From positions 1 to 64,000 of the IMG/VR virus record IMGVR_UViG_3300007735_000780: a stretch of DNA of 64,000 nucleotides; one strand, written 5' to 3'. The position numbers were made by a program, and so were the translations under genes. Below are positions 1 to 64,000 of the stretch, piece after piece. The notes below the pieces were generated by a model, which saw only the letters and a program-made list of their open reading frames with translations, had not been told where the DNA came from and did not search any database. The DNA comes from a virus. Position 1 is the first letter of the stretch, and every line of letters begins with the position of its first letter.

Positions 1-473
1 TCTGAATGTGGGGTAAGTTCTATTTGAGTAAATGATGTTTGAGCAAAGTATTCTTCACAACGTTCATAATGTTTAGTTATAGGAATAAATTTATTTACAT
101 CATTTCTATTCGGATACTGTCTATAATAATAATCATAAATGGGAAATGATAAATTTTCTATATTAATGGGAGAATGTATTAAATTCTTTTTGTTTAGAAA
201 ATACATACTTGTTTTCTTATCCCTAACAAATACTTCTTTATAACTAGAAATTAATTTCTTTATTTGAGTAAAGGGTATACTAAATGTTTCGTTATGAGAA
301 ACGGGTATAATATATCCTTTTTTATCATTTTCTGGTCTAATGTATACTAAAGAAACATCATTAAGAGCAGGATGCACCAGGTCATGGTTTAAGACAAGTT
401 CAACAAAGCATCTGTCTGTTTGGTTTAAAACAAACTTTTCAAATTGGTGTTGACTTTCTATTAAGTAATACAT
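1..473 (-). CDS. Unrecognised protein, N-terminal part (runs off the left edge)
   Basis: About 157 codons are visible from an ATG at 473, starting MYYLIESQHQFEKF; the C-terminus lies outside the window. The visible part is mixed alpha/beta with no signal peptide or membrane segment, and near the edge it reads 'NRNDVNKFIPITKHYERCEEYF'. It faintly resembles the N-terminal region of some phage replicative DNA polymerases with an exonuclease domain, but this is a memory-based impression and no catalytic motif is in view. It is the first gene past the baseplate hub block, so it may belong to a replication module. Confidence 0.6.
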   Translation of the reverse strand, partial: MYYLIESQHQFEKFVLNQTDRCFVELVLNHDLVHPALNDVSLVYIRPENDKKGYIIPVSHNETFSIPFTQIKKLISSYKEVFVRDKKTSMYFLNKKNLIHSPINIENLSFPIYDYYYRQYPNRNDVNKFIPITKHYERCEEYFAQTSFTQIELTPHS

Positions 474-518
474 AACCTTTATTCATATCAATATAATAAA
501 AAATTCTAAAAAGCCTAA

Positions 519-1049
519 TTAAGCTTTTTCTTTATAGTATTGAATCCAATTTTCTTTTAAGTATAACCCTAACCCAAATGCTTTTTCTCTTCGTTCTACT
601 ATTTCAGTTATGTTTTTATTTGTTTGAGCAACTTTATTTATATCACCAGTTAATTCCCAACTTAAAGAAAAAACTCTATATAATTTCCAAGGTACTTGAG
701 AATCCTGTTGTTGAAATAATTTGTAAGTATTATTGTCTATTTCTGTAAACAAAGGTTGATTTCTTCTAATACTAAAGTATCGGGTAAATACTTCGTTTTT
801 ATAGTCTTGAGGTGTAGGTAAAAGAGGATTGTATAGAATTATTGGTGATGATGGTCCTTCTCTATTTGTACTAGAAATTAATACTAGTTCTTGTGTTGTA
901 GGATCATTTTGGTTTATTCCTGAATATATTTTTCCATTGTATAATTTATAATATGAACCAACATAATCTTGTTGGGTAGAAGCAAAAGCATACTCTCCTC
1001 CATTTGTATAAAGTCCAGTTTGAATTTTATTTTTTGGAATGTAGGCCAT
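519..1049 (-). CDS. Conserved phage protein of unknown function, probably baseplate-associated
   Basis: 176 residues, soluble, rich in Tyr and Asn. The N-terminus (MAYIPKNKIQTGLYTNGGEYAF, then 'YVGSYYKLYNGKIYSG') is a Gly/Tyr-rich pattern I associate with small structural proteins next to hub genes in large phages, but I cannot name a family. It starts 13 bases after the hub-lysozyme gene stops, with no terminator between, so the two are probably co-transcribed. A role in the baseplate or tail tip is inferred from position only. Confidence 0.6.
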   Translation of the reverse strand: MAYIPKNKIQTGLYTNGGEYAFASTQQDYVGSYYKLYNGKIYSGINQNDPTTQELVLISSTNREGPSSPIILYNPLLPTPQDYKNEVFTRYFSIRRNQPLFTEIDNNTYKLFQQQDSQVPWKLYRVFSLSWELTGDINKVAQTNKNITEIVERREKAFGLGLYLKENWIQYYKEKA

Positions 1050-1062
1050 TTGTGTGTTTCAT

Positions 1063-3939
1063 TTATGGTTTACCTTCAAGAGTAAAAGTTATAGTTTCAA
1101 CTTTTCCATCAGGTGTTAAAAATAATATAGATTCTTCTTTTCTTCTTTTTTCTAAACCAGGAAGATACCCGTCTACTTTTCCCGTTCTTGGTCCATCAGT
1201 ATATATTGTTTCTCCTGCTGCTTGTAAATTATTTTGTTCTATAAAAGTTTTAATTTTTTTACCATACCCTTTTGATGAAATAAAAGATGAACCTACGTTG
1301 TATCCTAATATTACTAAAGCTGCTTTTTGATTATTACTAAGTTTATCCCAATTTGTTTGACCTAAATCTTTAATTATAGGATTAGAATAAGTAGGAACTG
1401 CATACTTGTCTAAAGTATTTTCAGCTTCATTTATACTAACTTTTGTACCTATTTGTATTTTTTCTGGAGTAGGATTTCCTATTCTTAGAACTTTATCAAT
1501 ACCATAACCTGCTCTTGCTGTTCCTTGATCATTTGTACCTACAGGTGTATAGCCTTCTTTTGATCTTATATAATTTTTAAATAAATTTTGCCAAGTATCA
1601 GCCGAAGGAGTAGTATAGGTATATGTTTTGCCTTTCCTAATACCTGTACTAACATTTGATGTAGTTATGTTTATAGTAGATGGGGAAGTGGATTTTTGGG
1701 TTGTTTTTCTTTTGGGTACAGATAAAGTACTAATACTTGTTTCCCATCCTTTATCATCTATTTTATGGTCTATACCAGTAACAATGAATTTAACTTTATT
1801 ATTATACACTGGTGGTAAGGAAATACTGTTAATACCAAAAGTTTGATATATTTTTATACCACTTATTCCTTCTAAATTTAATTGGCATCCTAAAGGAATA
1901 AATCCTGTTCCTACAAAATGACCATTATTAGTATCTTTTCCTATGTAATAACCATATAAATCAGGGATGTGAGAAGTGTATTTATTTATAAATTCGTCTG
2001 TGAATTTGTAATTATCTCCTACACCTCCAAATCCTCCAGGTATAATACTAGCATAAACTAATAAATCTTGTTCTGCTTGATCATATTTAGATTGAGAAGA
2101 TGTATCTTCAGAATTAATACCTGTATTTTCATTTTGTTTATAAGTTATTATTCTATCTGTTATTCCTTCAAATAAATAACTAAAAGTTGTTGAATTTGAA
2201 ATTCCTGTATTTCCATTAGTTTGTGCTCCCATAGCTATAGTATTAGCTATTTTAGAAAACAATTCAGTTTTTATACTAAAATTATTTACAAAAGAACCTC
2301 CTCCTGAAGTGGATGCATTCAATGTGTTAGTATTAAAAACAGCAAGTGGTGTTGAACTAGCTGCAAGATAAGGTATTATTTTATCATCAATAATAGAAAA
2401 AGTATTTGTATCATGAGTGTATATTACTTTAAAACTATTAATGCTACCTAAAGAAGGTTGAATTCCTCCCATTAAACTTGTTAAAAATTTATAAAGATCA
2501 ATTTTAGAATCTTCATCTTTGTTTTTTTCAAGAACATCTATTACATAATCTATATTAACATACATGTGCATTGTATTGGCAACATGATCATCTGATGTTC
2601 CAAATTTTGTTGAAACTTGAGAAAGATTACCAGCAACGGATCCAGGAATAGAATTAGGGGCAATTGGTGTCCAACTTATTCTAGGATCAAGAGGAAGTCT
2701 ATTGTTTAAAGTTAAACATCTGTTGTTTTTATTATTATAATCATAGTTAATTTTAAATGAAGGTGTTTTTTTACTATAACTTAATAAAAAAGTTTGAATT
2801 AATCTTAATAATGCTCCTAATTTAATATAATATTGATTTTTTTGATCTTCAGGAAAATCTTTAAATTCTATACTTATTGCTTCTTTTTCAGAAACAGTAC
2901 TAGTTTCAGATGGAATTTTTTCATTAGGATCAAGCCAATTAATTACTAAGTCTGGATTGCCATTGTTACTAGCTATAACTGATGATTGTAATGACCAATC
3001 TGCATTGCTGTTATACCCATCAATGTATCTTACATTAGATTGATCAACAAATCTTCTAACTATTCCTAACACATTAGCTAAAGTTGAAGTTTGATATTTA
3101 GGTATTTCAATTCCTGTAACTGCATCTGTGTATACAGTTGTAGGAGTAACATTTGAATTAATTTTAAAAGATTCAATTACATCACCTGTAGATATTCCTA
3201 CTAAAGTTATATTATATGTACCATTAGGAGTAAGTTCCCAAGTAAAGTTTTTAAGTACTCCCCAAAATGCATCATAATTTCCACTAGAATTTATTCTTTC
3301 CCTTTCTATTTCTTCTAAAAGAGCATATTGATTATTATTATAGTCTTGTAAAAAAGTATCAGACATGTTTGGTACTTCATTAGGGCCTATTAGTTTTCCT
3401 GTATTATCAAAATATGTTGTATGTCCCCATTCTAATAAAAATGAATACCTTAATTTTAAAAACAATGTATCTATAATTTGAAGTTGTCTTACATTATGAC
3501 ATACTAAATTTATAGTTGCTTCTCTTAAAGAACCTCTATTTAAAGATTTAACTGCAGCTGAAATAATACCTGGGGGAGGAACAAATCCATATTCTGGGGT
3601 AGAGGTGTAACCATAACTTGAAATTACGTCATACCCTATTCCTTGACTAAATACATATTGGTCAGTAGCAGTATCATATCCTTGAGCATTAGAAATAACA
3701 TATGCTTGGGCTAATCCTTCTTTTGAACGAACACCACTAAGTCCTAATTCATTTAAAATTTTATTACTTACATTTACACCTGATGTTAAACGTAAAAATG
3801 AAGTTCTAGAATGTGTATATTTTAAAAAATCATTATCATGAGATGCATCTAATGCTAATTTATTTTGTCGAATTTCAATTTGTTTCTTAACAAAACTATT
3901 AAATGTTTCTCCTATTATAGCTTCTCCAGGTGTAGACAT
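1063..3939 (-). CDS. Baseplate hub protein with C-terminal lysozyme domain (gp27/gp5-like fusion)
   Basis: 958 residues. Roughly the first 730 residues look like a tail hub, with long beta-rich stretches such as 'LLEWGHTTYF' and 'FKVIYTHDTNTFSIIDDKIIPYL'. A Ser/Thr-rich linker follows, and residues about 785-945 form a GH24 (T4-lysozyme-like) domain. Glu795 and Asp804 have the Glu11-to-Asp20 spacing of T4 lysozyme; 'AALVILGYNVGSSF' and 'GLEKRRKEE' match the family's C-terminal helices. The position of catalytic Thr26 appears to be Arg809 or Ala810 ('ARAGYG' instead of 'TIGYG'). In T4 the hub (gp27) and tail lysozyme (gp5) are separate chains; here they seem fused. The protein should sit at the tail tip and cut peptidoglycan during injection. 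A LysM-type tail protein gene lies directly upstream. Confidence 0.85.
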   Translation of the reverse strand: MSTPGEAIIGETFNSFVKKQIEIRQNKLALDASHDNDFLKYTHSRTSFLRLTSGVNVSNKILNELGLSGVRSKEGLAQAYVISNAQGYDTATDQYVFSQGIGYDVISSYGYTSTPEYGFVPPPGIISAAVKSLNRGSLREATINLVCHNVRQLQIIDTLFLKLRYSFLLEWGHTTYFDNTGKLIGPNEVPNMSDTFLQDYNNNQYALLEEIERERINSSGNYDAFWGVLKNFTWELTPNGTYNITLVGISTGDVIESFKINSNVTPTTVYTDAVTGIEIPKYQTSTLANVLGIVRRFVDQSNVRYIDGYNSNADWSLQSSVIASNNGNPDLVINWLDPNEKIPSETSTVSEKEAISIEFKDFPEDQKNQYYIKLGALLRLIQTFLLSYSKKTPSFKINYDYNNKNNRCLTLNNRLPLDPRISWTPIAPNSIPGSVAGNLSQVSTKFGTSDDHVANTMHMYVNIDYVIDVLEKNKDEDSKIDLYKFLTSLMGGIQPSLGSINSFKVIYTHDTNTFSIIDDKIIPYLAASSTPLAVFNTNTLNASTSGGGSFVNNFSIKTELFSKIANTIAMGAQTNGNTGISNSTTFSYLFEGITDRIITYKQNENTGINSEDTSSQSKYDQAEQDLLVYASIIPGGFGGVGDNYKFTDEFINKYTSHIPDLYGYYIGKDTNNGHFVGTGFIPLGCQLNLEGISGIKIYQTFGINSISLPPVYNNKVKFIVTGIDHKIDDKGWETSISTLSVPKRKTTQKSTSPSTINITTSNVSTGIRKGKTYTYTTPSADTWQNLFKNYIRSKEGYTPVGTNDQGTARAGYGIDKVLRIGNPTPEKIQIGTKVSINEAENTLDKYAVPTYSNPIIKDLGQTNWDKLSNNQKAALVILGYNVGSSFISSKGYGKKIKTFIEQNNLQAAGETIYTDGPRTGKVDGYLPGLEKRRKEESILFLTPDGKVETITFTLEGKP

Positions 3940-3942
3940 TTA

Positions 3943-4242
3943 TTAACCATTTAAATTGTTATAACTTCTTATAATACTACTTGCATCTAAAGGTATTCTA
4001 ATTTGAGTTCCTTCATTTATGTATAGTGAATTTTGAGGTAATTCTTCATTAGCAACAGATATTATCCACCACAAAGACGAATCACCATAATATTGGTTTG
4101 CTAACAAATCAAATCTATCACCAGCAGTTGTCACCACATAAATATCATTAACAGATAATGGAATACGAGGGTATTTTGAATCCCTATAGTATTTTTTACC
4201 TGTAGAATTGGTGATAATTGGGATGTATTGGTATCTGTTCAT
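3943..4242 (-). CDS. LysM-type tail/baseplate protein (phage tail protein X / gp53-like)
   Basis: 99 residues. The core 'VTTAGDRFDLLANQYYGDSSLWWIISVAN' followed by 'LYINEGTQIRIP' is the LysM fold used by P2 protein X and by wedge proteins related to T4 gp53: entry strand, D-x-L-A-x-x-Y-Y-G, then a closing G-x-x-I-R-I-P strand. In phages this small domain joins hub to wedge or contacts peptidoglycan. Its ATG overlaps the upstream stop by one base (TAATG), implying coupled translation, and the hub-lysozyme gene follows after three bases. Confidence 0.8.
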   Translation of the reverse strand: MNRYQYIPIITNSTGKKYYRDSKYPRIPLSVNDIYVVTTAGDRFDLLANQYYGDSSLWWIISVANEELPQNSLYINEGTQIRIPLDASSIIRSYNNLNG

Positions 4243-5774
4243 TAATTAACTATTTCTCGTATAAAATTTTCACCATATTGAGGAGCAAAATTATGGAGAG
4301 GAGTAAAGCCTAAACTAACTTCTATCATTTTTGGTATTTGACCTACATTTTCTTCTAAATCTCCTGTTTTAATAGTACCATCATCATTTCTATTAATTTC
4401 CCATCCTGCTTCAAATGAAGGTGTTAAGTTTATACTATTAATTATAGAAGGCATATTATTAAAATAATCACCTATTGTTATTCTAACAAAATTTCCTAGC
4501 ATAAGTCCTACTCCAGAATACCTTGGAGCAGTTGTTCCTAATAATCGATTCAGTTTATCATATAAAGGAATCATTTCTTGTTCAGTATGAGAATATATAA
4601 CAAAAGATAATTGAACATCTCTACCAAATCCACCGTATTTGTAAAAATTTTCTGCTCTACCAACATACTTGTATGGTGTCCATTCTGCTTTAAAATTATC
4701 AGTTATACTATTAACATATGCTCTGAAGAATAAAAATTCATTTTGTGTATTATTTGTAACTGTAGGATCAATAATTTCAAAATAAAATTTAACTAAATCT
4801 GAATTTTTATCTTCATCTGTTGGTGAAGAACCAGTATATGGTTCAAGTTTATTTAGTCTATCAGTTTTTTCATCATTACTTACACTTCCATAACTTGTAA
4901 CAGAAGTACCATATGTTGATTCTCTATTAAATTCATTTATACCTTTATTATAAAAATAATTTAATGCCGATAATACAGTAGATTTTCCTTCTTTTAATTG
5001 AGGTACAGAAATAGCCGAATCTGGAAGGCCTTGTTTTGGGGTTCTGTTTCTTTGTCCTGAACCTGCAAATCGTATGTTGGTTTTTCCCAAACCAGGAACA
5101 GGGCTATTTGGACCGCCATTATATGAAAATAGGTTAGTATCAAGACTATCTTCATTAGTATTTATATTATAAAGAAGTCTTGCTTGGATTTGATCACCTA
5201 CATTTGCATAATATATACTATCAGGAGATATAATATGGGTTTTATATAATAATGTAAGTCTACCACTATCATCATCTTTATTATCATAAGATAATGTAGT
5301 CTTAAAATAACCTTCAGCACTTTCACCTTCAACAGCATATCCAGATGCAAATGGATTTAAACCTTTTTTATTTAAATGGTACCCTAATGATAAAACACCG
5401 GCTTGTGCTATTGTAGAAGTAGGAAGATAAAGTCGTTGTAACACTCCTCCTCCATTAGCAGGCATAGGTACGTTTTGCCTTTCTAATAAGTTTTGTTTAG
5501 CAATAAAAGCTAAGCCAATAGGTGTAGCAAACCATTTAGTTATTCTTTTAACATCCTGAAGTGAATCTTGAACGTTTAAAATTCCATTTCTTAAAATAAA
5601 ATCAGGAGAATTTCCTTCATACTCAGAATTATCCTTAACAGCACTATATGGAATTGCCCTGTCAGGTCCAGGTATGTCTTTAGTAACAAAAGGTTGTTTA
5701 CTTGAACCACCTCCAGGTCTGTCATTCCCGTATTTAAGAGACCTTAAATTTGTTTGAAGGTCAACTAAAGGCAT
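4242..5774 (-). CDS. Baseplate / tail-tube initiator protein (gp48/gp54-like)
   Basis: 510 residues. The C-terminal half carries the conserved stretch 'FRAYVNSITDNFKAEWTPY', 'YVGRAENFYKYGGFGRDVQL' and 'GNFVRITIGDYFNN', which I recognise from tube-fold baseplate proteins of T4-type phages of non-enterobacterial hosts. Such proteins cap the hub and start tail-tube polymerisation. The N-terminal 150 residues are poorly conserved and Gly/Pro-rich. It is coupled on both sides by one-base TAATG overlaps. The exact T4 counterpart (48 or 54) cannot be decided from the sequence alone. Confidence 0.7.
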   Translation of the reverse strand: MPLVDLQTNLRSLKYGNDRPGGGSSKQPFVTKDIPGPDRAIPYSAVKDNSEYEGNSPDFILRNGILNVQDSLQDVKRITKWFATPIGLAFIAKQNLLERQNVPMPANGGGVLQRLYLPTSTIAQAGVLSLGYHLNKKGLNPFASGYAVEGESAEGYFKTTLSYDNKDDDSGRLTLLYKTHIISPDSIYYANVGDQIQARLLYNINTNEDSLDTNLFSYNGGPNSPVPGLGKTNIRFAGSGQRNRTPKQGLPDSAISVPQLKEGKSTVLSALNYFYNKGINEFNRESTYGTSVTSYGSVSNDEKTDRLNKLEPYTGSSPTDEDKNSDLVKFYFEIIDPTVTNNTQNEFLFFRAYVNSITDNFKAEWTPYKYVGRAENFYKYGGFGRDVQLSFVIYSHTEQEMIPLYDKLNRLLGTTAPRYSGVGLMLGNFVRITIGDYFNNMPSIINSINLTPSFEAGWEINRNDDGTIKTGDLEENVGQIPKMIEVSLGFTPLHNFAPQYGENFIREIVN

Positions 5775-6049
5775 TATTCAGGTAAATTTTGAATGTATTG
5801 AGAAGGAGTAGCACCATTCAAATCAAGTTGAGATGGTTGTGGTAAAATGTTATTAGTACCATCTAAATACGTTTGATATGCACTATTTACACTACTAAAA
5901 AATCTTCCATTTACAGAGTAACCAGGTGCTCCTGCTCCATCAGCATGAAGTTGTGATTGCTTTGTTGCTAAAGGGTTTGTTTCTGGGGTTGTTCCGTTGT
6001 ATGGTGTATAAGTTGATCCTCCGTTTAATAATTTGTCTAATAGTCCCAT
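5774..6049 (-). CDS. Small hypothetical baseplate-region protein
   Basis: 91 residues, low complexity, rich in Gly, Asn, Pro and Thr, starting MGLLDKLLNGGSTYTPYNG. No domain is recognised. A candidate late promoter element lies 22 bases upstream, so this gene probably opens the baseplate transcription unit (6049 to 1). Its stop overlaps the start of the tube-initiator gene (TAATG), so it may be a structural partner of that protein or simply a leader gene for coupled translation. Confidence 0.65.
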   Translation of the reverse strand: MGLLDKLLNGGSTYTPYNGTTPETNPLATKQSQLHADGAGAPGYSVNGRFFSSVNSAYQTYLDGTNNILPQPSQLDLNGATPSQYIQNLPE

Positions 6050-6071
6050 GTTTTATAGTTTTAAGGTTTTG

Positions 6072-6081
6072 TTATAAATAT
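6072..6081 (-). promoter_or_regulatory. Candidate late promoter element
   Basis: Exact ATATTTATAA on the sense strand, 22 bases before the start at 6049. Confidence 0.5.
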
Positions 6082-6098
6082 TTTAAGGAAAAAAGTGA

Positions 6099-8729
6099 TT
6101 AACCAATAGCTGACTCTCGTTTTGTACTAGCTACACTTGCTTTTTGAGAATCATAATTTACATTGGTTTCTTTCTTTGCAATTATTTCTAAAAGTTCAAG
6201 ATGTCTTTTAGCATATTCTGCATTCTTTGAAGCATATTCATTTGCTTCTTTTTGTTTTTGTTGTAAAATATATGCTTCAGCTAATGTTTCAGCCATTTTT
6301 GCGGCTTCAGTATTTCCTCCAGAAGCATACAAACCACCTAAATAAGCCATATTACCTTTAATATAATCATCATAAAAACTCAATGAAGCTTTTCCTCCTT
6401 TTTCTGCTACAGTATTTTCAGATGTAGACACTATTTTTTCTAATTGTTTTTTTATTTTTGAATCTATTCCCTCTAATTCTGCTTTTTCCTGGTCTGATAT
6501 TATACCTGCATATTCTTTCTGGAATAGTGTTTGTTTTCTATTTTGAAGTTTATCTAATTTTATTTGTTCTACTTCATCCATACTCATTATTCCCCCTGTT
6601 AATGTATCCCATAATCCTTTTTGTTGAACAGAAACAACAAATTGAGTAATAAAGTTAGCTAAAGCATCTAATGCTCCTCCATCAACAAAACTAGTAAATA
6701 TTTCTTTAGCTGATTCTAATGCTTTATTAAATTTTGCTTGGGCATCAGATGATTCTAAAGAATGAGATGAAAGTTTTCCTAAAACTTCTGTTAAATTTTC
6801 TCCTTCTAATCCAATTCTTTTTAATTCTTTTTCAAATGCTGAACCTGTAATTTCTCCATTTTTTAATTGAGAGATTGTAGCTTCAGAAAGTTTACCTTTT
6901 ACACCATATGCTTTTAAATTTTCTTGTAATATTTCTAATTCTCTATTACTTAATTTAACCATATTGTTTTGAAATTTTTCAAATTTTTCTTGTTCAGTTA
7001 CCATATCTGCTAATTCTTCTCTACTTATTCCTAAAGCAGAAGCTAAAGCTTGTTGTGCTATAACATTTTTCTTAAAATCAGGTCCTGATTCTTTTACAAG
7101 TCTGTTAACTTCTTCTTGGAAAGATTTCATGTCTCCAGAAAAATATGCACCTCGAGCTCTTTCAAGGTTTAAATCTCTACCAAGCAGTAATTCTGCTTCT
7201 AATTCTGAAGATATAGATTGTTCAAAATTTAATAGACTTTCACCTATTCTGCTTAGTTCATTTAAACTTTTTCCTAGTTTTTGGGATTCAGCAACAGATT
7301 TTATTAAAGCGTCCATTCCTCCTTTCATACTTAATCGTATAGCATTGCTAGTAGTTAAAACATCTTTTAATACTTTTCTTTCATCAATTTGTAATCCAGT
7401 AAGCATTTTTTGCTGCCTAGCAGTCCCTAATATTTGAAATTTTATATTGTCTATTTGCTTTCCAGTATTAGCATATAAATTAGTAATACCTTTTAATTCA
7501 TCATCACTTAATTGTAAATATGAAACCATATTAGCTAATTGAGCAACAACTTGTTGACCTTCTAATCCAAACCCACTAATTAAATTAACAGACATTCCTA
7601 ACACATTGTTAAATTTAATTTGAGTATCAACTATTTCTGTTTGAAGAAGTAAATTTCCTTTTTGTACTTCAACTAAAGCACTAAAATTTTCTTTTATTTT
7701 AAATGCAGCATCCCTAACACCTCTAGCAGATTCTTTAGATATGTTTAAGTTTTTAGCTAAATCTGTTACTTGTTTATCCGCACCAAACATGGCATCTATA
7801 AAAAACTTAGCAATTTTAACAAGTAATCCCCCAATTAATAAATAAGGATTTGATCCACTCATCATTCCACTCATCATGTTTCCTCCAGCTGCTTTTAAAC
7901 CAGCACCCATTACTTTTAATCCACCACCTATTCCTTTAGCATCTTTAGCAGCTTCTTTCATTTTTGAAACCACATCATCTAAACCCATGTATTCTGCTAA
8001 TGGAGCTGGAAGGTTTTTAGCTAGGGATTTAGCTAAAGCACCTCCAATACCCATTTTTTTATTGATTTCGGTATTTTCTTTTTTAATTTTTTCTAATGTA
8101 TTTAAAGTAGCATTGTAGTTAGCATCAGTACCATCTACTATACCTTTAATTTCATCTTGTGCTTTAATGTTTTTATTTAATTCAGCAGTTATATTTTGTT
8201 GTATTTGTTCTAATTTAATTTCTCTTTTTAAATCATCTTCAGTATAATTAGCTTTATTTTTTAAAGTAGTTATTAAAGCCTGAGTTCTGGCTAGATCTGT
8301 TTCTAGAGCAGTTTTTTCTTTTTCTAATTGTTTACCTGTTTCTTCAAATCTTTGCTTTTCAATTTTTAATTTTTTTTCAAGACTTTCTATATCTTTATTA
8401 GATAATTCACTTATATCTTTTTGATGATATTGAATTTTTTCAGCTATAGAACGTAAACTTTTAAATCCTTTAACTGTTTCTTTAATTCCATCTCTTTGTC
8501 CACTTATTTCTTTAGCTATGTCTCTAAATGCTTGAACTTGTTCAGTGATATCTTTTGTCATATCTTCAAGTTCTTTTCTCATCAATTCTAATTGTTGACG
8601 AGCAGTACCTATAGATTGGGCTCTATTAGCTTCGGATGTTGCTATTGCATCTGTATAACCAAGTACTTTTTTATAAAGTTCTGCTAATTCTTGTACTTCT
8701 CTTGGTGAAAGTTGATTAGGTGTAGCCAT
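6099..8729 (-). CDS. Tail tape measure protein
   Basis: 876 residues. The first 230 residues are almost pure coiled coil ('KKLKIEKQRFEETGKQLEKE' and similar heptads). A Gly/Met-rich hydrophobic patch follows at about residues 280-315 ('NPYLLIGGLLVKIAKFFIDA'), then long helices with a C-terminal Lys/Glu/Ala-rich tail. This helical make-up with a central hydrophobic segment, plus the position after the tail-assembly chaperones, identifies a tape measure. At the usual 1.5 angstroms per residue it would set a tail of about 130 nm. I saw no peptidase or lysozyme motif in it. A near-match promoter element lies just upstream. Confidence 0.85.
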   Translation of the reverse strand: MATPNQLSPREVQELAELYKKVLGYTDAIATSEANRAQSIGTARQQLELMRKELEDMTKDITEQVQAFRDIAKEISGQRDGIKETVKGFKSLRSIAEKIQYHQKDISELSNKDIESLEKKLKIEKQRFEETGKQLEKEKTALETDLARTQALITTLKNKANYTEDDLKREIKLEQIQQNITAELNKNIKAQDEIKGIVDGTDANYNATLNTLEKIKKENTEINKKMGIGGALAKSLAKNLPAPLAEYMGLDDVVSKMKEAAKDAKGIGGGLKVMGAGLKAAGGNMMSGMMSGSNPYLLIGGLLVKIAKFFIDAMFGADKQVTDLAKNLNISKESARGVRDAAFKIKENFSALVEVQKGNLLLQTEIVDTQIKFNNVLGMSVNLISGFGLEGQQVVAQLANMVSYLQLSDDELKGITNLYANTGKQIDNIKFQILGTARQQKMLTGLQIDERKVLKDVLTTSNAIRLSMKGGMDALIKSVAESQKLGKSLNELSRIGESLLNFEQSISSELEAELLLGRDLNLERARGAYFSGDMKSFQEEVNRLVKESGPDFKKNVIAQQALASALGISREELADMVTEQEKFEKFQNNMVKLSNRELEILQENLKAYGVKGKLSEATISQLKNGEITGSAFEKELKRIGLEGENLTEVLGKLSSHSLESSDAQAKFNKALESAKEIFTSFVDGGALDALANFITQFVVSVQQKGLWDTLTGGIMSMDEVEQIKLDKLQNRKQTLFQKEYAGIISDQEKAELEGIDSKIKKQLEKIVSTSENTVAEKGGKASLSFYDDYIKGNMAYLGGLYASGGNTEAAKMAETLAEAYILQQKQKEANEYASKNAEYAKRHLELLEIIAKKETNVNYDSQKASVASTKRESAIG

Positions 8730-8742
8730 AATTGTTTATATG

Positions 8743-8752
8743 ATATAAATAT
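8743..8752 (-). promoter_or_regulatory. Candidate late promoter element (one mismatch)
   Basis: Sense strand ATATTTATAT, one base off the common ATATTTATAA, 13 bases before the tape measure start. Confidence 0.4.
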
Positions 8753-8767
8753 AAAGAAACACAACTT

Positions 8768-9067
8768 TTAATATTTAGGTATCTTTTTACCAGACTTACC
8801 CTTAAAATGATCAGGAATTTGAATTTTGCCTTCTTTAATCTTTTGAGACTGAGTGGCTAAGTCATCATTATTTTGATTAGTTTGATTAGCATAGTGTTCT
8901 TTCATTTTATTAAAAGTAAACTTACGAAGCCAAATAGGCATATTGTAGACTGTTTCCCAATCATAGCCTCCTTGACCATAAAAAACAATTTCATGAATTT
9001 GAGTAAATAAACCTATTCTAACTTGAGAGGCTATTTCAGATGTCAGGCCAAAAAAACTTAAGTCCAA
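8768..9067 (-). CDS. Tail assembly chaperone, second frame (T-like; likely made by frameshift)
   Basis: About 99 residues in the frame +1 to the upstream chaperone gene, overlapping its end by 32 bases. The frame has no ATG start; the first possible initiator is TTG at 9065-9067. Downstream it reads 'YGQGGYDWETVYNMPIWLRKF', typical of the small T4 gp51/GT-type chaperone segment that contacts the tape measure. A run of seven T residues on the sense strand (9050-9056) lies inside the overlap and is a plausible slip site. The expected product is a fusion of the upstream chaperone with this tail, as in lambda G/GT. The tape measure gene follows directly, the classical position. Confidence 0.7.
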   Translation of the reverse strand: MDLSFFGLTSEIASQVRIGLFTQIHEIVFYGQGGYDWETVYNMPIWLRKFTFNKMKEHYANQTNQNNDDLATQSQKIKEGKIQIPDHFKGKSGKKIPKY

Positions 9068-9767
9068 CTGGAATGTCAGCTTTCGTGTCGCTCCCGTCGG
9101 GAAAAAAGGTCAGATCAACGTCTGGCTGCACCTCCCTTATGTACTCTCTTAATGCTCTAGAGTCACGAGCTAACAAATAGTTATCAACAAATTGACGAAT
9201 GTCTTTTGATTCTCTGTTTCCTTCAACTGAGGTTATCATGTATTTTAACCTGGTTGACATTTCAGGAGAATTAAATTTGTTTATTTTTTTTAAGCCTTCT
9301 AATTCAGCATTTATTTTTTTCTCATCGTGTCCTGTTAATAACTTAAAAGTTATATTAGTGCCTGTTGATGGAAGTGTAAAGGAAAATTCATTTTGTCCTT
9401 TAGTAAATAAAGACTCGTTTATTAGTTTATTATCAACTTTAGACAAATCAATTGTTTGTTCTTCACCATCATAAGTAAAAGTATAGTCTTTACCGTATCC
9501 TAAAATACGAGCTGCTACTAATATTGCGTTTTTATCACCTACAATTAAATCCTCATACTTTACATCAGAAACAATAAGTGATTTAAGTAATTCATCTAAT
9601 ACTGTTCCTTTTTGAATGTAGTTTTGATTTGATAAAATGTCTTCTTCTTTTGCGGTCATGTATTTCATTTCAATTTTTCCGCTTGAAAGAGGATTTGATT
9701 CTGAGTAGACTAAACCTTTTGAGGGTAGTTCAATAGTTTCTGTTGGGGTATTTAACCTGTTTTCCAT
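9036..9767 (-). CDS. Tail assembly chaperone / T4 gp26-like baseplate protein (T4_baseplate family)
   Basis: 243 residues. The opening 'TIELPSKGLVYSESNPLSSGKIEMKYMTAKEEDILS' region (residues 12-46) is the hallmark of the T4_baseplate (gp26) family, and 'LTGHDEKKI' is also typical. In phages with this layout it acts as the G component of the G/GT chaperones that load the tape measure. It ends in TGA at 9036, inside the start of the second-frame chaperone. It lies downstream of a strong terminator and has its own promoter element 24 bases upstream, so it starts a new transcription unit. Confidence 0.8.
   Translation of the reverse strand: MENRLNTPTETIELPSKGLVYSESNPLSSGKIEMKYMTAKEEDILSNQNYIQKGTVLDELLKSLIVSDVKYEDLIVGDKNAILVAARILGYGKDYTFTYDGEEQTIDLSKVDNKLINESLFTKGQNEFSFTLPSTGTNITFKLLTGHDEKKINAELEGLKKINKFNSPEMSTRLKYMITSVEGNRESKDIRQFVDNYLLARDSRALREYIREVQPDVDLTFFPDGSDTKADIPVGLKFFWPDI
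9050..9056 (-). promoter_or_regulatory. Candidate programmed frameshift site (T7 run)
   Basis: On the sense strand the first-frame codons read AAG TTT TTT TGG just before the TGA. Slipping +1 (or -2) over the seven T residues enters the second frame (TTT TTT GGC). A homopolymer run in the overlap of two chaperone frames is the expected signature. Confidence 0.5.
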
Positions 9768-9791
9768 AAATAATTTTGTTATAACGTTTTG

Positions 9792-9801
9792 TTATAAATA
9801 T
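9792..9801 (-). promoter_or_regulatory. Candidate late promoter element
   Basis: Exact ATATTTATAA on the sense strand, 24 bases before the chaperone start at 9767 and immediately after the tail-tube terminator. Confidence 0.5.
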
Positions 9802-9829
9802 ATTAAAATATAGTTTTTATTACAGATAT

Positions 9830-9863
9830 GAAGAAAAACAAAGCTCACAACACGTGTGAGCCT
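9830..9863 (-). terminator. Rho-independent terminator after the tail tube gene
   Basis: On the sense strand a perfect 6-bp stem GCTCAC/GTGAGC (843-848 with 856-861 of the 9 kb numbering) closes a 7-base loop and is followed by TTTGTTTTT. It lies 26 bases after the tail tube stop. Confidence 0.85.
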
Positions 9864-9888
9864 TGGTATTAATAATTAATCCTATAAA

Positions 9889-10377
9889 TTAGAAATTCAA
9901 TACGCAATAGTCTACAGCTACAGTCATTGTAATGTTAACAGCTTGATTTTCAGTATCCCAAGCATAATCACCAAAATTAGCTTCTGTTATAAATGCGCCT
10001 TTAAGAACCCATTCACTAACAATGTCTCCTACAGGTCCTAAAATGTCAATTACTAAGTCTTTTTTATAAAAGTCAGAGTAACCATCTCTACCTGTTACAG
10101 ATTCGTGATGCAAACGAACCCATTCCATTACTGCTTGAGCACCTGAAGGTGTGATTGGATCAAATAGTGTCATCTGAATGTTACCCCAAGTAGTTTTACC
10201 TTTTACTTTACGATAAACGTTAATGTGGTTTAAGGTTACTTCTCCTTGTGATACAGTTACAGCATTTACTCCTTTTATCAAATAACTTGGAACACCATCC
10301 ATATACAGGATAAACCTATTAGCCTGTTTTGGTTCAAATGCTGTAAAAAATATTTCGTTTGCGTCTAGTACTGCCAT
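9889..10377 (-). CDS. Tail tube protein (gp19-like)
   Basis: 162 residues, almost the same length as T4 gp19 (163). It shows the tube-fold pattern: 'KQANRFILYMDGVPSYLIKG', then 'VTLNHINVYRKVKGKTTWG' and 'GPVGDIVSEWVLKGAFI' near the end, as in tail tube proteins of the T4-like superfamily. It polymerises into the inner tube that conducts DNA. It has its own promoter element upstream and a strong terminator downstream, and its GC content and codon use look richer than the neighbouring fibre genes, as expected for an abundant structural protein. Confidence 0.92.
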   Translation of the reverse strand: MAVLDANEIFFTAFEPKQANRFILYMDGVPSYLIKGVNAVTVSQGEVTLNHINVYRKVKGKTTWGNIQMTLFDPITPSGAQAVMEWVRLHHESVTGRDGYSDFYKKDLVIDILGPVGDIVSEWVLKGAFITEANFGDYAWDTENQAVNITMTVAVDYCVLNF

Positions 10378-10395
10378 TGTGTTTTATTTATTTAG

Positions 10396-10405
10396 TTATA
10401 AATAT
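10396..10405 (-). promoter_or_regulatory. Candidate late promoter element
   Basis: Exact ATATTTATAA on the sense strand, 18 bases before the tail tube start. Confidence 0.5.
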
Positions 10406-10421
10406 TCGTTTATTAAATTCT

Positions 10422-12134
10422 TTATACTGGGAAAGTAGCTCCAGTTGGTGTAATGTTAAAGTCTAAGTAAATGAATTCAGCTGTTTTAGTTGGTTGTAAA
10501 TATATTTGACCTACTAATTGGTTTCTGTCAATTACATCTGGAGTATTGTTAGTATCATCCATTATTACTTTGAAAGCATACAAACCTTGTCTTTGTTGTA
10601 CTGATTCAAGATATGGGTTAACTTGGCTTAAGAATTGGTTTCTTGTAGCAATTGTGTTTTGTTCAAATACTAATGTATTTGCTACTTGAGAAATATAAGA
10701 CTTAAGTGCAATTAATAATCTTCTAACATTTACACGGTCTAAAGCAGATGCTCTAGTTTGTAATGTTTTCTGACCATATACTACAACACCTGTACCTGGG
10801 AAGGTTGCAATTGGGTTTACTTTTCCTTGATACAAAGTATCACGTGATGCTTGTGGTAATTTTTGTTCTACTCTAATTACTCTTCCTAATCCGCCTCTGT
10901 TAATACCTGCAGGTGCAAACCATGGTTCAGATACTCTGTCGTTGTATGCATAAACACCAGCAATCATTGTTGAAGCAGGTACCCATACTCTTTTACCAGT
11001 TGCAGGGTCTAGGATTTGACACCATGGCCAATAAGTAGCAACATATGAAGAATCAACACTTGCAGCTTGACCAGTAACAGTAGAAACTGAACTACCATAT
11101 GCTACTAAGTCAGGTACGTAAACATTGTCTCCTCTGTTTTGAGTATTAGTTATAATGTTATTTACTTTAGAAGTATGAGTTCCAAATTCTTTTACTAATC
11201 CAGGAGTGTACAAAGCATTAAACTGATAGTCATCTTGATTTGAAAGCAAATCAATCATGTTATCATAGTTGTCTGCTACTAATCCTTGAGTATTACTGTT
11301 ATTTATAGTATTATAAAAATTAGCTCCTCCTTTTACATCACCTGTAGCACCAGTAAATGAACCACTAGCATTTACAGGAATAGAAGAAGTATATTGAGGT
11401 TTAGCTATTCCAGCATTATCAAAATAATTAGGTGTTAATAAATTTACTTGTTTTACTCTAATAAATTTTGAAGCATTAGGATAACTACCTGTTACTTCAA
11501 TTTGGTTTGTTGATGGATTATAATTATAAACATAATCACCAATTACATTAGAAATAAAATTAGATGATAAAGGATCTAATGATAAATTAGTCCATGTTTC
11601 TAAAACAGTAGGACTGTTAGTATTATCATTTCCTCTTCTTACTAATAAATTAAATGTACCAGATGAAGTATTAGCATTAACAATCTGCCAACGAATATTA
11701 TTTGCTGAACCACTTGCTAAAGCACCTTGTGCGTCAAGTGAACTTGAACTGTTCATAATAACACCTTCAGAAATTGTTTCTAAAACAAAAGCAGGTTGAA
11801 TTAAAGCTTGAGTACTTGCGCTTATAGCTGTACTAGTAGCAGGAGAATATGAACCACTAACAACTCTAGATACCAATAATGTGTTTCCACCATTACTAAA
11901 GTAATTATAAGCGGCAATAGAAGTAAAGTATGAGTAAGTGTCACTACCACTTGTTAAAACATCTCCAAAAGTGTTTACAAAGTCACCATAAGAAGTAACA
12001 ACAGTTGGTAATTCAATAGGACCTTTTACTGTTGGGCCTACAATTGCTGCTCCTACTTGTACTGGTTGCTGTGAAATAAAGGATGTATCATTCTCTCTTG
12101 CTAATACACCAGGTGAAATTAAAGTTTCTGCCAT
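10422..12134 (-). CDS. Tail sheath protein (gp18-like)
   Basis: 570 residues against 659 in T4. It opens with the sheath signature 'SPGVLARENDTSFI', then 'AAIVGPTVKGPIELPTVV' and 'SYGDFVNTFG'. The C-terminal domain has 'NVRRLLIALKSYISQVANTLVFE' and ends in 'YLDFNITPTG', the beta strands that interlock sheath subunits. The middle (about residues 110-280) is Ser/Asn/Thr-rich and variable, consistent with the surface-exposed protruding domain. It forms the contractile outer tail, and the tube gene lies directly downstream. Confidence 0.93.
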   Translation of the reverse strand: MAETLISPGVLARENDTSFISQQPVQVGAAIVGPTVKGPIELPTVVTSYGDFVNTFGDVLTSGSDTYSYFTSIAAYNYFSNGGNTLLVSRVVSGSYSPATSTAISASTQALIQPAFVLETISEGVIMNSSSSLDAQGALASGSANNIRWQIVNANTSSGTFNLLVRRGNDNTNSPTVLETWTNLSLDPLSSNFISNVIGDYVYNYNPSTNQIEVTGSYPNASKFIRVKQVNLLTPNYFDNAGIAKPQYTSSIPVNASGSFTGATGDVKGGANFYNTINNSNTQGLVADNYDNMIDLLSNQDDYQFNALYTPGLVKEFGTHTSKVNNIITNTQNRGDNVYVPDLVAYGSSVSTVTGQAASVDSSYVATYWPWCQILDPATGKRVWVPASTMIAGVYAYNDRVSEPWFAPAGINRGGLGRVIRVEQKLPQASRDTLYQGKVNPIATFPGTGVVVYGQKTLQTRASALDRVNVRRLLIALKSYISQVANTLVFEQNTIATRNQFLSQVNPYLESVQQRQGLYAFKVIMDDTNNTPDVIDRNQLVGQIYLQPTKTAEFIYLDFNITPTGATFPV

Positions 12135-12158
12135 TTTATTAAAGTGTTTTTATTTTTA

Positions 12159-12168
12159 TTATAAATAT
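12159..12168 (-). promoter_or_regulatory. Candidate late promoter element
   Basis: Exact ATATTTATAA on the sense strand, 24 bases before the tail sheath start. Confidence 0.5.
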
Positions 12169-12185
12169 CTTGGAGAATGTACAAA

Positions 12186-12434
12186 TCAACTACTTATAAA
12201 CTCTCCCTTTTCTAAATCTATAGTTCCGTCTCCATATTTGTCTTGGAGTTGTTTTCCTAATTGTTCTTCGTATTGTTTTAATTGTTGGTAACCTAAAGAT
12301 AATTGCTGTTCTTGCAATTTAAGTTCTTGTTTATGCATTTCTAAAACACCAAATTTTTCAATTAAATCAACTCTATCTTGTCGAACTTTTTTTAATTGTG
12401 TAATTTCTTCTTGGGTTAAAACTTTTGTTGTCAT
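12186..12434 (-). CDS. Small coiled-coil protein
   Basis: 82 residues, nearly all one amphipathic helix rich in Gln, Glu and Leu ('ELKLQEQQLSLGYQQLKQYE'), ending in 'DKYGDGTIDLEKGEFI'. Proteins with this coiled coil plus a KYGDG(S/T)ID tail occur in tail or head gene blocks of many large phages; their function is not established. It has its own promoter element and precedes the sheath gene, so an assembly or accessory virion role is possible but unproven. Confidence 0.75.
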   Translation of the reverse strand: MTTKVLTQEEITQLKKVRQDRVDLIEKFGVLEMHKQELKLQEQQLSLGYQQLKQYEEQLGKQLQDKYGDGTIDLEKGEFISS

Positions 12435-12445
12435 AATTTATTTTA

Positions 12446-12455
12446 TTATAAATAT
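12446..12455 (-). promoter_or_regulatory. Candidate late promoter element
   Basis: Exact ATATTTATAA on the sense strand, 11 bases before the coiled-coil gene at 12434, directly after the glycosyltransferase stop. Confidence 0.5.
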
Positions 12456-12456
12456 G

Positions 12457-13587
12457 TTATTTTTGTAATAAAGATTTATAAACATTATAATACGATTCAG
12501 CAATATTATCCCAGTCATATTTAACACAAGTTTCTAAACCATTATTTATTAAACTTTGTTTTTGTTCTTCAGTTAAAGACAAAAAATAATTTAAAGCATT
12601 AGTAATACTATCTACAGTATACCCACAATTTATACTATTTTGGTTAGTTAAAAAATCTCCTAAACCATCTACTCTTGAAGCTAATAAAATTGATTTAGAC
12701 GCTAGTGCTTCTAAAGCTACAATTCCAAATGGTTCATGTTTACTAGGCATAATTACTGCATCTGCAGAAAACAGTAAATTTATCTTTTCTTGATTATATG
12801 CAGGTCCGTAATAATAAAGACCAGACTTTTGGTTATTTATTTGTTCTTCTAGTTTTTTAATACATTCATAGTCTCCTCCATTTTGTGCACCTACAAATAT
12901 TAAATCAATGTTATCTGGGATGTCAATGTTTAATAATGCATCTACAGATTTCATAAAAGAAAATCTTCCAATATATATTATTTTATATCTTCTATCTCCA
13001 GGTAACTTTATTTTTTCTGTTGGTGTCCATTCTTTAAGAGATATACCATTAGGTATAACTATAGTTTTATCATTAAATTGAGGAAAATACCTTGTATATC
13101 CATTTGATACATTTATAATTTTATCAGCTTTGTTTAGACCATAATATTCAGATTCAACATGTGTTTTATGTAACCAATACCCATCATGAGTATTAATATT
13201 AGTACAATTATATATTCCTGAATTTGCTAAGGCATTAGATGACAATTGCATAGAAAGTAATAGAGGAACATTATATATTTCTGCTAAATATGTTCCTGCA
13301 AAGTATGTAGACCAATCATAAGCATGAATTATATCTGGTTTTGGTAGTTGAAGAGCTTTAGCTAAATAAACAGTATGGCTTAACAATGTATTAATAGTAC
13401 CATGTGTTATATTTGGTATAGGATGAGAAACACTTATGTATTCTTTTATACCGTTGTCTTCATCTGGGTGGTCTACAATGTTGTAGTTTATTTTATCTTT
13501 AAGACGATAATATAAATTTTTAAATTGAACTCCTAATCCTCCTACTGGTTTAGAAATACTGTCAGGAAATATAACTGTAACTTTCAT
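12457..13587 (-). CDS. Family GT4 (GT-B fold) glycosyltransferase
   Basis: 376 residues. The N-terminal acceptor domain has the glycogen-synthase-like 'KPVGGLGVQFKNL' (Gly-Gly-Leu-Gly at 16-19). The nucleotide-sugar domain begins at about 203 with 'YKIIYIGRFSFMKSVDALL', and the diagnostic E-x7-E motif is Glu285...Glu293 in 'EPFGIVALE', followed by 'SRVDGLGDFL'. Retaining enzymes of this family transfer sugars from nucleotide-sugar or phospho-sugar donors. It has no membrane segment, so it should act in the cytoplasm. It sits between the glycine-rich adhesins and the sheath gene with its own promoter element. It could glycosylate virion fibres, modify a host glycan or modify DNA; the sequence does not decide. 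Confidence 0.9.
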   Translation of the reverse strand: MKVTVIFPDSISKPVGGLGVQFKNLYYRLKDKINYNIVDHPDEDNGIKEYISVSHPIPNITHGTINTLLSHTVYLAKALQLPKPDIIHAYDWSTYFAGTYLAEIYNVPLLLSMQLSSNALANSGIYNCTNINTHDGYWLHKTHVESEYYGLNKADKIINVSNGYTRYFPQFNDKTIVIPNGISLKEWTPTEKIKLPGDRRYKIIYIGRFSFMKSVDALLNIDIPDNIDLIFVGAQNGGDYECIKKLEEQINNQKSGLYYYGPAYNQEKINLLFSADAVIMPSKHEPFGIVALEALASKSILLASRVDGLGDFLTNQNSINCGYTVDSITNALNYFLSLTEEQKQSLINNGLETCVKYDWDNIAESYYNVYKSLLQK

Positions 13588-13602
13588 ATTATAACTTTTT
13601 TA

Positions 13603-13612
13603 TTATAAATAT
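13603..13612 (-). promoter_or_regulatory. Candidate late promoter element
   Basis: Exact ATATTTATAA on the sense strand, 15 bases before the glycosyltransferase start. Confidence 0.5.
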
Positions 13613-13623
13613 TATAAATTTTA

Positions 13624-14700
13624 TTAATAATAGGCTATTAAAAGAACATATCCATCACCTCCTCTTCCACCATTTCCAGCACGTGCTACTCCTCCAGATG
13701 TTACTGCACCACCACCTCCTCCTCCACATCCTATACTTCCTGATCCTCCGTTTCCTCCATTAGTACTAATACTATCACTTGCTGCTCCTCCGTGTCCTGG
13801 TGTTCCTACACCAAATGAAGAAGAGTATAAACTACTAGAAAAACCAGCTAAAATTAGTCCATTTATAAAATTATTAACACCATTTTGCCCATTACCACCA
13901 TTTGCTGTTCCTGCTGAACCTGTAAAGACTAATTGTCCGTTTTTAAAAACAGCAGAACCTGTTGCTCCGTTTTGAGCAGCATTAATAGAAGTTATATTTC
14001 CACCACCACCTCCTCCTCCAGTTCCTATACTACCATTAAATGAATATAAAGGAGTAGCATTATTAAAAATAGGAGAAGTATTTCCATTTCCTCCTCTTGA
14101 TCCTACTAATTGATAGAATAAATTAGGAATAAATGATGATTGAAACTCACCACCAATATTATAAGGAGCACCAGCTAATCCTCCACTTCCTTGAACTAGA
14201 ATTGTAGAAGAACCAGATCTAAAAAAACTATTATCACCTGCAGTTCCTTCACTTCCGATACTACTATTACCTCCTGCTCCTCCAGCTCCTCCACCACCAA
14301 CTTGAATAGTATAAGAACTAGTAGTTAAAGAAGAAGATTCAAACCAAGCAATAGCAATGGATCCTCCACCACCACCTCCACCTCCATTTCTAAGAGTATT
14401 AATAGCACTTGATTGTCCTCCTCCACCACCTGCTCCTGCTCCTACACAAACTACTTGTAAATATTTAATGTTATAATTAATACTAGGGTTTTTAGTCCAT
14501 GTATAAGTTGTAGTTACTCCTCCTGAAGCTGTGTATTCATATACTAATGTAGAGCCTCTATTAGCTGTTAAATCAAATACTGCTCCACTTTTATCTGTTA
14601 AAAACACAGAACTTCCACTAGAGTAAATTACTCCAGATTTTGGTGCTAAAGGTTCTGTTGATGAAGTTTTTATTAATGATATGTTATGTAAAATTTTCAT
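13624..14700 (-). CDS. Glycine-rich tail adhesin, paralogue 1
   Basis: 358 residues. The first 45 residues are a small conserved module ending 'GSSVFLTDKSGAVFDLT', shared with three paralogues in this window. A 'TYTWTKNPSINYNIKYLQVVC' strand pair follows, then a long domain of glycine blocks (GAGAGGGGG, GGGGGGGG, GCGGGGGG) separated by Ser/Thr/Asn loops, ending 'GRGGDGYVLLIAYY'. Glycine-rich phage domains of this kind resemble the polyglycine-II sandwich of T-even gp38 adhesins, where loops between glycine helices bind the receptor. Placement at a fibre tip is inferred. It is the last gene of the fibre run and ends next to the glycosyltransferase promoter. Confidence 0.8.
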   Translation of the reverse strand: MKILHNISLIKTSSTEPLAPKSGVIYSSGSSVFLTDKSGAVFDLTANRGSTLVYEYTASGGVTTTYTWTKNPSINYNIKYLQVVCVGAGAGGGGGQSSAINTLRNGGGGGGGGSIAIAWFESSSLTTSSYTIQVGGGGAGGAGGNSSIGSEGTAGDNSFFRSGSSTILVQGSGGLAGAPYNIGGEFQSSFIPNLFYQLVGSRGGNGNTSPIFNNATPLYSFNGSIGTGGGGGGGNITSINAAQNGATGSAVFKNGQLVFTGSAGTANGGNGQNGVNNFINGLILAGFSSSLYSSSFGVGTPGHGGAASDSISTNGGNGGSGSIGCGGGGGGAVTSGGVARAGNGGRGGDGYVLLIAYY

Positions 14701-14706
14701 TTTTTA

Positions 14707-16125
14707 TTAATAGTATTCTACTAGTATACATAAACCTGAAGAACCACTTCCTCCTACACCACTCCAAGGATAACCTTCTCCTGTTCCTTGAGATGGGATT
14801 GATGAACCAACAAATGCACTACATCCTCCACCACCACCACCTCCAGCTCCGTATAATCCTCCATGTCCTCCATTTCCTGCTACTTTACCTGTTCTATTAT
14901 TAGAACCGGAAAAATAAGTACATCCTCCACCTCCACCCCCTGTTCCTAAACCATAAGAAGCAGTGAATCCTTTTAAAGGGAAACTTTGTATAAGTTGAGT
15001 AATAATATCTTTACCAACATTATCATTACCATTAGAACCATTACTGGCTGTAAATGTATTAAAAATAGCAGGATCTGTACTTGCTGATGCTCTTCTTCCT
15101 CCAGCACTTCCACTTGTTAAAGTACCATTAAAAGTAAACACTCCTGATCCTGATCCTCCATTACCAACTCCAAACTCTCCACCAAAATTAGTAAAAGTAT
15201 CACTTCTTCCTCCTCCAGCACCTCCTCCTGCTCCTGCTATAGGTATAGCTCCAGTGTATTGTAAATTTGTTTCATTAAGTACTTGTCCGCTATTAAAATA
15301 TATTTGAGATGTTTGAGGTGGTGATAAAGAACTATAAGGTGAAGATGCAAAAGGATTACCAGCTAATCCAGCATGTGCTCCAGATCCTGTTGTCGAGGTG
15401 AATCCACTAGCATATCCTCCACCTGGAATCCCAAAGAAAGAGTATGGTCCTCTACTTGGTATACTATTTCTTCCTCCTCCTGGAACAGCTACTTCTGCTG
15501 AAAATTCACTTCCTGAAAAGATACTAAGTAGTGAACCTCCATATCCTCCATAACCTCCTTCTGCTATAACATATGAACCAAAAGAAGTATCATCTCCTTT
15601 AGAACCAGATTGAGCCCAGGTTGCGTTTACTATTTGAGCAGAACTATCAAGTGATGAAGTTACACGACGTAAAGATCCTGCTCCTCCTGCTCCTACAGTT
15701 ATAGAAACTGAGTTAGGAAGTTCTTCTGCAAAAAATTGAGCATATGTGATTCCTCCTCCTCCTCCTCCCATTCCTCCTGTAGCAACATGACTACTATTAT
15801 ACAAAGCAAAACCACTTCCTCCTCCTCCTCCAGCACCTAAACATATTACTTTTAATAGTCTTAGATTAGTAGGTTTAGTCCAAGTGTATGTTTTAGGTGT
15901 TCCATCTCCTATATTTGAACCAGTATAATAAAGAATATTTATACTACCTGTAAATAAATTAGTTAAATCAAACGTATCACCATCTGAATTAGTAAAATAT
16001 AATGTATTATATGCTCCTAAAGAACTTGCACTTGAAAATAAAAGACCAAAATTGCTAGGTTGAGCGCCTGGTAGAGGTGAAGATTCTGTTATTCTAAATT
16101 TTATAGTGTCTAAAACTTTTATCAT
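14707..16125 (-). CDS. Glycine-rich tail adhesin, paralogue 2
   Basis: 472 residues, the longest of the four paralogues. It has the same plan: an N-terminal module (residues 1-55, 'NTLYFTNSDGDTFDLT'), 'PKTYTWTKPTNLRLLKVICLGAGGGGGSG', then many glycine blocks (GGMGGGGGG, GAGGGAGGG, GTGGGGGG, GAGGGGGGG) and a closing 'GSGSSGLCILVEYY'. The loops between the glycine blocks differ completely from paralogue 1, as expected if they make the receptor contact. It lies between a 54-residue gene and paralogue 1, spaced by 6-12 bases, within one transcription unit. Confidence 0.8.
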   Translation of the reverse strand: MIKVLDTIKFRITESSPLPGAQPSNFGLLFSSASSLGAYNTLYFTNSDGDTFDLTNLFTGSINILYYTGSNIGDGTPKTYTWTKPTNLRLLKVICLGAGGGGGSGFALYNSSHVATGGMGGGGGGITYAQFFAEELPNSVSITVGAGGAGSLRRVTSSLDSSAQIVNATWAQSGSKGDDTSFGSYVIAEGGYGGYGGSLLSIFSGSEFSAEVAVPGGGRNSIPSRGPYSFFGIPGGGYASGFTSTTGSGAHAGLAGNPFASSPYSSLSPPQTSQIYFNSGQVLNETNLQYTGAIPIAGAGGGAGGGRSDTFTNFGGEFGVGNGGSGSGVFTFNGTLTSGSAGGRRASASTDPAIFNTFTASNGSNGNDNVGKDIITQLIQSFPLKGFTASYGLGTGGGGGGCTYFSGSNNRTGKVAGNGGHGGLYGAGGGGGGGCSAFVGSSIPSQGTGEGYPWSGVGGSGSSGLCILVEYY

Positions 16126-16137
16126 AAAATTAACTTT

Positions 16138-16302
16138 TTATTGGAACGTAAAATTAGGCCCATTTAATTGTTTTCTAGTACCATTAGAGTCTATAATGTA
16201 TAAAATTTTATCTGTACCCATATAAAGAGTTAAATAACCTGTTGAAGCCGCAGGAGGAATTGATCCTGTTTCTACTAATTGTATTGAGGTTACTATATTC
16301 AT
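16138..16302 (-). CDS. Small fibre-linked protein, 54 residues
   Basis: Not obvious because of its length. It starts at ATG 16302, overlapping the stop of the giant fibre gene by one base (TAATG). It reads MNIVTSIQLVETGSI, then 'TGYLTLYMGTDKILYI' and 'NGTRKQL'. It is a paralogue of the 48-residue gene at 24545-24691 (shared TGSI...P...G..TLYM.TD), which also follows a fibre gene by the same overlap and also precedes a glycine-rich adhesin. A connector, capping or adaptor role for the adhesin is inferred from this repeated arrangement. Confidence 0.75.
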   Translation of the reverse strand: MNIVTSIQLVETGSIPPAASTGYLTLYMGTDKILYIIDSNGTRKQLNGPNFTFQ

Positions 16303-19300
16303 TATCTTGAAATATATACTATGTATTCATTAGTTGCTGGAGGTAAAGAAAATATTACTGTTACTTGATTGTCAGATGTTCTTTGAACTGTAGGATAAAC
16401 TGTATCATATGGAGCACTTCCTGACATAACTGTAACGTGTACTAAACGTGTTCCTAAATTATGATTTACAGGAATACTAGTAGCACTATCATTACCAATT
16501 GATTGAGAATACCAGAAATTAATATATGAAAGTTTACCTGTACTTTCATCAATCATTACAGAACTTGTAGGTATAAGGTTTTCTTGTAAATTTGCAAATC
16601 TTACTTCAGTAGTATTTGAACCAGAAACAACTAAACTACCTGTTAAAGTAACAATATTTGTACTTTTTACAAATGTAAAGTTTCCACTGCCACTAAAAGT
16701 ATTACTATCATTAAACTGAATAGTAGTATTTGCACCACCAGGTGTTCCACTTCCTCCTCCAATTGCACTTGAGGCAGTAGTAAATAACTGTCCATTATTG
16801 TCTAATAATACTACCTTAGTAGCAGTGTTTGAATCTGTTAGATTTGGAAATCCAACTGAACCTGATACTTGAAAATTATAAGTTGGATTTATAACATTAA
16901 TACCAACTTTACCACCAGATGAACCTGTAAATGCTGAGGTGAGATTTGGATTATTAGGATCATACAATCCTGAACCGAATATAAGGCCACCAATATTTAA
17001 ACGATTATTACTACCTGAAGGGGTTGAAACAGTATTGCCTATAACAATGCTACCTGAGCCTAATGTGCCTCCATCAGCTGTTGTAAAACCGGCTTTATAT
17101 CCTATAGCTGTAGAATAACTAGCATTTGAAGAATCTTTCGCTGTATTGAATCCTATAGCTATAGTGTTTAAAGATTGAGTTATATTCAATCCAGCTTGAT
17201 TACCTAAAAATATATTATAACTCCCAGAAGTATTTTTACCAGAGGCTTTACCTATATTAATTGAGAAATCATTATTATATCCTCCAAATCCAGCTTCACT
17301 TCCTAAAAATATTGCTTCTTTAGTATTAGTGTTATTTTGTCCTGAACCTGTACCAAACCAAATATCAAATGTATTTTCTCCTTGAGAATCAGGTGTTCCA
17401 GCTAATGGTTGAACAGAAATTAAATCTTGCTGAGATGTTACTCTTATTGGATATGAAGAAGTTACTGATGTAGTAGCAAAAGAAGCACTTGTAGAACCAG
17501 ATGCATAAGATGCACTTAACACTGGGTTAGTGTTTGTAAATATTGAACCAGTAACATATGAAGCTGTTAATGCTAAAGATGATGTTAGTGAGTTTGAACT
17601 TGATAAAGCATATGATGCACTAGTAGAGCCTGAAGCATATGATGCACTTAATATACTATTAGAACCAAATGGTCCCCACACATTAGAAGCTGTTACAAAA
17701 GATGATGTTAATGCTAGTGATGATGTTGTTGCTCTAGAAGAACTTAAAGCAAAAGATGCACTTAAAGCAAGATTTGTACCTGTAAATATAGAACCAGTTA
17801 CATACGATGCCGTTCCTGCAAATTGGGATGCAGATGAACCTGTCCAAGCACTTGGAACAAAATCACCTCCACCACCTCCTCCAATTGCACTTGAAGCAGT
17901 GTAATATACTTGTCCTGTTGATGTGTTATATGTTAAAACATTTGATTGGGCAGTATCACTTAAACCTTGTAAAAATGTGTTTGAAGCACTTACTTCAAAA
18001 TGTGATCTTGATACAAATAAAACATTTCGTCTATTAGAATTATCAGTTCCATCTCCAATTATAAAGGCGCTTTGAGAAGTAGAAGATACATTAAACTGAC
18101 CAACTACAGTTTGATATGAACCTGAGGCGATACTATTCCATCCTTCTGCATGTGATGCAACTCCTACAGCTTGTGAAGCTGAACCTTCAGCATGAGAATA
18201 GTTACCTGAAGCTGTTGTGTTTCGTCCTTCAACATGTGAAGCAAAACCGAATGCTATAGATCCACTTCCTTCAGCATGAGAATAAGAACCGGAAGCTATA
18301 GAACCTAAACCTTCAGCATGTGAATAGTCACCTATAGATGTGGTATTTTGTCCTTCAGCATGTGAGTATAAACCTATAGCTATTGTATCTCTTCCTTCAA
18401 CGTGTGAGTAAGAACCTGCAGCTAATGTTGATCTGCCTTCAGCGTGTGATGCTCCACCTATTGCTACTGTATTAAGTCCTTCAGCATGTGCTCCATTAAC
18501 TAATACAGTTTGATCACCAGCCCAAGTTGTAGGAGAAGTATTTAAAATATAAGCAGAAGTAATAGTACTTGTTGGAGTAAAAAACAATTGAGTTGTAGTT
18601 GTAGCAACATTATACGACCTACTTGTGATTAAAGGTAAGGTATAAGCAATACTTGATGTATTATATATAATAGCATAATTTCCTACAGTAAATAAACTTG
18701 TTATGTTTCCATAAGAAGGCATAAATGAAGCAGTACCGTTAGAAATAGAAGCAGAATATGCTCTATTTGTTCCTGCTTGAGTTGTAAGACCTTCAACGTG
18801 AGAATATAATGTTAAATTAAAAGTTCTAGTTCCATTTCCTTCAGCATGAGAACCAGTACCTGAAGCTGTTGTATTAAAACCTTCAGCATGGGAAGCAAAA
18901 CCTGATGCTAATGAACTTGTTCCTTCAGCATGTGAATAAAGACCTGAAGCAGTAACACTGATTCCTTGTTCTAAACTTTGGGACAAATAATTATATACAA
19001 AATTAGAACTTCCACTAAAAGAACTTCCACTATTAAATTGAATAGATTTGTCAGAAGGAGCTGGTAAAGAATTTAAAGCATAAGAAGCTGTTAAGGCATA
19101 TGATGCACTAGTAGAGCCTGAGGCATATGATGCACTTAATATACTATTAGAACCAAATGGTCCCCACACATTAGAAGCTGTTACAAATGAAGCAGTTGAA
19201 GCAAAACTTGATGTTAAGTTTTGAATAGTAGCTATATCAATACGAGCATATCTAGCATCACCAGCTGCTGTGTCAAAACCATAAATCTGCTGCCATTGGC

Positions 19301-20075
19301 CTGTTTGTGTACTGCTTGTTATAAAAATAAAAGCATCACCGTTTTTATCAGCATTTCCTCCTGTTTCACCTGAAATTACAAACAGTGTTCCTGAAACTGG
19401 AGGATTAGGATAAGAAGGATCTATGTATGGGGAACTAGATGATAATGAAGATGATAATCCTGTAAATACACCTCCTAAATTTACTGTTACATTACCGTTT
19501 ATAGGAGTAATCCCGTTTACAGTGCGTAAACTGGCTGTTAAAAGTATTCCATTGTTGACTGTAATTCCTAAACCTTGAGGTATGTTTACAAAAGATGCTG
19601 TTAATGCTTGAGAAGCACTGTGAGCCCAACTTGCTGTTCCAAATAAACTACCAGTTAATGAACCTGTAAACGAACCTGTAATACCACTAAATCCACCACT
19701 GCTTCCTGACACTAATAAAGAACCAGTTATAACAGCATTACCATTAAATGGAAAAGCAGTTCCACCTCCGCTTCCAGTATCAACTGTTATCGGAAATGCA
19801 GAACCATCACCTTTTGTAAATGTTATAGTGTTTGAAGAGACAGATGCTGTTTTTAATAAAGAACCAGTATTTACACTTCCACCTCCACCTCCTCCTCCAA
19901 TTGCACTTGAAGCTGTATAGTATAGTTGACCAGATTCTGAGTTGTAGGTTAAAACATTTGCTTGAGAAGCAGTAGTTAAATTATTAAAATAAATTGAACT
20001 TGATATTACAGTTAAGTTACTACCTGTAACTTGTAATGATTTAAAACTACCAGATGAAGCGCGAAATGTAGGCAT
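16302..20075 (-). CDS. Giant tail fibre with YadA-like SHAEG beta-roll
   Basis: 1257 residues, the longest gene here. It has an N-terminal repetitive beta segment (Ser/Gly/Thr-rich, GGGGGG hinges, 'TGSLLVSGSSGG' type repeats), then a head of about ten 14-residue repeats of the form 'YSHAEGxxTxASGx', the left-handed beta-roll of YadA-type trimeric adhesins. A non-repeat domain of about 95 residues is inserted into the roll. After the roll come more Ala/Ser stalk repeats and a second roll-like stretch ('IGYKAGF'). The C-terminal domain reads 'NHLGTRLVHVTVMSGSAP...' and is shared with the fibre at 24691-25842. It is probably a trimeric long fibre. Parts are near-identical in DNA to the fibres at 20081-21994 and 29585-31054. 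Confidence 0.85.
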   Translation of the reverse strand: MPTFRASSGSFKSLQVTGSNLTVISSSIYFNNLTTASQANVLTYNSESGQLYYTASSAIGGGGGGGSVNTGSLLKTASVSSNTITFTKGDGSAFPITVDTGSGGGTAFPFNGNAVITGSLLVSGSSGGFSGITGSFTGSLTGSLFGTASWAHSASQALTASFVNIPQGLGITVNNGILLTASLRTVNGITPINGNVTVNLGGVFTGLSSSLSSSSPYIDPSYPNPPVSGTLFVISGETGGNADKNGDAFIFITSSTQTGQWQQIYGFDTAAGDARYARIDIATIQNLTSSFASTASFVTASNVWGPFGSNSILSASYASGSTSASYALTASYALNSLPAPSDKSIQFNSGSSFSGSSNFVYNYLSQSLEQGISVTASGLYSHAEGTSSLASGFASHAEGFNTTASGTGSHAEGNGTRTFNLTLYSHVEGLTTQAGTNRAYSASISNGTASFMPSYGNITSLFTVGNYAIIYNTSSIAYTLPLITSRSYNVATTTTQLFFTPTSTITSAYILNTSPTTWAGDQTVLVNGAHAEGLNTVAIGGASHAEGRSTLAAGSYSHVEGRDTIAIGLYSHAEGQNTTSIGDYSHAEGLGSIASGSYSHAEGSGSIAFGFASHVEGRNTTASGNYSHAEGSASQAVGVASHAEGWNSIASGSYQTVVGQFNVSSTSQSAFIIGDGTDNSNRRNVLFVSRSHFEVSASNTFLQGLSDTAQSNVLTYNTSTGQVYYTASSAIGGGGGGDFVPSAWTGSSASQFAGTASYVTGSIFTGTNLALSASFALSSSRATTSSLALTSSFVTASNVWGPFGSNSILSASYASGSTSASYALSSSNSLTSSLALTASYVTGSIFTNTNPVLSASYASGSTSASFATTSVTSSYPIRVTSQQDLISVQPLAGTPDSQGENTFDIWFGTGSGQNNTNTKEAIFLGSEAGFGGYNNDFSINIGKASGKNTSGSYNIFLGNQAGLNITQSLNTIAIGFNTAKDSSNASYSTAIGYKAGFTTADGGTLGSGSIVIGNTVSTPSGSNNRLNIGGLIFGSGLYDPNNPNLTSAFTGSSGGKVGINVINPTYNFQVSGSVGFPNLTDSNTATKVVLLDNNGQLFTTASSAIGGGSGTPGGANTTIQFNDSNTFSGSGNFTFVKSTNIVTLTGSLVVSGSNTTEVRFANLQENLIPTSSVMIDESTGKLSYINFWYSQSIGNDSATSIPVNHNLGTRLVHVTVMSGSAPYDTVYPTVQRTSDNQVTVIFSLPPATNEYIVYISR
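17900..18010. repeat. Fibre repeat block A, copy 1
   Basis: Near-identical to 21030-21140 in the neighbouring fibre gene. It encodes the 'FLQGLSDTAQSNVLTYN' and 'VSASNTF' region. Confidence 0.8.
18400..18960. repeat. Fibre repeat block B, copy 1 (inserted domain and flanking SHAEG repeats)
   Basis: Closely matches 30403-30960, about 12 kb away, with only scattered substitutions over some 550 bases. It encodes the non-repeat domain between two SHAEG runs. Confidence 0.85.
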
Positions 20076-20080
20076 GTATT

Positions 20081-21994
20081 TTAACTATTAAATTGCATTG
20101 CTATCCAATAAACAGGGCCTGATAATGCTACAGAACTATTTGTATTAATTACAAAAGAAGCACTTTCTTTACTTTGAATAGTCCAACTTCTAGCATCTTC
20201 TCCTGTTACTGTTATAGCATAATTGTTATTAGGAAATTGAGGTGAAAAAAATATTTGATTAGATATATAATCTCCTCCTCCAGCAGGAACAAAGTTAGCT
20301 ACTGAAGCTGAACTTGCTCTCATATTTGTAGTAAATGAAGCTGTAGCAGCATATGAAGCTGAAGTTACAGTACCAACTACATTAGATGCTGTTACATATG
20401 ATGCTGTTAATGCATTTGTAACTATTAAAGAACTTGATACTGCATAAGATAATTTTCCTGTTGAAGAATTATATGCTAAAATATTAGGTTGATTATCGTT
20501 GCTTAAACTTTTAAAGTAAGTATTTGGAGCATCTGCTTCAAAATGTGATTGAGAAACAAATAAGACGTTGTGACGAGCATTATTATTAGTACCATCTCCA
20601 ATTATAAAGGCGCTTTGAGAAGTAGAAGATACATTAAACTGACCAACTACTGATTGGAATGAACCTGAAGCAATAGTGTATCCTCCTAAAGCTATAGAAT
20701 AATCACCTGAAGCAGTTGTTTTAATACCTTTAGCATGTGAAGCATAACCTGAAGCAACTGTTTCTCTTCCTTCAGCATGTGAATAATCACCTGAAGCTGT
20801 AGTTCTATAACCTTCAGCATGAGAAGCAGTACCTGATGCTAATGATGATGAACCTTCAGCATGAGAATAAAATCCAAAAGCAGTTACACCATTTCCTTGT
20901 TGTAAACTTTGAGAAGTGTATATGAATTTAAATGAAGAATCTGCTCCAAAACTACTTCCAGAATTGTATTGAATGTATGTGTCTGAAGGAGCTGGAGGAG
21001 TTGCTCCACCAACATTGTCTGAAGCAGTGTAATATACTTGTCCTGTTGTAGGATTATAAGTTAAAACATTTGATTGGGCAGTATCACTTAAACCCTGTAA
21101 AAATGTGTTTGAAGCACTTACTTCAAAATGGGATTTTGATACGAATAAGACATTATGACGATTACTACTGTTAGTACCATCACCAATTATAAAAGCACTT
21201 TGAGACGTGTTAGCAACATTCCATTGACCAATTACTGATTGGAATGAACCTGAAGCAATAGTGTATCCTCCTAAAGCTATAGAATAATCACCTGAAGCAG
21301 TTGTTTTAATACCTTTAGCATGAGAATATTCACCTGAAGCAAGAGTTTGTCGTCCTTCAGCATGTGAATAATCACCTGAAGCAACTGTTTCTCTTCCTTC
21401 AGCATGAGAAGCAGTACCGGATGCTAATGTTTGGTATCCTTCAGCATGTGAATAATCACCTGAAGCTGTTGTTAAGTATCCTTCTGCATGAGAAAAAGAA
21501 CCTGATGCTAATGAACTTGTTCCTTCAGCATGTGAATAATCACCTAAAGCGGTTGTTAATCTTCCTTCAGCGTGTGAATAACCACCTAAAGCAATTACAC
21601 CAAATCCTTGTTGTAAACTTTGAGAAGTGTATATGAATCTAAATGAAGAATCTGCTCCAAAATCACTTCCAGAATTGTATTGAATAAATGTATTTGAAGG
21701 GGCAGGTAATCTTCCTATTGAACCCGTATTAACATAATAAACTTGTCCTGTTGTAGAATTATATGATAAAACATTGGTTTGAGCAACATTTGTTATAGTA
21801 AGTAATGATAATCCTGAACCTGTAAGATTTGTATTACTAGCATCAAATGATGATCCTGTAACTTGTATTACTCCTGTACCGTCTGAACTTGATAATGTTT
21901 GGGCTAAGTATAAAAGGTCACCATCCATTTCTGCAATGGTAAGCTTAGATCCTTTAACTTCTCTTAGTATTAATGAAGAATTAGGTGAGGGCAT
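20081..21994 (-). CDS. Tail fibre with two YadA-like SHAEG beta-rolls
   Basis: 637 residues. After an N-terminal segment ('LILREVKGSKLTIAEMDGDL', a common phage-fibre attachment module), two units follow, each of SHAEG repeats, then 'GDYSIALGGYTIASGSFQSV', 'NTSQSAFIIGDGT' and 'NVLFVSKSHFEVSASN'. The two units are clearly an internal duplication at the DNA level. The C-terminal 90 residues differ ('YAITVTGEDARSWTIQSKES', ending 'SGPVYWIAMQFNS') and may form the tip. It opens a transcription unit with its own promoter element, with the giant fibre gene five bases downstream. Confidence 0.85.
   Translation of the reverse strand: MPSPNSSLILREVKGSKLTIAEMDGDLLYLAQTLSSSDGTGVIQVTGSSFDASNTNLTGSGLSLLTITNVAQTNVLSYNSTTGQVYYVNTGSIGRLPAPSNTFIQYNSGSDFGADSSFRFIYTSQSLQQGFGVIALGGYSHAEGRLTTALGDYSHAEGTSSLASGSFSHAEGYLTTASGDYSHAEGYQTLASGTASHAEGRETVASGDYSHAEGRQTLASGEYSHAKGIKTTASGDYSIALGGYTIASGSFQSVIGQWNVANTSQSAFIIGDGTNSSNRHNVLFVSKSHFEVSASNTFLQGLSDTAQSNVLTYNPTTGQVYYTASDNVGGATPPAPSDTYIQYNSGSSFGADSSFKFIYTSQSLQQGNGVTAFGFYSHAEGSSSLASGTASHAEGYRTTASGDYSHAEGRETVASGYASHAKGIKTTASGDYSIALGGYTIASGSFQSVVGQFNVSSTSQSAFIIGDGTNNNARHNVLFVSQSHFEADAPNTYFKSLSNDNQPNILAYNSSTGKLSYAVSSSLIVTNALTASYVTASNVVGTVTSASYAATASFTTNMRASSASVANFVPAGGGDYISNQIFFSPQFPNNNYAITVTGEDARSWTIQSKESASFVINTNSSVALSGPVYWIAMQFNS
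21030..21140. repeat. Fibre repeat block A, copy 2
   Basis: Near-identical partner of 17900-18010. Confidence 0.8.
21240..21600. repeat. 42-base coding repeats (SHAEG array)
   Basis: Tandem 42-base units encoding 14-residue 'YSHAEGxxTxASGD' repeats. The constant part reads cttcagcatgtgaataa on the plus strand. Similar arrays lie at 18125-18500, 20690-20890, 29840-30420 and 34330-34760. Confidence 0.9.
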
Positions 21995-22007
21995 GTGTTG
22001 ATTTTTA

Positions 22008-22017
22008 TTATAAATAT
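22008..22017 (-). promoter_or_regulatory. Candidate late promoter element
   Basis: Exact ATATTTATAA on the sense strand, 13 bases before the fibre start at 21994. Confidence 0.5.
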
Positions 22018-22053
22018 GTTATAGAATCAGAGTGATCCTATTAATGTTTATAA

Positions 22054-22257
22054 CTATACAGAAGGAAAGTCTGGTGGGATTTTTCCTAAAGGACGATAAA
22101 AAATATCTTCAGTAGACTCATACCAATCACCAATTCCTGCTACAAATTCAGTGTCTTGTTTTAAGTAGTCGTGTGGGAAAGGATATGTGTATGGAGTTGT
22201 TCCATCCCATTCTATGTTATCAATTACATAATTATCTTTTATTACAAACCATTTCAT
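22054..22257 (-). CDS. Small fibre-region protein, possible fibre assembly factor
   Basis: 67 residues, starting MKWFVIKDNYVIDNIEWDG, then 'YTYPFPHDYLKQDTEF' and 'GDWYESTEDIFYRPLG'. The 'I-x-W-D-G ... P-x-G-D-W-Y' layout is like short phage proteins that accompany tail fibre genes and contain one fibre-assembly-type module. It is the last gene of the unit 25842-22054, directly after a glycine-rich adhesin. A chaperone or capping role for that adhesin is a guess from position. Confidence 0.7.
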   Translation of the reverse strand: MKWFVIKDNYVIDNIEWDGTTPYTYPFPHDYLKQDTEFVAGIGDWYESTEDIFYRPLGKIPPDFPSV

Positions 22258-22268
22258 ATATTTTTATT

Positions 22269-23378
22269 TTAATAGTATTCTAATATTGCTAAATAACCTG
22301 CTCCTCCGTTTCCTCCATTGCCTCCATTTGAACCTGATCTGGCACCTCCTCCACCACCTCCACCTGCTCCAAAAAATCCTCCATCACCTCCTCTTCCTCC
22401 TCCTACTGTTCCAGCAGCATTGCCTCCTCCAGCTCCATGTCCTCCCATTCCAAAACCATAACTAGAAGTAATTGTAGCACTTCCTGAAAATGAAAGTAAT
22501 GATACTGCAGTAACAATATTACTACCACCATTACTGCCTGAATTAGCAGGGGCACTACCTCCTGTACCTGGAGAGCCTGAAGTGAATAAAGTTCCATCAA
22601 TTAAGTATATTCCTGATCCTGATGCTCCGTTAATTAATCCTCCAGCAGCAGTTATTCCACCACCAGCACCTCCTCCTCCAGTTCCTCTAAATCCTGTTCT
22701 AGCATGGTATATGGTATAAGTAGTACCAGGATTGGGAGTTGCAACTTGAGGACTATTAGTAGCATATCTTCCTCCTCCATTTCCTATTAAACGAAATGGT
22801 AAAGTATTTAAAAGAGTAGCAGAAACAGAATTACTTCCTCCAGCAGCAGTTCCTCCACCTAATGCTCCACCACCTCCACCGCCTCCTCCTCCAGCAGTAA
22901 TCAATGTTACTGAAGCACTAACAAGAGAAGTTGCACCACCATTAGAACCACCTGTTCCTGAATTAATAGTTGTGGTTCTACCTGCTCCTCCGTTAGTAGA
23001 AGTTGCTACAGTAACAGTATATGTACCTGCCGAAATAGAAGTTGCATCATAAAACACAACAGAAATTTGCCCACCAGCACCACCTGCTCCTCCTCCTACA
23101 GCATTAGTTACAGCATCTCTTGCACCACCACCACCTCCTCCTCCTGCACCTACAGCTGCTATTTTAACATATTTAACATTTGCAGGTTTAGTCCAAGTAC
23201 CACTACTAGTGTATTCTTGTAGTATAAAATATCCTTTTGATTCAGTTAAATTATATTCAGTACCGGTAGTGTTTTTAAAAAAAATACTGCTTCCACTAGC
23301 ATATAATAATCCTCCTGTACTAGGAGTAGCAGGAGCAGATTGTGTAACTTGATAAATTGTATTTAAAAACTTAGGCAT
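22269..23378 (-). CDS. Glycine-rich tail adhesin, paralogue 3
   Basis: 369 residues with the shared plan: an N-terminal module of about 50 residues ('SIFFKNTTGTEYNLTE'), 'SGTWTKPANVKYVKIAAVGAGG', glycine blocks (AGGGGGGGA, GGGGGGGGAL, GTGGGGAGGG, GAGGGGGGGA) and a closing 'GGAGYLAILEYY'. The loops are Thr/Ala-rich and differ from the other three paralogues. Low-complexity GGX codons on this strand create spurious open frames in other phases here (for example 22403-22600), which I do not regard as genes. Confidence 0.8.
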   Translation of the reverse strand: MPKFLNTIYQVTQSAPATPSTGGLLYASGSSIFFKNTTGTEYNLTESKGYFILQEYTSSGTWTKPANVKYVKIAAVGAGGGGGGGARDAVTNAVGGGAGGAGGQISVVFYDATSISAGTYTVTVATSTNGGAGRTTTINSGTGGSNGGATSLVSASVTLITAGGGGGGGGGALGGGTAAGGSNSVSATLLNTLPFRLIGNGGGRYATNSPQVATPNPGTTYTIYHARTGFRGTGGGGAGGGITAAGGLINGASGSGIYLIDGTLFTSGSPGTGGSAPANSGSNGGSNIVTAVSLLSFSGSATITSSYGFGMGGHGAGGGNAAGTVGGGRGGDGGFFGAGGGGGGGARSGSNGGNGGNGGAGYLAILEYY

Positions 23379-23383
23379 ATTGT

Positions 23384-24535
23384 TTAATAAAATTCAGTAA
23401 TAATACATAAACCTGAAGAACCAGATCCTCCGTTTCCTCCTCGATGGGCAGCATTTCCTGAAAGCATTTGACCACCTCCACCACCACCCGCTCCATAAAG
23501 TCCACCATTACTGCCACTTCCTGCATTAGTATTAAGACTACCAGTAGTAAAACCACCACCGTGTCCCCCTCCTCCTAATCCATAAGTTGTTGTACTTCCA
23601 GAAAATTGTAGAAGAGTGGTTATCATGTTATTTGTTGGTGTTGTTGCATTTTGACCACTAGAACCACTACCTGGGAATCCTCCATTTGTTATTAATGTAG
23701 TAAATTGATACCCATTTGATCCACGAGACCCAGAATGGATACCACCTGTATTTCCTCCTCCGTACCCTCCGCCTCCTCCTCCTCTTCCTTTTGGAATATT
23801 AGTTAAAACACCTCCAGCTGCTCTACCTTCATCTATAGTAAGAGCAGCATTATCAAAAATAACAAAAGCAGGAGATGAATAAGCTGGGCCTATAGCAGTA
23901 GCATCTAATGTTCCTGCATTACATCCGTTTATAGAATATGGATACCCTGCAGGAGTACACAACAGTGCTTGTCCTCCAGAAGTTTGACTACTTATTGAAA
24001 ATCCTCCAGCAACTCCTCCCGCTCCTCCTCTTGCTATTACTAAAGTATCAAAAGAAGAAGTCCCTCCAGTTATTCCAACGTTTCCAGTACTAGTTGTACT
24101 ACCTGCTCCTCCTGCACCTCCAGCTCCTACTACAATTGTGTAACTGCTGCTTACTAATGTACCAGCATCAAATGTTACCCAAACTATTGCTCCTCCTCCA
24201 CCTCCAGCTCCCCCAGTAGATACAGCACCACCAGATCTCATTCCTCCTCCTCCACCTCCACCTGCACCAACACAACACACTTCAATAAATTTTAAACCAA
24301 CTGGTTTATTCCAAGTATATGTTTGTGTTGTTCCATCTCCTATAGCTGAGCCAGTGTAATAAAGAATGTTTATACGACCACGACCTGGGGTTGAAATATC
24401 AACTTCTGTACCTGATGAATTCTTAAAAAAGAATTTATTACTTCCACTAGCATATACAACTCCAAAACCTGAATTGGGGGTTCCTGGAGCAGATCCTGTA
24501 GTTGATAACTGTAAACTTTTTAATATTTGACTCAT
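23384..24535 (-). CDS. Glycine-rich tail adhesin, paralogue 4
   Basis: 383 residues with the same architecture. The N-terminal module ends 'KFFFKNSSGTEVDIST' (residues about 30-47), followed by 'TQTYTWNKPVGLKFIEVCCV' and glycine blocks including GAGGGGGGG, GRGGGGGGYGGG and GLGGGGHGGG, and it ends 'GSGSSGLCIITEFY', almost the same ending as paralogue 2. Paralogues 2 and 4 are therefore the closest pair, and both are preceded by the small 54/48-residue protein gene. It starts nine bases after that small gene. Confidence 0.8.
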   Translation of the reverse strand: MSQILKSLQLSTTGSAPGTPNSGFGVVYASGSNKFFFKNSSGTEVDISTPGRGRINILYYTGSAIGDGTTQTYTWNKPVGLKFIEVCCVGAGGGGGGGMRSGGAVSTGGAGGGGGAIVWVTFDAGTLVSSSYTIVVGAGGAGGAGSTTSTGNVGITGGTSSFDTLVIARGGAGGVAGGFSISSQTSGGQALLCTPAGYPYSINGCNAGTLDATAIGPAYSSPAFVIFDNAALTIDEGRAAGGVLTNIPKGRGGGGGGYGGGNTGGIHSGSRGSNGYQFTTLITNGGFPGSGSSGQNATTPTNNMITTLLQFSGSTTTYGLGGGGHGGGFTTGSLNTNAGSGSNGGLYGAGGGGGGQMLSGNAAHRGGNGGSGSSGLCIITEFY

Positions 24536-24544
24536 AACAGTTTT

Positions 24545-24691
24545 TTATGGTGTTAGTTTTGCTTGTGTTCCATCAGAAAATTTTACATATATAAATCCAT
24601 CTGTATTCATATATAAAGTAACAAATCCACTGTCAGGTGTTTCTATTGACCCAGTAGCAACAAATTGTATTTCTGTTAAAAACTGTGACAT
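24545..24691 (-). CDS. Small fibre-linked protein, 48 residues
   Basis: Starts at ATG 24691, overlapping the upstream fibre stop by one base (TAATG). It reads MSQFLTEIQFVATGSIETP, then 'SGFVTLYMNTDGFIYV' and 'DGTQAKLTP'. It is a paralogue of 16138-16302 and holds the same position between a fibre gene and a glycine-rich adhesin, so the trio fibre / small protein / adhesin occurs twice in this window. Confidence 0.75.
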   Translation of the reverse strand: MSQFLTEIQFVATGSIETPDSGFVTLYMNTDGFIYVKFSDGTQAKLTP

Positions 24692-25842
24692 TATTGTGAA
24701 ATGTAAACTATATATTGATTTGAAGTGGGTGGATTAGCAAATATAATACTTGCTGTATTAGCATTTATTCTTCTAATATCTGGGTAAACTGTTTCACCAT
24801 TTGAACTACTTTCATAAACTGTAATATGAAGATTTCTTGTATTAAAACCATGATTGATGTTAAATGATGATGATACACCGTTTCCTATAATAGAGGAAGT
24901 TGAAGTATAAGGATATGTTGAAGCAAATGATGCTGTTGTTGCAAATGATGCTGTAGGAACAGTAGAACCTGAAGGAACAGTTAAATTAGCATTATTAAAA
25001 GTTATATTACCATTATCAAAACTGATACTAGCAGATACTGAACCACTTACAATATGAATTGAGTTGTTTCCTACATATAATTTACTCCATGCTTTAGTTG
25101 GTGATCCTAAATTATAAGAAGAAGTATTACTGGTGTATGGTCCTCCAGGAGTAACATCTCCCATAATTTCTGTAGAACCCGTTACAACTAAAGAACCAGT
25201 AATTACAGCACTTCCTGTATATGGGAAAGTTAGTTTAGCAATTTCGTTTGAAGCAGTAGTATATAAAAACCCGTTTCCATCTATACCAAGAACACTTACT
25301 ATTGGGTTTTCACCTATACTAGGAAGAGACATATATGAAGGATTACTCCAGTCTAGGTGAGCTGTTGTTCCATCATTAGCATAAAGTATTCTATTTTCCC
25401 AATCAATAGAAAATTCATCTGCATTTGAAGACTGTAGTAATCTATTACCCCAGTCTAATGGAGTTTGACTTCCATTTTTTAAAAAAAAACTACCCCATTC
25501 TACAGTAGAATTACCTGCACTTTTTAATTGTTCAGCATTCCAATCAACAGTTATATCACCATTAGTATTATACAAAGCACGATTAGTATCATCAACTATG
25601 ATAGCAGGAGTAGAAATTATACTAGGACCTTGTCCATGTATAGAAAAAACACCAGAAACAATTAATGATCCTGATATTTCTGCACTTCCGGTGTATGGAA
25701 AAGGAAATGTTTTTACAGCATTTCCTGATCCGCTACCATAAAACATTTTACCTGTTACGGTGTTAATAGCCAATTCTCCTTGTAATAAGGAGGCAGGGGT
25801 TGAATTTGAACCTGTACTATTTTTTATTATTATTGTAGCCAT
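24691..25842 (-). CDS. Tail fibre protein
   Basis: 383 residues. It starts 'TIIIKNSTGSNSTPASLLQGELAIN', a widespread phage-fibre N-terminal module for virion attachment. A middle Ser/Gly-rich shaft carries 'GSLIVSG'-type repeats and 'DWENRILYANDGTTAHLDW'. The C-terminal domain 'NHGFNTRNLHITVYESSSNGETVYPDI ... YIVYIS' is shared with the giant fibre. The central DNA (25150-25440) is nearly identical to 35755-36040 in another fibre. The promoter element is only six bases upstream, so its mRNA would be almost leaderless. Confidence 0.8.
   Translation of the reverse strand: MATIIIKNSTGSNSTPASLLQGELAINTVTGKMFYGSGSGNAVKTFPFPYTGSAEISGSLIVSGVFSIHGQGPSIISTPAIIVDDTNRALYNTNGDITVDWNAEQLKSAGNSTVEWGSFFLKNGSQTPLDWGNRLLQSSNADEFSIDWENRILYANDGTTAHLDWSNPSYMSLPSIGENPIVSVLGIDGNGFLYTTASNEIAKLTFPYTGSAVITGSLVVTGSTEIMGDVTPGGPYTSNTSSYNLGSPTKAWSKLYVGNNSIHIVSGSVSASISFDNGNITFNNANLTVPSGSTVPTASFATTASFASTYPYTSTSSIIGNGVSSSFNINHGFNTRNLHITVYESSSNGETVYPDIRRINANTASIIFANPPTSNQYIVYISQ
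25150..25440. repeat. Fibre repeat block C, copy 1
   Basis: Near-identical to 35755-36040. It covers the coding region for 'SIDWENRILYANDGTTAHLD' and its flanks. Confidence 0.85.
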
Positions 25843-25848
25843 TATCTT

Positions 25849-25858
25849 TTATAAATAT
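25849..25858 (-). promoter_or_regulatory. Candidate late promoter element
   Basis: Exact ATATTTATAA on the sense strand, only 6 bases before the fibre start at 25842. Confidence 0.45.
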
Positions 25859-28350
25859 TAAAAAGTACCTCCATTTATTACACCGTCAAAGTATGAAGCT
25901 GTAGATGCTGTTCCTAATAAAGAACCTGTAAATTCACCATGAAATGATCCACTAAATGATCCTGTGTTACTTAAAAATTGATCTACTCTATTTACTGTAA
26001 CTATTACTGAGGGGATTGCAGGTGAAGCATCAATAGCACCTGAGCCTGTAGCGTATAATCTTATATTATTGTTATCAGCAGCCCATACTATTTGGAAGTA
26101 GTCGTTTGCAGAAGCATTTACAAACCAATTCCAAGCAGCTATTGCTTTATCATTCGCACCACCAGCTAAAGTAACAGCTGTATTTGTTTCAGCTAAATCA
26201 ACTCCATTTTTTCTTAACCAAATATAAGCAATACCTGTTTGACCACTAGTTTTATCTAATTGGGCTGAGAATTGGATATCATATACTCCAGCATTAGCTG
26301 TTTTAATATATGTGTTATATGGGCTAACTGATCCAGATATTGATACTCCATTTGAAATGTCTGTTGTATTAAGAGACATTGAGTATACAGCACCTACAGT
26401 ACCTATAGATTGAATGGTTGTATCATAAAAACTACCATATGAGCCTGTAGCTGTATTACCATATACTCCTCCACCTCCTGTTGAGGTAATAGTGACTTGA
26501 CCTAACCCATTTGTAGGGGATAAGGAAATATTTTGACCAGCTAATATTTGAGTTACTCCACCATTTAAAGCGTAAGTAGCATATGATGCTGTACCTAATA
26601 AAGAACTAGTTATACTACCAGAAACATTTAGACTACCTGTTAATCCATAACTACCTGTTAGTTGTTTTGTATTATTCCAAACTGTAGTATCATACATTAA
26701 TAAATCACCATATGTAGGTGATGTTAAAGATACATCAGTTAATCCGGCTAAAGTGGTTGATCCTCCACCTCCACCTCCACCTCCACCACCACCAACACCT
26801 CTAAACAATCCTCCTGCTCTAAATTCATAAGAAGCAGCTGTTGTAAAATCAGCATTATTTCTTAAGATTAAGTGTCCTACAAAAATAGCATTAGCAAATG
26901 TGTTAGGTGCTTCATTAAAAGGTTCAGTTAGTAAACCAGCAATAGCATTATCTTTACTTGAATAAGCAGCATTTCCATAATAAACATAAAACGCTTTAGT
27001 AGCACTATTAGGAAAATAAAATACTCTTTGAATTGACCAATGATTTGAAGGTACAGGAGTTAGTGATCCTGTGTTTGAATATTGAGTTGGGTCTATTGTT
27101 GTGTATCCAACACCTGCGTTTGTATCGTAAACCCATCCTGATCCTGATTGGCGATATCTAAAAATTTTAGAGGTTGTTATGCCTGTTGCTTCAACAATAT
27201 AGCTTGGATTATTAGGATCTACTGTATAATTTCTTCCATCTACCCAAGCTGTTCCTCCACCTAATAATAAACCTCTTGAGCTACTGGGTGTTAGGTTATA
27301 ATTTGCTATTTTTAAAGGTCCAAATGCTTTGATAAAATCGTATGATCTTTGTTTCCATCCATATCCTACACTAGGGAAAGTTTGAAATGCATTTATTGTA
27401 GATCTATTTTGATGAATAATAATACCAATAGGAATTAAAGTATTATAATCTCCATCATTATATGGAATCCCAGAAGCAGTTATTTGTGTATTAGAATTTA
27501 TAGCTACAAATGATTGATCAAAAGAAGCACTTAAAGGTGCTATACTAGCAGATAAATTAGACCAATTTAAAAATTTTATTGTTGGATATGGATCATCATT
27601 ATATGAAGCATTTAGATTCACAATAACACCACTACCACTTGATATTTGATATGTAGTACTATTAATTTGAGAAATTATTCCTCCATGTAATAATCCAGTA
27701 TATAAATTACCTTCTAACCATCTTAAACGAGTTGTATTAGCGTATCCATTACCATTTTGAGTAAAGTATAAGTCATTTGTAGAACCAGAAACATAAATGT
27801 AAGAAGCAGATAATGCTTGGTTTATATTAGAAGTAACAGGATCAAATCTTAAATACCCATTTAAATCTACATTTCCAACAATAGAAACTGATTCTGATCC
27901 TGCTGATGGAGGATATTCTCCTTGGATTTGAAGAGTTCCGGATAATATAGTGTTTCCTACAAGTGTATTAGAACCGGTTGTAAATAAACTACCTGTTACA
28001 GTTTGATTACCAATAAAAATATTTGAACCAGTAGTAGCTAAACTCGCAGATTTTGCTACAAAAACAGGATCTGTTTCTTGATAATAAGAAGCAGTAGCCG
28101 CAGTACCATTAAGACTACCGGTAAAACTTCCACTAAACGATCCTGTATTATAGGATGCTGTAAAGTTGTTTATACTTGAAGTAAACGCGTTAAAACTTGA
28201 AGTAGTTACTAGACTACCAGTATCTATTACAGCTGTAAAGGTAAATGCAGAACCAGTACCATCATAGACATTTACACCATCTGGTGTTTGTAAAACTCGT
28301 TGATATGTATTTTCTATGTTTTGACCGGTTAAGTCAAATGGTCCTGCCAT
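25858..28350 (-). CDS. Tail fibre with C-terminal C1q/TNF-like domain
   Basis: 830 residues. The N-terminal part has shaft repeats ('TGSFSGSFTGSLNGTAATASYY' style). A central domain (about residues 190-470) is rich in aromatic residues ('VGYGWKQRSYDFIKAFGPLKI') and could be a catalytic or binding domain of unknown type. A GGGGGGGGGG hinge follows. Residues about 640-790 look like a C1q/TNF jelly roll: 'AGVYDIQFSAQLDKTSG', 'IAYIWLRKNGVDLAETN', 'AAWNWFVNASANDYFQIVW'. The last residues 'YFDGVINGGTF' recall the ending of the small protein at 29258-29572. It is probably a trimeric receptor-binding fibre. Confidence 0.8.
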   Translation of the reverse strand: MAGPFDLTGQNIENTYQRVLQTPDGVNVYDGTGSAFTFTAVIDTGSLVTTSSFNAFTSSINNFTASYNTGSFSGSFTGSLNGTAATASYYQETDPVFVAKSASLATTGSNIFIGNQTVTGSLFTTGSNTLVGNTILSGTLQIQGEYPPSAGSESVSIVGNVDLNGYLRFDPVTSNINQALSASYIYVSGSTNDLYFTQNGNGYANTTRLRWLEGNLYTGLLHGGIISQINSTTYQISSGSGVIVNLNASYNDDPYPTIKFLNWSNLSASIAPLSASFDQSFVAINSNTQITASGIPYNDGDYNTLIPIGIIIHQNRSTINAFQTFPSVGYGWKQRSYDFIKAFGPLKIANYNLTPSSSRGLLLGGGTAWVDGRNYTVDPNNPSYIVEATGITTSKIFRYRQSGSGWVYDTNAGVGYTTIDPTQYSNTGSLTPVPSNHWSIQRVFYFPNSATKAFYVYYGNAAYSSKDNAIAGLLTEPFNEAPNTFANAIFVGHLILRNNADFTTAASYEFRAGGLFRGVGGGGGGGGGGGSTTLAGLTDVSLTSPTYGDLLMYDTTVWNNTKQLTGSYGLTGSLNVSGSITSSLLGTASYATYALNGGVTQILAGQNISLSPTNGLGQVTITSTGGGGVYGNTATGSYGSFYDTTIQSIGTVGAVYSMSLNTTDISNGVSISGSVSPYNTYIKTANAGVYDIQFSAQLDKTSGQTGIAYIWLRKNGVDLAETNTAVTLAGGANDKAIAAWNWFVNASANDYFQIVWAADNNNIRLYATGSGAIDASPAIPSVIVTVNRVDQFLSNTGSFSGSFHGEFTGSLLGTASTASYFDGVINGGTF

Positions 28351-28365
28351 AACTTTTTATTTATT

Positions 28366-28929
28366 TTATTTAGGGAGTTTTGATAAAATCCCATCTATGA
28401 TTTCTTGAACTTGATTTTGTTCAATTTTATTTTCTTGCAAATATGTAGCAACAATATTATTCACTTTGTCTTTTTTAATAGTTAAATTTTTAACATTAAT
28501 GTCTTCTTTAACTAACATTCTAACTAATTTTATAACGTGTTCTGTTATAGGATCAATTGTGTCTTCTTTAATACCCGTAACTTGAACTTTAGGAGCACTT
28601 TCAGTTATAATTTCTGCGTCTTGGGACTTAACTTCTACTGTTATTTTTCTTGACGCCTCAACCTGAAATTTCGACTTCCAAGGAGTAAAATACGTATCCT
28701 CTGCTATAACCTCAAGTTTAATTTGACCTTCTGTGTTATCTTCTAGTAAGCCTTTTAGTTTTTTAACGGGGATAGTACATTTGCCATCTTTATTTATAGT
28801 ACCATTAAACAAAAGACTAAGGTCTTCTGTTTCAATTATTAATCTGGCTTGGCTATTTTTTAGTGAGGCACCTTCAATTTTTATGTTGCACTCAAATAAT
28901 TCAGGTTTGTCTGTAAATAATTTATACAT
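28366..28929 (-). CDS. Hypothetical protein, beta domain plus helical tail
   Basis: 187 residues. Residues 1-100 form a beta-rich domain ('CNIKIEGASLKNSQARLIIE ... GTINKDGKCTIPVKKLKGL') like a small Ig-type sandwich. Residues 120-187 are charged helices ('EHVIKLVRMLVKEDINVKNL ... QVQEIIDGILSKLPK'). I do not recognise the family. It is coupled to the gene upstream by TAATG and lies between fibre genes, so it may be a virion adaptor or chaperone. Confidence 0.75.
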   Translation of the reverse strand: MYKLFTDKPELFECNIKIEGASLKNSQARLIIETEDLSLLFNGTINKDGKCTIPVKKLKGLLEDNTEGQIKLEVIAEDTYFTPWKSKFQVEASRKITVEVKSQDAEIITESAPKVQVTGIKEDTIDPITEHVIKLVRMLVKEDINVKNLTIKKDKVNNIVATYLQENKIEQNQVQEIIDGILSKLPK

Positions 28930-29258
28930 TATAAGTCTACTTTAATGTTTATGCCTAGAACTTCTTTAGCTACTAAGGCTATGTCCGATATACGTATTTT
29001 ACGATCTATTACTTCTTTAGTTTCTTTAAAATCTATATTTTTTCCTTCACATTTCATTATTAAAGTAATAAAACGTTTTTTCTTTTGTTTATCCTTCCAT
29101 AAATCTTCAGGTGCTTTACCTGCTGCTAAACCTTCTAAAACTTCAATTATTAAAGCACAGTCATCCCAAGTAAATGGATTTTTACTTTGATTTGGAAAAG
29201 GATTTGTTTCCCAAGCAAAATTTGCATTACCCCATTGAAACGGTATTCTAGTTGCCAT
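28929..29258 (-). CDS. Hypothetical small protein in the fibre operon
   Basis: 109 residues, starting 'ATRIPFQWGNANFAWETNPFPNQSKNPFTWDDCALIIE', then charged helix ('DLWKDKQKKKRFITLIMKCEGKNIDFKE') and 'VLGINIKVDL'. The Trp/Phe/Asn-rich start looks like a short peptide that docks on another protein, followed by a helical domain. No family is recognised. It is coupled by TAATG at both ends, so it is made in step with its two neighbours, probably as a complex partner. Confidence 0.75.
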   Translation of the reverse strand: MATRIPFQWGNANFAWETNPFPNQSKNPFTWDDCALIIEVLEGLAAGKAPEDLWKDKQKKKRFITLIMKCEGKNIDFKETKEVIDRKIRISDIALVAKEVLGINIKVDL

Positions 29259-29572
29259 TAAAATGTTCCTCCATCAATGTAACTAGCAGTTGAAGCATTA
29301 GTTGGTGTTAAAGTTATCAAACTAATTGAAAATGTTGAACCATTTCCTTTAGTAAGTGTTAAGTTAGGGTCTGAAAATGAAGCTGTTGTTAAAAGAGAAC
29401 CAGTATTTGTACTTCCACCTCCACCTCCTCCATTCATTGCAAATGAAGCTGTTAAAGCATAACTTGCTGAGGTAGCAGTTCTAGCAAAAGTAGCATTAGT
29501 AGCATTAGTTGCGTTTGTTGCGTTTGTTGCATTTGTTGCAAAAGCACTAGATATGGATCTTTTAGACGACAT
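29258..29572 (-). CDS. Short fibre protein with NAT tripeptide repeats
   Basis: 104 residues. Residues 10-27 consist of six Asn-Ala-Thr repeats, then 'FARTATSASYALTASFAMNGGGGGG' style shaft sequence and a short beta domain ending 'ASTASYIDGGTF', like the end of the fibre at 25858-28350. It looks like a small fibre segment or a recombination remnant of a larger fibre. It is coupled to the next gene by TAATG. Confidence 0.75.
   Translation of the reverse strand: MSSKRSISSAFATNATNATNATNATNATFARTATSASYALTASFAMNGGGGGGSTNTGSLLTTASFSDPNLTLTKGNGSTFSISLITLTPTNASTASYIDGGTF
29489..29540. repeat. 9-base tandem repeat (Asn-Ala-Thr codons)
   Basis: About six imperfect 9-base units (plus strand agtagcatt / tgttgcgtt) inside the short fibre gene. 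Such a run is prone to length change by slippage. Confidence 0.8.
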
Positions 29573-29584
29573 TAAAACTCATTT

Positions 29585-31054
29585 TTAAAATAAAGAACAT
29601 GATCTTAAAGTTCCTCCAATATAAGCATACAAACGTGGATTTCCACTAACCAAAGTAAGAACCATTTCTCCTTCAATGTTTAATGATGGAGCAGCACTTT
29701 GAGTAGGAATAACTATTGAAGGTTTATTTGTTACTTTAAAATAATCTCTTCTAACACTATTAGATGTTCCTCCTCCAACTATAAAATAACTAGTTGTATC
29801 ACCTTGAGCGTTCCATTGACCTACTACAGTTTGAAATGAACCTGAAGCAACTGTACCTTGACCTTCAGTGTGGGAATAATTACCTGAAGCAATTGTTTGA
29901 TTTCCTTCAGCGTGTGAATAAAGACCTGAAGCTGTATTGTTTAGTCCTTCAGCATGTGAATAAGAACCTAAAGCAAGAGTAATATTTCCTTCAGCATGTG
30001 AATAATCACCTATTGCTCTTGTTGATTGTCCTTCAGCATGTGAATAAGAACCTGAAGCAAAAGTTTGGTTACCTTCAGCATGAGAATATTGGTTTGAAGC
30101 TGTAGTTCGTAAACCTTCAGCATGTGAATAAGAACCTAAAGCAATTGTTTGATAACCTTCAGCATGTGAATAAGAACCTGAAGCAACTGTTTCTCTACCT
30201 TCAGCGTGTGAATAAAGACCTGAAGCTGTACTGTTTAGTCCTTCAACATGTGAGTATTGACCTAAAGCAATTGTTTGATAACCTTCAGCATGTGAATAAT
30301 CACCTGAAGCAACTGTTAATCTTCCTTCAGCGTGTGAATATAAACCTATAGTTACTGTGTCTAAACCTTCAGTATGTGAGTAAGAACCTGCAGATAAAGT
30401 TCTTCTACCTTCAGCGTGTGATGCTCCACCTATTGCTACTGTATTAAGTCCTTCAGCATGTGCTCCATTAACTAATACAGTTTGATCACCAGCCCAAGTT
30501 GTAGGAGAAGTATTTAAAATATAAGCAGAAGTAATAGTACTTATTGGAGTAAAAAACAATTGAGTTGTAGTTGTAGCACTATCATATGACCTACTTGTAA
30601 TTAATGGAGTAGTATAAGTATTGTTTGAAGGATTAAATATAATAGAATAATTTCCTACAGTAAATAAACTTGTTATATCTGTATAAGAAGGCATAAATGA
30701 AGCAGTACCGTTAGAAATAGAAGCAGAATATGCTCTATTTGTTCCTGCTTGAGTTGTAAGACCTTCAACGTGAGAATATAATGTTAAATTAAAAGTTCTA
30801 GTTCCATTTCCTTCAGCATGAGAACCAGTACCTGAAGCTGTTGTATTAAAACCTTCAGCATGGGAAATAATTCCTGATGCTAATGAAGCAGAACCTTCAG
30901 CATGAGAAAATAAACCGGAAGCAGTAACACTGATTCCTTGTTCTAAACTTTGAGACAAATAAGTAACATATGAAGCTGTTTGAGAAAATGACGCACTTAA
31001 AGCATATGATGCACTTAAAGGATTAGTTAATTGTTCTTTTCTTATTATACTCAT
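29585..31054 (-). CDS. Tail fibre with long YadA-like SHAEG beta-roll
   Basis: 489 residues. It starts 'SIIRKEQLTNPLSASYALSASF', a fibre N-terminal module. About fifteen 14-residue SHAEG repeats make up most of the protein, interrupted at about residues 80-190 by a non-repeat domain also present in the giant fibre. The C-terminus 'FKVTNKPSIVIPTQSAAPSL ... RLYAYIGGTLRSCSLF' is the same tip seen in the fibres at 34073-35083 and 35129-37006. It is probably a trimeric receptor-binding fibre. It lies just downstream of the tail-completion gene. Confidence 0.85.
   Translation of the reverse strand: MSIIRKEQLTNPLSASYALSASFSQTASYVTYLSQSLEQGISVTASGLFSHAEGSASLASGIISHAEGFNTTASGTGSHAEGNGTRTFNLTLYSHVEGLTTQAGTNRAYSASISNGTASFMPSYTDITSLFTVGNYSIIFNPSNNTYTTPLITSRSYDSATTTTQLFFTPISTITSAYILNTSPTTWAGDQTVLVNGAHAEGLNTVAIGGASHAEGRRTLSAGSYSHTEGLDTVTIGLYSHAEGRLTVASGDYSHAEGYQTIALGQYSHVEGLNSTASGLYSHAEGRETVASGSYSHAEGYQTIALGSYSHAEGLRTTASNQYSHAEGNQTFASGSYSHAEGQSTRAIGDYSHAEGNITLALGSYSHAEGLNNTASGLYSHAEGNQTIASGNYSHTEGQGTVASGSFQTVVGQWNAQGDTTSYFIVGGGTSNSVRRDYFKVTNKPSIVIPTQSAAPSLNIEGEMVLTLVSGNPRLYAYIGGTLRSCSLF
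29840..30420. repeat. 42-base coding repeats (SHAEG array)
   Basis: The longest uninterrupted run of 14-residue repeats in the window. Adjacent units are often near-identical, so unit number can change by recombination. Confidence 0.9.
30403..30960. repeat. Fibre repeat block B, copy 2
   Basis: Partner of 18400-18960. The two copies differ mainly around the codons for 'SYTDITSLF' and 'FNPSNNTYTTP'. Confidence 0.85.
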
Positions 31055-31056
31055 AT

Positions 31057-32319
31057 TTATGCAAATTTACCTATTACTACTATTTCGTCTGTTGATTGTA
31101 AAGTAAAACCTAAATTGGTTGTATTAACTGTTAAAGTACAAGTACCTCCTCCATTATCAACAAATGTTGTTATAGCATTTGGTTCCATTAATTGTCCATT
31201 TACATAATAAGAAAATGAAGTAGTACTTGTAGCTGGCAGTCCTGTTGGAGCGGTTAAAAATGTTCCTGTAAATACTGCTGTATTGGGGACAGTAACAGTT
31301 GTTGCTTGTAATGCTTTACTTGTATTAATATAAATTAAAGTATTAATATCTACTGTTTGTGTTATATTATTTACTACTATATTAGGTGAATCTATAACTT
31401 TTGCTAAACCTCCTTTTTGCATATTTGTTTGATTAACATTAGAATTAAAATTACTTGTTTCTCCACTTATTATTTCTGTAGTAAAAGTTAATATACTTTT
31501 TTCAGAAAATTTCTTTATAGAGTTTAAATCTTTTTGAGGAATGTCTGGGATGATGTATCCGTAAAGTGTTATTGATAGTGTGCATTTTACCACACGATCA
31601 GCACTATCAGACAATTCTACAGTTGGGGTGAATGTGCTTATAGTTGCTTTAAATTTAAAACGTTCAGGATCACCCCAATATGAATCAGAAGCATATTCTA
31701 ATGCTTCCATAATCTTGTTTAATTGGTCATTATAATAGGTGAAAACAGCACAATCATAGGTGATATTTACGTAGTCAGGTACTACTGTGGCATAGTATGT
31801 TTTTCCACGTTTAACATTGTTTAAAATGTTAAATTTGCTGTATTCATTCTGTTTACTATACCTTTTACCATAAACAACAACATTGTTAGGGTTGTTAGCA
31901 TCTAATTTGTTTGTTAAATTTCTAACTTTCTCTATACTGTTCTTTTTAAATATGATTAGAGGAGCCATTATACGACCATTTAAGTCTCTATAATAACCAT
32001 CCTTTTGAAATGATTTCCATTTTTCAGGTGAACCATAAATTATAGGTACAGGTATTCTTTCCCCGTTTTGTATTACAAATGGTTTTATAACGTTTTGAAA
32101 ATAATACATTACTGCCTCGTCTATATCCTGGATACCAATGGATAAAGGTTTAACAGTATCGTCTCTAAATGATGTTTGTTCTGCTCTGTTAAGAGAATTA
32201 TCTTTATTAGGATTACCAGTAGACTGAAAACCAGGTGCCCCAGGTGGTGGTACAAATGGGGTTTGTTGAGAAATACTAATTTCTCTTTGTGTTTTAGGTA
32301 TTGGTTTTCTTCCTGCCAT
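31057..32319 (-). CDS. Putative tail completion / sheath terminator protein (gp15-like)
   Basis: 420 residues. A Pro/Gln-rich N-terminus is followed by 'KPLSIGIQDIDEAVMYYFQNVIKPFV' and 'VPIIYGSPEKWKSFQKDGYYRDLNGRIMAPLI', a block I associate with the protein following the two neck proteins in T4-like phages of marine and Bacteroidota hosts. The gene order neck-neck-this fits T4 13-14-15, so I infer a gp15-like role (cap of the tail joined to the neck). The C-terminal 120 residues are beta-rich and separate ('SYYVNGQLMEPNAITTFVDN'), perhaps an added surface domain. It is coupled to the neck gene by TAATG. Confidence 0.6.
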   Translation of the reverse strand: MAGRKPIPKTQREISISQQTPFVPPPGAPGFQSTGNPNKDNSLNRAEQTSFRDDTVKPLSIGIQDIDEAVMYYFQNVIKPFVIQNGERIPVPIIYGSPEKWKSFQKDGYYRDLNGRIMAPLIIFKKNSIEKVRNLTNKLDANNPNNVVVYGKRYSKQNEYSKFNILNNVKRGKTYYATVVPDYVNITYDCAVFTYYNDQLNKIMEALEYASDSYWGDPERFKFKATISTFTPTVELSDSADRVVKCTLSITLYGYIIPDIPQKDLNSIKKFSEKSILTFTTEIISGETSNFNSNVNQTNMQKGGLAKVIDSPNIVVNNITQTVDINTLIYINTSKALQATTVTVPNTAVFTGTFLTAPTGLPATSTTSFSYYVNGQLMEPNAITTFVDNGGGTCTLTVNTTNLGFTLQSTDEIVVIGKFA

Positions 32320-32828
32320 TATAATCTTTGTTTAATTATGTTTACTCTATCTGCAGAAACATAATGTGTTTCACAAATTACACTCACATTATAACCAAAG
32401 TTTTCTAGTCCTGGATTTAATGGATTAGTAGCATAAGGATAGTCTGGGTCTTTACCTGCAAAGAATTGGGTTATGTTAGTGTTATCAACTTCAAAGTAAC
32501 TTTCTTGATACAGTATAATGTCTCCTACTTCAGGATGCACATTTGATTCTACTAAATCATCTCGTAAAAATGCTACTGTTACACCCCAATTAAAATCAAC
32601 ACCAAATTCATTTGTGGGAGAAGTATTACCAGCTACTGTTATTAAAGCATTTAATAATACAGGTCCATCATAAAATTTACCACCTGATGCTTCACCATAC
32701 ATATTAACAGTAGTTTTGTCTAAAACAAATTTATAAATAGCACACTGTTGAGTAATGATGTCTCCTAATAACTCTCGGTTAATGTGTCTAAAAAGTGATA
32801 TGTCTCTTTTACCGCCAAAAAGTGCCAT
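32319..32828 (-). CDS. Neck protein (gp14-like)
   Basis: 169 residues against 256 in T4. It opens 'RDISLFRHINRELLGDIITQQCAIYKFVL', the pattern of gp14-type neck proteins, followed by 'YGEASGGKFYDGPVLLNALI', 'VTVAFLRDDLVESNVHPEVGDIIL' and 'YFEVDNTN'. It would form part of the connector between head and tail with the gp13-like protein upstream. One-base overlaps with both neighbours suggest stoichiometric synthesis. Confidence 0.75.
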   Translation of the reverse strand: MALFGGKRDISLFRHINRELLGDIITQQCAIYKFVLDKTTVNMYGEASGGKFYDGPVLLNALITVAGNTSPTNEFGVDFNWGVTVAFLRDDLVESNVHPEVGDIILYQESYFEVDNTNITQFFAGKDPDYPYATNPLNPGLENFGYNVSVICETHYVSADRVNIIKQRL

Positions 32829-33991
32829 TATCCTATGTATATTACCATTGGTACGTTATTAATTTCTTGTTTTCTAAATTCACTTTCATCTTTTCTTCTT
32901 TCAAGTAAAGCTTTATTAGAAGTTTCATCAAGGTATATTCTTAATCTTTCAATTAATGCTTGTTTTTCGGCTGTTGCTGCTGATAATAAATCAGCTTGAT
33001 TAAGAGTAATATTTTGGTCTGGTATAGGAACTGTACTGTATTTACCACGAACATATCCTAACATTTCTTTACATAATGCTAAAGCGTATTCAAAAATCCA
33101 AGACCTACCAACAGCATTTATTTGTGTATAAGTAGGATAACCATAAGGAGCATTTGATACATTTGTTACTTTATCTCCACCTGTTTGTGTTATACTATTA
33201 GTATATCTGTCTTCTGTTTTAATATATTCAAACCATAAAAATCCCTGTCTAACATCATTACCTGTTGGTATTGGGAATATTTTTATATTATTGTTTATAA
33301 TTTCAAATGTATAATTTGATAGACGAATTGTATTGCTTAATTCTAATCCTTGTATTACAGCAGCATCATATGCTACAGGCATCATTAAGTATCCTCCTCC
33401 GTATCCTCCACCATACATTCCACCGTAAATACCAGCAGCAGGTAATCCTCCTAAACCAGCAAATCCACCAAAAGGTGCATACATTTGATTTATAGCAGGT
33501 AAGTCTTGGTAAAATACTTTTTTAATTTCAATTCCACCTGAAATACTTTGACTAATAGCCCAGTCTTTTAAATCATATGTTTGTTGGCCTGGTGTTAATG
33601 CTAAAGCACCACTGTAATAAGTTATATTTCCTCCTGCTCCAGCTTCAGCAGCATACTGTTGTGATAGTCTTATTATTTCTCCCATATTAGGAGTAATAAT
33701 AGCATCATTAACTTCTGTATCTGTAGGAGCACCATTTAATGATAAAAGATTATCTCTTATTTGAAATGAATAAATTTCATTACCATAAGTAGTTACTGCA
33801 TCTTCAAATGCAGCATAAAAATTTAAATCTTGTAATTCAATGTCTACTAAAGGATAACCTAATCTTCTAGCACAATATGTAACAAATTTATCAATATCTT
33901 CTTGAAATTGAGAATCATAATCATAAAATCCAAACGGGGTTTGACCCGGAAAAAATGAAGATGAACCAGGATAAATAGGAATATTAGCCAT
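32828..33991 (-). CDS. Neck protein (gp13-like)
   Basis: 387 residues against 309 in T4. It starts 'GSSSFFPGQTPFGFYDYDSQFQEDIDKFVTYCARRLGYPLVDIELQDLNFYAAFEDAV' (residues 9-66), a typical neck/head-completion opening. The C-terminal half has 'FEYALALCKEMLGYVRGKYSTVPIPD' and 'LIERLRIYLDETSN'. A Gly/Tyr/Met-rich loop 'GGMYGGGYGGGYLMM' sits in the middle (about residue 190) and is unusual. It has its own promoter element after a strong terminator, so the three neck genes form a unit inside the fibre region. Confidence 0.75.
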   Translation of the reverse strand: MANIPIYPGSSSFFPGQTPFGFYDYDSQFQEDIDKFVTYCARRLGYPLVDIELQDLNFYAAFEDAVTTYGNEIYSFQIRDNLLSLNGAPTDTEVNDAIITPNMGEIIRLSQQYAAEAGAGGNITYYSGALALTPGQQTYDLKDWAISQSISGGIEIKKVFYQDLPAINQMYAPFGGFAGLGGLPAAGIYGGMYGGGYGGGYLMMPVAYDAAVIQGLELSNTIRLSNYTFEIINNNIKIFPIPTGNDVRQGFLWFEYIKTEDRYTNSITQTGGDKVTNVSNAPYGYPTYTQINAVGRSWIFEYALALCKEMLGYVRGKYSTVPIPDQNITLNQADLLSAATAEKQALIERLRIYLDETSNKALLERRKDESEFRKQEINNVPMVIYIG

Positions 33992-34004
33992 GAATAGAGT
34001 TTGT

Positions 34005-34014
34005 TTATAAATAT
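34005..34014 (-). promoter_or_regulatory. Candidate late promoter element
   Basis: Exact ATATTTATAA on the sense strand, 13 bases before the gp13-like start, following a terminator. Confidence 0.5.
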
Positions 34015-34019
34015 TAAGA

Positions 34020-34049
34020 GAAAACAGAAGACCCGAAATTGGGTCTTCT
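34020..34049 (-). terminator. Rho-independent terminator after a fibre gene
   Basis: Perfect 9-bp stem AGAAGACCC/GGGTCTTCT (34026-34034 with 34041-34049), 6-base loop, followed on the sense strand by GTTTTC. It lies about 24 bases past the fibre stop at 34073. Confidence 0.85.
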
Positions 34050-34072
34050 TGTTATGATATTTATTTTTATTT

Positions 34073-35083
34073 TTATACGAATGAAGATGATCTCCAAGCA
34101 CCTCCTAAGTAAGCATATAAACGATATACACCACCACTAACATAAGGAACCATTTCACCTTCAACACCAGTCCATGATGGAGCAGTACTTTGAGTAGCTA
34201 CTACTATTGATGAACTATTAGTTACTTTAAATGCATCTTTGCGAGTTCCACTTGTTCCTCCTCCAACAATAAAGTAACTTGTTGTATCACCAAGAGCATT
34301 ATATTCACCTACTACAGTTTGATATGAACCTGAGGCTACTGTAAATAATCCTTCTGTATGAGAGGCAAAACCTAAAGCTATTGTTCCTTCACCTTCAGCA
34401 TGAGAAGAATTACCTATAGATATAGTTGAACGACCTTCGGCATGAGAAAGAGCTCCTTGTGCAATTGTTAAATATCCTTCAGCATGGGCACCATTACCGT
34501 TTGCTAATGTACTTTCTCCTTCAGTATGAGAATATGTACCTGAAGCTGTGGTAAAATAACCTTCAGCATGAGAACCATTATTTAAAGCTAAAGTATATGC
34601 ACCTTCAGCATGACTACCTATACCTAATGCTGATGAACCTGAGCCTTCAGCATGAGCAGAAGTGTTTGTTGCTTGAGTATTACTTCCTTCAGCATGAGAA
34701 TAAAGACCTGAAGCTAAATTAGTGGTACCTTGAGCATATGAATAATTACCTGAAGCTGTATTTGATAAACCAACTGTTAAAGAAGCTGTTCCTGAAGCTC
34801 TATTGTTTCTTCCTACACTAAAAGAACCTCTTAAACTATTTTGATCCCATGTAAACATCATTCCTGTAGGATTTCCTGCAATTCCAGTTTCACCTATAGC
34901 AGCTAAACGAGCTATAGTTATAGAATTGTTTACAAAGGAAACGGAGGATGTACCTACGTATAGATCATCCCAAGGATATATTTCTGTACCTAATGTTTTA
35001 GACCCAGAAGGAATTACATTACCTCCAAGAGTTACAGTAGTTCCTGTAAATGGGTTTATAGTATTTACTTTTATTCTACTCAT
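34073..35083 (-). CDS. Tail fibre with SHAEG beta-roll
   Basis: 336 residues. N-terminal module 'INPFTGTTVTLGGNVIPSGSKTLGTEIYPWDDLYV', then about ten 14-residue SHAEG repeats, then 'GSYQTVVGEYNALGDTTSYFI' and the tip 'FKVTNSSSIVVATQSTAPSW ... YRLYAYLGGAWRSSSFV'. The roll-to-tip part is homologous to the end of 29585-31054. Its own promoter element and terminator make it a single-gene unit. Confidence 0.85.
   Translation of the reverse strand: MSRIKVNTINPFTGTTVTLGGNVIPSGSKTLGTEIYPWDDLYVGTSSVSFVNNSITIARLAAIGETGIAGNPTGMMFTWDQNSLRGSFSVGRNNRASGTASLTVGLSNTASGNYSYAQGTTNLASGLYSHAEGSNTQATNTSAHAEGSGSSALGIGSHAEGAYTLALNNGSHAEGYFTTASGTYSHTEGESTLANGNGAHAEGYLTIAQGALSHAEGRSTISIGNSSHAEGEGTIALGFASHTEGLFTVASGSYQTVVGEYNALGDTTSYFIVGGGTSGTRKDAFKVTNSSSIVVATQSTAPSWTGVEGEMVPYVSGGVYRLYAYLGGAWRSSSFV
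34330..34760. repeat. 42-base coding repeats (SHAEG array)
   Basis: Array of 14-residue repeats, more diverged between units than the arrays at 21240-21600 and 29840-30420. Confidence 0.85.
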
Positions 35084-35097
35084 TGTGTTTTATTTAG

Positions 35098-35107
35098 TTA
35101 TAAATAT
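35098..35107 (-). promoter_or_regulatory. Candidate late promoter element
   Basis: Exact ATATTTATAA on the sense strand, 14 bases before the fibre start at 35083. Confidence 0.5.
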
Positions 35108-35128
35108 ATATATATTTTATTTTAGTTA

Positions 35129-37006
35129 TTAAAAAAGAGAAGCAGATCTCCATCTTCCACCTATATAAACATATAACAAGTAATTATCACCAGACCCACT
35201 TTTAGCAAATTGTACTGCTGCTCTATTTAAACTATTTCCACCAGGTCCATCATTTAAATTAGCAGGAACACCAGTTGGAACTACACTACCAGTTACAAAT
35301 AAAACTGAGCCTGAAGGATGTGTTCCATCTAAAAGTATTTGAGAGCTAGAAATATGTATAGTACTAGTTGTACCGGTTTGAAGGATTTGACTGCGATTAG
35401 TAAAACCATCAGTATTTGTTCCTAAATTGAAATTATTACCAACCATGCTTACTTGGCTAGATGTTATTGTAACACTCACTCCACCATATAATGTTATATT
35501 TCCATTAGTAGGAGTTGCTAAAAATATATTTCTTCCTAATTGTAAACTTCCAGTAGATGTTGAAGGTATAGATAAAGTACTATTTACACCTGTTCCATAT
35601 AGGTAATTATTACCAGTTATAGTAGGAGAATTAGTAATTGTTTCAATATTTACACTTGAGGCAGTACCTATAAGTAAAGAAGATGTTAATGCTTGTAAAG
35701 CACTTTGGGCCCAACTAGCTGTTCCAAATAAACTACCTGTAAATCCTAGAGTTGAAGTTGTAGAACCTGTTACAACTAAAGAACCAGTAATTACAGCACT
35801 TCCTGTATATGGAAAAGAAGCACCTCCTCCTCCAATTGCACTTGAAGCAGTAGAATATATTCTTCCACCTCCATCTATACCAAGAACACTTACTATTGGG
35901 TTTTCAGTTATACTAGGAAGAGACATATATGAAGGATTACTCCAGTCTAGGTGAGCTGTTGTTCCATCATTAGCATAAAGTATTCTATTTTCCCAATCAA
36001 TAGAAAATTCATCTGCATTTGAAGACTGTAGTAGTCTAGCATCCCAATCTAATGGGGTTCCATTTCCATTTTGTAAAAATCTACTATTCCAATTTATACT
36101 AGCACCTCCAGTAGAATCATTTAGTTGGAGATTAGATGTATTTATAATATCATATGTACCATCATTTACAAGTAATGATCCTGTTATAATAGCACTGCCT
36201 GAATATGGGAATGTAGGGTTTGAATCCAAAGCATAGCTAGCTGTAGTAGCAAAAGAAGCACTATCTACTGTAGTTGGAGTTTCAATATCTCCAAATATGG
36301 TTAATTCACTATCATCTTCTATAGAAATTTCTTTATCTTCTTCTATATTAGTTTCACCTATTATTAAAGCATCTTCATTACTATTAACAGTTATATTAGA
36401 GTTTATAGTTTTATTATTAGTAAAAAAAGATGAATTAACTTTACCTGAAGTGCTAATATTGTTAGTAGCTGTTAAAGTACTAATACTAAGATTATCTGGG
36501 GTTGTAGTGTCTATGTCTCCAAAAATAGTTAAATCAGATCCATCTTCTACAGAAATTTCTTTATTAGTCTCTACTTCAATTGGACCCATTAATAAACTAT
36601 TGTTACTGTCTTTAACAGTAACATTATCACTTAAACTTTTAGAAGTAGAAAATTGACCACTAACACCATCAGCAGATATTACAGAGCCACTGTTAATTTG
36701 AATACCACCGTCTTTAGCCGATAAAACTACAGGTGATGATCCTGATTTGATAAATCGAATTGATCCTTCGGATACAAAAATTTCTTTCCAAGCTGCATTT
36801 TCGGATCCTAAATTAAAAGATGAAGTTAATTCTCCAGCTCCTACTGCAGGTATAATACTACCAGAAATAAAAATAGAACCAGTTATTGTTTGATTACCAA
36901 CAAATGTATTAGAACCAGTAGTAGCATCTCCAGGAGGACCTTGAGGACCTTGAGGACCAGGAGTAGTAATAGTTAATATAGTAGGTGTTTGGTTTGCAGA
37001 TATCAT
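35129..37006 (-). CDS. Tail fibre with short collagen-like segment
   Basis: 625 residues. Near the N-terminus there is a brief collagen-like run (GPQGPQGPPGD, residues 17-27), then Ser/Thr/Asn-rich shaft sequence with two similar units ('VEDGSDLTIFGDI' and 'IEDDSELTIFGDI'). A block nearly identical in DNA to the fibre at 24691-25842 follows, and the shared tip 'YLLYVYIGGRWRSASLF' ends the protein. It probably attaches through the small upstream protein (37010-37378). There is no promoter element between them, so they are co-transcribed. Confidence 0.82.
   Translation of the reverse strand: MISANQTPTILTITTPGPQGPQGPPGDATTGSNTFVGNQTITGSIFISGSIIPAVGAGELTSSFNLGSENAAWKEIFVSEGSIRFIKSGSSPVVLSAKDGGIQINSGSVISADGVSGQFSTSKSLSDNVTVKDSNNSLLMGPIEVETNKEISVEDGSDLTIFGDIDTTTPDNLSISTLTATNNISTSGKVNSSFFTNNKTINSNITVNSNEDALIIGETNIEEDKEISIEDDSELTIFGDIETPTTVDSASFATTASYALDSNPTFPYSGSAIITGSLLVNDGTYDIINTSNLQLNDSTGGASINWNSRFLQNGNGTPLDWDARLLQSSNADEFSIDWENRILYANDGTTAHLDWSNPSYMSLPSITENPIVSVLGIDGGGRIYSTASSAIGGGGASFPYTGSAVITGSLVVTGSTTSTLGFTGSLFGTASWAQSALQALTSSLLIGTASSVNIETITNSPTITGNNYLYGTGVNSTLSIPSTSTGSLQLGRNIFLATPTNGNITLYGGVSVTITSSQVSMVGNNFNLGTNTDGFTNRSQILQTGTTSTIHISSSQILLDGTHPSGSVLFVTGSVVPTGVPANLNDGPGGNSLNRAAVQFAKSGSGDNYLLYVYIGGRWRSASLF
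35755..36040. repeat. Fibre repeat block C, copy 2
   Basis: Near-identical partner of 25150-25440, about 10.6 kb apart. Confidence 0.85.
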
Positions 37007-37009
37007 ATT

Positions 37010-37378
37010 TTATCGAGTTACTTCTTTACTTAATTTAATATTTCCTTCTAATAATCTAACTACGTAAGGACAAGCTCCACTTCCTGAATATATTTCTAAA
37101 TCATATACTGCTTGATCAAAAGTAAGCATAGAACTGGTGCAAGAAGAAATATAAATACTAATTGAACCGCTAGGGTCAATTGTTATTCCAGTACCATCAT
37201 TATTTAAAGAACTAGAAAGTTGCAAATACACAGTTGATGAATTTATATTAGGTCGAAGTTGCATTCTACCTTCAAATCCTGTTAAATCAATATATTCTTT
37301 ATTAGAATCTTGATATAATATACCGAAATTAGTAGTAGCACCTTGTTCTATAATAAATGAATATTTACCAGCGGCCAT
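37010..37378 (-). CDS. Small baseplate/fibre attachment protein
   Basis: 122 residues: 'KYSFIIEQGATTNFGILYQDSNKEYIDLTGFEGRMQLRP', then a beta domain ending 'VYDLEIYSGSGACPYVVRLLEGNIKLSKEV'. The pattern 'EQGA-T-x-F ... DLTG-x-x-x-R-MQ-R' is common in small phage proteins preceding fibre genes, resembling the N-terminal domain of BppU-type baseplate proteins. I infer it links the fibre at 35129-37006 to the baseplate. It has its own promoter element. Confidence 0.75.
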   Translation of the reverse strand: MAAGKYSFIIEQGATTNFGILYQDSNKEYIDLTGFEGRMQLRPNINSSTVYLQLSSSLNNDGTGITIDPSGSISIYISSCTSSMLTFDQAVYDLEIYSGSGACPYVVRLLEGNIKLSKEVTR

Positions 37379-37391
37379 GAATAGGGTTTAT

Positions 37392-37401
37392 TTATAAATA
37401 T
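37392..37401 (-). promoter_or_regulatory. Candidate late promoter element
   Basis: Exact ATATTTATAA on the sense strand, 13 bases before the start at 37378; it touches the PhoH stop codon. Confidence 0.5.
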
Positions 37402-38096
37402 CAATCCCTATACTCTGAGTATAGGTGAAGGATTGGTTCTACAATTTCGTGTCTATGGTTGGTTTTTAAGGTAACAATTTTAACACCTTTAATGTTTTCT
37501 TCTAAACGAGTAAAGAAACCTATACCACTATCTTTTTTATTTTTTAAGTCTGTTTGAGTGATGTCTCCACAAAAAATCATTTTACCACCTTTACCTAAAC
37601 GACCTAAAATCATTTCAGTTTGACCATGAGTAATGTTTTGACATTCATCTACAATTACAACTGCATCTGGAAATGTTCTGCCTCGCATAAAGGCAAATGG
37701 TACAATTTCAATTGTTTGGTCTTGAATCATTTTATCAATTTTTGCTTTATCATACAGCATGTATAAATTAGCATAAATTGGGGCCAACCAAGGATCCATT
37801 TTTTCTTTTAAGTCACCAGGTAAAAAACCTATTTCTTCTTTAGCAACTGTAGGACGAGTAATAATAATTCGTTCAACGTCTTTTTTAAATACTAAGTCCA
37901 ATGCTACTTGACAAGCAACTAATGTTTTACCAGAACCTGCCATTCCTTTTAGTAATGTTACTGGATTGTCTAAAATTAATTGTTTAGCTAATTTTTGTTC
38001 TTCATTTAATTGAATTTTAAATGAAATTGGATTTTTAGGCTTACGTTTTTCTTTAAAAATCTGTTGAGCCTGTTCGGTTCTGTTAAAATCAGACAT
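37401..38096 (-). CDS. PhoH-like P-loop ATPase
   Basis: 231 residues. Walker A 'GMAGSGKT' at 51-58, Walker B 'VVIVDECQN' at 147-153, and the sensor-like 'FCGDITQTD' and 'TNHRHEIVEP' follow, the standard PhoH order. PhoH-family proteins are cytoplasmic ATPases, some with RNA helicase or RNA-binding links. They are very common in T4-like phages of marine and Bacteroidota hosts, but their phage role is unsettled. It sits alone between the major capsid terminator and the fibre genes, with a near-match promoter element. Confidence 0.9.
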   Translation of the reverse strand: MSDFNRTEQAQQIFKEKRKPKNPISFKIQLNEEQKLAKQLILDNPVTLLKGMAGSGKTLVACQVALDLVFKKDVERIIITRPTVAKEEIGFLPGDLKEKMDPWLAPIYANLYMLYDKAKIDKMIQDQTIEIVPFAFMRGRTFPDAVVIVDECQNITHGQTEMILGRLGKGGKMIFCGDITQTDLKNKKDSGIGFFTRLEENIKGVKIVTLKTNHRHEIVEPILHLYSEYRD

Positions 38097-38108
38097 GATC
38101 GTGTTTGT

Positions 38109-38118
38109 GTATAAATAT
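38109..38118 (-). promoter_or_regulatory. Candidate late promoter element (one mismatch)
   Basis: Sense strand ATATTTATAC, 12 bases before the PhoH start and just after the capsid terminator. Confidence 0.4.
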
Positions 38119-38124
38119 TAAAAG

Positions 38125-38156
38125 AAAATAAAAAAGCCCAGATTTCTCTGGGCTTT
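38125..38156 (-). terminator. Rho-independent terminator after the major capsid gene
   Basis: Perfect 10-bp stem AAAGCCCAGA/TCTGGGCTTT (38133-38142 with 38147-38156), GAAA loop on the sense strand, followed by a T-rich run. It begins 21 bases after the capsid stop. Confidence 0.92.
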
Positions 38157-38176
38157 AATTATTATATTGGTTTATA

Positions 38177-39889
38177 TTAGAGGGTGTTCAAACCATTTAC
38201 TAATACTTTACCATAGAATTCAGGACGTAACATCTTCTTAGCGTAGCGAGTCAACAGACCTTTACGTGGAGTGAAGGTGTTTGGATCGTAGATAAGAGGT
38301 GTCATGATCAACGGAATGTAAGGAGCAAACACAGCACCTGCTTCCAAGAATTGCTTACCACGGAAACCAACTAAGATAGTGTTTTCAGTCATGTAAGGGT
38401 TCTTATAAACAGTGTAACGGCTGTTGAATTGACCTGCTTTCTGTACACCAAATGCATAGTCCATGTCAGCTGCATCACCATTGCTATTAGAAGCGAATCC
38501 TGGGATAGACTCGATAATAGTTGCAATAGTTGGGCTGATTACCATGAAGTTAGCACCACCACGAAGGGTTAATTGGTGAATTCTGTTGCTAATCTTTTGG
38601 ATCTTAGTACCAAGAGTTTGGAACCATTGGCCTTGAGTGTTGTAGAAACCTAAGCTAGCAGTTGGAAGAGTAGCTGCATCCAAAGTTACGTTGTTAATAG
38701 CTGACCAGTATTCAGTATTAGCAGTTGGAACATCAGTGATCAACATATCAAGGATTTCGAGGTCGATTTCTAATGAAATGTACTCACTCATGATGTTAGT
38801 TAATTCAGCTTCAGCATCCAAGTTTTGGTATGCGTTCAAATCCTGAGCAAATTCAGGTGTCCATACAGCCTTTAACTTTTTAGTCTTAGCAGTGATGGCT
38901 TGAGATTGCATAGAAATGTTAATTTCTGGGATAGCAATTGTAGAAGCTGATTGAGCGTTCGGAGTAGAGTAAGTAGGTAATGTAGCACCTGTTGGATCTT
39001 CAAAATCACCACGGTTTTGATCAGTAGTTTTCTTGTTAAAGAATAAAACTGGGCTGATGGTACCACCAATATCTGTAGCACTACCAGTAATATAGAATGT
39101 TAAAGTAGTACCAGTACTATTAATAGTAGTGTAAGCTGGAAGTACATTAGCTGGAATTATGTTAGTAGTGCCAGAAGCTGATACTAAAAATCCACGAACT
39201 GCATCTGCATCAAAAGAAGAAGATATAGAACCAAATCCAGTTAAAGTTAAAGTCCAAATTTTACCAGCAGCTACAGAAGCTGAAAGTTCAGAAGCATAGC
39301 CTAAAGCAGCCCACTGAGCTTGCTTTTCATTAGCTGTTGAAGCTGAAACATAGTTAGAAGCTGTAGTTACAGTAGCAGCTGAAGCTGAGAATTGGTTTGT
39401 AGAGTAAGTAAAACGACCAGCACCATATAAACCACCTACTGGGTTAGGAGTAGAAAATGGAGTATTTGGGTCAGAAGCATTACGAGTACCATACATAGAA
39501 CCACCTGAAGTGAATGGGTTCTTTGTAGTACCATACTGGAAATCAAGGAAGAACACAAGACCAGAAGGTAAGTTCATTGGTTGAACGCTAACGAATTCTT
39601 TCGCTGCAATTTGACCAAATACCTTACGTACTAATGGTAATGCAATACCAGCCCAGTTTTCACCGTTTGTACCTGAAGTGAAGAAAGAGTTAGTACCTGT
39701 TTGAGAGGTTTCTACTACTAACTGCTTTGCTTGATTTTCCAACATCAAAGCCATGTTGTTTCTGTTTACGTCCTCACCAAGACCTTCTAAAAGGCCGGTT
39801 TTTTCCCACTTCTTTGCTAATTTAGCAGCATCACTCTGAAGTGATCTCCATGGGTTTGCGGACTCTACTAATTGTTGAATAGTTTCCAT
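38177..39889 (-). CDS. Major capsid protein (gp23-like)
   Basis: 570 residues against 521 in T4. It has the gp23 signatures 'FVSVQPMNLPSGLVFFLDFQYG' near residue 100 and a C-terminal 'TFTPRKGLLTRYAKKMLRPEFYG'. The first 65 residues form a helical, charged propeptide; (L/I)-x-E protease sites occur at 'GLLE' and 'GLGE' (about residues 33-39). A Ser/Thr/Gly-rich block (about residues 190-310) is an insertion domain compared with the conserved core and is richer in A and T than the rest. Most of the gene has higher GC and different codon choice than its neighbours, as expected for the most abundant protein. It follows the scaffold gene and ends at a strong terminator. Confidence 0.95.
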   Translation of the reverse strand: METIQQLVESANPWRSLQSDAAKLAKKWEKTGLLEGLGEDVNRNNMALMLENQAKQLVVETSQTGTNSFFTSGTNGENWAGIALPLVRKVFGQIAAKEFVSVQPMNLPSGLVFFLDFQYGTTKNPFTSGGSMYGTRNASDPNTPFSTPNPVGGLYGAGRFTYSTNQFSASAATVTTASNYVSASTANEKQAQWAALGYASELSASVAAGKIWTLTLTGFGSISSSFDADAVRGFLVSASGTTNIIPANVLPAYTTINSTGTTLTFYITGSATDIGGTISPVLFFNKKTTDQNRGDFEDPTGATLPTYSTPNAQSASTIAIPEINISMQSQAITAKTKKLKAVWTPEFAQDLNAYQNLDAEAELTNIMSEYISLEIDLEILDMLITDVPTANTEYWSAINNVTLDAATLPTASLGFYNTQGQWFQTLGTKIQKISNRIHQLTLRGGANFMVISPTIATIIESIPGFASNSNGDAADMDYAFGVQKAGQFNSRYTVYKNPYMTENTILVGFRGKQFLEAGAVFAPYIPLIMTPLIYDPNTFTPRKGLLTRYAKKMLRPEFYGKVLVNGLNTL

Positions 39890-39929
39890 AATTTTTAAAT
39901 AATTGTTTTTTAATTGTTAATGTTTAAGT

Positions 39930-41009
39930 TTACTTTTTGAGACCAGCAAGTTGTTGCATACGAGCAAACGCATTGTTGACCTCGATTATTGGTTGTTTAG
40001 GGGTAGCAGGGGCAATTGTTCTAGAAGCTGATCCTAATGATTCTTTAATTGGGTTCTTTTTAGCTGTAGTAGCTTTAAAAGATTCAGTTAAAGTTTCAAA
40101 TACGAGTTTCACTTCTTTAACAGTTTCTGCTTTGTCAAACGTGTTTAAAACCTTGATTTTTTCTGATTCGGTAAGATTCTTAGCTTTGAAGATTTTGTTG
40201 GTGTAAAGAAGCTTAGCGTTTAATAGATTAACTTCGTTGAGTTCGTTGCGGAGTTCAGCGATAGTTTCTTCCATTTCTGAAGTTGGGTTATTATTAGATT
40301 TTTCAGCTTCTAAGTCTTTTTTAAGACCTTTAAGGGCTTGAATAACAGCTGCTACTGAAATTCCACCTCCTATAGTAGCGGCTATTTTACCTGCTGTAGC
40401 AGTAGCCATAGCGGCATCTATTATGTTAGTAAGAGTTTCAGCACTCATTCCTTCTTTTACTTCTTTTTCAGAATCAATTTCAGCAAGAAGTTCTTCAAGA
40501 TTGATGTCTTCATCAATTTCTTCCATTTCTTCTTCACCACCCATGTCTTCCATGTCTTCCATGTCTTCCATGTCCTCGTCTTCGGCTTCTTCACCAGCCA
40601 TAAGCTTACCAGATGCGATCATGTCGTCGATTACTGATTTTACAAGCTCTTCAATTTCATCATCAGACATTTCTTCAAGCATTAGGTCTTCTTCTAAATT
40701 TTCTTGACCTTCTTTTTCCATGTCTTTTGCTTCATTTGCTTTAGCTTCTTTGTCAGCTTCGTCCAACTCGGCAAGAAGTTCTTCAAGACTAAAAGTTTCT
40801 TCTAATCCTTCTTCGTTCGTGCCGTACATTTCATTTGTATCGCCCATTTCTTCTTTTTCCTCTAATTCTAGCTCGTTTAGCCTTTCAGCAAACATAGCTG
40901 TTAATTGGGGAGTAAAAGCTTCTTCAAGGGCGATTTTTGCGCTTTCAATTGCTGTTTCTCTAATAGTTTTAGCCTCAGCAATTGCTTCTTCAAGCATTTT
41001 TCTGTTCAT
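39930..41009 (-). CDS. Prohead scaffold/core protein (gp22-like)
   Basis: 359 residues, very acidic and helical. The N-terminus 'MNRKMLEEAIAEAKTIRETAIESAKIALEEAF' contains AIAE, an (L/I)-x-E cleavage site. A highly acidic middle carries four Met-Glu-Asp repeats, then a Gly/Ala segment (about residues 190-215) and a coiled coil. No sequence family is evident, but position between the protease and the capsid gene, acidity and coiled-coil content match T4 gp22, the internal scaffold removed by gp21. It has a 198-base leader containing a palindrome and a terminator for the gene before. Confidence 0.75.
   Translation of the reverse strand: MNRKMLEEAIAEAKTIRETAIESAKIALEEAFTPQLTAMFAERLNELELEEKEEMGDTNEMYGTNEEGLEETFSLEELLAELDEADKEAKANEAKDMEKEGQENLEEDLMLEEMSDDEIEELVKSVIDDMIASGKLMAGEEAEDEDMEDMEDMEDMGGEEEMEEIDEDINLEELLAEIDSEKEVKEGMSAETLTNIIDAAMATATAGKIAATIGGGISVAAVIQALKGLKKDLEAEKSNNNPTSEMEETIAELRNELNEVNLLNAKLLYTNKIFKAKNLTESEKIKVLNTFDKAETVKEVKLVFETLTESFKATTAKKNPIKESLGSASRTIAPATPKQPIIEVNNAFARMQQLAGLKK
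40542..40577. repeat. 9-base tandem repeat in the scaffold gene
   Basis: Four units of catgtcttc (the last catgtcctc), encoding Met-Glu-Asp repeats in the acidic region. Confidence 0.85.
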
Positions 41010-41111
41010 TTGTCCTCAAATAATTTTGTTTCGGAAATACGTTTAATAAGAAACGTAATAGATTGTTTATTAATAAATGCTACATAAGGGGAAAGGGTAG
41101 CATATTTGAAT

Positions 41112-41127
41112 ATACATATATATGTAT
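41112..41127. promoter_or_regulatory. 16-bp perfect palindrome in the scaffold leader
   Basis: ATACATATATATGTAT lies between the protease terminator and the scaffold start, in the longest intergenic stretch of the head block (41010-41207). It could bind a dimeric regulator; it is not a terminator, since no T-run follows. No exact late promoter element is present here. Confidence 0.45.
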
Positions 41128-41147
41128 CTATCAAAAACGCACCCTGT

Positions 41148-41179
41148 TGAAAAAGAAATGCCTCACTTTTGTGAGGCAT
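41148..41179 (-). terminator. Rho-independent terminator after the prohead protease gene
   Basis: Perfect 9-bp stem ATGCCTCAC/GTGAGGCAT (41158-41166 with 41171-41179), 4-base loop, followed on the sense strand by TTCTTTTT. It separates the protease unit from the scaffold-capsid unit. Confidence 0.92.
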
Positions 41180-41207
41180 CAGTCTTAAAATTCTATTTTA
41201 AGAGGGG

Positions 41208-41813
41208 TTAATATATTGGGCAAGTTCCATTAGCACAAAGTATGTCTGTGATTATGGAATTTACTTTAGTATACTTGTTAATATTAGTAGTTTTACCTTC
41301 ATTTAAAGCAACTTCTTTCATGTATGAGCCTGGGTTAGAAGGTGTTGATACAAAGTCCCAACACAACAATTCAAAATCATCTTGTACTTCCATTATTTCA
41401 CCCATTTGTTTTAATGAACCCATTCCACGAGAAGAAACACCTACAGGAATATTGTTTTGGAACAATGCTGCTAAAATGTTACCTGATGGGGTAGGTAATA
41501 TTTCTATTACTCCCATTACATGGTCTCCATCCCACCATATTTTTTTAATATTATGGGATACATTTTTTAGGTTAATGATTTGAGAATCAGGATGGTCTAA
41601 TTCACCTAATGCTCTATTTTGTTTAACACTTTCCATGTACTTATTAATTTCCCTTTGCCATAAGTCTTTTGAGTAATAACGACCATTACCGTTTTTTACT
41701 TCAGCAGTCGCCAATATACCTTGAACAAGTATGTTTCCATTTCCACTTTTACCTTCAATTAATTTGACAGGTTTAGCCGCAAATGTTTGGGTTTCAATAA
41801 GTATCTGTTTCAT
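41208..41813 (-). CDS. Prohead core protease (gp21-like serine protease)
   Basis: 201 residues, close to T4 gp21 (212). The catalytic features of this family are visible: His74 in 'ALGELDHPD' and Ser127/Ser128 in 'IPVGVSSRGMGSL', with 'FELLCWDFVSTPSNPGS' following. In T4 this enzyme sits inside the prohead, cuts scaffold, capsid and internal proteins after (L/I)-x-E, and destroys itself. Here it would also process the many leader-bearing proteins upstream. It follows its upstream gene by two bases and ends at a strong terminator. Confidence 0.92.
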   Translation of the reverse strand: MKQILIETQTFAAKPVKLIEGKSGNGNILVQGILATAEVKNGNGRYYSKDLWQREINKYMESVKQNRALGELDHPDSQIINLKNVSHNIKKIWWDGDHVMGVIEILPTPSGNILAALFQNNIPVGVSSRGMGSLKQMGEIMEVQDDFELLCWDFVSTPSNPGSYMKEVALNEGKTTNINKYTKVNSIITDILCANGTCPIY

Positions 41814-41815
41814 GG

Positions 41816-42808
41816 TTATCCTTCATATTTGCTTTTTAAAGCATTTTCTACTTCATTTTTATACTTACCTTTATATGTTTTTAAAAAATCATCTACATTA
41901 TCATATTTATTTTCATCATATGCTTCATCAGCAGCATCTAAAGCAGCTTTAAGTTCAGGTTGTTTAACTTCATCTAATACTTCTTTTTCTAGAGCTTCAA
42001 TTTCTCTTTTTTTAGCTGCAATTGTTTTTTCCCAGTCTTTAAAAGCTTTACTATCTTTATCTAATAAAGGTTTACCATCTTTATCTACTTTTTTTATTTC
42101 TTTTTCAGCGTCAGCTAAAGCTGCTTTTAAAACACCCAAACGATGTTTTGAAAGATCTTTATTTTCTTCAGCTAATACTTCTTTTACTAACAAATGAATT
42201 TGAGAACGCAATACTGATTCTTTTAAATCACCATAACCTGAAGATTTATGTGGGCCTTTAGCAGGTTTTGATTCGCCTAATCCAGGTGCTTCTACTGTGT
42301 ATCCTCCTTCAACACCAAATGGGCTGTTTTTAACGTAGTGTAAACAATCTTTAGCCATGTTTTTAGCTACAATTTGTTTTAATTCTTCTACTGTTTTGCC
42401 TTCGTTTTTAGGGTCTTGCATTTCACTGTAGAATCCTTTTAAAAATGCAGTACCAAAAATATTGTCAATGTTTTTAGTATCCTTATAATCGTAACCACGA
42501 GTAGCCATATCGGTTACTTCTTTAGTGGTTTCTTTCTCTTCAGCTTTAGCTTCTTTAGCTTCAGCAAGTTTATCCATATTTTCATTAAAAATAGAAAACC
42601 AATCAGGTGTTCTACCTTTAGTTACTACTCCACCACCCACAAACATTTCACTGATAACACCTCTGTTTTTAAGAATGTTAACAGCGTCATTAAATGAATT
42701 AACTGGGGTGATTAAATCAGGAAACAGATGACGTGCTGATTTGAAAAATTGTTGTTTATTACCTTTACCTTCTTTAATAAGGTTATATTGATCTTGAAGT
42801 GTTTTCAT
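41816..42808 (-). CDS. Probable head/core protein with gp21-type cleavage sites
   Basis: 330 residues, soluble, Lys/Glu/Ala-rich with a C-terminal coiled coil (about residues 215-300). The N-terminus 'MKTLQDQYNLIKEGK' has an early (L/I)-x-E site at Glu13, and a second leader-like stretch occurs at 197-214 ('ESVLRSQIHLLVKEVLAE'). The middle contains 'FGTAFLKGFYSEMQDPKNEGKTVEEL' and 'KDCLHYVKNSPFGVEG'. No family is recognised. Lying between the portal and protease genes, it is probably a core protein, cut one or more times during maturation. Confidence 0.7.
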   Translation of the reverse strand: MKTLQDQYNLIKEGKGNKQQFFKSARHLFPDLITPVNSFNDAVNILKNRGVISEMFVGGGVVTKGRTPDWFSIFNENMDKLAEAKEAKAEEKETTKEVTDMATRGYDYKDTKNIDNIFGTAFLKGFYSEMQDPKNEGKTVEELKQIVAKNMAKDCLHYVKNSPFGVEGGYTVEAPGLGESKPAKGPHKSSGYGDLKESVLRSQIHLLVKEVLAEENKDLSKHRLGVLKAALADAEKEIKKVDKDGKPLLDKDSKAFKDWEKTIAAKKREIEALEKEVLDEVKQPELKAALDAADEAYDENKYDNVDDFLKTYKGKYKNEVENALKSKYEG

Positions 42809-43312
42809 TTATTTAAAAAGTTTTATAGTGTCGTCTATTAATGAAATGGCTAAATCTGTACCGTAAACAGCTTTAAATTCAGGATTTTCTCTATAACTGT
42901 TTATAGTTTCTTTTTTAGCGTTTTGTATTAATTCAATAAGTTCTTTTAATTTACTTGCTAATAAGTCAAAGTCTCCTAAACGTCCTGCTATATATTTTTT
43001 TAATTCTTCATTGTCAGTTTGTAGTGCACCTACAAAACCTTCAATGTCAAATTTAGGTGTTTCTTCTTCCCACAATTGTTTAACTTCTATTCCCTTAGCT
43101 TGTTTATTTAAAGCTTTTTGATTTACAGGTTTGAAACCAAGTTTGTAGTAGTAAATGTTTTTAGCACCTTTAGCTTTTTTATTTGGGTTAAAAGCATAAG
43201 GAGTAGCATAATTTGCACCTGTACCCGGAGTAAAAGACGCACCGGTACCAGTAGCGCTCATTTCTTTTAAACGCTTTTGAATCAGTTCACGTATTTGATC
43301 TTTTTTACTCAT
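42809..43312 (-). CDS. Head-region protein with leader-like N-terminus
   Basis: 167 residues. The N-terminus 'MSKKDQIRELIQKRLKEMSATG' is amphipathic and ends in an L-x-E site (RLKE, Glu17). A Gly/Thr/Ala/Asn-rich segment and 'GAKNIYYYKLGFKPVNQKALNKQAKGIEVKQLW' follow, then a helical C-terminal domain. No family is recognised. It overlaps the upstream gene by four bases and abuts the next without a gap. It is probably a core or internal head protein. Confidence 0.7.
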   Translation of the reverse strand: MSKKDQIRELIQKRLKEMSATGTGASFTPGTGANYATPYAFNPNKKAKGAKNIYYYKLGFKPVNQKALNKQAKGIEVKQLWEEETPKFDIEGFVGALQTDNEELKKYIAGRLGDFDLLASKLKELIELIQNAKKETINSYRENPEFKAVYGTDLAISLIDDTIKLFK

Positions 43313-44163
43313 TTTGCAGTTTTTAATTCATCTATCAATTCACAGTATTGTAAAAGATTAACTAGTTGATCATCGTTGATCTTATCATTTTTACCTAAAG
43401 TAGGTAAAATGTTTATCACTTCATTAACTTTTATTTTAATAGCTGGGGCAGTAACAGATTTATTAAGAGATGTTAGCTGAGTTTTTATTTCAGATACTTT
43501 AGTGTTATAAAATTCTTTTAATTTAGGAGCATTGTCAACACTATTTATAAATTCTTTGAGTATAATCTTTTGATTTGAATTTAAATCAGCATATTTGTTA
43601 TTAAACTTTTCTAATAATACTCTATATGCTAAAACACGAATGTCTTTATCCTGATGTTTAAATTCTTCTAAAATATTGTTTTTAACTTCTTTTTTATTAA
43701 TTGGACCTTTAGTTAAAAATTCTAAAAGTACAGTTTTGTTTTCTATAATCTGGTTAGGATTAGATAAATTTTCACTGTTGTATACTTCTAAAAGAGTAAA
43801 TAAAGCGGCTTGTGCTTTGTAATTAGGAAGTTTTGTTTTAAAAAACTCTTCTAAATTATAATGTGCTTTAATTTCTTTAATTAAATTGTATTTTTGTCTT
43901 TTTAATATAGAACGGTTCAGATACTTTGAACTCTCAATAAGAGTTGTTACAACCATGTCTGCTTTAGCTTCACTAATATTAGTGTGCTTAAAAAAGCTTT
44001 CATATAGTTTGTATTCTCTTCCCAGTTCTGTTTTAGTAAAGTACTTTTTTAAAATTGTAGTAGCTGGGGAATCAGCTCCTGATAAGGTATCGGCTGTGAT
44101 TTGCCTAACAAGCAGTTCAAAGAGAATACCAGTATTTTTGTACTTTGAATGTTTAATTACCAT
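43309..44163 (-). CDS. Conserved head-block protein of unknown function
   Basis: 284 residues, almost entirely helical and basic. The start 'SKYKNTGILFELLVRQITADTLSGADSPATTILKKYF' is a pattern I know from the gene next to portal in T4-like phages of marine and Bacteroidota hosts, without an assigned function. The rest alternates charged helices ('KAQAALFTLLEVYNSENL', 'DIRVLAYRVLLEKFNNKYADL'). It could be a portal-binding or core protein. It has its own promoter element. Confidence 0.75.
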   Translation of the reverse strand: MVIKHSKYKNTGILFELLVRQITADTLSGADSPATTILKKYFTKTELGREYKLYESFFKHTNISEAKADMVVTTLIESSKYLNRSILKRQKYNLIKEIKAHYNLEEFFKTKLPNYKAQAALFTLLEVYNSENLSNPNQIIENKTVLLEFLTKGPINKKEVKNNILEEFKHQDKDIRVLAYRVLLEKFNNKYADLNSNQKIILKEFINSVDNAPKLKEFYNTKVSEIKTQLTSLNKSVTAPAIKIKVNEVINILPTLGKNDKINDDQLVNLLQYCELIDELKTAK

Positions 44164-44182
44164 TCTATAGTAATATTTTTAG

Positions 44183-44192
44183 TTATAAATAT
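44183..44192 (-). promoter_or_regulatory. Candidate late promoter element
   Basis: Exact ATATTTATAA on the sense strand, 19 bases before the start at 44163. Confidence 0.5.
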
Positions 44193-44202
44193 ATATATTC
44201 TG

Positions 44203-46092
44203 TTATTCTCGTATTTGAGATTCATCTAATAATGAAGATTCCTCTTTTTTAATAGACAACTTTTTGTCTAAAGACTCTAATAATGATTTATTTTTTAATT
44301 TAGTCTCTAATGCTAATGGAGAATTACCTTTAAAATTATTTTTTATAGACGCATCCTCACCTGTAGCATCACCTTTCTTCATACCCATGCTTCCTAATCT
44401 GTCTTTACCTAAAGTACTTTGTTGAGTACCCATAGTTGATGCTCTTTCAGTTGGTCTTCCTAATATTTCATCTTTATCATACCCATCAGGAACACCCATG
44501 TTGTTTCTTCCAGCACCGTATAAAGCAGCTAAATCGTGAGGAGTACCATATGACTTACCTGATTCAAGTGGGTCGTTACCTTCGTTCTCAATTTGTTTAA
44601 ACCTAAAGATTCGTTTTTGGTCTTCAATAATTAAACTTCTATACTCGTCATATTGGTCTTCACTTAAGTGGAAAATGTTATCATAAATCCAGTCTGTGGG
44701 TAACAATTTACCATCAATAATGTCTTTGGCTAATGATACTTTTTCTTTCATCAACGCAATTCTTTCTTGGTCGTAAATGATAGAAGGAGTAGTTAATGAT
44801 AATTCAAAGTTAGTTAATTGTTCGTTTCTATACCCTTGAGTATACAAGTGTACTAAAGCAATTTTGTATAATTCTGAAAGTACAATGCGTTGTAATCTGT
44901 CAATTGTACGAGCAAAACGAATATCTTCAGCTGCTAATGTTGCTTTACCAGTTAAGTCTTTTTCATAACCCATAAATGCTTTAGGTACTTTTAAAGCAGC
45001 AAATAATTTGTCTCTTAAGTAAGTTACGTCTTCAATTGCAGTATAATCTAAACCTTTTGTTGGTTCTATTTTAGTTGTTTGATCATTTCCTCTTACTGGA
45101 ATGAAGAAGTCTTCTAGTGAGTTTTGTAAATTGTATTTTAAATTGTATTCACCAGTTTGTGGATCCATAAATGGAGTTCTCTTCATCTGTGAAATAGTCT
45201 TTTGCATAAAGTTTTCTACTTCATTTGGTGGAATAGAACCTACATTAATATAAAAAATACGTTTTTCTGGGGCACGAACAATACGATGGATTAACATAGC
45301 ATCTTCCATCAAAATGTATTGTTTGAATAATTTACGTGCTGGTTCCAAATAAGAACGACCATAAGGAAGATAATTAGTATCAGCTACTAGTCTAAAGTGA
45401 GCCATTTCATAATTATCAAAATATAATGATTTGTCATTCTTATTAGCACTGTAAGTACCTGTACCTGTTACACCGTAAAAACCTGTAGCACCACCTGAAA
45501 AACCATCTGGGCTGAATCTAAATCTTACTTCTGCTGGGTTTTTAGGGTCATAATTTTCTTCTCTCATTATATGGTAAGCCATATGAGGAATAACATTGTA
45601 CACTCCAAATTTTTCAGCAATTTCTAATTTTAAGAAAAAGTCTCCATACTTACACATTTGGCGAATCCAAGACCACAAATTAAATTCAATGTTTAATACA
45701 TCATAGAACAAATTGTATAGGATTTTTTGTGTGTCTTCGTCACTGCTTCTAATTTGAAGCACTTCACCCATATCATTTTTAAGAGTACATTCATCAGCTA
45801 TAATGTCAAGAGCAGAAGCTACAATAGCATCTGTATCCATTGCATCATAGTCTGAGTATACTTGGGTACGAAGATATCTCCAGTTAAGATTAAGTTGGGC
45901 TCCAAAAAGAGAGGTACTATTACTTGAATAGATTCTATTGTACCTATCAGCTAAGGCGTTAGTTTGAAATTCTCCGCTTTTTTGAATGCTATTAACATCC
46001 ATTACTTTTAACTGGTTACCACCAGCATTGCGAATTATAACATCAGTTGAGAATAATTTTCTTAACCTTGTAAAGACACTTGTATCAGCCAT
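44203..46092 (-). CDS. Portal vertex protein (gp20-like)
   Basis: 629 residues against 524 in T4. Signature stretches: 'YDAMDTDAIVASALDIIADECTL', 'FNLWSWIRQMCKYGDFFLKLEI' and 'RIVRAPEKRIFYINVGSIPPNEVENFMQ', then 'FMGYEKDLTGKATLAAEDIRFARTIDRLQ' in the crown region. The C-terminal 100 residues are a low-complexity Gly/Lys/Ser/Met extension beyond the T4 length. A dodecamer forms the DNA channel and nucleates prohead assembly; the terminase gene lies directly upstream. Confidence 0.93.
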   Translation of the reverse strand: MADTSVFTRLRKLFSTDVIIRNAGGNQLKVMDVNSIQKSGEFQTNALADRYNRIYSSNSTSLFGAQLNLNWRYLRTQVYSDYDAMDTDAIVASALDIIADECTLKNDMGEVLQIRSSDEDTQKILYNLFYDVLNIEFNLWSWIRQMCKYGDFFLKLEIAEKFGVYNVIPHMAYHIMREENYDPKNPAEVRFRFSPDGFSGGATGFYGVTGTGTYSANKNDKSLYFDNYEMAHFRLVADTNYLPYGRSYLEPARKLFKQYILMEDAMLIHRIVRAPEKRIFYINVGSIPPNEVENFMQKTISQMKRTPFMDPQTGEYNLKYNLQNSLEDFFIPVRGNDQTTKIEPTKGLDYTAIEDVTYLRDKLFAALKVPKAFMGYEKDLTGKATLAAEDIRFARTIDRLQRIVLSELYKIALVHLYTQGYRNEQLTNFELSLTTPSIIYDQERIALMKEKVSLAKDIIDGKLLPTDWIYDNIFHLSEDQYDEYRSLIIEDQKRIFRFKQIENEGNDPLESGKSYGTPHDLAALYGAGRNNMGVPDGYDKDEILGRPTERASTMGTQQSTLGKDRLGSMGMKKGDATGEDASIKNNFKGNSPLALETKLKNKSLLESLDKKLSIKKEESSLLDESQIRE

Positions 46093-46109
46093 TTAAATTA
46101 AATTATATG

Positions 46110-46119
46110 TAATAAATAT
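46110..46119 (-). promoter_or_regulatory. Candidate late promoter element (one mismatch)
   Basis: Sense strand ATATTTATTA, 17 bases before the portal start; it touches the terminase stop. Confidence 0.4.
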
Positions 46120-47693
46120 CATAGTAACCAACTAATATCCTCATTTTGTCCACCAATATTCATTTGGTAAGGATTTACTTTACCATTGGTAGTATAATTA
46201 CCTTGAGGATTTTGCCTAATTGTAGCAATATTACTTAAAGCAGCACGAGTTAAATCTAAATTTTGTGTTTTAAATTTTAAAGCTGTATCACGTATGTACA
46301 TTCCAATTGCAAAACTCATAACTAAATCATCATTATAACCAGATTGTGCTTCGGGTCTACCGTTTTTCCAAATAAACACTTTCATTTCTTCAAAAAGACG
46401 TTTAGACTGTATAACAACACTTTTGTCTCCAATATATTCTCTAAACTTGTTTACAACTAATGGACGAGTTCTCATAGACATTGTAAAACCAGGTACCATT
46501 CTTGATGGATCATCTGTTTTTTCTAAATAACTTTCAGCATTTAGTGTTTCACTTTTTGGAGAATAATATAAATTTCTATATCCTCTTTCAATAATTGCAT
46601 CAAGAGTTGACCATCCTATATTAGCATTTTCAACAACTAATAAAGCATCATTATACTCTGTAGCAATGCTTACTAATAAGTAACCAAATTCTTTTGGTGA
46701 AAGTTGACTTTTATATTCAGCTACTTGTGTATTCAATTCAGTGTCTATTACATGGAATGTTGAAAAGTCCTTTCCATCTCCACGAGCAACGTCAGCAACC
46801 ACCATATAATTTCTTGTATAATCGGGTAATTCCCATATCCATAAGTTATGATCAATACCGCGTTTTTCCAAGGGATCCTTAATAGAAGTTGCTAAAATAA
46901 AGTCAAGTTGTTCACTGTAAAATACAGTATCACCTGAAGTGTTAAAGTCACAGTCACATTCTTGTGCTGCTAGTCTTGGGTCTCCTAATAATTCATCTTG
47001 TTTTTTCCTCCAACTTTCATCACGTTCAGGATGAACATACCATGGAAGTTTAATAGGTAAAAAATCGTTTTCTTGTGCTTCTGCTCTTACCCATGTTTGA
47101 TGAAACCAATTACCAGTACCATATGGAGTAGACAATACAATTGCTCCACCACCCGTTGCTAAGGTTTGTTGAGCAGAAGCCCATATCTCACCAATTCCTT
47201 CAATAAATGCAGCCTCGTCAATTAATAAAAGTGATACTGCTTCTGATCGACCTGCATCACCTGCTGCTGAAACTGCTTTAATTTGAGAACCATTATTTAA
47301 TCGTAACGTTAATTTGTTATTTTCTTCTGCAGGTACTTTTAACCAAGAAGGTAAGTTTTCAAACATGAATTTTACTTTCGTAACCATGTTTTTAGCTGTT
47401 TCTTGTTTAGTAGCTATACAAAGAACGTTTTTATCCTTTTGAAACAACATTAACCACAATGAATAACCAGCAGTTAAAGTTGAAATACCTAATTGTCGAG
47501 ACTTAAGTACTATACTATATGGGTTATCTCTCCATAAGCGTAAGACTTTTTCCTGGAATGGGTAAAGATTAAATATTATTCTACCACGTGTTGGGTGTTG
47601 TATGTGACAGTATTTTTTCATAAAGTGGGCAGGATCTTTTGAACAAAGAACATACTCATCTCTAATAATTTGTTTTATATCTACATTACTCAT
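46119..47693 (-). CDS. Terminase large subunit (gp17-like)
   Basis: 524 residues against 610 in T4. The ATPase domain has the Walker A-type 'SRQLGIST' at 65-72 and Walker B 'LLLIDEAAF' with Asp159-Glu160; 'LSTPYGTGNWF' is the coupling motif. The nuclease domain starts with Asp301 in 'VVADVARGDGKDFS' and continues 'ALLVVENANIGWSTLDAI', the RNase H-like fold. It pumps DNA into the prohead and cuts it. No small terminase gene is obvious nearby. Its start overlaps the stop of a GIY-YIG endonuclease gene by eight bases. Confidence 0.95.
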   Translation of the reverse strand: MSNVDIKQIIRDEYVLCSKDPAHFMKKYCHIQHPTRGRIIFNLYPFQEKVLRLWRDNPYSIVLKSRQLGISTLTAGYSLWLMLFQKDKNVLCIATKQETAKNMVTKVKFMFENLPSWLKVPAEENNKLTLRLNNGSQIKAVSAAGDAGRSEAVSLLLIDEAAFIEGIGEIWASAQQTLATGGGAIVLSTPYGTGNWFHQTWVRAEAQENDFLPIKLPWYVHPERDESWRKKQDELLGDPRLAAQECDCDFNTSGDTVFYSEQLDFILATSIKDPLEKRGIDHNLWIWELPDYTRNYMVVADVARGDGKDFSTFHVIDTELNTQVAEYKSQLSPKEFGYLLVSIATEYNDALLVVENANIGWSTLDAIIERGYRNLYYSPKSETLNAESYLEKTDDPSRMVPGFTMSMRTRPLVVNKFREYIGDKSVVIQSKRLFEEMKVFIWKNGRPEAQSGYNDDLVMSFAIGMYIRDTALKFKTQNLDLTRAALSNIATIRQNPQGNYTTNGKVNPYQMNIGGQNEDISWLL

Positions 47694-48327
47694 AATAACT
47701 AAAGTTCCATTTTGATTTTTTATATATCTTTTTTAAAGAATTACTAATTAAAGACATAGATATATCCAATTTTAAACTAGCCTCAGTGCAACTATTATAT
47801 ATAATTCCAGTGTTATTATCTATAATTTTTTTAAACATCTGGTTTATATGTTGTTTAGAGTGTTTGTTTTTTCCTTTTTGTTTTTGACCAACATTTTTTC
47901 TCCAAAGTTGAGATTTTGCTATTTCAGATTGTTTTTGTTTAGTTTCTTTAGATCTTTTTTTACCTAAATTATGTTTATTTCCTTTTTGAGCTAAACTTAT
48001 TTTTTGTTTAGTGATTTCAGATCTAGGTCCTATTCCTTTATCATATAACTCACAATTAAGTCCTTCATTTATAGAGTTATAATACTGTTTCCAATAAATT
48101 TCTCTTTTATTAAGTTGTTCAATTGAACATTCTTCTATAATTTCGAAAACATGAGTTTCAGATCCATATTTTTTTAATGAGTTATAAATTTTAGGTTGTT
48201 GTTTACATTTTAAATTTTGATATTCTTTAAAACGTCTGTCAATATTAATACTTTGACCAATATAGATTTTATTTTTAGGATTTATTATTTTGTAAATTCC
48301 TATGGTATTTTTGTTTAAGTTTTTCAT
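47686..48327 (-). CDS. GIY-YIG homing endonuclease, adjacent to terminase
   Basis: 213 residues from ATG 48327, chosen because the GIY motif (Gly10-Ile-Tyr12, 'TIGIYKI') follows directly. The open frame extends to 48393, but the extra residues are non-homologous. 'IYIGQSINIDRRF' gives YIG at 22-24 with catalytic Arg at 31/32. A Lys-rich NUMOD3-like linker ('GPRSEITKQKISLAQKGNKH ... KRSKETKQKQSEIAK') leads to a NUMOD1-type DNA-binding end ('NTGIIYNSCTEASLKLDISMSLISNSL'). Such selfish enzymes cut uninvaded alleles. Its start lies inside a small open frame and its end overlaps the terminase start by eight bases, so it is tightly wedged between two genes. Confidence 0.9.
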   Translation of the reverse strand: MKNLNKNTIGIYKIINPKNKIYIGQSINIDRRFKEYQNLKCKQQPKIYNSLKKYGSETHVFEIIEECSIEQLNKREIYWKQYYNSINEGLNCELYDKGIGPRSEITKQKISLAQKGNKHNLGKKRSKETKQKQSEIAKSQLWRKNVGQKQKGKNKHSKQHINQMFKKIIDNNTGIIYNSCTEASLKLDISMSLISNSLKKIYKKSKWNFSYYE

Positions 48328-48424
48328 CAATTTTTTCTTTATTAGACCAGTAATATTTCTTACTATATTCTCGTTGTTTGAGAATACGTTCATCTTCTGT
48401 TTGGTATTTTTTGATACGCCCCAT
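48275..48424 (-). CDS. Small basic protein, 49 residues, overlapped by the endonuclease gene
   Basis: ATG at 48424. It reads MGRIKKYQTEDERILKQREY, then 'SKKYYWSNKEKIDEKLKQKYH', ending NNKS at 48275. The 'MGRxKKYxTxxER...R.Y.KKYY..NKEKI' form is a recurrent short basic phage protein, so it is likely a real gene. The last 17 codons overlap the start of the GIY-YIG gene in another frame, so its original C-terminus was probably replaced when the endonuclease inserted. A promoter element ends only three bases from its ATG, which may instead serve the endonuclease. Confidence 0.6.
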   Translation of the reverse strand: MGRIKKYQTEDERILKQREYSKKYYWSNKEKIDEKLKQKYHRNLQNNKS

Positions 48425-48427
48425 CGA

Positions 48428-48437
48428 TTATAAATAT
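48428..48437 (-). promoter_or_regulatory. Candidate late promoter element
   Basis: Exact ATATTTATAA on the sense strand, 3 bases before ATG 48424 and 100 bases before the endonuclease start. The usual start point would lie within the small open frame. Confidence 0.45.
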
Positions 48438-48466
48438 TATAGATCTAAGAAAAAGTCTAAGAAAAA

Positions 48467-48979
48467 TCAATTTAAGTCAGGATTTATTTCATCTGGCCAA
48501 TTTTCGTAATAAGAATCTATTATAGCATTAGCCTCTTTTTTTGTTATAGGAACATATCCTCCTGGTACTTTAAAGTTTTCTGATGGTTTTGTTGGGTCTT
48601 TATAGAAGTTTATTATATCTTTTATAGGAATTTCTATATTAAAATCATCATCATCCCATTCAAACTTACTTTGAGCTCTTCTATTGGAAACCCCTTTATC
48701 TAAAGTCCATGTTACCATAAATGTATCACCATCACTAAAATCCCAATCAGAATTTTCATCATATAAAGAATATATAATATTTCCTTGTTTATCTATTTTA
48801 GTATCTGATTGGTTTAGGGTATTTTTTTGATTTTTTTGATTCTGGTAGAATTCTAATGATTTTTTAAGCCAATCCCCAATGCCATCATCTTCAATGCCAT
48901 CATCTTCAATATTATCGTTTTCAGTTAGTACTTTACGTATTTCTTCCTTAATAATTTGTTTTAATTCAGATTTTTTCAT
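48467..48979 (-). CDS. Putative capsid-cargo protein with gp21-cleavable leader
   Basis: 170 residues from ATG 48979. A further ATG at 49006 is in frame, but the internal start gives the leader MKKSELKQIIKEEIRKVLTE, whose first 14 residues match the leader of the gene at 55630-55770. Cleavage after LTE (Glu20) would leave a mature acidic protein: 'NDNIEDDGIEDDGIGDWLKK', then 'YSLYDENSDWDFSDGDTFMVTW' and a beta-rich domain. The mature part has no recognised family. It is one of two leader-bearing genes directly upstream of the terminase cluster. Confidence 0.72.
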   Translation of the reverse strand: MKKSELKQIIKEEIRKVLTENDNIEDDGIEDDGIGDWLKKSLEFYQNQKNQKNTLNQSDTKIDKQGNIIYSLYDENSDWDFSDGDTFMVTWTLDKGVSNRRAQSKFEWDDDDFNIEIPIKDIINFYKDPTKPSENFKVPGGYVPITKKEANAIIDSYYENWPDEINPDLN

Positions 48980-49026
48980 TTTGATTTGTTTTAAGTCTTG
49001 ACCCATAACTTTTTAAATTAACTAAC

Positions 49027-49470
49027 TTAATTTTTAAGTTTATTGTAGGCTTTTATAGTATCTTGGTGTTTAAGTATCCAAGCTTTAGCTTCTTTATCAC
49101 CACTATTAGCCGCTTTAGCTTTTGCTTTTATATCACCAGCTATTTTTTTATAAGCGGATATTATTTCGTCTCTTTTTTTATTAATTTTTTTATTTTTCTT
49201 TTCTTCTTCTTTAGCAGATTTATTAGATTCTTTATCAGAAGCTGTATCATCTAAAGTGTCAAATTCATCATCTTCGTCTTCAGTTTCTTCTAATTTTTCT
49301 ATTTTTTTAATGTTAGGATTTGCAGCTTTAAAAGCATTTGCTGCTGCAGCATTGGCAAATGATTCTAAATCATCTTTTCCACTAGCTCCTGTTACTTTAT
49401 AAGCTTCACTTTCTCCTAATATTTCAGTAATAGCATCTTCTATTTGTTTTTTTAATTCTGATAGTTTCAT
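49027..49470 (-). CDS. Putative capsid-cargo protein with gp21-cleavable leader
   Basis: 147 residues. The leader 'MKLSELKKQIEDAITEILGE' ends in the L-x-E site ILGE (Glu20). The rest is charged and low complexity: 'SFANAAAANAFKAANPNIKKIEK', an acidic stretch 'ETEDEDDEFDTLDDTASDKES', then a Lys-rich coiled coil 'EEEKKNKKINKKRDEII' and 'AKAKAANSGDKEAKAWILKH'. No family is known. The alternation of acidic and basic blocks is like small internal head proteins. It has a near-match promoter element. Confidence 0.72.
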   Translation of the reverse strand: MKLSELKKQIEDAITEILGESEAYKVTGASGKDDLESFANAAAANAFKAANPNIKKIEKLEETEDEDDEFDTLDDTASDKESNKSAKEEEKKNKKINKKRDEIISAYKKIAGDIKAKAKAANSGDKEAKAWILKHQDTIKAYNKLKN

Positions 49471-49485
49471 TATGTTTAGGTTTTG

Positions 49486-49495
49486 TAATAAATAT
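49486..49495 (-). promoter_or_regulatory. Candidate late promoter element (one mismatch)
   Basis: Sense strand ATATTTATTA, 15 bases before the start at 49470. Confidence 0.4.
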
Positions 49496-50025
49496 CAAAA
49501 CCCTAAGCAACCTTTAATCTGTTTAATCCTTTCCTCAGTAGTACCAGAAATTATACCTAAATTTTTAATATTATTAAGATTACTAGTAATAGTATTTTTA
49601 ATAGTTAAATCAATTATATCCCTATAATCTGCATTAGTTTCTCTAACACCATTGTCTTCAATTTTTACACCAATAGGTGAAACATAAAACACATAATCAT
49701 AGTCCCAAATAAATGGAGCAGCATACTTAATAAATGCTTCTTTATCTTCTTGATAAATTGATGTAGCACATTGAGTAAAAGCCATAACATCAATTACTGT
49801 TCTATCAGTAATAACATTTTCTCGTAATAATTCAGAACAACGTTCAGCTAAGAATATTGTTTGACCTTTTAATGTACTATCAGTGTTTAATGGAATACCC
49901 AAATCACGTAAGTATTTACTACGTTCAGTAGCAAAGAAATAATCTTTAAATTCAGGTAATTCTTTTAAAGCATGTACTAGTGTAGATTTGCCTACACTCA
50001 TTGTTCCACAAAAACCTATTTTCAT
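49495..50025 (-). CDS. P-loop kinase of the AAA_28 / NadR kinase type
   Basis: 176 residues. Walker A 'GTMSVGKST' at 7-15, then 'FFATERSKYL', 'TDRTVIDVMAFTQ' (Asp of the substrate or Mg site) and 'DYDYVFYVSPIG ... NGVRETNADYRDII', the layout of the AAA_28 family that includes the ribosylnicotinamide kinase domain of NadR and some phage nucleotide kinases. It is a cytoplasmic enzyme. The substrate (a deoxynucleoside monophosphate or nicotinamide riboside) cannot be read from the sequence. The FAD-dependent dehydrogenase lies two genes upstream, so a redox-cofactor link is possible but not shown. Confidence 0.82.
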   Translation of the reverse strand: MKIGFCGTMSVGKSTLVHALKELPEFKDYFFATERSKYLRDLGIPLNTDSTLKGQTIFLAERCSELLRENVITDRTVIDVMAFTQCATSIYQEDKEAFIKYAAPFIWDYDYVFYVSPIGVKIEDNGVRETNADYRDIIDLTIKNTITSNLNNIKNLGIISGTTEERIKQIKGCLGF

Positions 50026-50046
50026 ACTTATAATATAATTAAAACA

Positions 50047-50286
50047 TTATGATCTAGCACCTTTACCAACACTGCTCTTAAACCAAGGTAACCCAACTCC
50101 ATCACGTTTTGCTTTATGATGACTGTCCTTAGTATGTTGAGTACCATTAATAAAATACTCTTCTTTTCCGTCTGGGTGTATTATGGCTGGTCCTTCCCAA
50201 TTGTGAAGTTTTCCATCTTTAAGGTAACGAATTGTACCATCTGTTGATTTGTACATTTTAGTTTGAAACGTAGGATCGATTTTCAT
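50047..50286 (-). CDS. Small protein with YwqK/MORN-like repeats
   Basis: 79 residues: 'YKSTDGTIRYLKDGKLHNWEGPAIIHPDGKEEYFINGTQHT'. The D-G-K-L-H-N-x-x-G-P-A-I-I-x-x-D-G-K-x-x-Y-x-x-N-G pattern is the short beta repeat seen in YwqK-like and MORN-type proteins and common in large phage genomes. The C-terminal tail is basic (KDSHHKAKRDGVGLPWFK). Function unknown. It sits between the dehydrogenase and kinase genes with gaps of 6 and 21 bases, so all three are co-transcribed. Confidence 0.75.
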   Translation of the reverse strand: MKIDPTFQTKMYKSTDGTIRYLKDGKLHNWEGPAIIHPDGKEEYFINGTQHTKDSHHKAKRDGVGLPWFKSSVGKGARS

Positions 50287-50292
50287 ATGTTT

Positions 50293-51600
50293 TTATTTTA
50301 TTAAATTTTCAGCTACATAAATACCTTGAGCACCACTAACAGTAATACCACGAGCAGATAAAGCATCACCTACAAAGTGTACATTTGGATAGTCTACTAA
50401 TGCTAAGTTTTTATAGTCTACTAATGGTTCAGGAGACAAATATTTTACTTCAGGAATATACATTCCCCAATCATCACCAAATTCAAATACTTTATTCATT
50501 TGATCAATGAAATCTTCGATATATTTAAAGTAACCACCCATAGCATGTCTAACATATTTTAGTGAGTATTCTGGTATTTCTGAAGCTGCTACAGTAGTAC
50601 CTTCAGATGTTAGGCTTGGTTTACGGGTTTTATTTGGTGAGTAATATAATCCTGTTTTGTTTGTTTGGCATAACTCTACTACTTTTCTTGACCATTCAAA
50701 TGGATTTTCGATGCCTTTGATTTCCATTAGAATACCAAAATTAGTCATGTCATTACGATACTGTTCACCTTTTTTAGCATGGCCATTATATGAAATGTCT
50801 CCATATGTTTCCTCTACTGCTACGTAAGCTGCGTTATTATTAGTACAGAATGAGCGTAATGAAACATTATCAAACTTTTGATATAGTTTAAAATCATAAC
50901 TAATATCAATTAATTTTTGGAAGTATTTTTGTGGTGCTTCAAAACGTACTCCAATTTGAACTGATTTTGGTTCTGTTGGTAATTTATAGTCATATGATAG
51001 TTGTTGAGCAAAATCAATACCTGATTTACCTACAGCGAATATCAATTCATCGTATGGTAATAAACCTTTATTACCATTATCAGCGGTAGATAATACCATA
51101 TTTTCTTTAAAGTCAATCCAATCTACAGTTACATTCCAGGCAAATCTAACACCTTTATCAACTAAATATTGATACCATGCTTTAGCAATTTCATGTAGAT
51201 AATTTGAACCAATATGCCATACAGGAAACAAACGTAACCCAAAATATGGCTTAATAAAATCAGGTTCTGCTTGTGGGTCAGAGCAAAATATTTCTTCTGG
51301 TTTAGGATGGAAACGTCTAAAGTTATTAATAACTTGATCCATCAATTCCATTGCTTTTTCTTCACCACAGTATTTTGATAATACACCTCCAATTGCAGTA
51401 TGGTAAGTCAATTTACCATCACTCCATCCTCCACTGCCTAACATGCCTGTCATTACTTCCTCTGGTTGGCGTTTGAAAGGATCATTACCCTTATCAATTA
51501 TTGTAATTAAATGTCCTGGGTACCCATTGTCTACAAGTTTAGTAGCAAAATTAATACCTGCTACTCCTGCTCCGATCACTACTATTTTTTGTTCTTTCAT
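50293..51600 (-). CDS. FAD-dependent dehydrogenase / NAD(P)-FAD oxidoreductase
   Basis: 435 residues from ATG 51600. A longer frame from 51657 adds 19 residues that belong to an endonuclease remnant. The dinucleotide-binding fold starts at once: 'KIVVIGAGVAGINFATKL' with GxGxxG at 10-15. Further on are 'GMLGSGGWSDGKLTYH' (flavin contact), 'YDELIFAVGKSG' and the C-terminal FAD motif 'FVGDALSARGITVSGAQG' (about 409-426). This matches uncharacterised FAD-dependent dehydrogenases (COG2509-like). The substrate is unknown. A flavin enzyme within a phage head-gene block is unusual; it would be an auxiliary metabolic gene. A GIY-YIG endonuclease sits directly upstream. Confidence 0.88.
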   Translation of the reverse strand: MKEQKIVVIGAGVAGINFATKLVDNGYPGHLITIIDKGNDPFKRQPEEVMTGMLGSGGWSDGKLTYHTAIGGVLSKYCGEEKAMELMDQVINNFRRFHPKPEEIFCSDPQAEPDFIKPYFGLRLFPVWHIGSNYLHEIAKAWYQYLVDKGVRFAWNVTVDWIDFKENMVLSTADNGNKGLLPYDELIFAVGKSGIDFAQQLSYDYKLPTEPKSVQIGVRFEAPQKYFQKLIDISYDFKLYQKFDNVSLRSFCTNNNAAYVAVEETYGDISYNGHAKKGEQYRNDMTNFGILMEIKGIENPFEWSRKVVELCQTNKTGLYYSPNKTRKPSLTSEGTTVAASEIPEYSLKYVRHAMGGYFKYIEDFIDQMNKVFEFGDDWGMYIPEVKYLSPEPLVDYKNLALVDYPNVHFVGDALSARGITVSGAQGIYVAENLIK

Positions 51601-51601
51601 A

Positions 51602-51664
51602 TTATTTATATTTCCATTTATATCCAAAAGCTGTTTTCTGCCTACCAAATATAGCATCCTTTAT
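51602..51664 (-). pseudogene. Remnant of a homing endonuclease C-terminus
   Basis: In the gap between the intact GIY-YIG gene and the dehydrogenase start, one frame reads IKDAIFGRQKTAFGYKWKYK followed by TAA (51602-51604), with a stop codon just before it. The ending 'G-R-Q-K-T-A-x-G-Y-K-W-K-Y' is the standard C-terminus of NUMOD-containing homing endonucleases. It is out of frame with the intact gene upstream, so it looks like debris of an older or recombined endonuclease. Confidence 0.7.
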
Positions 51665-51677
51665 TTAAAAAACCAAA

Positions 51678-52169
51678 TTATTTTGCTTTTGAAGGACGAA
51701 TTTTCCAATTGTCAATATATTTTAATTCTTGTTCTTTTTTACATTTTAAAGTCACAGTATTCACATTAATTTGCAACTTATTAGCCGCTTCAATACATGA
51801 ATTATAAATTTCTCCAGTTTGGATATTTAAAATTTTTTTACCTAAATTTCTTTTAAATCTATTATCTTTCCAAACTTTTTTTAAAGATTCACTTTTTTTA
51901 TTTTTAGATTCTTCTGAGTATGAAATAGGGCCTCCGCCTCCGTTGTTTTTATTAGTTAATCTAAACCCCCAAGATTTAAATAATGATATATAATATTTTT
52001 CCCAAAATTTCCATTCCTCAGTAGGAATTTCATCTATAACTTCTAATAATGTATCTTTTCCATAAAGACGTTTATGTTGATAACTCCTATGTAATTTTTT
52101 ATTTTTGGTTTTTCCAATATAAAAAGGAACATTATCTCCTTTATGTAAGTAATATATTATTGTTTCCAT
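51678..52169 (-). CDS. GIY-YIG homing endonuclease, upstream of the dehydrogenase
   Basis: 163 residues. The GIY motif is degenerate ('IIYYLHKGDNVPFYIGK': YYL for GIY, YIG at 17-19), Arg28 lies in 'LHRSYQH', and a Glu in 'EEWKFWEKYYISLF' is positioned as the metal ligand. A short NUMOD3-like stretch ('GPISYSEESKNKKSESLKK') and a NUMOD1-type end ('QTGEIYNSCIEAANKLQINVNTV') follow. It is a selfish DNA-cutting element. Its C-terminal module is similar to that of the enzyme at 47686-48327, so the two may be related invaders. A near-match promoter element lies four bases upstream. Confidence 0.87.
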   Translation of the reverse strand: METIIYYLHKGDNVPFYIGKTKNKKLHRSYQHKRLYGKDTLLEVIDEIPTEEWKFWEKYYISLFKSWGFRLTNKNNGGGGPISYSEESKNKKSESLKKVWKDNRFKRNLGKKILNIQTGEIYNSCIEAANKLQINVNTVTLKCKKEQELKYIDNWKIRPSKAK

Positions 52170-52173
52170 ACAT

Positions 52174-52183
52174 ACATAAATAT
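52174..52183 (-). promoter_or_regulatory. Possible late promoter element (two mismatches)
   Basis: Sense strand ATATTTATGT, 4 bases before the endonuclease start at 52169. The weakest member of the set. Confidence 0.25.
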
Positions 52184-52199
52184 ATGGAGTCGCAGTAAA

Positions 52200-52221
52200 G
52201 GAGCTGCCCTAAGACAGCTCC
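52200..52221. terminator. Hairpin, possible bidirectional terminator
   Basis: Perfect 7-bp stem GGAGCTG/CAGCTCC (52200-52206 with 52215-52221). The T-run is strong on the plus-strand side (ATTTTTAGTTTTT) and only TTTA on the minus-strand side, so termination of the cargo unit here is plausible but not certain. Confidence 0.55.
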
Positions 52222-52243
52222 ATTTTTAGTTTTTAGTTAAAGC

Positions 52244-52262
52244 GACCGGCTATGAATCGGTC
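52244..52262. other. Second hairpin in the same gap
   Basis: 5-bp stem GACCG/CGGTC (52244-52248 with 52258-52262). It follows the 276-residue gene stop by 13 bases on the sense strand, then comes GCTTTAAC. Weak terminator or RNA-stabilising hairpin. Confidence 0.35.
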
Positions 52263-52274
52263 TATATGTTTATT

Positions 52275-53105
52275 TTATCGTTCTACATAATTGTGTCCAC
52301 CTTGATCCCATTCAATACTAGGATAAGATTTATTTAATTTAGAATTAGGTGCTATTTTTTTAATAAAATCTTTCATAGCTAAGTATATATCATCACCGGC
52401 TGCAGAATTTTTCTCATCTGGAGGATAAGTTGTAAAAAAATTTGGGATATGAGTGTTTTTTTCATATTGTTTAACCCATTCTGTCATTTTGCTAAGGAGT
52501 TTTTTGCCTTCATCAGGAGTTAATTGTTTATCATTAACCCATCCATCTATCCATTTTTTGGCGTAAATAACGCCTGGGTCTTTGCTATAGTCTTTGCCAA
52601 AACCAAATATTTCATTTGTTTGGTTTTCAACTAAGGCTTTCTTTTTTGAATTATATTGGGCCTCAGTAATTACACCTGCTAATTTTTGCATTTTAAGGAA
52701 TGATTCATTTAATGCTTCTTCTTTCATTCCATCATCACTCATTTCCATTTGAGCAGTTACATCTGCTTCATCAACAGGAGCATCTTCTGTTTTTGCATCA
52801 GTTACTACTTTTTCTTTTTTATCCTTTTTAGCCCTCATTTTTTCAAGTATTTTATTAGCTTTTTTACTATAGTTTTCAAGGGCTTTAATTTCATTTTGAA
52901 TTTCTTTTACTTTGGTTTCATCAACCATTTCTTTAAGATCTTCATTTTCACTAATTCTATTTAGTCTTTCTTTGCGTACTTTAATTGCTTCTTCACAAGC
53001 ATTAACTTTAGCTTGTTGAGATGCTTCATTAGCTGTTTGATCAATTTCACGAATATATTCATTAATAGATTCTCTTATAAGGGAACGTAATTTTTCTACT
53101 TGCAT
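52275..53105 (-). CDS. Putative capsid-cargo protein with leader and coiled coil
   Basis: 276 residues. The leader 'MQVEKLRSLIRESINEYIREID' holds three (I/L)-x-E sites (LIRE, SINE, YIRE). Residues 25-105 are a Lys/Glu-rich coiled coil, then an acidic stretch ('DAKTEDAPVDEADVTAQMEM'). 'SFLKMQKLAGVITEAQYNSKKKALVEN' at about 143-168 is a second leader-like helix. The C-terminal domain (about 175-276) has 'YAKKWIDGWVNDKQLTPDEGKKLLSKMTEWV' and could be separated from the rest by cleavage. No family is recognised. Confidence 0.72.
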   Translation of the reverse strand: MQVEKLRSLIRESINEYIREIDQTANEASQQAKVNACEEAIKVRKERLNRISENEDLKEMVDETKVKEIQNEIKALENYSKKANKILEKMRAKKDKKEKVVTDAKTEDAPVDEADVTAQMEMSDDGMKEEALNESFLKMQKLAGVITEAQYNSKKKALVENQTNEIFGFGKDYSKDPGVIYAKKWIDGWVNDKQLTPDEGKKLLSKMTEWVKQYEKNTHIPNFFTTYPPDEKNSAAGDDIYLAMKDFIKKIAPNSKLNKSYPSIEWDQGGHNYVER

Positions 53106-53126
53106 TTTATTTAAGTTTTATTTTGT

Positions 53127-53136
53127 TTATAAATAT
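53127..53136 (-). promoter_or_regulatory. Candidate late promoter element
   Basis: Exact ATATTTATAA on the sense strand, 21 bases before the start at 53105. Confidence 0.5.
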
Positions 53137-53139
53137 TAA

Positions 53140-54723
53140 TTAAACTGTTTTCTTTTCAACTTTTTGATTTAATTTAAAATTTCTTACACCTTTAATAACC
53201 CTAATATCTTGTAATAATTGTTGTAAATCTTCATCTTTAAATCCAGAAGGATAAGGATGCGGATCAACTTTTATTTTAATAATAGTACCATAATTTTCAT
53301 TATTAGTAGCATATTCGTTTGGGTTTATGTCTTCAGAAGACACAATTGTAATACCTGGTAAAGAACGAATGTCAGACATTATGTCCTTTTGAGGGCGTTC
53401 TCTAGTATCTGTGTAAAGGATACCTTCAAGATTGTATTGGGTTGATTCTTCTTTTAAAATTTTAACTTTTAAAGTACCATCACCTTTAACAACTCTATGC
53501 CATTCACCAGCAGGTATTCTAATTGGTTTATTTATAGAAACAGGTAATTGGTTTTCGAGTTGGATTTTCCAATTTGTATCACCAATAATTTCTATAATGC
53601 GGTTTTCTTTATCACGATGCCATTTTAATTCAATAGGATCGATGTTTTCGTTAAATTCACGAAGGATGTATTTATCTGTTGTTTTGAGATCTTTGTAGGG
53701 ACGTTTTTCTTCTGTTAAACCCAAATCAGACAAATCTATATCATCTACATTATCTTCATCATCATTAGAAAGAGAACTCATAGTTTTTTCAGCATCTTTT
53801 TTCTGTAAGTATACTTGCATTCTTTCTAATTTATCTTCAATCCAAGCAATTTGATCTTCACTTAAAGGTCTATCACCTACAACATTACTTATAAATGAAA
53901 AGAATTCATTTGGTTCTAATTTAAAAACCGATACATAAAATATAACGAATGTTCTTGGGTCAATATCTGGAGGAGTAAATGCTTTGTATATAACTTTTAG
54001 TTTTTCAAATATAATTGGGCCGTAACGAATATCTTCAGGTTCATATTCTAATCTATCAACTTTATCAACTGTGGCTTGTCTTTCTTCACCACTACCTTTT
54101 AATCCGGTTTGAGCTAAAATACTCCAATAACCTTTTAAAATTTCATGGACCAACATTGGAAAACAAATTGCTTCAGCAATAATTTTAGGACCTTCATTTT
54201 CAGTTACAATTTGAGATTTACCACCAGCTAAATTTCGACCTGAAGCAATAGCGGCAAGCATCATGTTTATGGCTTGATCATCATTGTATATACCAAAAAC
54301 TTGTTTCATTAATTCATTATACTTGTCATATAATGATGAATTAATAGAACGTATTTGTTGTATTACACTTTCTTTTTCAAATAAAGAATATAATTCTTCA
54401 ACAGATGCTCCTTGAGCTAAAGCATTAGAAACTCGTCGTTGTTTCTCATATGGATTATATTCTTCAAGAGTAACATTACTAACTATTCTAGCTTCTACAT
54501 CAATATTATCTGATACTAAAGTAGGATAATGATCCTTAACTATATCAATAGCTAACTGTGATAATTGAGACTTATATGGTGCTTCAATTGAAATTACAAG
54601 ACTTAATAATTCTTGAGAAGATCTCATCATTTGCATAAGACTTTTTCCTCTAATTTTTTCAGAGGATTTAGCCTTTAGCTTAGCTATGATTTCAGGATCA
54701 AATATGTCTTGATACTTAGGCAT
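53140..54723 (-). CDS. Large virion-region protein with cupin-like 'WHRD' domain
   Basis: 527 residues. Residues 1-320 are helical ('SLMQMMRSSQELLSLVISIE', 'GIYNDDQAINMMLAAIASGRNLAGGKS') with no recognised family. At about 370-430 lies 'ELKWHRDKENRIIEIIGDTNWKIQ', then 'NKPIRIPAGEWHRVVKGDGTLKVKI', a double-stranded beta-helix (cupin) pattern with two W-H-R motifs, which I have met as a small domain in virion-associated proteins of large phages. The C-terminal 90 residues form an alpha/beta domain ('VDPHPYPSGFKDEDLQQLLQDI'). It is coupled by TAATG to a small leader-bearing gene upstream. Confidence 0.72.
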   Translation of the reverse strand: MPKYQDIFDPEIIAKLKAKSSEKIRGKSLMQMMRSSQELLSLVISIEAPYKSQLSQLAIDIVKDHYPTLVSDNIDVEARIVSNVTLEEYNPYEKQRRVSNALAQGASVEELYSLFEKESVIQQIRSINSSLYDKYNELMKQVFGIYNDDQAINMMLAAIASGRNLAGGKSQIVTENEGPKIIAEAICFPMLVHEILKGYWSILAQTGLKGSGEERQATVDKVDRLEYEPEDIRYGPIIFEKLKVIYKAFTPPDIDPRTFVIFYVSVFKLEPNEFFSFISNVVGDRPLSEDQIAWIEDKLERMQVYLQKKDAEKTMSSLSNDDEDNVDDIDLSDLGLTEEKRPYKDLKTTDKYILREFNENIDPIELKWHRDKENRIIEIIGDTNWKIQLENQLPVSINKPIRIPAGEWHRVVKGDGTLKVKILKEESTQYNLEGILYTDTRERPQKDIMSDIRSLPGITIVSSEDINPNEYATNNENYGTIIKIKVDPHPYPSGFKDEDLQQLLQDIRVIKGVRNFKLNQKVEKKTV

Positions 54724-54980
54724 TACTTTTTATTTTTAAGCATTTTAGCGTATCTATTTCTTATTTTTTCAGCTACCTTTTCAGCTGCTTTTTCTGCTTT
54801 TTCTTTTTCTCTTGTACCAGGTTCTGGGGTTGTTCCAAATTCATCATCCTCTGGAGAGGTTTTACGCTTTGGTTTGGTTTCAGTATCAGTTTCAGGTTTA
54901 GCAGGAGCAGTTTGAGGTGCTTCAGCTAATACTCTTTCAATTTCTTCCTTAATAATTTTTTTAAGTTCTGTAAGTTTCAT
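54723..54980 (-). CDS. Small leader-bearing protein, putative internal head protein
   Basis: 85 residues. The leader 'MKLTELKKIIKEEIERVLAE' ends in the L-x-E site VLAE (Glu20). The mature part is short, Pro/Thr-rich and then basic and helical ('PETDTETKPKRKTSPEDDEF', 'EKAEKAAEKVAEKIRNRYAK'). Size and composition are like T4 internal proteins IPI-IPIII, which enter the head through a similar leader and are injected with DNA. It has its own promoter element and is coupled by TAATG to the 527-residue protein. Confidence 0.75.
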   Translation of the reverse strand: MKLTELKKIIKEEIERVLAEAPQTAPAKPETDTETKPKRKTSPEDDEFGTTPEPGTREKEKAEKAAEKVAEKIRNRYAKMLKNKK

Positions 54981-54992
54981 ATTTTTGTTTAT

Positions 54993-55002
54993 TTATAAAT
55001 AT
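54993..55002 (-). promoter_or_regulatory. Candidate late promoter element
   Basis: Exact ATATTTATAA on the sense strand, 12 bases before the start at 54980. Confidence 0.5.
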
Positions 55003-55637
55003 TATTTAGTTTTTCCCCATTTTTTTCCTTTACCAGGTGTTTTACACTGTGATGGTGTAGGACGACATGAAGGATATTTGGCTCGTTTTTCACCTTCTTT
55101 TCTACCACAAGGTTTACATTTGCCGTTTCTACAAGTATTGCAATCTACCCATCCACCTTCTTTACCTGGAGCACCTTTGCGTTTGAACCAGGTACGGAGT
55201 GTTTCTTTTTGTTTTTCGGTTAATTGTTCTTCTTCCTTTAAATCTTTCCAAATTTCACCCTTACGACACCTAACAATTGCTCCTGATTTGTAAGCAGAAG
55301 GTTTATCGTATTTGCGATCAGCAATACGTTTGCAACGGTCTGCTTTCTTTTCTAAAAGAAGCTGTTTTAGTATGTCTGTAAGTTTTACTTCAGATATATT
55401 TTTTTTCTTTTTAATAAATTCTAATATTTTTATAATATCACTTAATTTTTTTAAAAAAATCTTAAATTCTTGTGGGTTATTTTTTATATATTCTGCTCCT
55501 AAATCAATAAAACCATTTATAGCATTATCAACAATTAATGTGTATTCTTTATAAAGATTAGGTTTAATTTCTTTTATATCTAGTAAAAGAGTATCTATCT
55601 TATTAGAAAGTGGTTTTATTTGATCAAAATTACTCAT
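55002..55637 (-). CDS. Two-part protein: helical N-terminus, internal leader, Cys-rich C-terminus
   Basis: 211 residues. Residues 1-92 are helical. A leader-like stretch 'VKLTDILKQLLLEKK' at about 100-114 ends in an L-x-E site. The C-terminal 95 residues form a conserved basic Cys-rich domain seen in large phages and giant viruses: 'RCKRIADRKYDKPSAYKSGAIVRCRKGEIW', then 'TLRTWFKRKGAPGKEGGWVDCNTCRNGKCKPCGRKEGEKRAKYP' and 'GKGKKWGKT'. I know the pattern but no function. A gp21-type cut at the internal leader would release the Cys-rich part, probably DNA-binding from its charge. Confidence 0.78.
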   Translation of the reverse strand: MSNFDQIKPLSNKIDTLLLDIKEIKPNLYKEYTLIVDNAINGFIDLGAEYIKNNPQEFKIFLKKLSDIIKILEFIKKKKNISEVKLTDILKQLLLEKKADRCKRIADRKYDKPSAYKSGAIVRCRKGEIWKDLKEEEQLTEKQKETLRTWFKRKGAPGKEGGWVDCNTCRNGKCKPCGRKEGEKRAKYPSCRPTPSQCKTPGKGKKWGKTK

Positions 55638-55770
55638 TTTCTATGTTAAAATCTTTTTTTATTTTTTCTATTAAATCTGAAAGATTTTGATTGATTTTAG
55701 AAGCTTTTTGATTTTTTTCTTCTAAAATTATTTCTTCTTTAATGATTTGTTTTAATTCTGATTTTTTCAT
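55630..55770 (-). CDS. Leader-only small protein, 46 residues
   Basis: ATG at 55770. It reads MKKSELKQIIKEEIILEEKN, then 'QKASKINQNLSDLIEKIKKD'. The first 14 residues are identical to the leader of the gene at 48467-48979. An (I/L)-x-E site (ILE, Glu17) leaves only about 29 residues, so it is either a tiny internal protein or a decayed cargo gene that kept its leader. Its stop overlaps the next start by eight bases (ATGAGTAA), so translation is coupled. Confidence 0.65.
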   Translation of the reverse strand: MKKSELKQIIKEEIILEEKNQKASKINQNLSDLIEKIKKDFNIENE

Positions 55771-55799
55771 AGTAAAGTATTTTTAATATGTCTGTAAGT

Positions 55800-58394
55800 T
55801 TAGGCACGGTTTTTTAATCTATGTTTTAATTCATTCATTGATTCCGGATCTGCTTCAGCATGTAATGCTAACATTACTTTTGCATTTTCAGTTAAATCTC
55901 TTTGTCTTAACTGAGTTGCAAGATCGTCTGGACTTGGTATTCTAAAAGAAGTATTTGGGGTAATTATGTAGTGTTGATTACCAGGTTGAAAAACAGCTGA
56001 TCCTACATAGTTTCCGTTTCTTAAACGAATAATATAAAATTTAGAATTACCTGCAGAAATTGTTTCTTCAACTCTTCCTCCATATGGTCTTAAGATGTTA
56101 TTCCTACGAGATGCACCTCTGTCAACTGCATATCTTCCAAGAATTGTTCCAGATGATAATGTATTTCGTACATTTTGAGGTAGGCTATTAAATCCACCTG
56201 TTAGTCCAAATTGTTCAATTCTAGTTGCAACTTCAGGGTTTGCAGCAGCAGCAGCTGGGGCTTGTATAGGTGCTTCACCACGTGCTGGTCTTCCTCTTCT
56301 TCTAATAGGAGCAAGAACTCGTTCTTGACCTGGTTCTTGACCGGGGGCATTAACTGTTGTTGCTTGTGTTCCAATAAACTGAGCAGCAGCTCGAGGAGGG
56401 AAATTATAATTTATTAATCGGCCTGTATTATTAGATATTATTTTACTATTTCTAGAATTAATTCTGTTTAATAGTATATATTTGTCTTCTACAACTACAG
56501 CTATCCATCTTTCACCTAGTGGAGGATTAGCAGCAATTATATTCTTTTTATTTTGTGTTTGCCATCCAGAATTATTTAGTACTCTAATAATTTCATCATC
56601 ATTATATACCCATCCTTTTCCTCTTGCATATTCAAAATATTCTCTAGTAGCTTGTGCATCATCAGCAAAATTGTAACTTCCTCTATTACGTCTCCAATCA
56701 TTACTATCTAAATCAAAATATGCACTTGCACGTAAACCACCTTCTATTTTTTCGTTTTTAATTAAATACATTCCATCATCTGTAATGATTACAACATGAG
56801 GTACTCTACTAAATTCAACTATCCTATTATTAATAGGAATATTTTTTATTAAACGAATAAATGTTTCTTTATCAACTGAATCAGGAATACCTGTACTTAC
56901 TAGTTGTAAAACATTATTTTGAAAACCATCATTTTCTGATTCTTCATTAAACAATCTTTGAACTTCTTCACTGTCAAAAGGAATAGGTGTAATTTTATTG
57001 TCTACAATTTTATAAGAAGTAAAACTGTTAGAGTCAATTAAAATTTGTCCATTTTCTGTGTTTTTTAATACTATGGCTGAGTCAGGATCATTTTTAGCTT
57101 TTTCTAAAACTCGATTTATAACTGATTTATCAATTGCTTCTTGGGATGCTAATTTAAGAATAGTTTTAAAAGGAATAGTATCAATGTCTGGATAATCGAT
57201 TAAGAATTTAGAGGTACGTTTATTTAGTTTAATATTAGGGTAATCAGCATCGGCTGTATATACTCCTACTTGTAAATCATCTCCAAATGTTAATAAAACT
57301 ATAGCTTCACCATTTGCAGTGACATACATTCTTTCATTATCTTTAAGTTTCCATTTGTCTAATTTAACTAATAACTTTTTAACATCAAATGAAAATGTTT
57401 CTTTTTTTAAAAAGTCTAAATCTATTTTATCTCTCATATTAGCCATAATAGATTTTCTATCTTGGTTTGAGAATTTATCTAGATTTTTTAATAAAACTTC
57501 CTTTTCAATAATATCAGAATTTATAGCTATGAATTCAGCTAATTGAGGGTATTCTGGAAGGTATTTGGCTACAAATTCATCATTTTCAATGTCATCAAAA
57601 AGATCCCTATCGTTTTTTCTAGCAACCAAATACTGCTTTTTCATCTCAAACGGGAATTGAGACCATTCTCTATAAGTAGCAGCTTTATTTTTATAAGCTT
57701 GAGTTATTTTTTCAGAACTTGATAATGGAATATATTTTAAAATATTATTAAGGTTAGGCACTTCAGAAAGCCAAGGAACTTGTCTTACTAAACTGTTAAA
57801 ATCCATAGGATCTGACTCATATGGAGAATTTTTTCTATTAGTAAAAACATATCTTTTACTTTCACTAGGTACATCTCTAACCTGTATTGCTACAAAACTT
57901 AATGCATCATCTGATGATAAATTAGTATTTTTAGCTAAATAAAATGTAGGATACCCTCTATCTGCACTGTATCTATAATTACCATATGATCCTCTGGTTA
58001 TACACCATTTTTCACCTTGTCCAAAATTAATACAATTTCCCTCTTTACTACCATTGTAAATAACAATAGTATTGTTGTCATTATTATAAACAACGTCTGG
58101 GGTAATGTCTGCTTCTTCAGGTGCATCTGCACCTGCTGATTTAGAAACTAATTTTATTAATTGTGATAAAGAATACTTACGTAAATCTTTTTCAGTAATT
58201 TTAGGTGAATTTTTTAATTGATCAAAACGATTAATGTATGACTTTAATTGATCATCTGTTATCTGAATGTTTAAATCATCGGCTTCTTCTTTGAATTTAG
58301 CCATTAAATTTCGTAATTCACCCTCAGAATACTCGTTAAGAGGAAACAAGTTATGAACAACGTGTATTATAAATTTTTTAGTATTGCTATTCAC
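55800..58394 (-). CDS. Large protein with GEKWCITR motif, function unknown
   Basis: 864 residues, with GTG as the start codon (58392-58394). The N-terminal 100 residues are helical. At 120-170 the sequence 'NCINFGQGEKWCITRGSYGNYRYSADRGYPTFYLAKN ... SFVAIQV' gives Cys121, Trp130-Cys131 and a Tyr/Arg-rich loop. Similar 'G-x-K-W-C-x' domains recur in uncharacterised large-phage proteins. Beta-rich repeats follow (about 360-660: 'VLKNTENGQILIDSNSFTSY', 'GEAIVLLTFGDDLQVGVYT', 'ERWIAVVVEDKYILLNR'), then an Ala/Pro/Arg linker (about 680-715) and a C-terminal domain. It has its own promoter element. It could be an enzyme or a large injected protein; the sequence does not decide. Confidence 0.75.
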   Translation of the reverse strand: MNSNTKKFIIHVVHNLFPLNEYSEGELRNLMAKFKEEADDLNIQITDDQLKSYINRFDQLKNSPKITEKDLRKYSLSQLIKLVSKSAGADAPEEADITPDVVYNNDNNTIVIYNGSKEGNCINFGQGEKWCITRGSYGNYRYSADRGYPTFYLAKNTNLSSDDALSFVAIQVRDVPSESKRYVFTNRKNSPYESDPMDFNSLVRQVPWLSEVPNLNNILKYIPLSSSEKITQAYKNKAATYREWSQFPFEMKKQYLVARKNDRDLFDDIENDEFVAKYLPEYPQLAEFIAINSDIIEKEVLLKNLDKFSNQDRKSIMANMRDKIDLDFLKKETFSFDVKKLLVKLDKWKLKDNERMYVTANGEAIVLLTFGDDLQVGVYTADADYPNIKLNKRTSKFLIDYPDIDTIPFKTILKLASQEAIDKSVINRVLEKAKNDPDSAIVLKNTENGQILIDSNSFTSYKIVDNKITPIPFDSEEVQRLFNEESENDGFQNNVLQLVSTGIPDSVDKETFIRLIKNIPINNRIVEFSRVPHVVIITDDGMYLIKNEKIEGGLRASAYFDLDSNDWRRNRGSYNFADDAQATREYFEYARGKGWVYNDDEIIRVLNNSGWQTQNKKNIIAANPPLGERWIAVVVEDKYILLNRINSRNSKIISNNTGRLINYNFPPRAAAQFIGTQATTVNAPGQEPGQERVLAPIRRRGRPARGEAPIQAPAAAAANPEVATRIEQFGLTGGFNSLPQNVRNTLSSGTILGRYAVDRGASRRNNILRPYGGRVEETISAGNSKFYIIRLRNGNYVGSAVFQPGNQHYIITPNTSFRIPSPDDLATQLRQRDLTENAKVMLALHAEADPESMNELKHRLKNRA

Positions 58395-58416
58395 CTTATA
58401 AAATTTTTAATGTCTT

Positions 58417-58426
58417 TTATAAATAT
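58417..58426 (-). promoter_or_regulatory. Candidate late promoter element
   Basis: Exact ATATTTATAA on the sense strand, 22 bases before the GTG start at 58394. It supports that GTG as the true start. Confidence 0.5.
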
Positions 58427-58433
58427 GTAACAT

Positions 58434-58682
58434 TCATTCTTCATTTTTAGGATGAAACCAATTAGAACACCATTTAGATGGGTCTTTAATTTGGTTTCCT
58501 TCATCATCTACTAATTCATTAGTACCCTTATATTTTTGGTATTCTTTATTATTACAATAATGTTTATCATCTTCCATGTAATAATATTCACAAACGTGAC
58601 AACCAAATCCTACAGGTGAGTACATGTAAGGAGGATATTTTTCCTCCTTTCCTTCTTTTAATATGTCTATTAGTTTAATCAT
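58434..58682 (-). CDS. Four-cysteine protein, possibly HiPIP-like redox protein, with short leader
   Basis: 82 residues. The N-terminus 'MIKLIDILKEGK' is leader-like with L-x-E at Glu10. Cysteines at 28, 31, 43 and 72 are arranged as 'FGCHVCEYYY', 'HYCNN' and 'KWCSNWF'. A C-x2-C-x-Y-Y start and a W-C-x-x-W end resemble high-potential iron-sulfur proteins, though spacing before the last Cys is longer than usual. A zinc site is the alternative. It abuts the next upstream gene by one base. Confidence 0.65.
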   Translation of the reverse strand: MIKLIDILKEGKEEKYPPYMYSPVGFGCHVCEYYYMEDDKHYCNNKEYQKYKGTNELVDDEGNQIKDPSKWCSNWFHPKNEE

Positions 58683-58683
58683 A

Positions 58684-59313
58684 TCACCAAAATCCTGAAA
58701 ATGTTGTTTTAAAGCCTAATAATTTTGCATAACGAGGTAATCTGCAACTCCAATATGAAGCTTTAGTTCTATCTTTCTTTTGAGCACATTTGTGACGAGC
58801 AGCAAATGCTTTACGTGCTTTAGGGTTATTCAGTTTAGCAGACATACCTGCTTGACCAAATGATACTTTTTTAATTCCTCCACCTGGTTTTCTTACGTAT
58901 ACATAAAACTTTTTAGAACCACCACGTTTTGGTTTACCAATTGGGGGTTGTTTCTTTTCTTCCTCTAATTCAGCTTCAGTTAATAATTCCATCATTGGAT
59001 AATCAAGTGGAACAACTTCACCTTCATACATTCCAAAACGTCCAATATCTGTGGTTTCAAATAGCTTTTTATCAATATCTTGTAATTCAATTACACCTTT
59101 TTTCCACAATAAACGTGTTTCATGAATCAATTCAATATGTGCCTTAGAACCAGGTCTAAAAACATTATCATGAATTTGAATTTTATTGTCTAAATGATAT
59201 CTAAGGTTTTCTGAAATGGGCATTTCATATTGCTTAGACTCGTTTAGTGTAGGAGCAGCTGTAGGCTGTTCGGTTAGTGTTTTTTTAATTATTTCTATAA
59301 GGCGTTGTTTCAT
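58684..59313 (-). CDS. Conserved virion-type protein with leader
   Basis: 209 residues. The leader 'MKQRLIEIIKKTLTE' ends in the L-x-E site TLTE (Glu15). The C-terminal 80 residues carry a basic block I know from structural proteins of T4-like marine phages: 'KKFYVYVRKPGGGIKKVSFGQAGMSAKLNNPKARKAFAARHKC', then 'KASYWSCRLPRY'. Basic charge and two Cys suggest binding to DNA or the core. Its start overlaps the stop of the upstream gene by four bases. Confidence 0.75.
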   Translation of the reverse strand: MKQRLIEIIKKTLTEQPTAAPTLNESKQYEMPISENLRYHLDNKIQIHDNVFRPGSKAHIELIHETRLLWKKGVIELQDIDKKLFETTDIGRFGMYEGEVVPLDYPMMELLTEAELEEEKKQPPIGKPKRGGSKKFYVYVRKPGGGIKKVSFGQAGMSAKLNNPKARKAFAARHKCAQKKDRTKASYWSCRLPRYAKLLGFKTTFSGFW

Positions 59314-60503
59314 GCTGTTTTCATTTTTAAATCTAATGGTAATATATTACCTTGAGTGTTTCTTATTTCAATTAAATAATTAACTTGTCCAAGTATTGGA
59401 CTTTCCGCTGTTAACTTTAATGTTAATGATTTAGTTTCAGCATTAGGATACTTAATTGAAATATCCTTTATATTTCCTACTAAATTATAAGCATCTTTAG
59501 CAGTGTTTATATTATAAATGAATATATCATTTTTCTTTTCTCTTACATACCAATAACCATATCCATATCCTGAGGCTATTAGGTTACGTAAAGCATCAGT
59601 ATCTCCAGAAACTGATATAAATGAATTAGGTATTTTACCTGAACCAACTATGTATTCATTAACACCTTGAGCTACTTTTTTAGGATCAATTTGAAATGCT
59701 TTAAAAATAGCCGCCATCATAGGTTTAGAATTAAATTTAGAAGGTTCATATACTGCTTTACCTTCTTTTTCAACTATAAAAGGTATTATCCCTCCATTGT
59801 AAAATGTCCCACCTGATATATTTTTTAATGAAATATAATAATCTGGTTTGATTATTATGTCTGCTATTTTAAATCCAATGTCTTGAGGTCCTTCAAAACT
59901 TAAAGAACGTTTAGTATCTTTATTACCTGCAAAAGATATATCCTCAGGGGATAACTGTGATGGATTAATTTTTAAAGTAGTAAAAAGTTTTTTAACATCT
60001 TGATCTTCAATATCATTAATATTAGAACCGGTATTTGCTTTTAATCTACTTACAAAATCTTGTTCATATTTTTCTCCAACATTTGCCCCTCCAGATAATA
60101 TAATCTTAACAGGACCTTCAAATGTATCAAATAAATACATATTAAACTTAGAACTTGGGTTTTCTCCTTCTTTAGGTTTAAGTACAGTTACTTGTGGATT
60201 ATCAAATGTGTCTTTAATAATTTTTAAAAATTGATCTGAAGAAATCTTATTTAAATTTCCAAGTCTAAACCATTCTGATTGGGTTTTAAATTTATATTGT
60301 TTACCTAATTTTGAATTAATAATAGTCTGAATGGCGTTTATTGTGTTTTGTTTTAAAGTACCTTCATTTAATTTTATATCTTCACCTAACACCTCGCTTA
60401 CTAATGATTCGAGTAAAAAAACATCCTGTTCATTATTCATGTCAGGATATCCTTTAGGGAACTTATAAGAAATACTATTTAAAAATTGTTCAAATACATT
60501 CAT
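59310..60503 (-). CDS. Leader-bearing protein with possible nuclease-like core
   Basis: 397 residues from ATG 60503. An open frame reaches 60644 but runs over the upstream gene with low-complexity Lys/Gln, so the later start is right. The N-terminal 41 residues end 'LLESLVSEVLGE', an L-x-E site after an amphipathic helix. The core reads 'VGEKYEQDFVSRLK ... GFKIADIIIKPDYYISLKNISGGTFYNGG', which has the E ... D ... x-x-K order of PD-(D/E)xK-type nucleases; this is a weak match. The C-terminal domain is beta-rich. If cargo, it could be an injected nuclease. Confidence 0.7.
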   Translation of the reverse strand: MNVFEQFLNSISYKFPKGYPDMNNEQDVFLLESLVSEVLGEDIKLNEGTLKQNTINAIQTIINSKLGKQYKFKTQSEWFRLGNLNKISSDQFLKIIKDTFDNPQVTVLKPKEGENPSSKFNMYLFDTFEGPVKIILSGGANVGEKYEQDFVSRLKANTGSNINDIEDQDVKKLFTTLKINPSQLSPEDISFAGNKDTKRSLSFEGPQDIGFKIADIIIKPDYYISLKNISGGTFYNGGIIPFIVEKEGKAVYEPSKFNSKPMMAAIFKAFQIDPKKVAQGVNEYIVGSGKIPNSFISVSGDTDALRNLIASGYGYGYWYVREKKNDIFIYNINTAKDAYNLVGNIKDISIKYPNAETKSLTLKLTAESPILGQVNYLIEIRNTQGNILPLDLKMKTA

Positions 60504-60504
60504 A

Positions 60505-61029
60505 TTATGTAGGTAATTCTTCTGGTACTTCCTCTGTTGGAGGTGTTTCTTCAGTTGGAGGTGCTTCTGGTACTGTTTCGTCTGCAGGTATTTCTCCACC
60601 TGTTGGTACTTCAGCTGTTTCTTCTTCTTTAGCCTTACTACCATACATTAGTATTCTAGCTATAGATTCTGCTGCTCTTTCTTCCTCGTCTATATTCAGC
60701 ATATAATATTTTTTACCTTCAACTTGAGCAATCCATGAACGTTCAGTGTAAATCAAATAGAAATACTGTCCATTTGCTAAAAGAATTTTAAAAGTAGTAG
60801 GACGAGGAGCAACCCAATGAATATCAGAAATAAAATCTTCGTATTGTTTTGTTAAAAGATTTATTATAACTTGTTTTAAAGTAGGGAATTTAGATAAAAT
60901 AGGAAATGTTTCTTTATCAAAGTTTACATCACTAGGTTCAACACCTAACGTGTTATCTTTAATTTTAGCAGAATAAACACGTTTTGCTATTGTTTGAATT
61001 TTATCTATAAGTTCCTGTTTGCTTGCCAT
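60505..61029 (-). CDS. Hypothetical protein with Pro/Glu/Thr-rich tail
   Basis: 174 residues. Residues 1-125 are a compact alpha/beta domain: 'ASKQELIDKIQTIAKRVYSAKI', 'LKQVIINLLTKQYEDFISDIHWVAPRPTTFKILLANGQYFYLIYTE' and 'GKKYYMLNIDEEERAAESIARIL'. The last 40 residues are an acidic, proline-rich tail (PTEETPPTEEVPEELPT). Function unknown. It is separated from its neighbours by a single base on each side. Confidence 0.72.
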   Translation of the reverse strand: MASKQELIDKIQTIAKRVYSAKIKDNTLGVEPSDVNFDKETFPILSKFPTLKQVIINLLTKQYEDFISDIHWVAPRPTTFKILLANGQYFYLIYTERSWIAQVEGKKYYMLNIDEEERAAESIARILMYGSKAKEEETAEVPTGGEIPADETVPEAPPTEETPPTEEVPEELPT

Positions 61030-61030
61030 T

Positions 61031-61726
61031 TTATTTGTCTAAAGTATATAAGGCTTCTTTTTCATCAAGAGGACCTTGTTTTGTGTTCTGGTATGCTAAA
61101 TATTGGGTAACTGAGTTTAAGTAATCAGCTGCTTTAGTAATTTTGCTTTGTACCCATGCTTCTAATTGTGTATCGTCGTCAAGTGAAGACATTAACATTT
61201 GAGCGTTTTGCATTAAACAATACAATTCTGATTTGGCCATTTCACCTTCATAATCCATTTCCATTTCTTGGTCTCCATCACAGCCACAATCTTCTTTAAG
61301 TTTTACCCCACGTCCTTTTAACACATCAGCGTAGGTTACTTTACCATCACCTGTTAAATCCGGGAATTTTTTATCTTTTTTCTCGCTTAAAGCATTTTTA
61401 ATAATTTCTTTTAGTCTGTCTGTGTTTTTCATTTTGACTTGTTTTTTAGCTATATTCATTGCTCTACCACGTAATACGTCTTCAGCATCTGCTCCGTATT
61501 TCTTTACAGCTTTTCTACCAGAAGAGGCTTTCATAGCCTGGTAAATGTCTTCTGCTCTGTCTAGAATAGCTTGAGTAATTTTACTTGTTTCTTCTTTAAT
61601 ATTACCCTTTTCAGCAGCATATAAAGCCCTCATGTAAGATTTAGCTTTTCCTACAGAGGATGAACAGCCTTTTTTTTCGCCTGTTTCTTTATTATATATG
61701 CATTTTCCTTTTCTTTCGTAGGGCAT
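61031..61726 (-). CDS. Two-part protein with internal leader and EF-hand/dockerin-like loop
   Basis: 231 residues. Residues 1-98 are basic and helical ('YERKGKCIYNKETGEKKGCSSSVGKAKSYMRALYAAEKG'), a form common in large phages and sometimes DNA-binding. At 99-115 'MKNTDRLKEIIKNALSE' is a complete leader with an L-x-E site. Directly after it comes 'FPDLTGDGKVTYADVLKGRG' (121-140), a calcium-loop pattern (D-x-x-G-D-G-x-V), then an acidic Cys pair and a helical end. A cut after Glu115 would split the protein in two; an internal start at Met99 is also possible. Confidence 0.75.
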   Translation of the reverse strand: MPYERKGKCIYNKETGEKKGCSSSVGKAKSYMRALYAAEKGNIKEETSKITQAILDRAEDIYQAMKASSGRKAVKKYGADAEDVLRGRAMNIAKKQVKMKNTDRLKEIIKNALSEKKDKKFPDLTGDGKVTYADVLKGRGVKLKEDCGCDGDQEMEMDYEGEMAKSELYCLMQNAQMLMSSLDDDTQLEAWVQSKITKAADYLNSVTQYLAYQNTKQGPLDEKEALYTLDK

Positions 61727-61740
61727 ATTACTGTTTTTTA

Positions 61741-61772
61741 ATAAGAATAAGGGGTTTTACCCCCCTATAACT
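61741..61772 (-). terminator. Terminator after the H1-like gene
   Basis: Sense strand: GGGG stem, TAAAA loop, CCCC, then TTATTCTTATT; outer AATAAG/CTTATT can extend the pairing. It lies 18 bases past the H1-like stop. Confidence 0.7.
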
Positions 61773-61789
61773 TATTGCGGTTTTGTTGA

Positions 61790-61963
61790 TTACTTTGCTT
61801 TGTCTTCAGCAACCGATGCTTTACGGTACTCAGTTACCAACTTTTTCAAATCACCAGCTGCCTTGCGAGCTCTACCATGAGCTGCTTTGGAAGTTTTGGC
61901 GTGTTCAGTTGTAAACTCTTCCCATAAACCTTGCATTTGTTCAAATAACTCTTGACTGTTCAT
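61790..61963 (-). CDS. Histone H1-like DNA-binding protein (Hc1 type)
   Basis: 57 residues, ATG at 61963. It reads MNSQELFEQMQGLWEEFTTE, then 'HAKTSKAAHGRARKAAGDLKKLVTEYRKASVAEDKAK'. An N-terminal acidic amphipathic helix followed by 'KAAxxRxRKAxxDLKKLxxEYRK' is the pattern of the short Hc1-like histone H1 proteins found across Bacteroidota. These bind DNA and compact the nucleoid. In a phage it could coat genomic DNA in the head or alter host chromatin. Codons are GC-richer than its neighbours, and a terminator follows at once, so it is likely expressed strongly as a single gene. Confidence 0.85.
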   Translation of the reverse strand: MNSQELFEQMQGLWEEFTTEHAKTSKAAHGRARKAAGDLKKLVTEYRKASVAEDKAK

Positions 61964-61988
61964 AGATTTTATTTATTTAGGGTTAATA

Positions 61989-62345
61989 TTAAGCTTGTCC
62001 TCCATCAACCGGAATTTGGGTTTTTAGGAAGAATAAAGCTGTGTTTCCAATTTGTCTTATTAGTTTATTTTTATTTTCACTTTCAGGCATTTCACGAGCT
62101 GCATCTAATGCTTGTTGTAAGTGTTGTCCAATACGTTTTTCAACTGATTCTCCACCTTCCATATCCATACTTGGTTCTGCGGGGGGCATATCAGCAGGCG
62201 CATCAGCAGGTGTTTCTTCAGAAGCACTAAGGTCTAATTCAACGTCGTCAACAGGAGGTTCTTCATCTTTTTTAAGTTTTTTTTCAAAAAGTGATAACTC
62301 TTCTTTAACTAATTGATTTATTAAGATGCGTAATTTGTTTTCCAT
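61989..62345 (-). CDS. Small leader-bearing protein
   Basis: 118 residues. The N-terminus 'MENKLRILINQLVKEELSLFEKK' is a leader-type amphipathic helix with an L-x-E site at LFE. An acidic Pro-rich stretch ('DEEPPVDDVELDLSASEETPADAPADMPPAEP') is followed by a helical domain 'VEKRIGQHLQQALDAAREMPESENKNKLIRQIGNTALFFLKTQI'. Function unknown; probably internal head cargo. It has a near-match promoter element. Confidence 0.7.
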   Translation of the reverse strand: MENKLRILINQLVKEELSLFEKKLKKDEEPPVDDVELDLSASEETPADAPADMPPAEPSMDMEGGESVEKRIGQHLQQALDAAREMPESENKNKLIRQIGNTALFFLKTQIPVDGGQA

Positions 62346-62358
62346 TATTAATAATTTA

Positions 62359-62368
62359 TGATAAATAT
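62359..62368 (-). promoter_or_regulatory. Candidate late promoter element (one mismatch)
   Basis: Sense strand ATATTTATCA, 13 bases before the start at 62345. Confidence 0.4.
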
Positions 62369-62790
62369 TAACGGTTTTTAAGTCTACGTAGAACTTCTTT
62401 GGTTAAATTTTCTTTACCTTGTTCTTCAGGTGTTTTAAAAGTATTTTTAACATTCGGATCAGGTTCACCAAACATAGATTTCATTTTTTTATTGAATGCT
62501 GTTTGTAAAGAACCCTTTTTAATTTCTCCGGTTTTAGGGTCCTTATAATAACCTTCTTCTTTTTCATTTACATTAGCATATTCAGAACGTTGAGACCATA
62601 AATCAAGAATTTGTTCAATTTTACTTTGTTCAACACCGGCTTGTCCTAGAATTTTTTCTAATTCATCATAGTCTTGATAGTTTAATTGCCCTTTAGACAC
62701 TGCATCCATTGTATCTGGGCCAACAGTTTTAGCTGCTTTTTCAAAGTCTTGTGGTCCTAGTTCTTTTACTAATTTATATTTGTATGCCAT
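62368..62790 (-). CDS. Hypothetical protein
   Basis: 140 residues, helical and charged: 'YKYKLVKELGPQDFEKAAKTVG', 'LEKILGQAGVEQSKIEQILDLWSQRSEYANVN', then 'EEGYYKDPKTGEIKKGSLQTAFNKKMKSMFGEPDPNVK' and a basic C-terminus 'NLTKEVLRRLKNR'. The basic end matches that of the 864-residue protein (LKHRLKNRA), perhaps by chance. I recognise no family. It is one base from the Dps-like gene, so the two are co-translated. Confidence 0.7.
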   Translation of the reverse strand: MAYKYKLVKELGPQDFEKAAKTVGPDTMDAVSKGQLNYQDYDELEKILGQAGVEQSKIEQILDLWSQRSEYANVNEKEEGYYKDPKTGEIKKGSLQTAFNKKMKSMFGEPDPNVKNTFKTPEEQGKENLTKEVLRRLKNR

Positions 62791-62791
62791 G

Positions 62792-63154
62792 TTATTGTAA
62801 GTATGTTAGTTTGTAAATAGTTGATTTAATCAATTCAGTTATAGTATCAATTTGATTCTGTAAGTAACTGTCTTCAATTGTTTCTCTTACTTGATTTGCT
62901 GCTTTACACACCACATCCAAATATGCTATTACTTGGTCTTTATTTTGGTATTGTTTTAAATTAAAATTAGTATAATCATCAATTATACCATTTTTACCTT
63001 GGTACGATTCAACTAAAGCATCAATCAAAGGAACAATACCTTCATAATATGCTTGTAAAGCAATGTGTTCAGCATATGAAGGTGTTTGTAAATGAAAAAT
63101 GTGGGTTTGTGTTCTTGAGTGGAATAAATAAGATATAAAATTAGAAAAGTCCAT
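62792..63154 (-). CDS. Dps/ferritin-like protein
   Basis: 120 residues. The N-terminal half reads 'FHSRTQTHIFHLQTPSYAEHIALQAYYEGIVPLIDALVE'. His18, His30, Asp45 and Glu49 have exactly the spacing (12, 15, 4) of the E. coli Dps ferroxidase residues His51, His63, Asp78 and Glu82. Two further helices follow ('KDQVIAYLDVVCKAANQVRETIED'). The protein is shorter than cellular Dps (about 165) and lacks its N-terminal DNA-binding tail. It could bind iron or protect DNA. Families of short Dps-like phage proteins are known, without a settled function. It has its own promoter element. Confidence 0.72.
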   Translation of the reverse strand: MDFSNFISYLFHSRTQTHIFHLQTPSYAEHIALQAYYEGIVPLIDALVESYQGKNGIIDDYTNFNLKQYQNKDQVIAYLDVVCKAANQVRETIEDSYLQNQIDTITELIKSTIYKLTYLQ

Positions 63155-63162
63155 GTTTTTTA

Positions 63163-63172
63163 TTATAAATAT
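63163..63172 (-). promoter_or_regulatory. Candidate late promoter element
   Basis: Exact ATATTTATAA on the sense strand, 8 bases before the Dps-like start at 63154. Confidence 0.5.
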
Positions 63173-63177
63173 ATGGG

Positions 63178-63747
63178 TTACTTTTTTAGACCCTGTAAAT
63201 ATTTAATTGTTTCTTCTTTGTTTTCTAATAACTTTTGTTTTGAAGAACCAACCCAACGTTCTACATCACCCGCTTCTGTAACATATGATGTATTAGACTC
63301 GTTTATTTCTTCATCCATCCAAATGTTAAAATCATTTATAATACCATCAATGTCAGCATTGATAACAAATTTTTCAAATTCTTCTAATAAACCTTTTTTT
63401 CTTAATTCAGATTCAAAGTCAACCTGGCAGTTAAAGCATCTTTTGTATTGTAAATAAAAACGTTTATCAAGATGGGGTTTCATCATTTTACTACAACAAG
63501 GACAAAAAAGAGGCAAGTGAATTGACTCCTTTGCTTTGTCTAGTTTAGTAACATTTTGTTTAACACCATTTTTGATAGTCCATTGTCTTCCATCTTCTTC
63601 CCAGATGTCTCCTTCTTCATGAAACTCTTGTTGTTTAGTGTAACCTGTTCCGACAATGGTTTTCTCCCCGTATTTACCTGTCATTAGGTTACGGAGTCGT
63701 TGTACGTCCTTTTGTTGAAACTCTTTTTTTAAAACGTTGTCTGACAT
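63178..63747 (-). CDS. Conserved phage protein with zinc ribbon
   Basis: 189 residues. A central zinc ribbon has Cys82-x2-Cys85 ('PLFCPCCSKMM') and Cys104-x2-Cys107 ('YKRCFNCQVDFE'). The N-terminus 'KEFQQKDVQRLRNLMTGKYGEKT' and 'HEEGDIWEEDGRQWTIKNGVKQNVTK' match a protein I know from T4-like phages of marine hosts, function unknown. The C-terminal 60 residues are acidic and helical. Its ATG overlaps the stop of the gene upstream (TAATG). Confidence 0.75.
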   Translation of the reverse strand: MSDNVLKKEFQQKDVQRLRNLMTGKYGEKTIVGTGYTKQQEFHEEGDIWEEDGRQWTIKNGVKQNVTKLDKAKESIHLPLFCPCCSKMMKPHLDKRFYLQYKRCFNCQVDFESELRKKGLLEEFEKFVINADIDGIINDFNIWMDEEINESNTSYVTEAGDVERWVGSSKQKLLENKEETIKYLQGLKK

Positions 63748-64000
63748 TAGATTGCTTCTTTTTCTATGAATTTGTAATCTACTCCTTCTTTTTTCTCAGC
63801 ATTTGTAAGAATTTTTGTTAAATCTTTTCTAATATTACTAATAGTATTTGCATCATTAGGAATATAGACAATACTTTTTTCTTTTATTTGAGGTTCTGGG
63901 AGTAAATTTTTAGGTTTTTTATTTGGTTCTTTTTCTATAGCATCAATAGCATCTTTTGTAATAATATGGAATTTACCATTATTGTTAGATAAGGTATCAT
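63747..64000 (-). CDS. Hypothetical protein, C-terminal part (runs off the right edge)
   Basis: The last 83 codons are visible, ending at TAA 63747-63749. They read 'GKFHIITKDAIDAIEKEPNKKPKNLLPEPQIKEKSIVYIPND', then 'SNIRKDLTKILTNAEKKEGVDYKFIEKEAI'. A Lys/Pro-rich linker leads to a small alpha/beta end domain. No family can be assigned from this part. Confidence 0.55.
   Translation of the reverse strand, partial: DTLSNNNGKFHIITKDAIDAIEKEPNKKPKNLLPEPQIKEKSIVYIPNDANTISNIRKDLTKILTNAEKKEGVDYKFIEKEAI

Follow-up and report, generated by a model that had tools for sequence, protein, structure and literature searches.

Head-gene cluster and leader-bearing genes

The window, meaning the whole stretch of DNA analysed, covers 64 kb of a 67.5 kb record and belongs to a T4-like phage with homologs of gp17, gp20, gp21 (S77 protease) and gp23. 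Its head-gene cluster contains the following features (↓ marks a predicted cut throughout):

38177–39889, minus strand: major capsid protein gp23 (Pfam Gp23, 9e-73)
39930–41009, minus strand: scaffold gp22 homolog, named from its position between gp21 and gp23
41208–41813, minus strand: prohead core protease of gp21 type (Peptidase_S77, 2e-28; phrog_207, 1e-56)
41816–42808, minus strand: head-cluster protein adjoining gp21, in the position of T4 gp67/gp68

With these matches, the gp21-like protease named in the first-pass annotation is genuine. The gp22 homolog gave no match in Pfam or PHROG; its C-terminus carries an RMQxLAG peptide, NNAFARMQQLAGLKK, which had been overlooked and which belongs to leader class B below. 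The gp23 propeptide is predicted to end at residue 60 (NQAKQLVVE↓TSQTGT), a boundary kept in 27 relatives, and across 28 phages gp23 shows a leader-like boundary at about residue 60, as in T4, reading QLV(V/I)E↓(A/S/T/N) or IVSE/LISE↓A. The protein adjoining gp21 holds an internal leader-like helix ending in VLAE↓ at residue 214, and in several relatives leader genes adjoin gp21.

At least three classes of leader exist, with the consensus sequences MKxSELKQIIKEEIxxVLxE↓ (class A), ..F(I/L)(R/K)MQ(R/K)LAG(I/L)ITE.. (class B, the core of which is also the scaffold gp22 C-terminus) and MIKLxDILKE↓ (class C). The following were located in the window, with the evidence in brackets:

48920–48979, minus strand: class A leader MKKSELKQIIKEEIRKVLTE↓N of the 170-aa protein 48467–48979 (matrix; ortholog L200)
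49411–49470, minus strand: class A variant leader MKLSELKKQIEDAITEILGE↓S of protein 49027–49470 (matrix; relatives)
52662–52706, minus strand: internal RMQKLAG-type module ESFLKMQKLAGVITE↓A in protein 52275–53105
53046–53105, minus strand: leader MQVEKLRSLIRESINEYIRE↓I of protein 52275–53105 (orthologs; weak by matrix alone)
53449–53472, minus strand: predicted internal cut site KILKE↓ESTQYN in protein 53140–54723
54921–54980, minus strand: class A leader MKLTELKKIIKEEIERVLAE↓A of protein 54723–54980 (matrix; orthologs)
55350–55388, minus strand: internal leader VKLTDILKQLLLE↓KKADRC in protein 55002–55637
55717–55770, minus strand: short class A leader MKKSELKQIIKEEIILEE↓K of the 46-aa ORF 55630–55770 (matrix; L280 homolog)
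58653–58682, minus strand: class C 10-residue leader MIKLIDILKE↓G of protein 58434–58682 (orthologs; class C survey)
59269–59313, minus strand: 15-residue leader MKQRLIEIIKKTLTE↓Q of protein 58684–59313 (orthologs)
62283–62345, minus strand: doubtful leader MENKLRILINQLVKEELSLFE↓ of protein 61989–62345 (helix and hydrophobic-x-E in orthologs)

Leaders were scored with a position matrix derived from those of other phages, which gave 56.6, 43.6, 42.6 and 22.1 bits for those starting at 48979, 54980, 55770 and 49470; the background reached at most 10.5 bits among 3,780 shuffles that preserved composition and 9.8 among 17,824 interior windows. The leader at 53105 scored 6.9 bits (0.1 expected by chance); its helix is kept in about 12 orthologs, with (hydrophobic)xE at residue 20 in most. 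The L200 ortholog of the 48467–48979 protein retains MKKSELKQLIKEEIQNVLKE, relatives of the 49027–49470 protein have leaders ending in EILGE or EILDE, and the 46-aa ORF is argued to be real because a close homolog exists in L280. The class C leader at 58682 has the length of the T4 capsid-targeting sequence (CTS), and LxE lies at residue 10 in most orthologs. The candidate at 62345 consists of a helix followed by LFE, LME, LYE or VSE, with a matrix score that is not significant.

Of the nine proteins that the first-pass annotation had credited with a common leader, five carry the class A leader or a variant that aligns with it, another has a 10-mer and one a 15-mer; the 61989 protein is a weak case and 59310–60644 was dropped, its likely start (MNVFEQFL.., about 60500) lacking such a leader. 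As first reported, the leaders starting at 48979 and 55770 share their first 14 residues; at the DNA level 3 of the 42 positions differ, each synonymously. Just beyond the window the same record holds a class A leader at 64557 and a class C leader at 65060. It should also be noted that the bare (L/I)xE triplet occurs genome-wide in G000 at close to the chance level (79 observed, 67 expected), so it was not used alone as a criterion.

Distribution of the leaders and controls

Class A leaders precede about 130 unrelated body families in IMG/VR, and all leaders together about 245. Among 71 class A proteins retrieved with a search pattern without LxE, and thus not selected for it, the (L/I)xE end falls at residue 20 in 49 and at any other single position in at most four; conservation also ends at residue 20. 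In class C the Glu lies at residue 10 in 73 of 99 proteins, and the predicted cut is often followed by Ile or Val, less like the Ala/Ser of T4. The bodies are mutually unrelated, as had been claimed, and the leaders are interchangeable: in 14 families homologous bodies bear different leader classes. Tandem arrays of differing cargo genes were also seen.

The leaders are restricted to this T4-like group. Among contigs of at least 60 kb, a gp21-type protease was found in 8 of 10 leader-bearing contigs but in just 2 of the 11 AT-rich contigs taken at random (p about 0.007, one-sided Fisher test). This comparison ran a refuting condition set in the first-pass annotation, and its outcome favours the delivery-tag reading. 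One of the two exceptions ends inside the portal gene, beside the expected place of gp21; the second is a piece of a phage that is close to G003, and G003 does have gp21. No leader of any class occurred in about 780 kb of control contigs, and a search of 84,980 prokaryotic genomes found no class A match. Viral contigs contained no match to two scrambled leader patterns; both are slightly stricter than the real pattern and serve as supporting controls only. G059, a related contig with gp21, has no leader in its 72 kb. A tblastn search of 50,697 phage records, insensitive with such short queries, limited the class B peptide to the immuto phages and gave no match to class A.

The helix can also occur without the site, since gp080, gp094 and gp095 of Flavobacterium phage immuto have class A-like helices without LxE at residues 17–20. 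Likewise, amphipathic Lys/Glu helices can mimic the leader, as shown by a conserved protein of the baseplate region whose N-terminal helix is similar (about 14–23 bits by the matrix). In class B, ITE may instead form the turn that caps a SHOCT-like hairpin, for which there is a weak Pfam hit. Among the papers listed by a literature search, none contains any of four leader strings, and no virion proteomics of phage immuto was found.

Candidate cargo bodies and internal junctions

A Pfam scan of 147 representative tagged proteins matched only nine families, with one member each, and comparison with PADLOC and PHROGs gave almost nothing. One body was modelled from 37 sequences (pLDDT 83.6), 5 sequences having given an inadequate model (pLDDT 64). 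While sequence search found no relative in the PDB or in phage genomes, fold comparison gave Tpt1 (Z 11.6) and DarT (Z 8.5–8.8), with the best matches all Tpt1/KptA/DarT, so that by its predicted fold this body belongs to the ADP-ribosyltransferase (ART) superfamily. A Pfam match to Tox-ART-HYD1 lies just below the cut-off. The 37 aligned members share an invariant Y-H-x-T, then a nearly invariant S-x-T-R and an E. Other bodies include a zeta-toxin kinase (3e-13) and, just under the cut-off, an NT5C-like phosphatase. The recognisable bodies fit injected effectors.

In a search with the ART-fold body's own sequence, 57 of 61 homologs have Glu precisely six positions ahead of the core, and three more keep it at an offset. 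This spacing holds behind any leader or inside multidomain proteins of 280–1,280 residues. One ORF joins cytidylyltransferase-like and ART domains, mostly just below the Pfam cut-offs.

The leader helix is also found internally or C-terminally in some proteins, and the internal copies in the 55002, 53140 and 41816 proteins had escaped the first-pass annotation. In G005 and G006 the body downstream of KILKE↓ESTQYN forms a protein of its own with a class A leader, and the internal leader of 55002–55637 has MKLTDILKQILEE↓ as its N-terminal counterpart in stand-alone orthologs. At internal junctions, the predicted start of the body coincides exactly with a (hydrophobic)xE site in 44 of 98 alignments, where chance would give 1.9%.

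Comparison with known systems and interpretation

The T4 internal proteins IPI, IPII and IPIII carry a CTS that is cut by gp21 (PMC3012670, PMC7411985). As there, short N-terminal helices of 10–20 residues here precede unrelated, variable proteins and end, apart from the immuto exceptions, in a hydrophobic-x-E site of gp21 type, in a phage that also has an S77 prohead protease and a gp23/gp20 head cluster. The leader sequences differ, and there are at least three interchangeable classes where T4 has one, far more cargo families, and multidomain proteins that contain predicted cut sites. One of the classes is shared with the scaffold C-terminus, whereas T4 gp22 lacks it. The T4 CTS, MKTYQEFIAE, differs from classes A and B and is resembled by class C and by the rare leader forms MKRFKEFLNE and MKYVKTYENFLYE, a similarity over 10 residues that cannot prove descent.

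The ART-fold protein behind a cleavable-looking head leader recalls T4 Alt, a head-packaged and injected ADP-ribosyltransferase. Its body is however Tpt1/DarT-like with an invariant Tyr-His-x-Thr, and the Arg-Ser-Glu active site of the Alt family (PMC5512222) was absent from the 37 aligned members. Iyer et al. (2017, PMC5512222) predicted packaging and delivery for polyvalent proteins of phages and conjugative elements, which have at least two effector domains such as ADP-ribosyltransferase, kinase, zeta-toxin and peptidase. Several effector-type domains likewise stand in one phage-encoded polypeptide here; they are joined by head-protease-like sites and also occur singly behind leaders, whereas built-in peptidases were indicated for processing of polyvalent proteins (PMC5512222). 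In phiKZ and SPN3US a T4-like prohead protease removes N-terminal propeptides of head and ejection proteins after x-E (PMC5694885); unlike the leaders here, most of these exceed 100 residues, and a handful of proteins have them.

It is suggested, with a probability of about 0.82, that the leaders are T4-like capsid-targeting propeptides sharing one job, with diverse injected cargo made in part as polyproteins. The delivery-tag reading of the first-pass annotation is thereby supported by sequence evidence: co-occurrence, absence from controls, unrelated bodies and interchangeable leaders. The leader, a short amphipathic helix, would dock its protein onto the prohead core, as the T4 CTS does, with classes A, B and C performing one common task, and the shell would then close around it. 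The gp21-type protease, itself within the prohead, would cut after the terminal (L/I)-x-E and free the body, which would remain with the DNA, be injected at infection and act on the host. The bodies would comprise effectors that can stand in for one another and uncharacterised small proteins. Some would be joined into longer proteins, their domains separated by the same cut sites.

The tagged proteins could instead be gp21 substrates that serve as core or scaffold parts, digested or kept in the head rather than injected. The 41816–42808 protein and gp22 bear the same modules, and T4 gp22, gp67 and gp68 are cut and then leave the head (PMC7411985). It would be unusual, however, for structural core parts to number more than 100 unrelated bodies that change quickly and in several cases have enzyme folds, or for differing cargo genes to stand in tandem arrays, and this explanation is considered unlikely. 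Less probable still is a docking or oligomerisation helix for a cytoplasmic complex or membrane, with no capsid role and the Glu as helix cap. It would suit the amphipathic, Lys/Glu-rich character, the immuto copies without LxE and the internal and C-terminal copies, but it fits poorly with the constant spacing between the ART-fold body and a Glu with a hydrophobic residue two before it, which holds for any upstream sequence, even inside long proteins, and with three dissimilar yet interchangeable leaders.

Near-identical leaders in neighbouring genes of one phage might also suggest a recombination cassette at the DNA level, in which promoter, ribosome site and first codons make up the common 5' end and spread genes, the peptide being neutral. 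Codon diversity led to the rejection of this origin, which is very improbable: L167 leaders are identical at 20 of 20 residues and at 54 of 60 bases, and Ile codons are nearly random, their third positions being diverse (1.4–1.5 bits). Selection acts on the leader amino acids rather than on the DNA.

A wider proposal is slightly favoured, namely a general cargo-loading code in which several interchangeable leaders, one copying the scaffold C-terminus, load well over 100 effector families into T4-like heads, with effector polyproteins cut in the prohead by the head protease at those (L/I)xE sites.

The internal proteins of T-even phages are diverse injected defence proteins with the targeting sequence alone in common, and few of this type have been found so far because their bodies are mutually unrelated. 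If uncultured aquatic T4-like phages use these leaders in the equivalent way, a tag of 10–20 residues would become a search key for injected effectors, one that here already leads to the families counted above. It would also show how a phage loads many proteins at once and frees several from one precursor.

Head genes and leaders in the window

The window covers 64 kb of the 67.5 kb virus record. Judged by its capsid protein, the cultured phages nearest to it are Flavobacterium phage immuto (53.5%) and Microcystis phage Mel-JY01 (47%). The tail and fibre genes come after the gp23 gene in minus-strand reading order, with fibre-like proteins at 16302-22000 and 29585-35083 containing many SHAEG repeats.

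Head genes of the window
46119-47693, minus, terminase
44203-46092, minus, portal
43309-44163, 42809-43312 and 41816-42808, minus, three head-cluster proteins
41208-41813, minus, S77 prohead protease (gp21)
39930-41009, minus, scaffold-position protein (gp22, by position)
38177-39889, minus, gp23-type capsid protein

The first-pass annotation had given nine proteins a common leader ending in (L/I)-x-E, and five of these (starts 48979, 49470, 53105, 54980 and 55770; all leader coordinates depend on the chosen start codons) were found to carry it or an aligned variant. A position matrix made from the leaders of other phages and then run on the record of the window scored 48979, 54980, 55770 and 49470 at 22-57 bits, whereas 3,780 shuffled N-termini gave at most 10.5; the leader at 53105 scored weakly, yet is kept across about a dozen orthologs. 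Starts 58682 and 59313 have true leaders of other kinds, their orthologs mostly keeping the hydrophobic-x-E position while the remaining sequence varies. The start at 62345 is doubtful and the protein listed at 59310 has no such leader. The identity of two leaders over 14 residues is exact, with the DNA differing at three bases, all synonymous.

Leaders of other kinds, assigned from orthologs
58682, minus, MIKLIDILKE
59313, minus, MKQRLIEIIKKTLTE

Just past the window, the record encodes a further class A protein of 72 aa (64339-64557; 4339-4557 in L142, the same record from about 60 kb) and a class C protein (64554-65060; L142 4554-5060) resembling NT5C-type phosphatases (E 2.9e-5, just under the Pfam cut-off). 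By eye, ORFs 47686-48393 and 51678-52169, amid the leader genes, look like GIY-YIG endonucleases, and the 864-aa protein at 55800-58394 has a KWC-type stretch resembling a class A-tagged body in contig L217.

Leader classes and the predicted cut site

Class A leaders are of the type MKxSELKQIIKEEIxxVLxE. Among 71 distinct proteins chosen on their first 14 residues only, 49 have a hydrophobic-x-E ending at residue 20 and no other position accounts for more than four, with conservation absent from residue 21 on. The T4 capsid protein is a gp21 substrate; that of 28 phages shows a similar boundary near residue 60, where an invariant Glu is directly followed by variable sequence. Leader codons are diverse at synonymous positions, and selection therefore acts on the peptide. 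The site is absent from three immuto helices, and a baseplate-region protein carries a look-alike of the leader helix.

Class C (MIKLxDILKE) has the same length as the T4 capsid-targeting sequence (CTS; MKTYQEFIAE). Of 99 distinct starts, 73 have Glu at residue 10, and the remainder include many MKK-type signal peptides. Class B, F(I/L)(R/K)MQ(R/K)LAG(I/L)ITE, was N-terminal in 31 of the 40 distinct proteins found by pattern search. In the relatives with an identified gp22, among them Mel-JY01 and immuto (RWQKLAGIIK), the scaffold ends in the core of this peptide. The gp22 C-terminus FARMQxLAGL(R/K)K (window 39933-39977 and relatives) recurs at the N-termini of many other proteins; the C-terminus of T4 gp22 is unlike it.

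Distribution and association with the gp21-type protease

Among IMG/VR viral contigs, a degenerate DNA pattern of the leader matched 72 stretches and 88 proteins, at most four per contig, and the bodies behind these leaders are unrelated to each other, as had been proposed for the window. The same pattern gave no match among 84,980 prokaryotic genomes. Single 40-kb pieces of leader phages encode as many as eleven class A proteins and as many as three of class C, frequently in neighbouring genes. The suggested co-occurrence with a gp21-type protease was borne out: among contigs of 60 kb or more, 8 of 10 with leaders encode the protease vs 2 of 11 controls, counts which are not fully independent because some contigs are near-copies of one another. 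Of the two protease-less contigs in this size range, one stops within the portal gene and the second is a piece of a phage like contig G003. All nine protease-less leader contigs examined belong to this T4-like group, 12-59 ORFs in each matching reference phages. No leader of any class was found in eight control contigs (~780 kb) picked with an unrelated AT-rich 17-mer, nor in the gp21-bearing relative G059 (72,415 bases; 67 ORFs, 49 of them with matches in the T4-like set). The 268,739-base contig G025 has two portals and two gp21-type proteases, at 26.9-31.8 kb and 230-234 kb; either its head cluster is double or the contig was joined in assembly.

Bodies behind the leaders and their possible delivery

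Pfam matches among 147 representative tagged proteins were to 9 families only, one member each; the class C protein at 5237-6082 of contig L097 is a zeta-toxin-family kinase (3.4e-13, above the cut-off). Several of the long proteins described in the next paragraph combine cytidylyltransferase-like, ADP-ribosyltransferase, peptidase-like and phosphatase-like domains, names which are tentative because the matches are mostly just under Pfam cut-offs and some were seen by eye only. In them hydrophobic-x-E|(A/G/S) separates the domains, | marking the predicted cut. Tagged bodies that occur on their own were also located within long proteins, and the site lay exactly at the expected body start in 44 of 98 alignments vs 1.9% at random interior positions; some of the 98 overlap in the junctions they cover. 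The window has one such junction, KILKE|ESTQYN in protein 53140-54723, the downstream body standing alone with a class A leader in contigs G005 and G006. The layout of immuto gp088 appears similar by eye.

One body family has an ADP-ribosyltransferase fold (model pLDDT 83.6; Tpt1 Z 11.6, DarT Z 8.5-8.8). Patterns derived from this body, fixing KQ(V/A)G and leaving the Glu and the hydrophobic residue free, were run on viral contigs and the upstream sequence was examined afterwards. Hydrophobic-x-E ends exactly six residues upstream of the core in 57 of 61 distinct homologs; those in L465, L472 and L473 have the same E-G-(K/R)-Q but a second match closer to the core. This spacing holds after class C, class A and class B-like leaders and T4-like forms (for example MKRFKEFLNE), and also within proteins of ~280-1,280 residues.

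Stripped of their leaders, 402 tagged proteins form 245 body families; 14 of these families have homologous bodies behind different leader classes. Of all the findings, this swapping speaks most strongly for one function common to the leaders. T-even internal proteins are varied defence proteins with the CTS as sole common element (PMC3012670). The leaders are taken to be capsid-targeting propeptides because their anatomy matches the T-even CTS system step by step. By inference, the tagged proteins would dock, be cut, be packaged and be injected. The scaffold-like class B suggests docking by mimicry of the scaffold end, the least certain part of this scheme.
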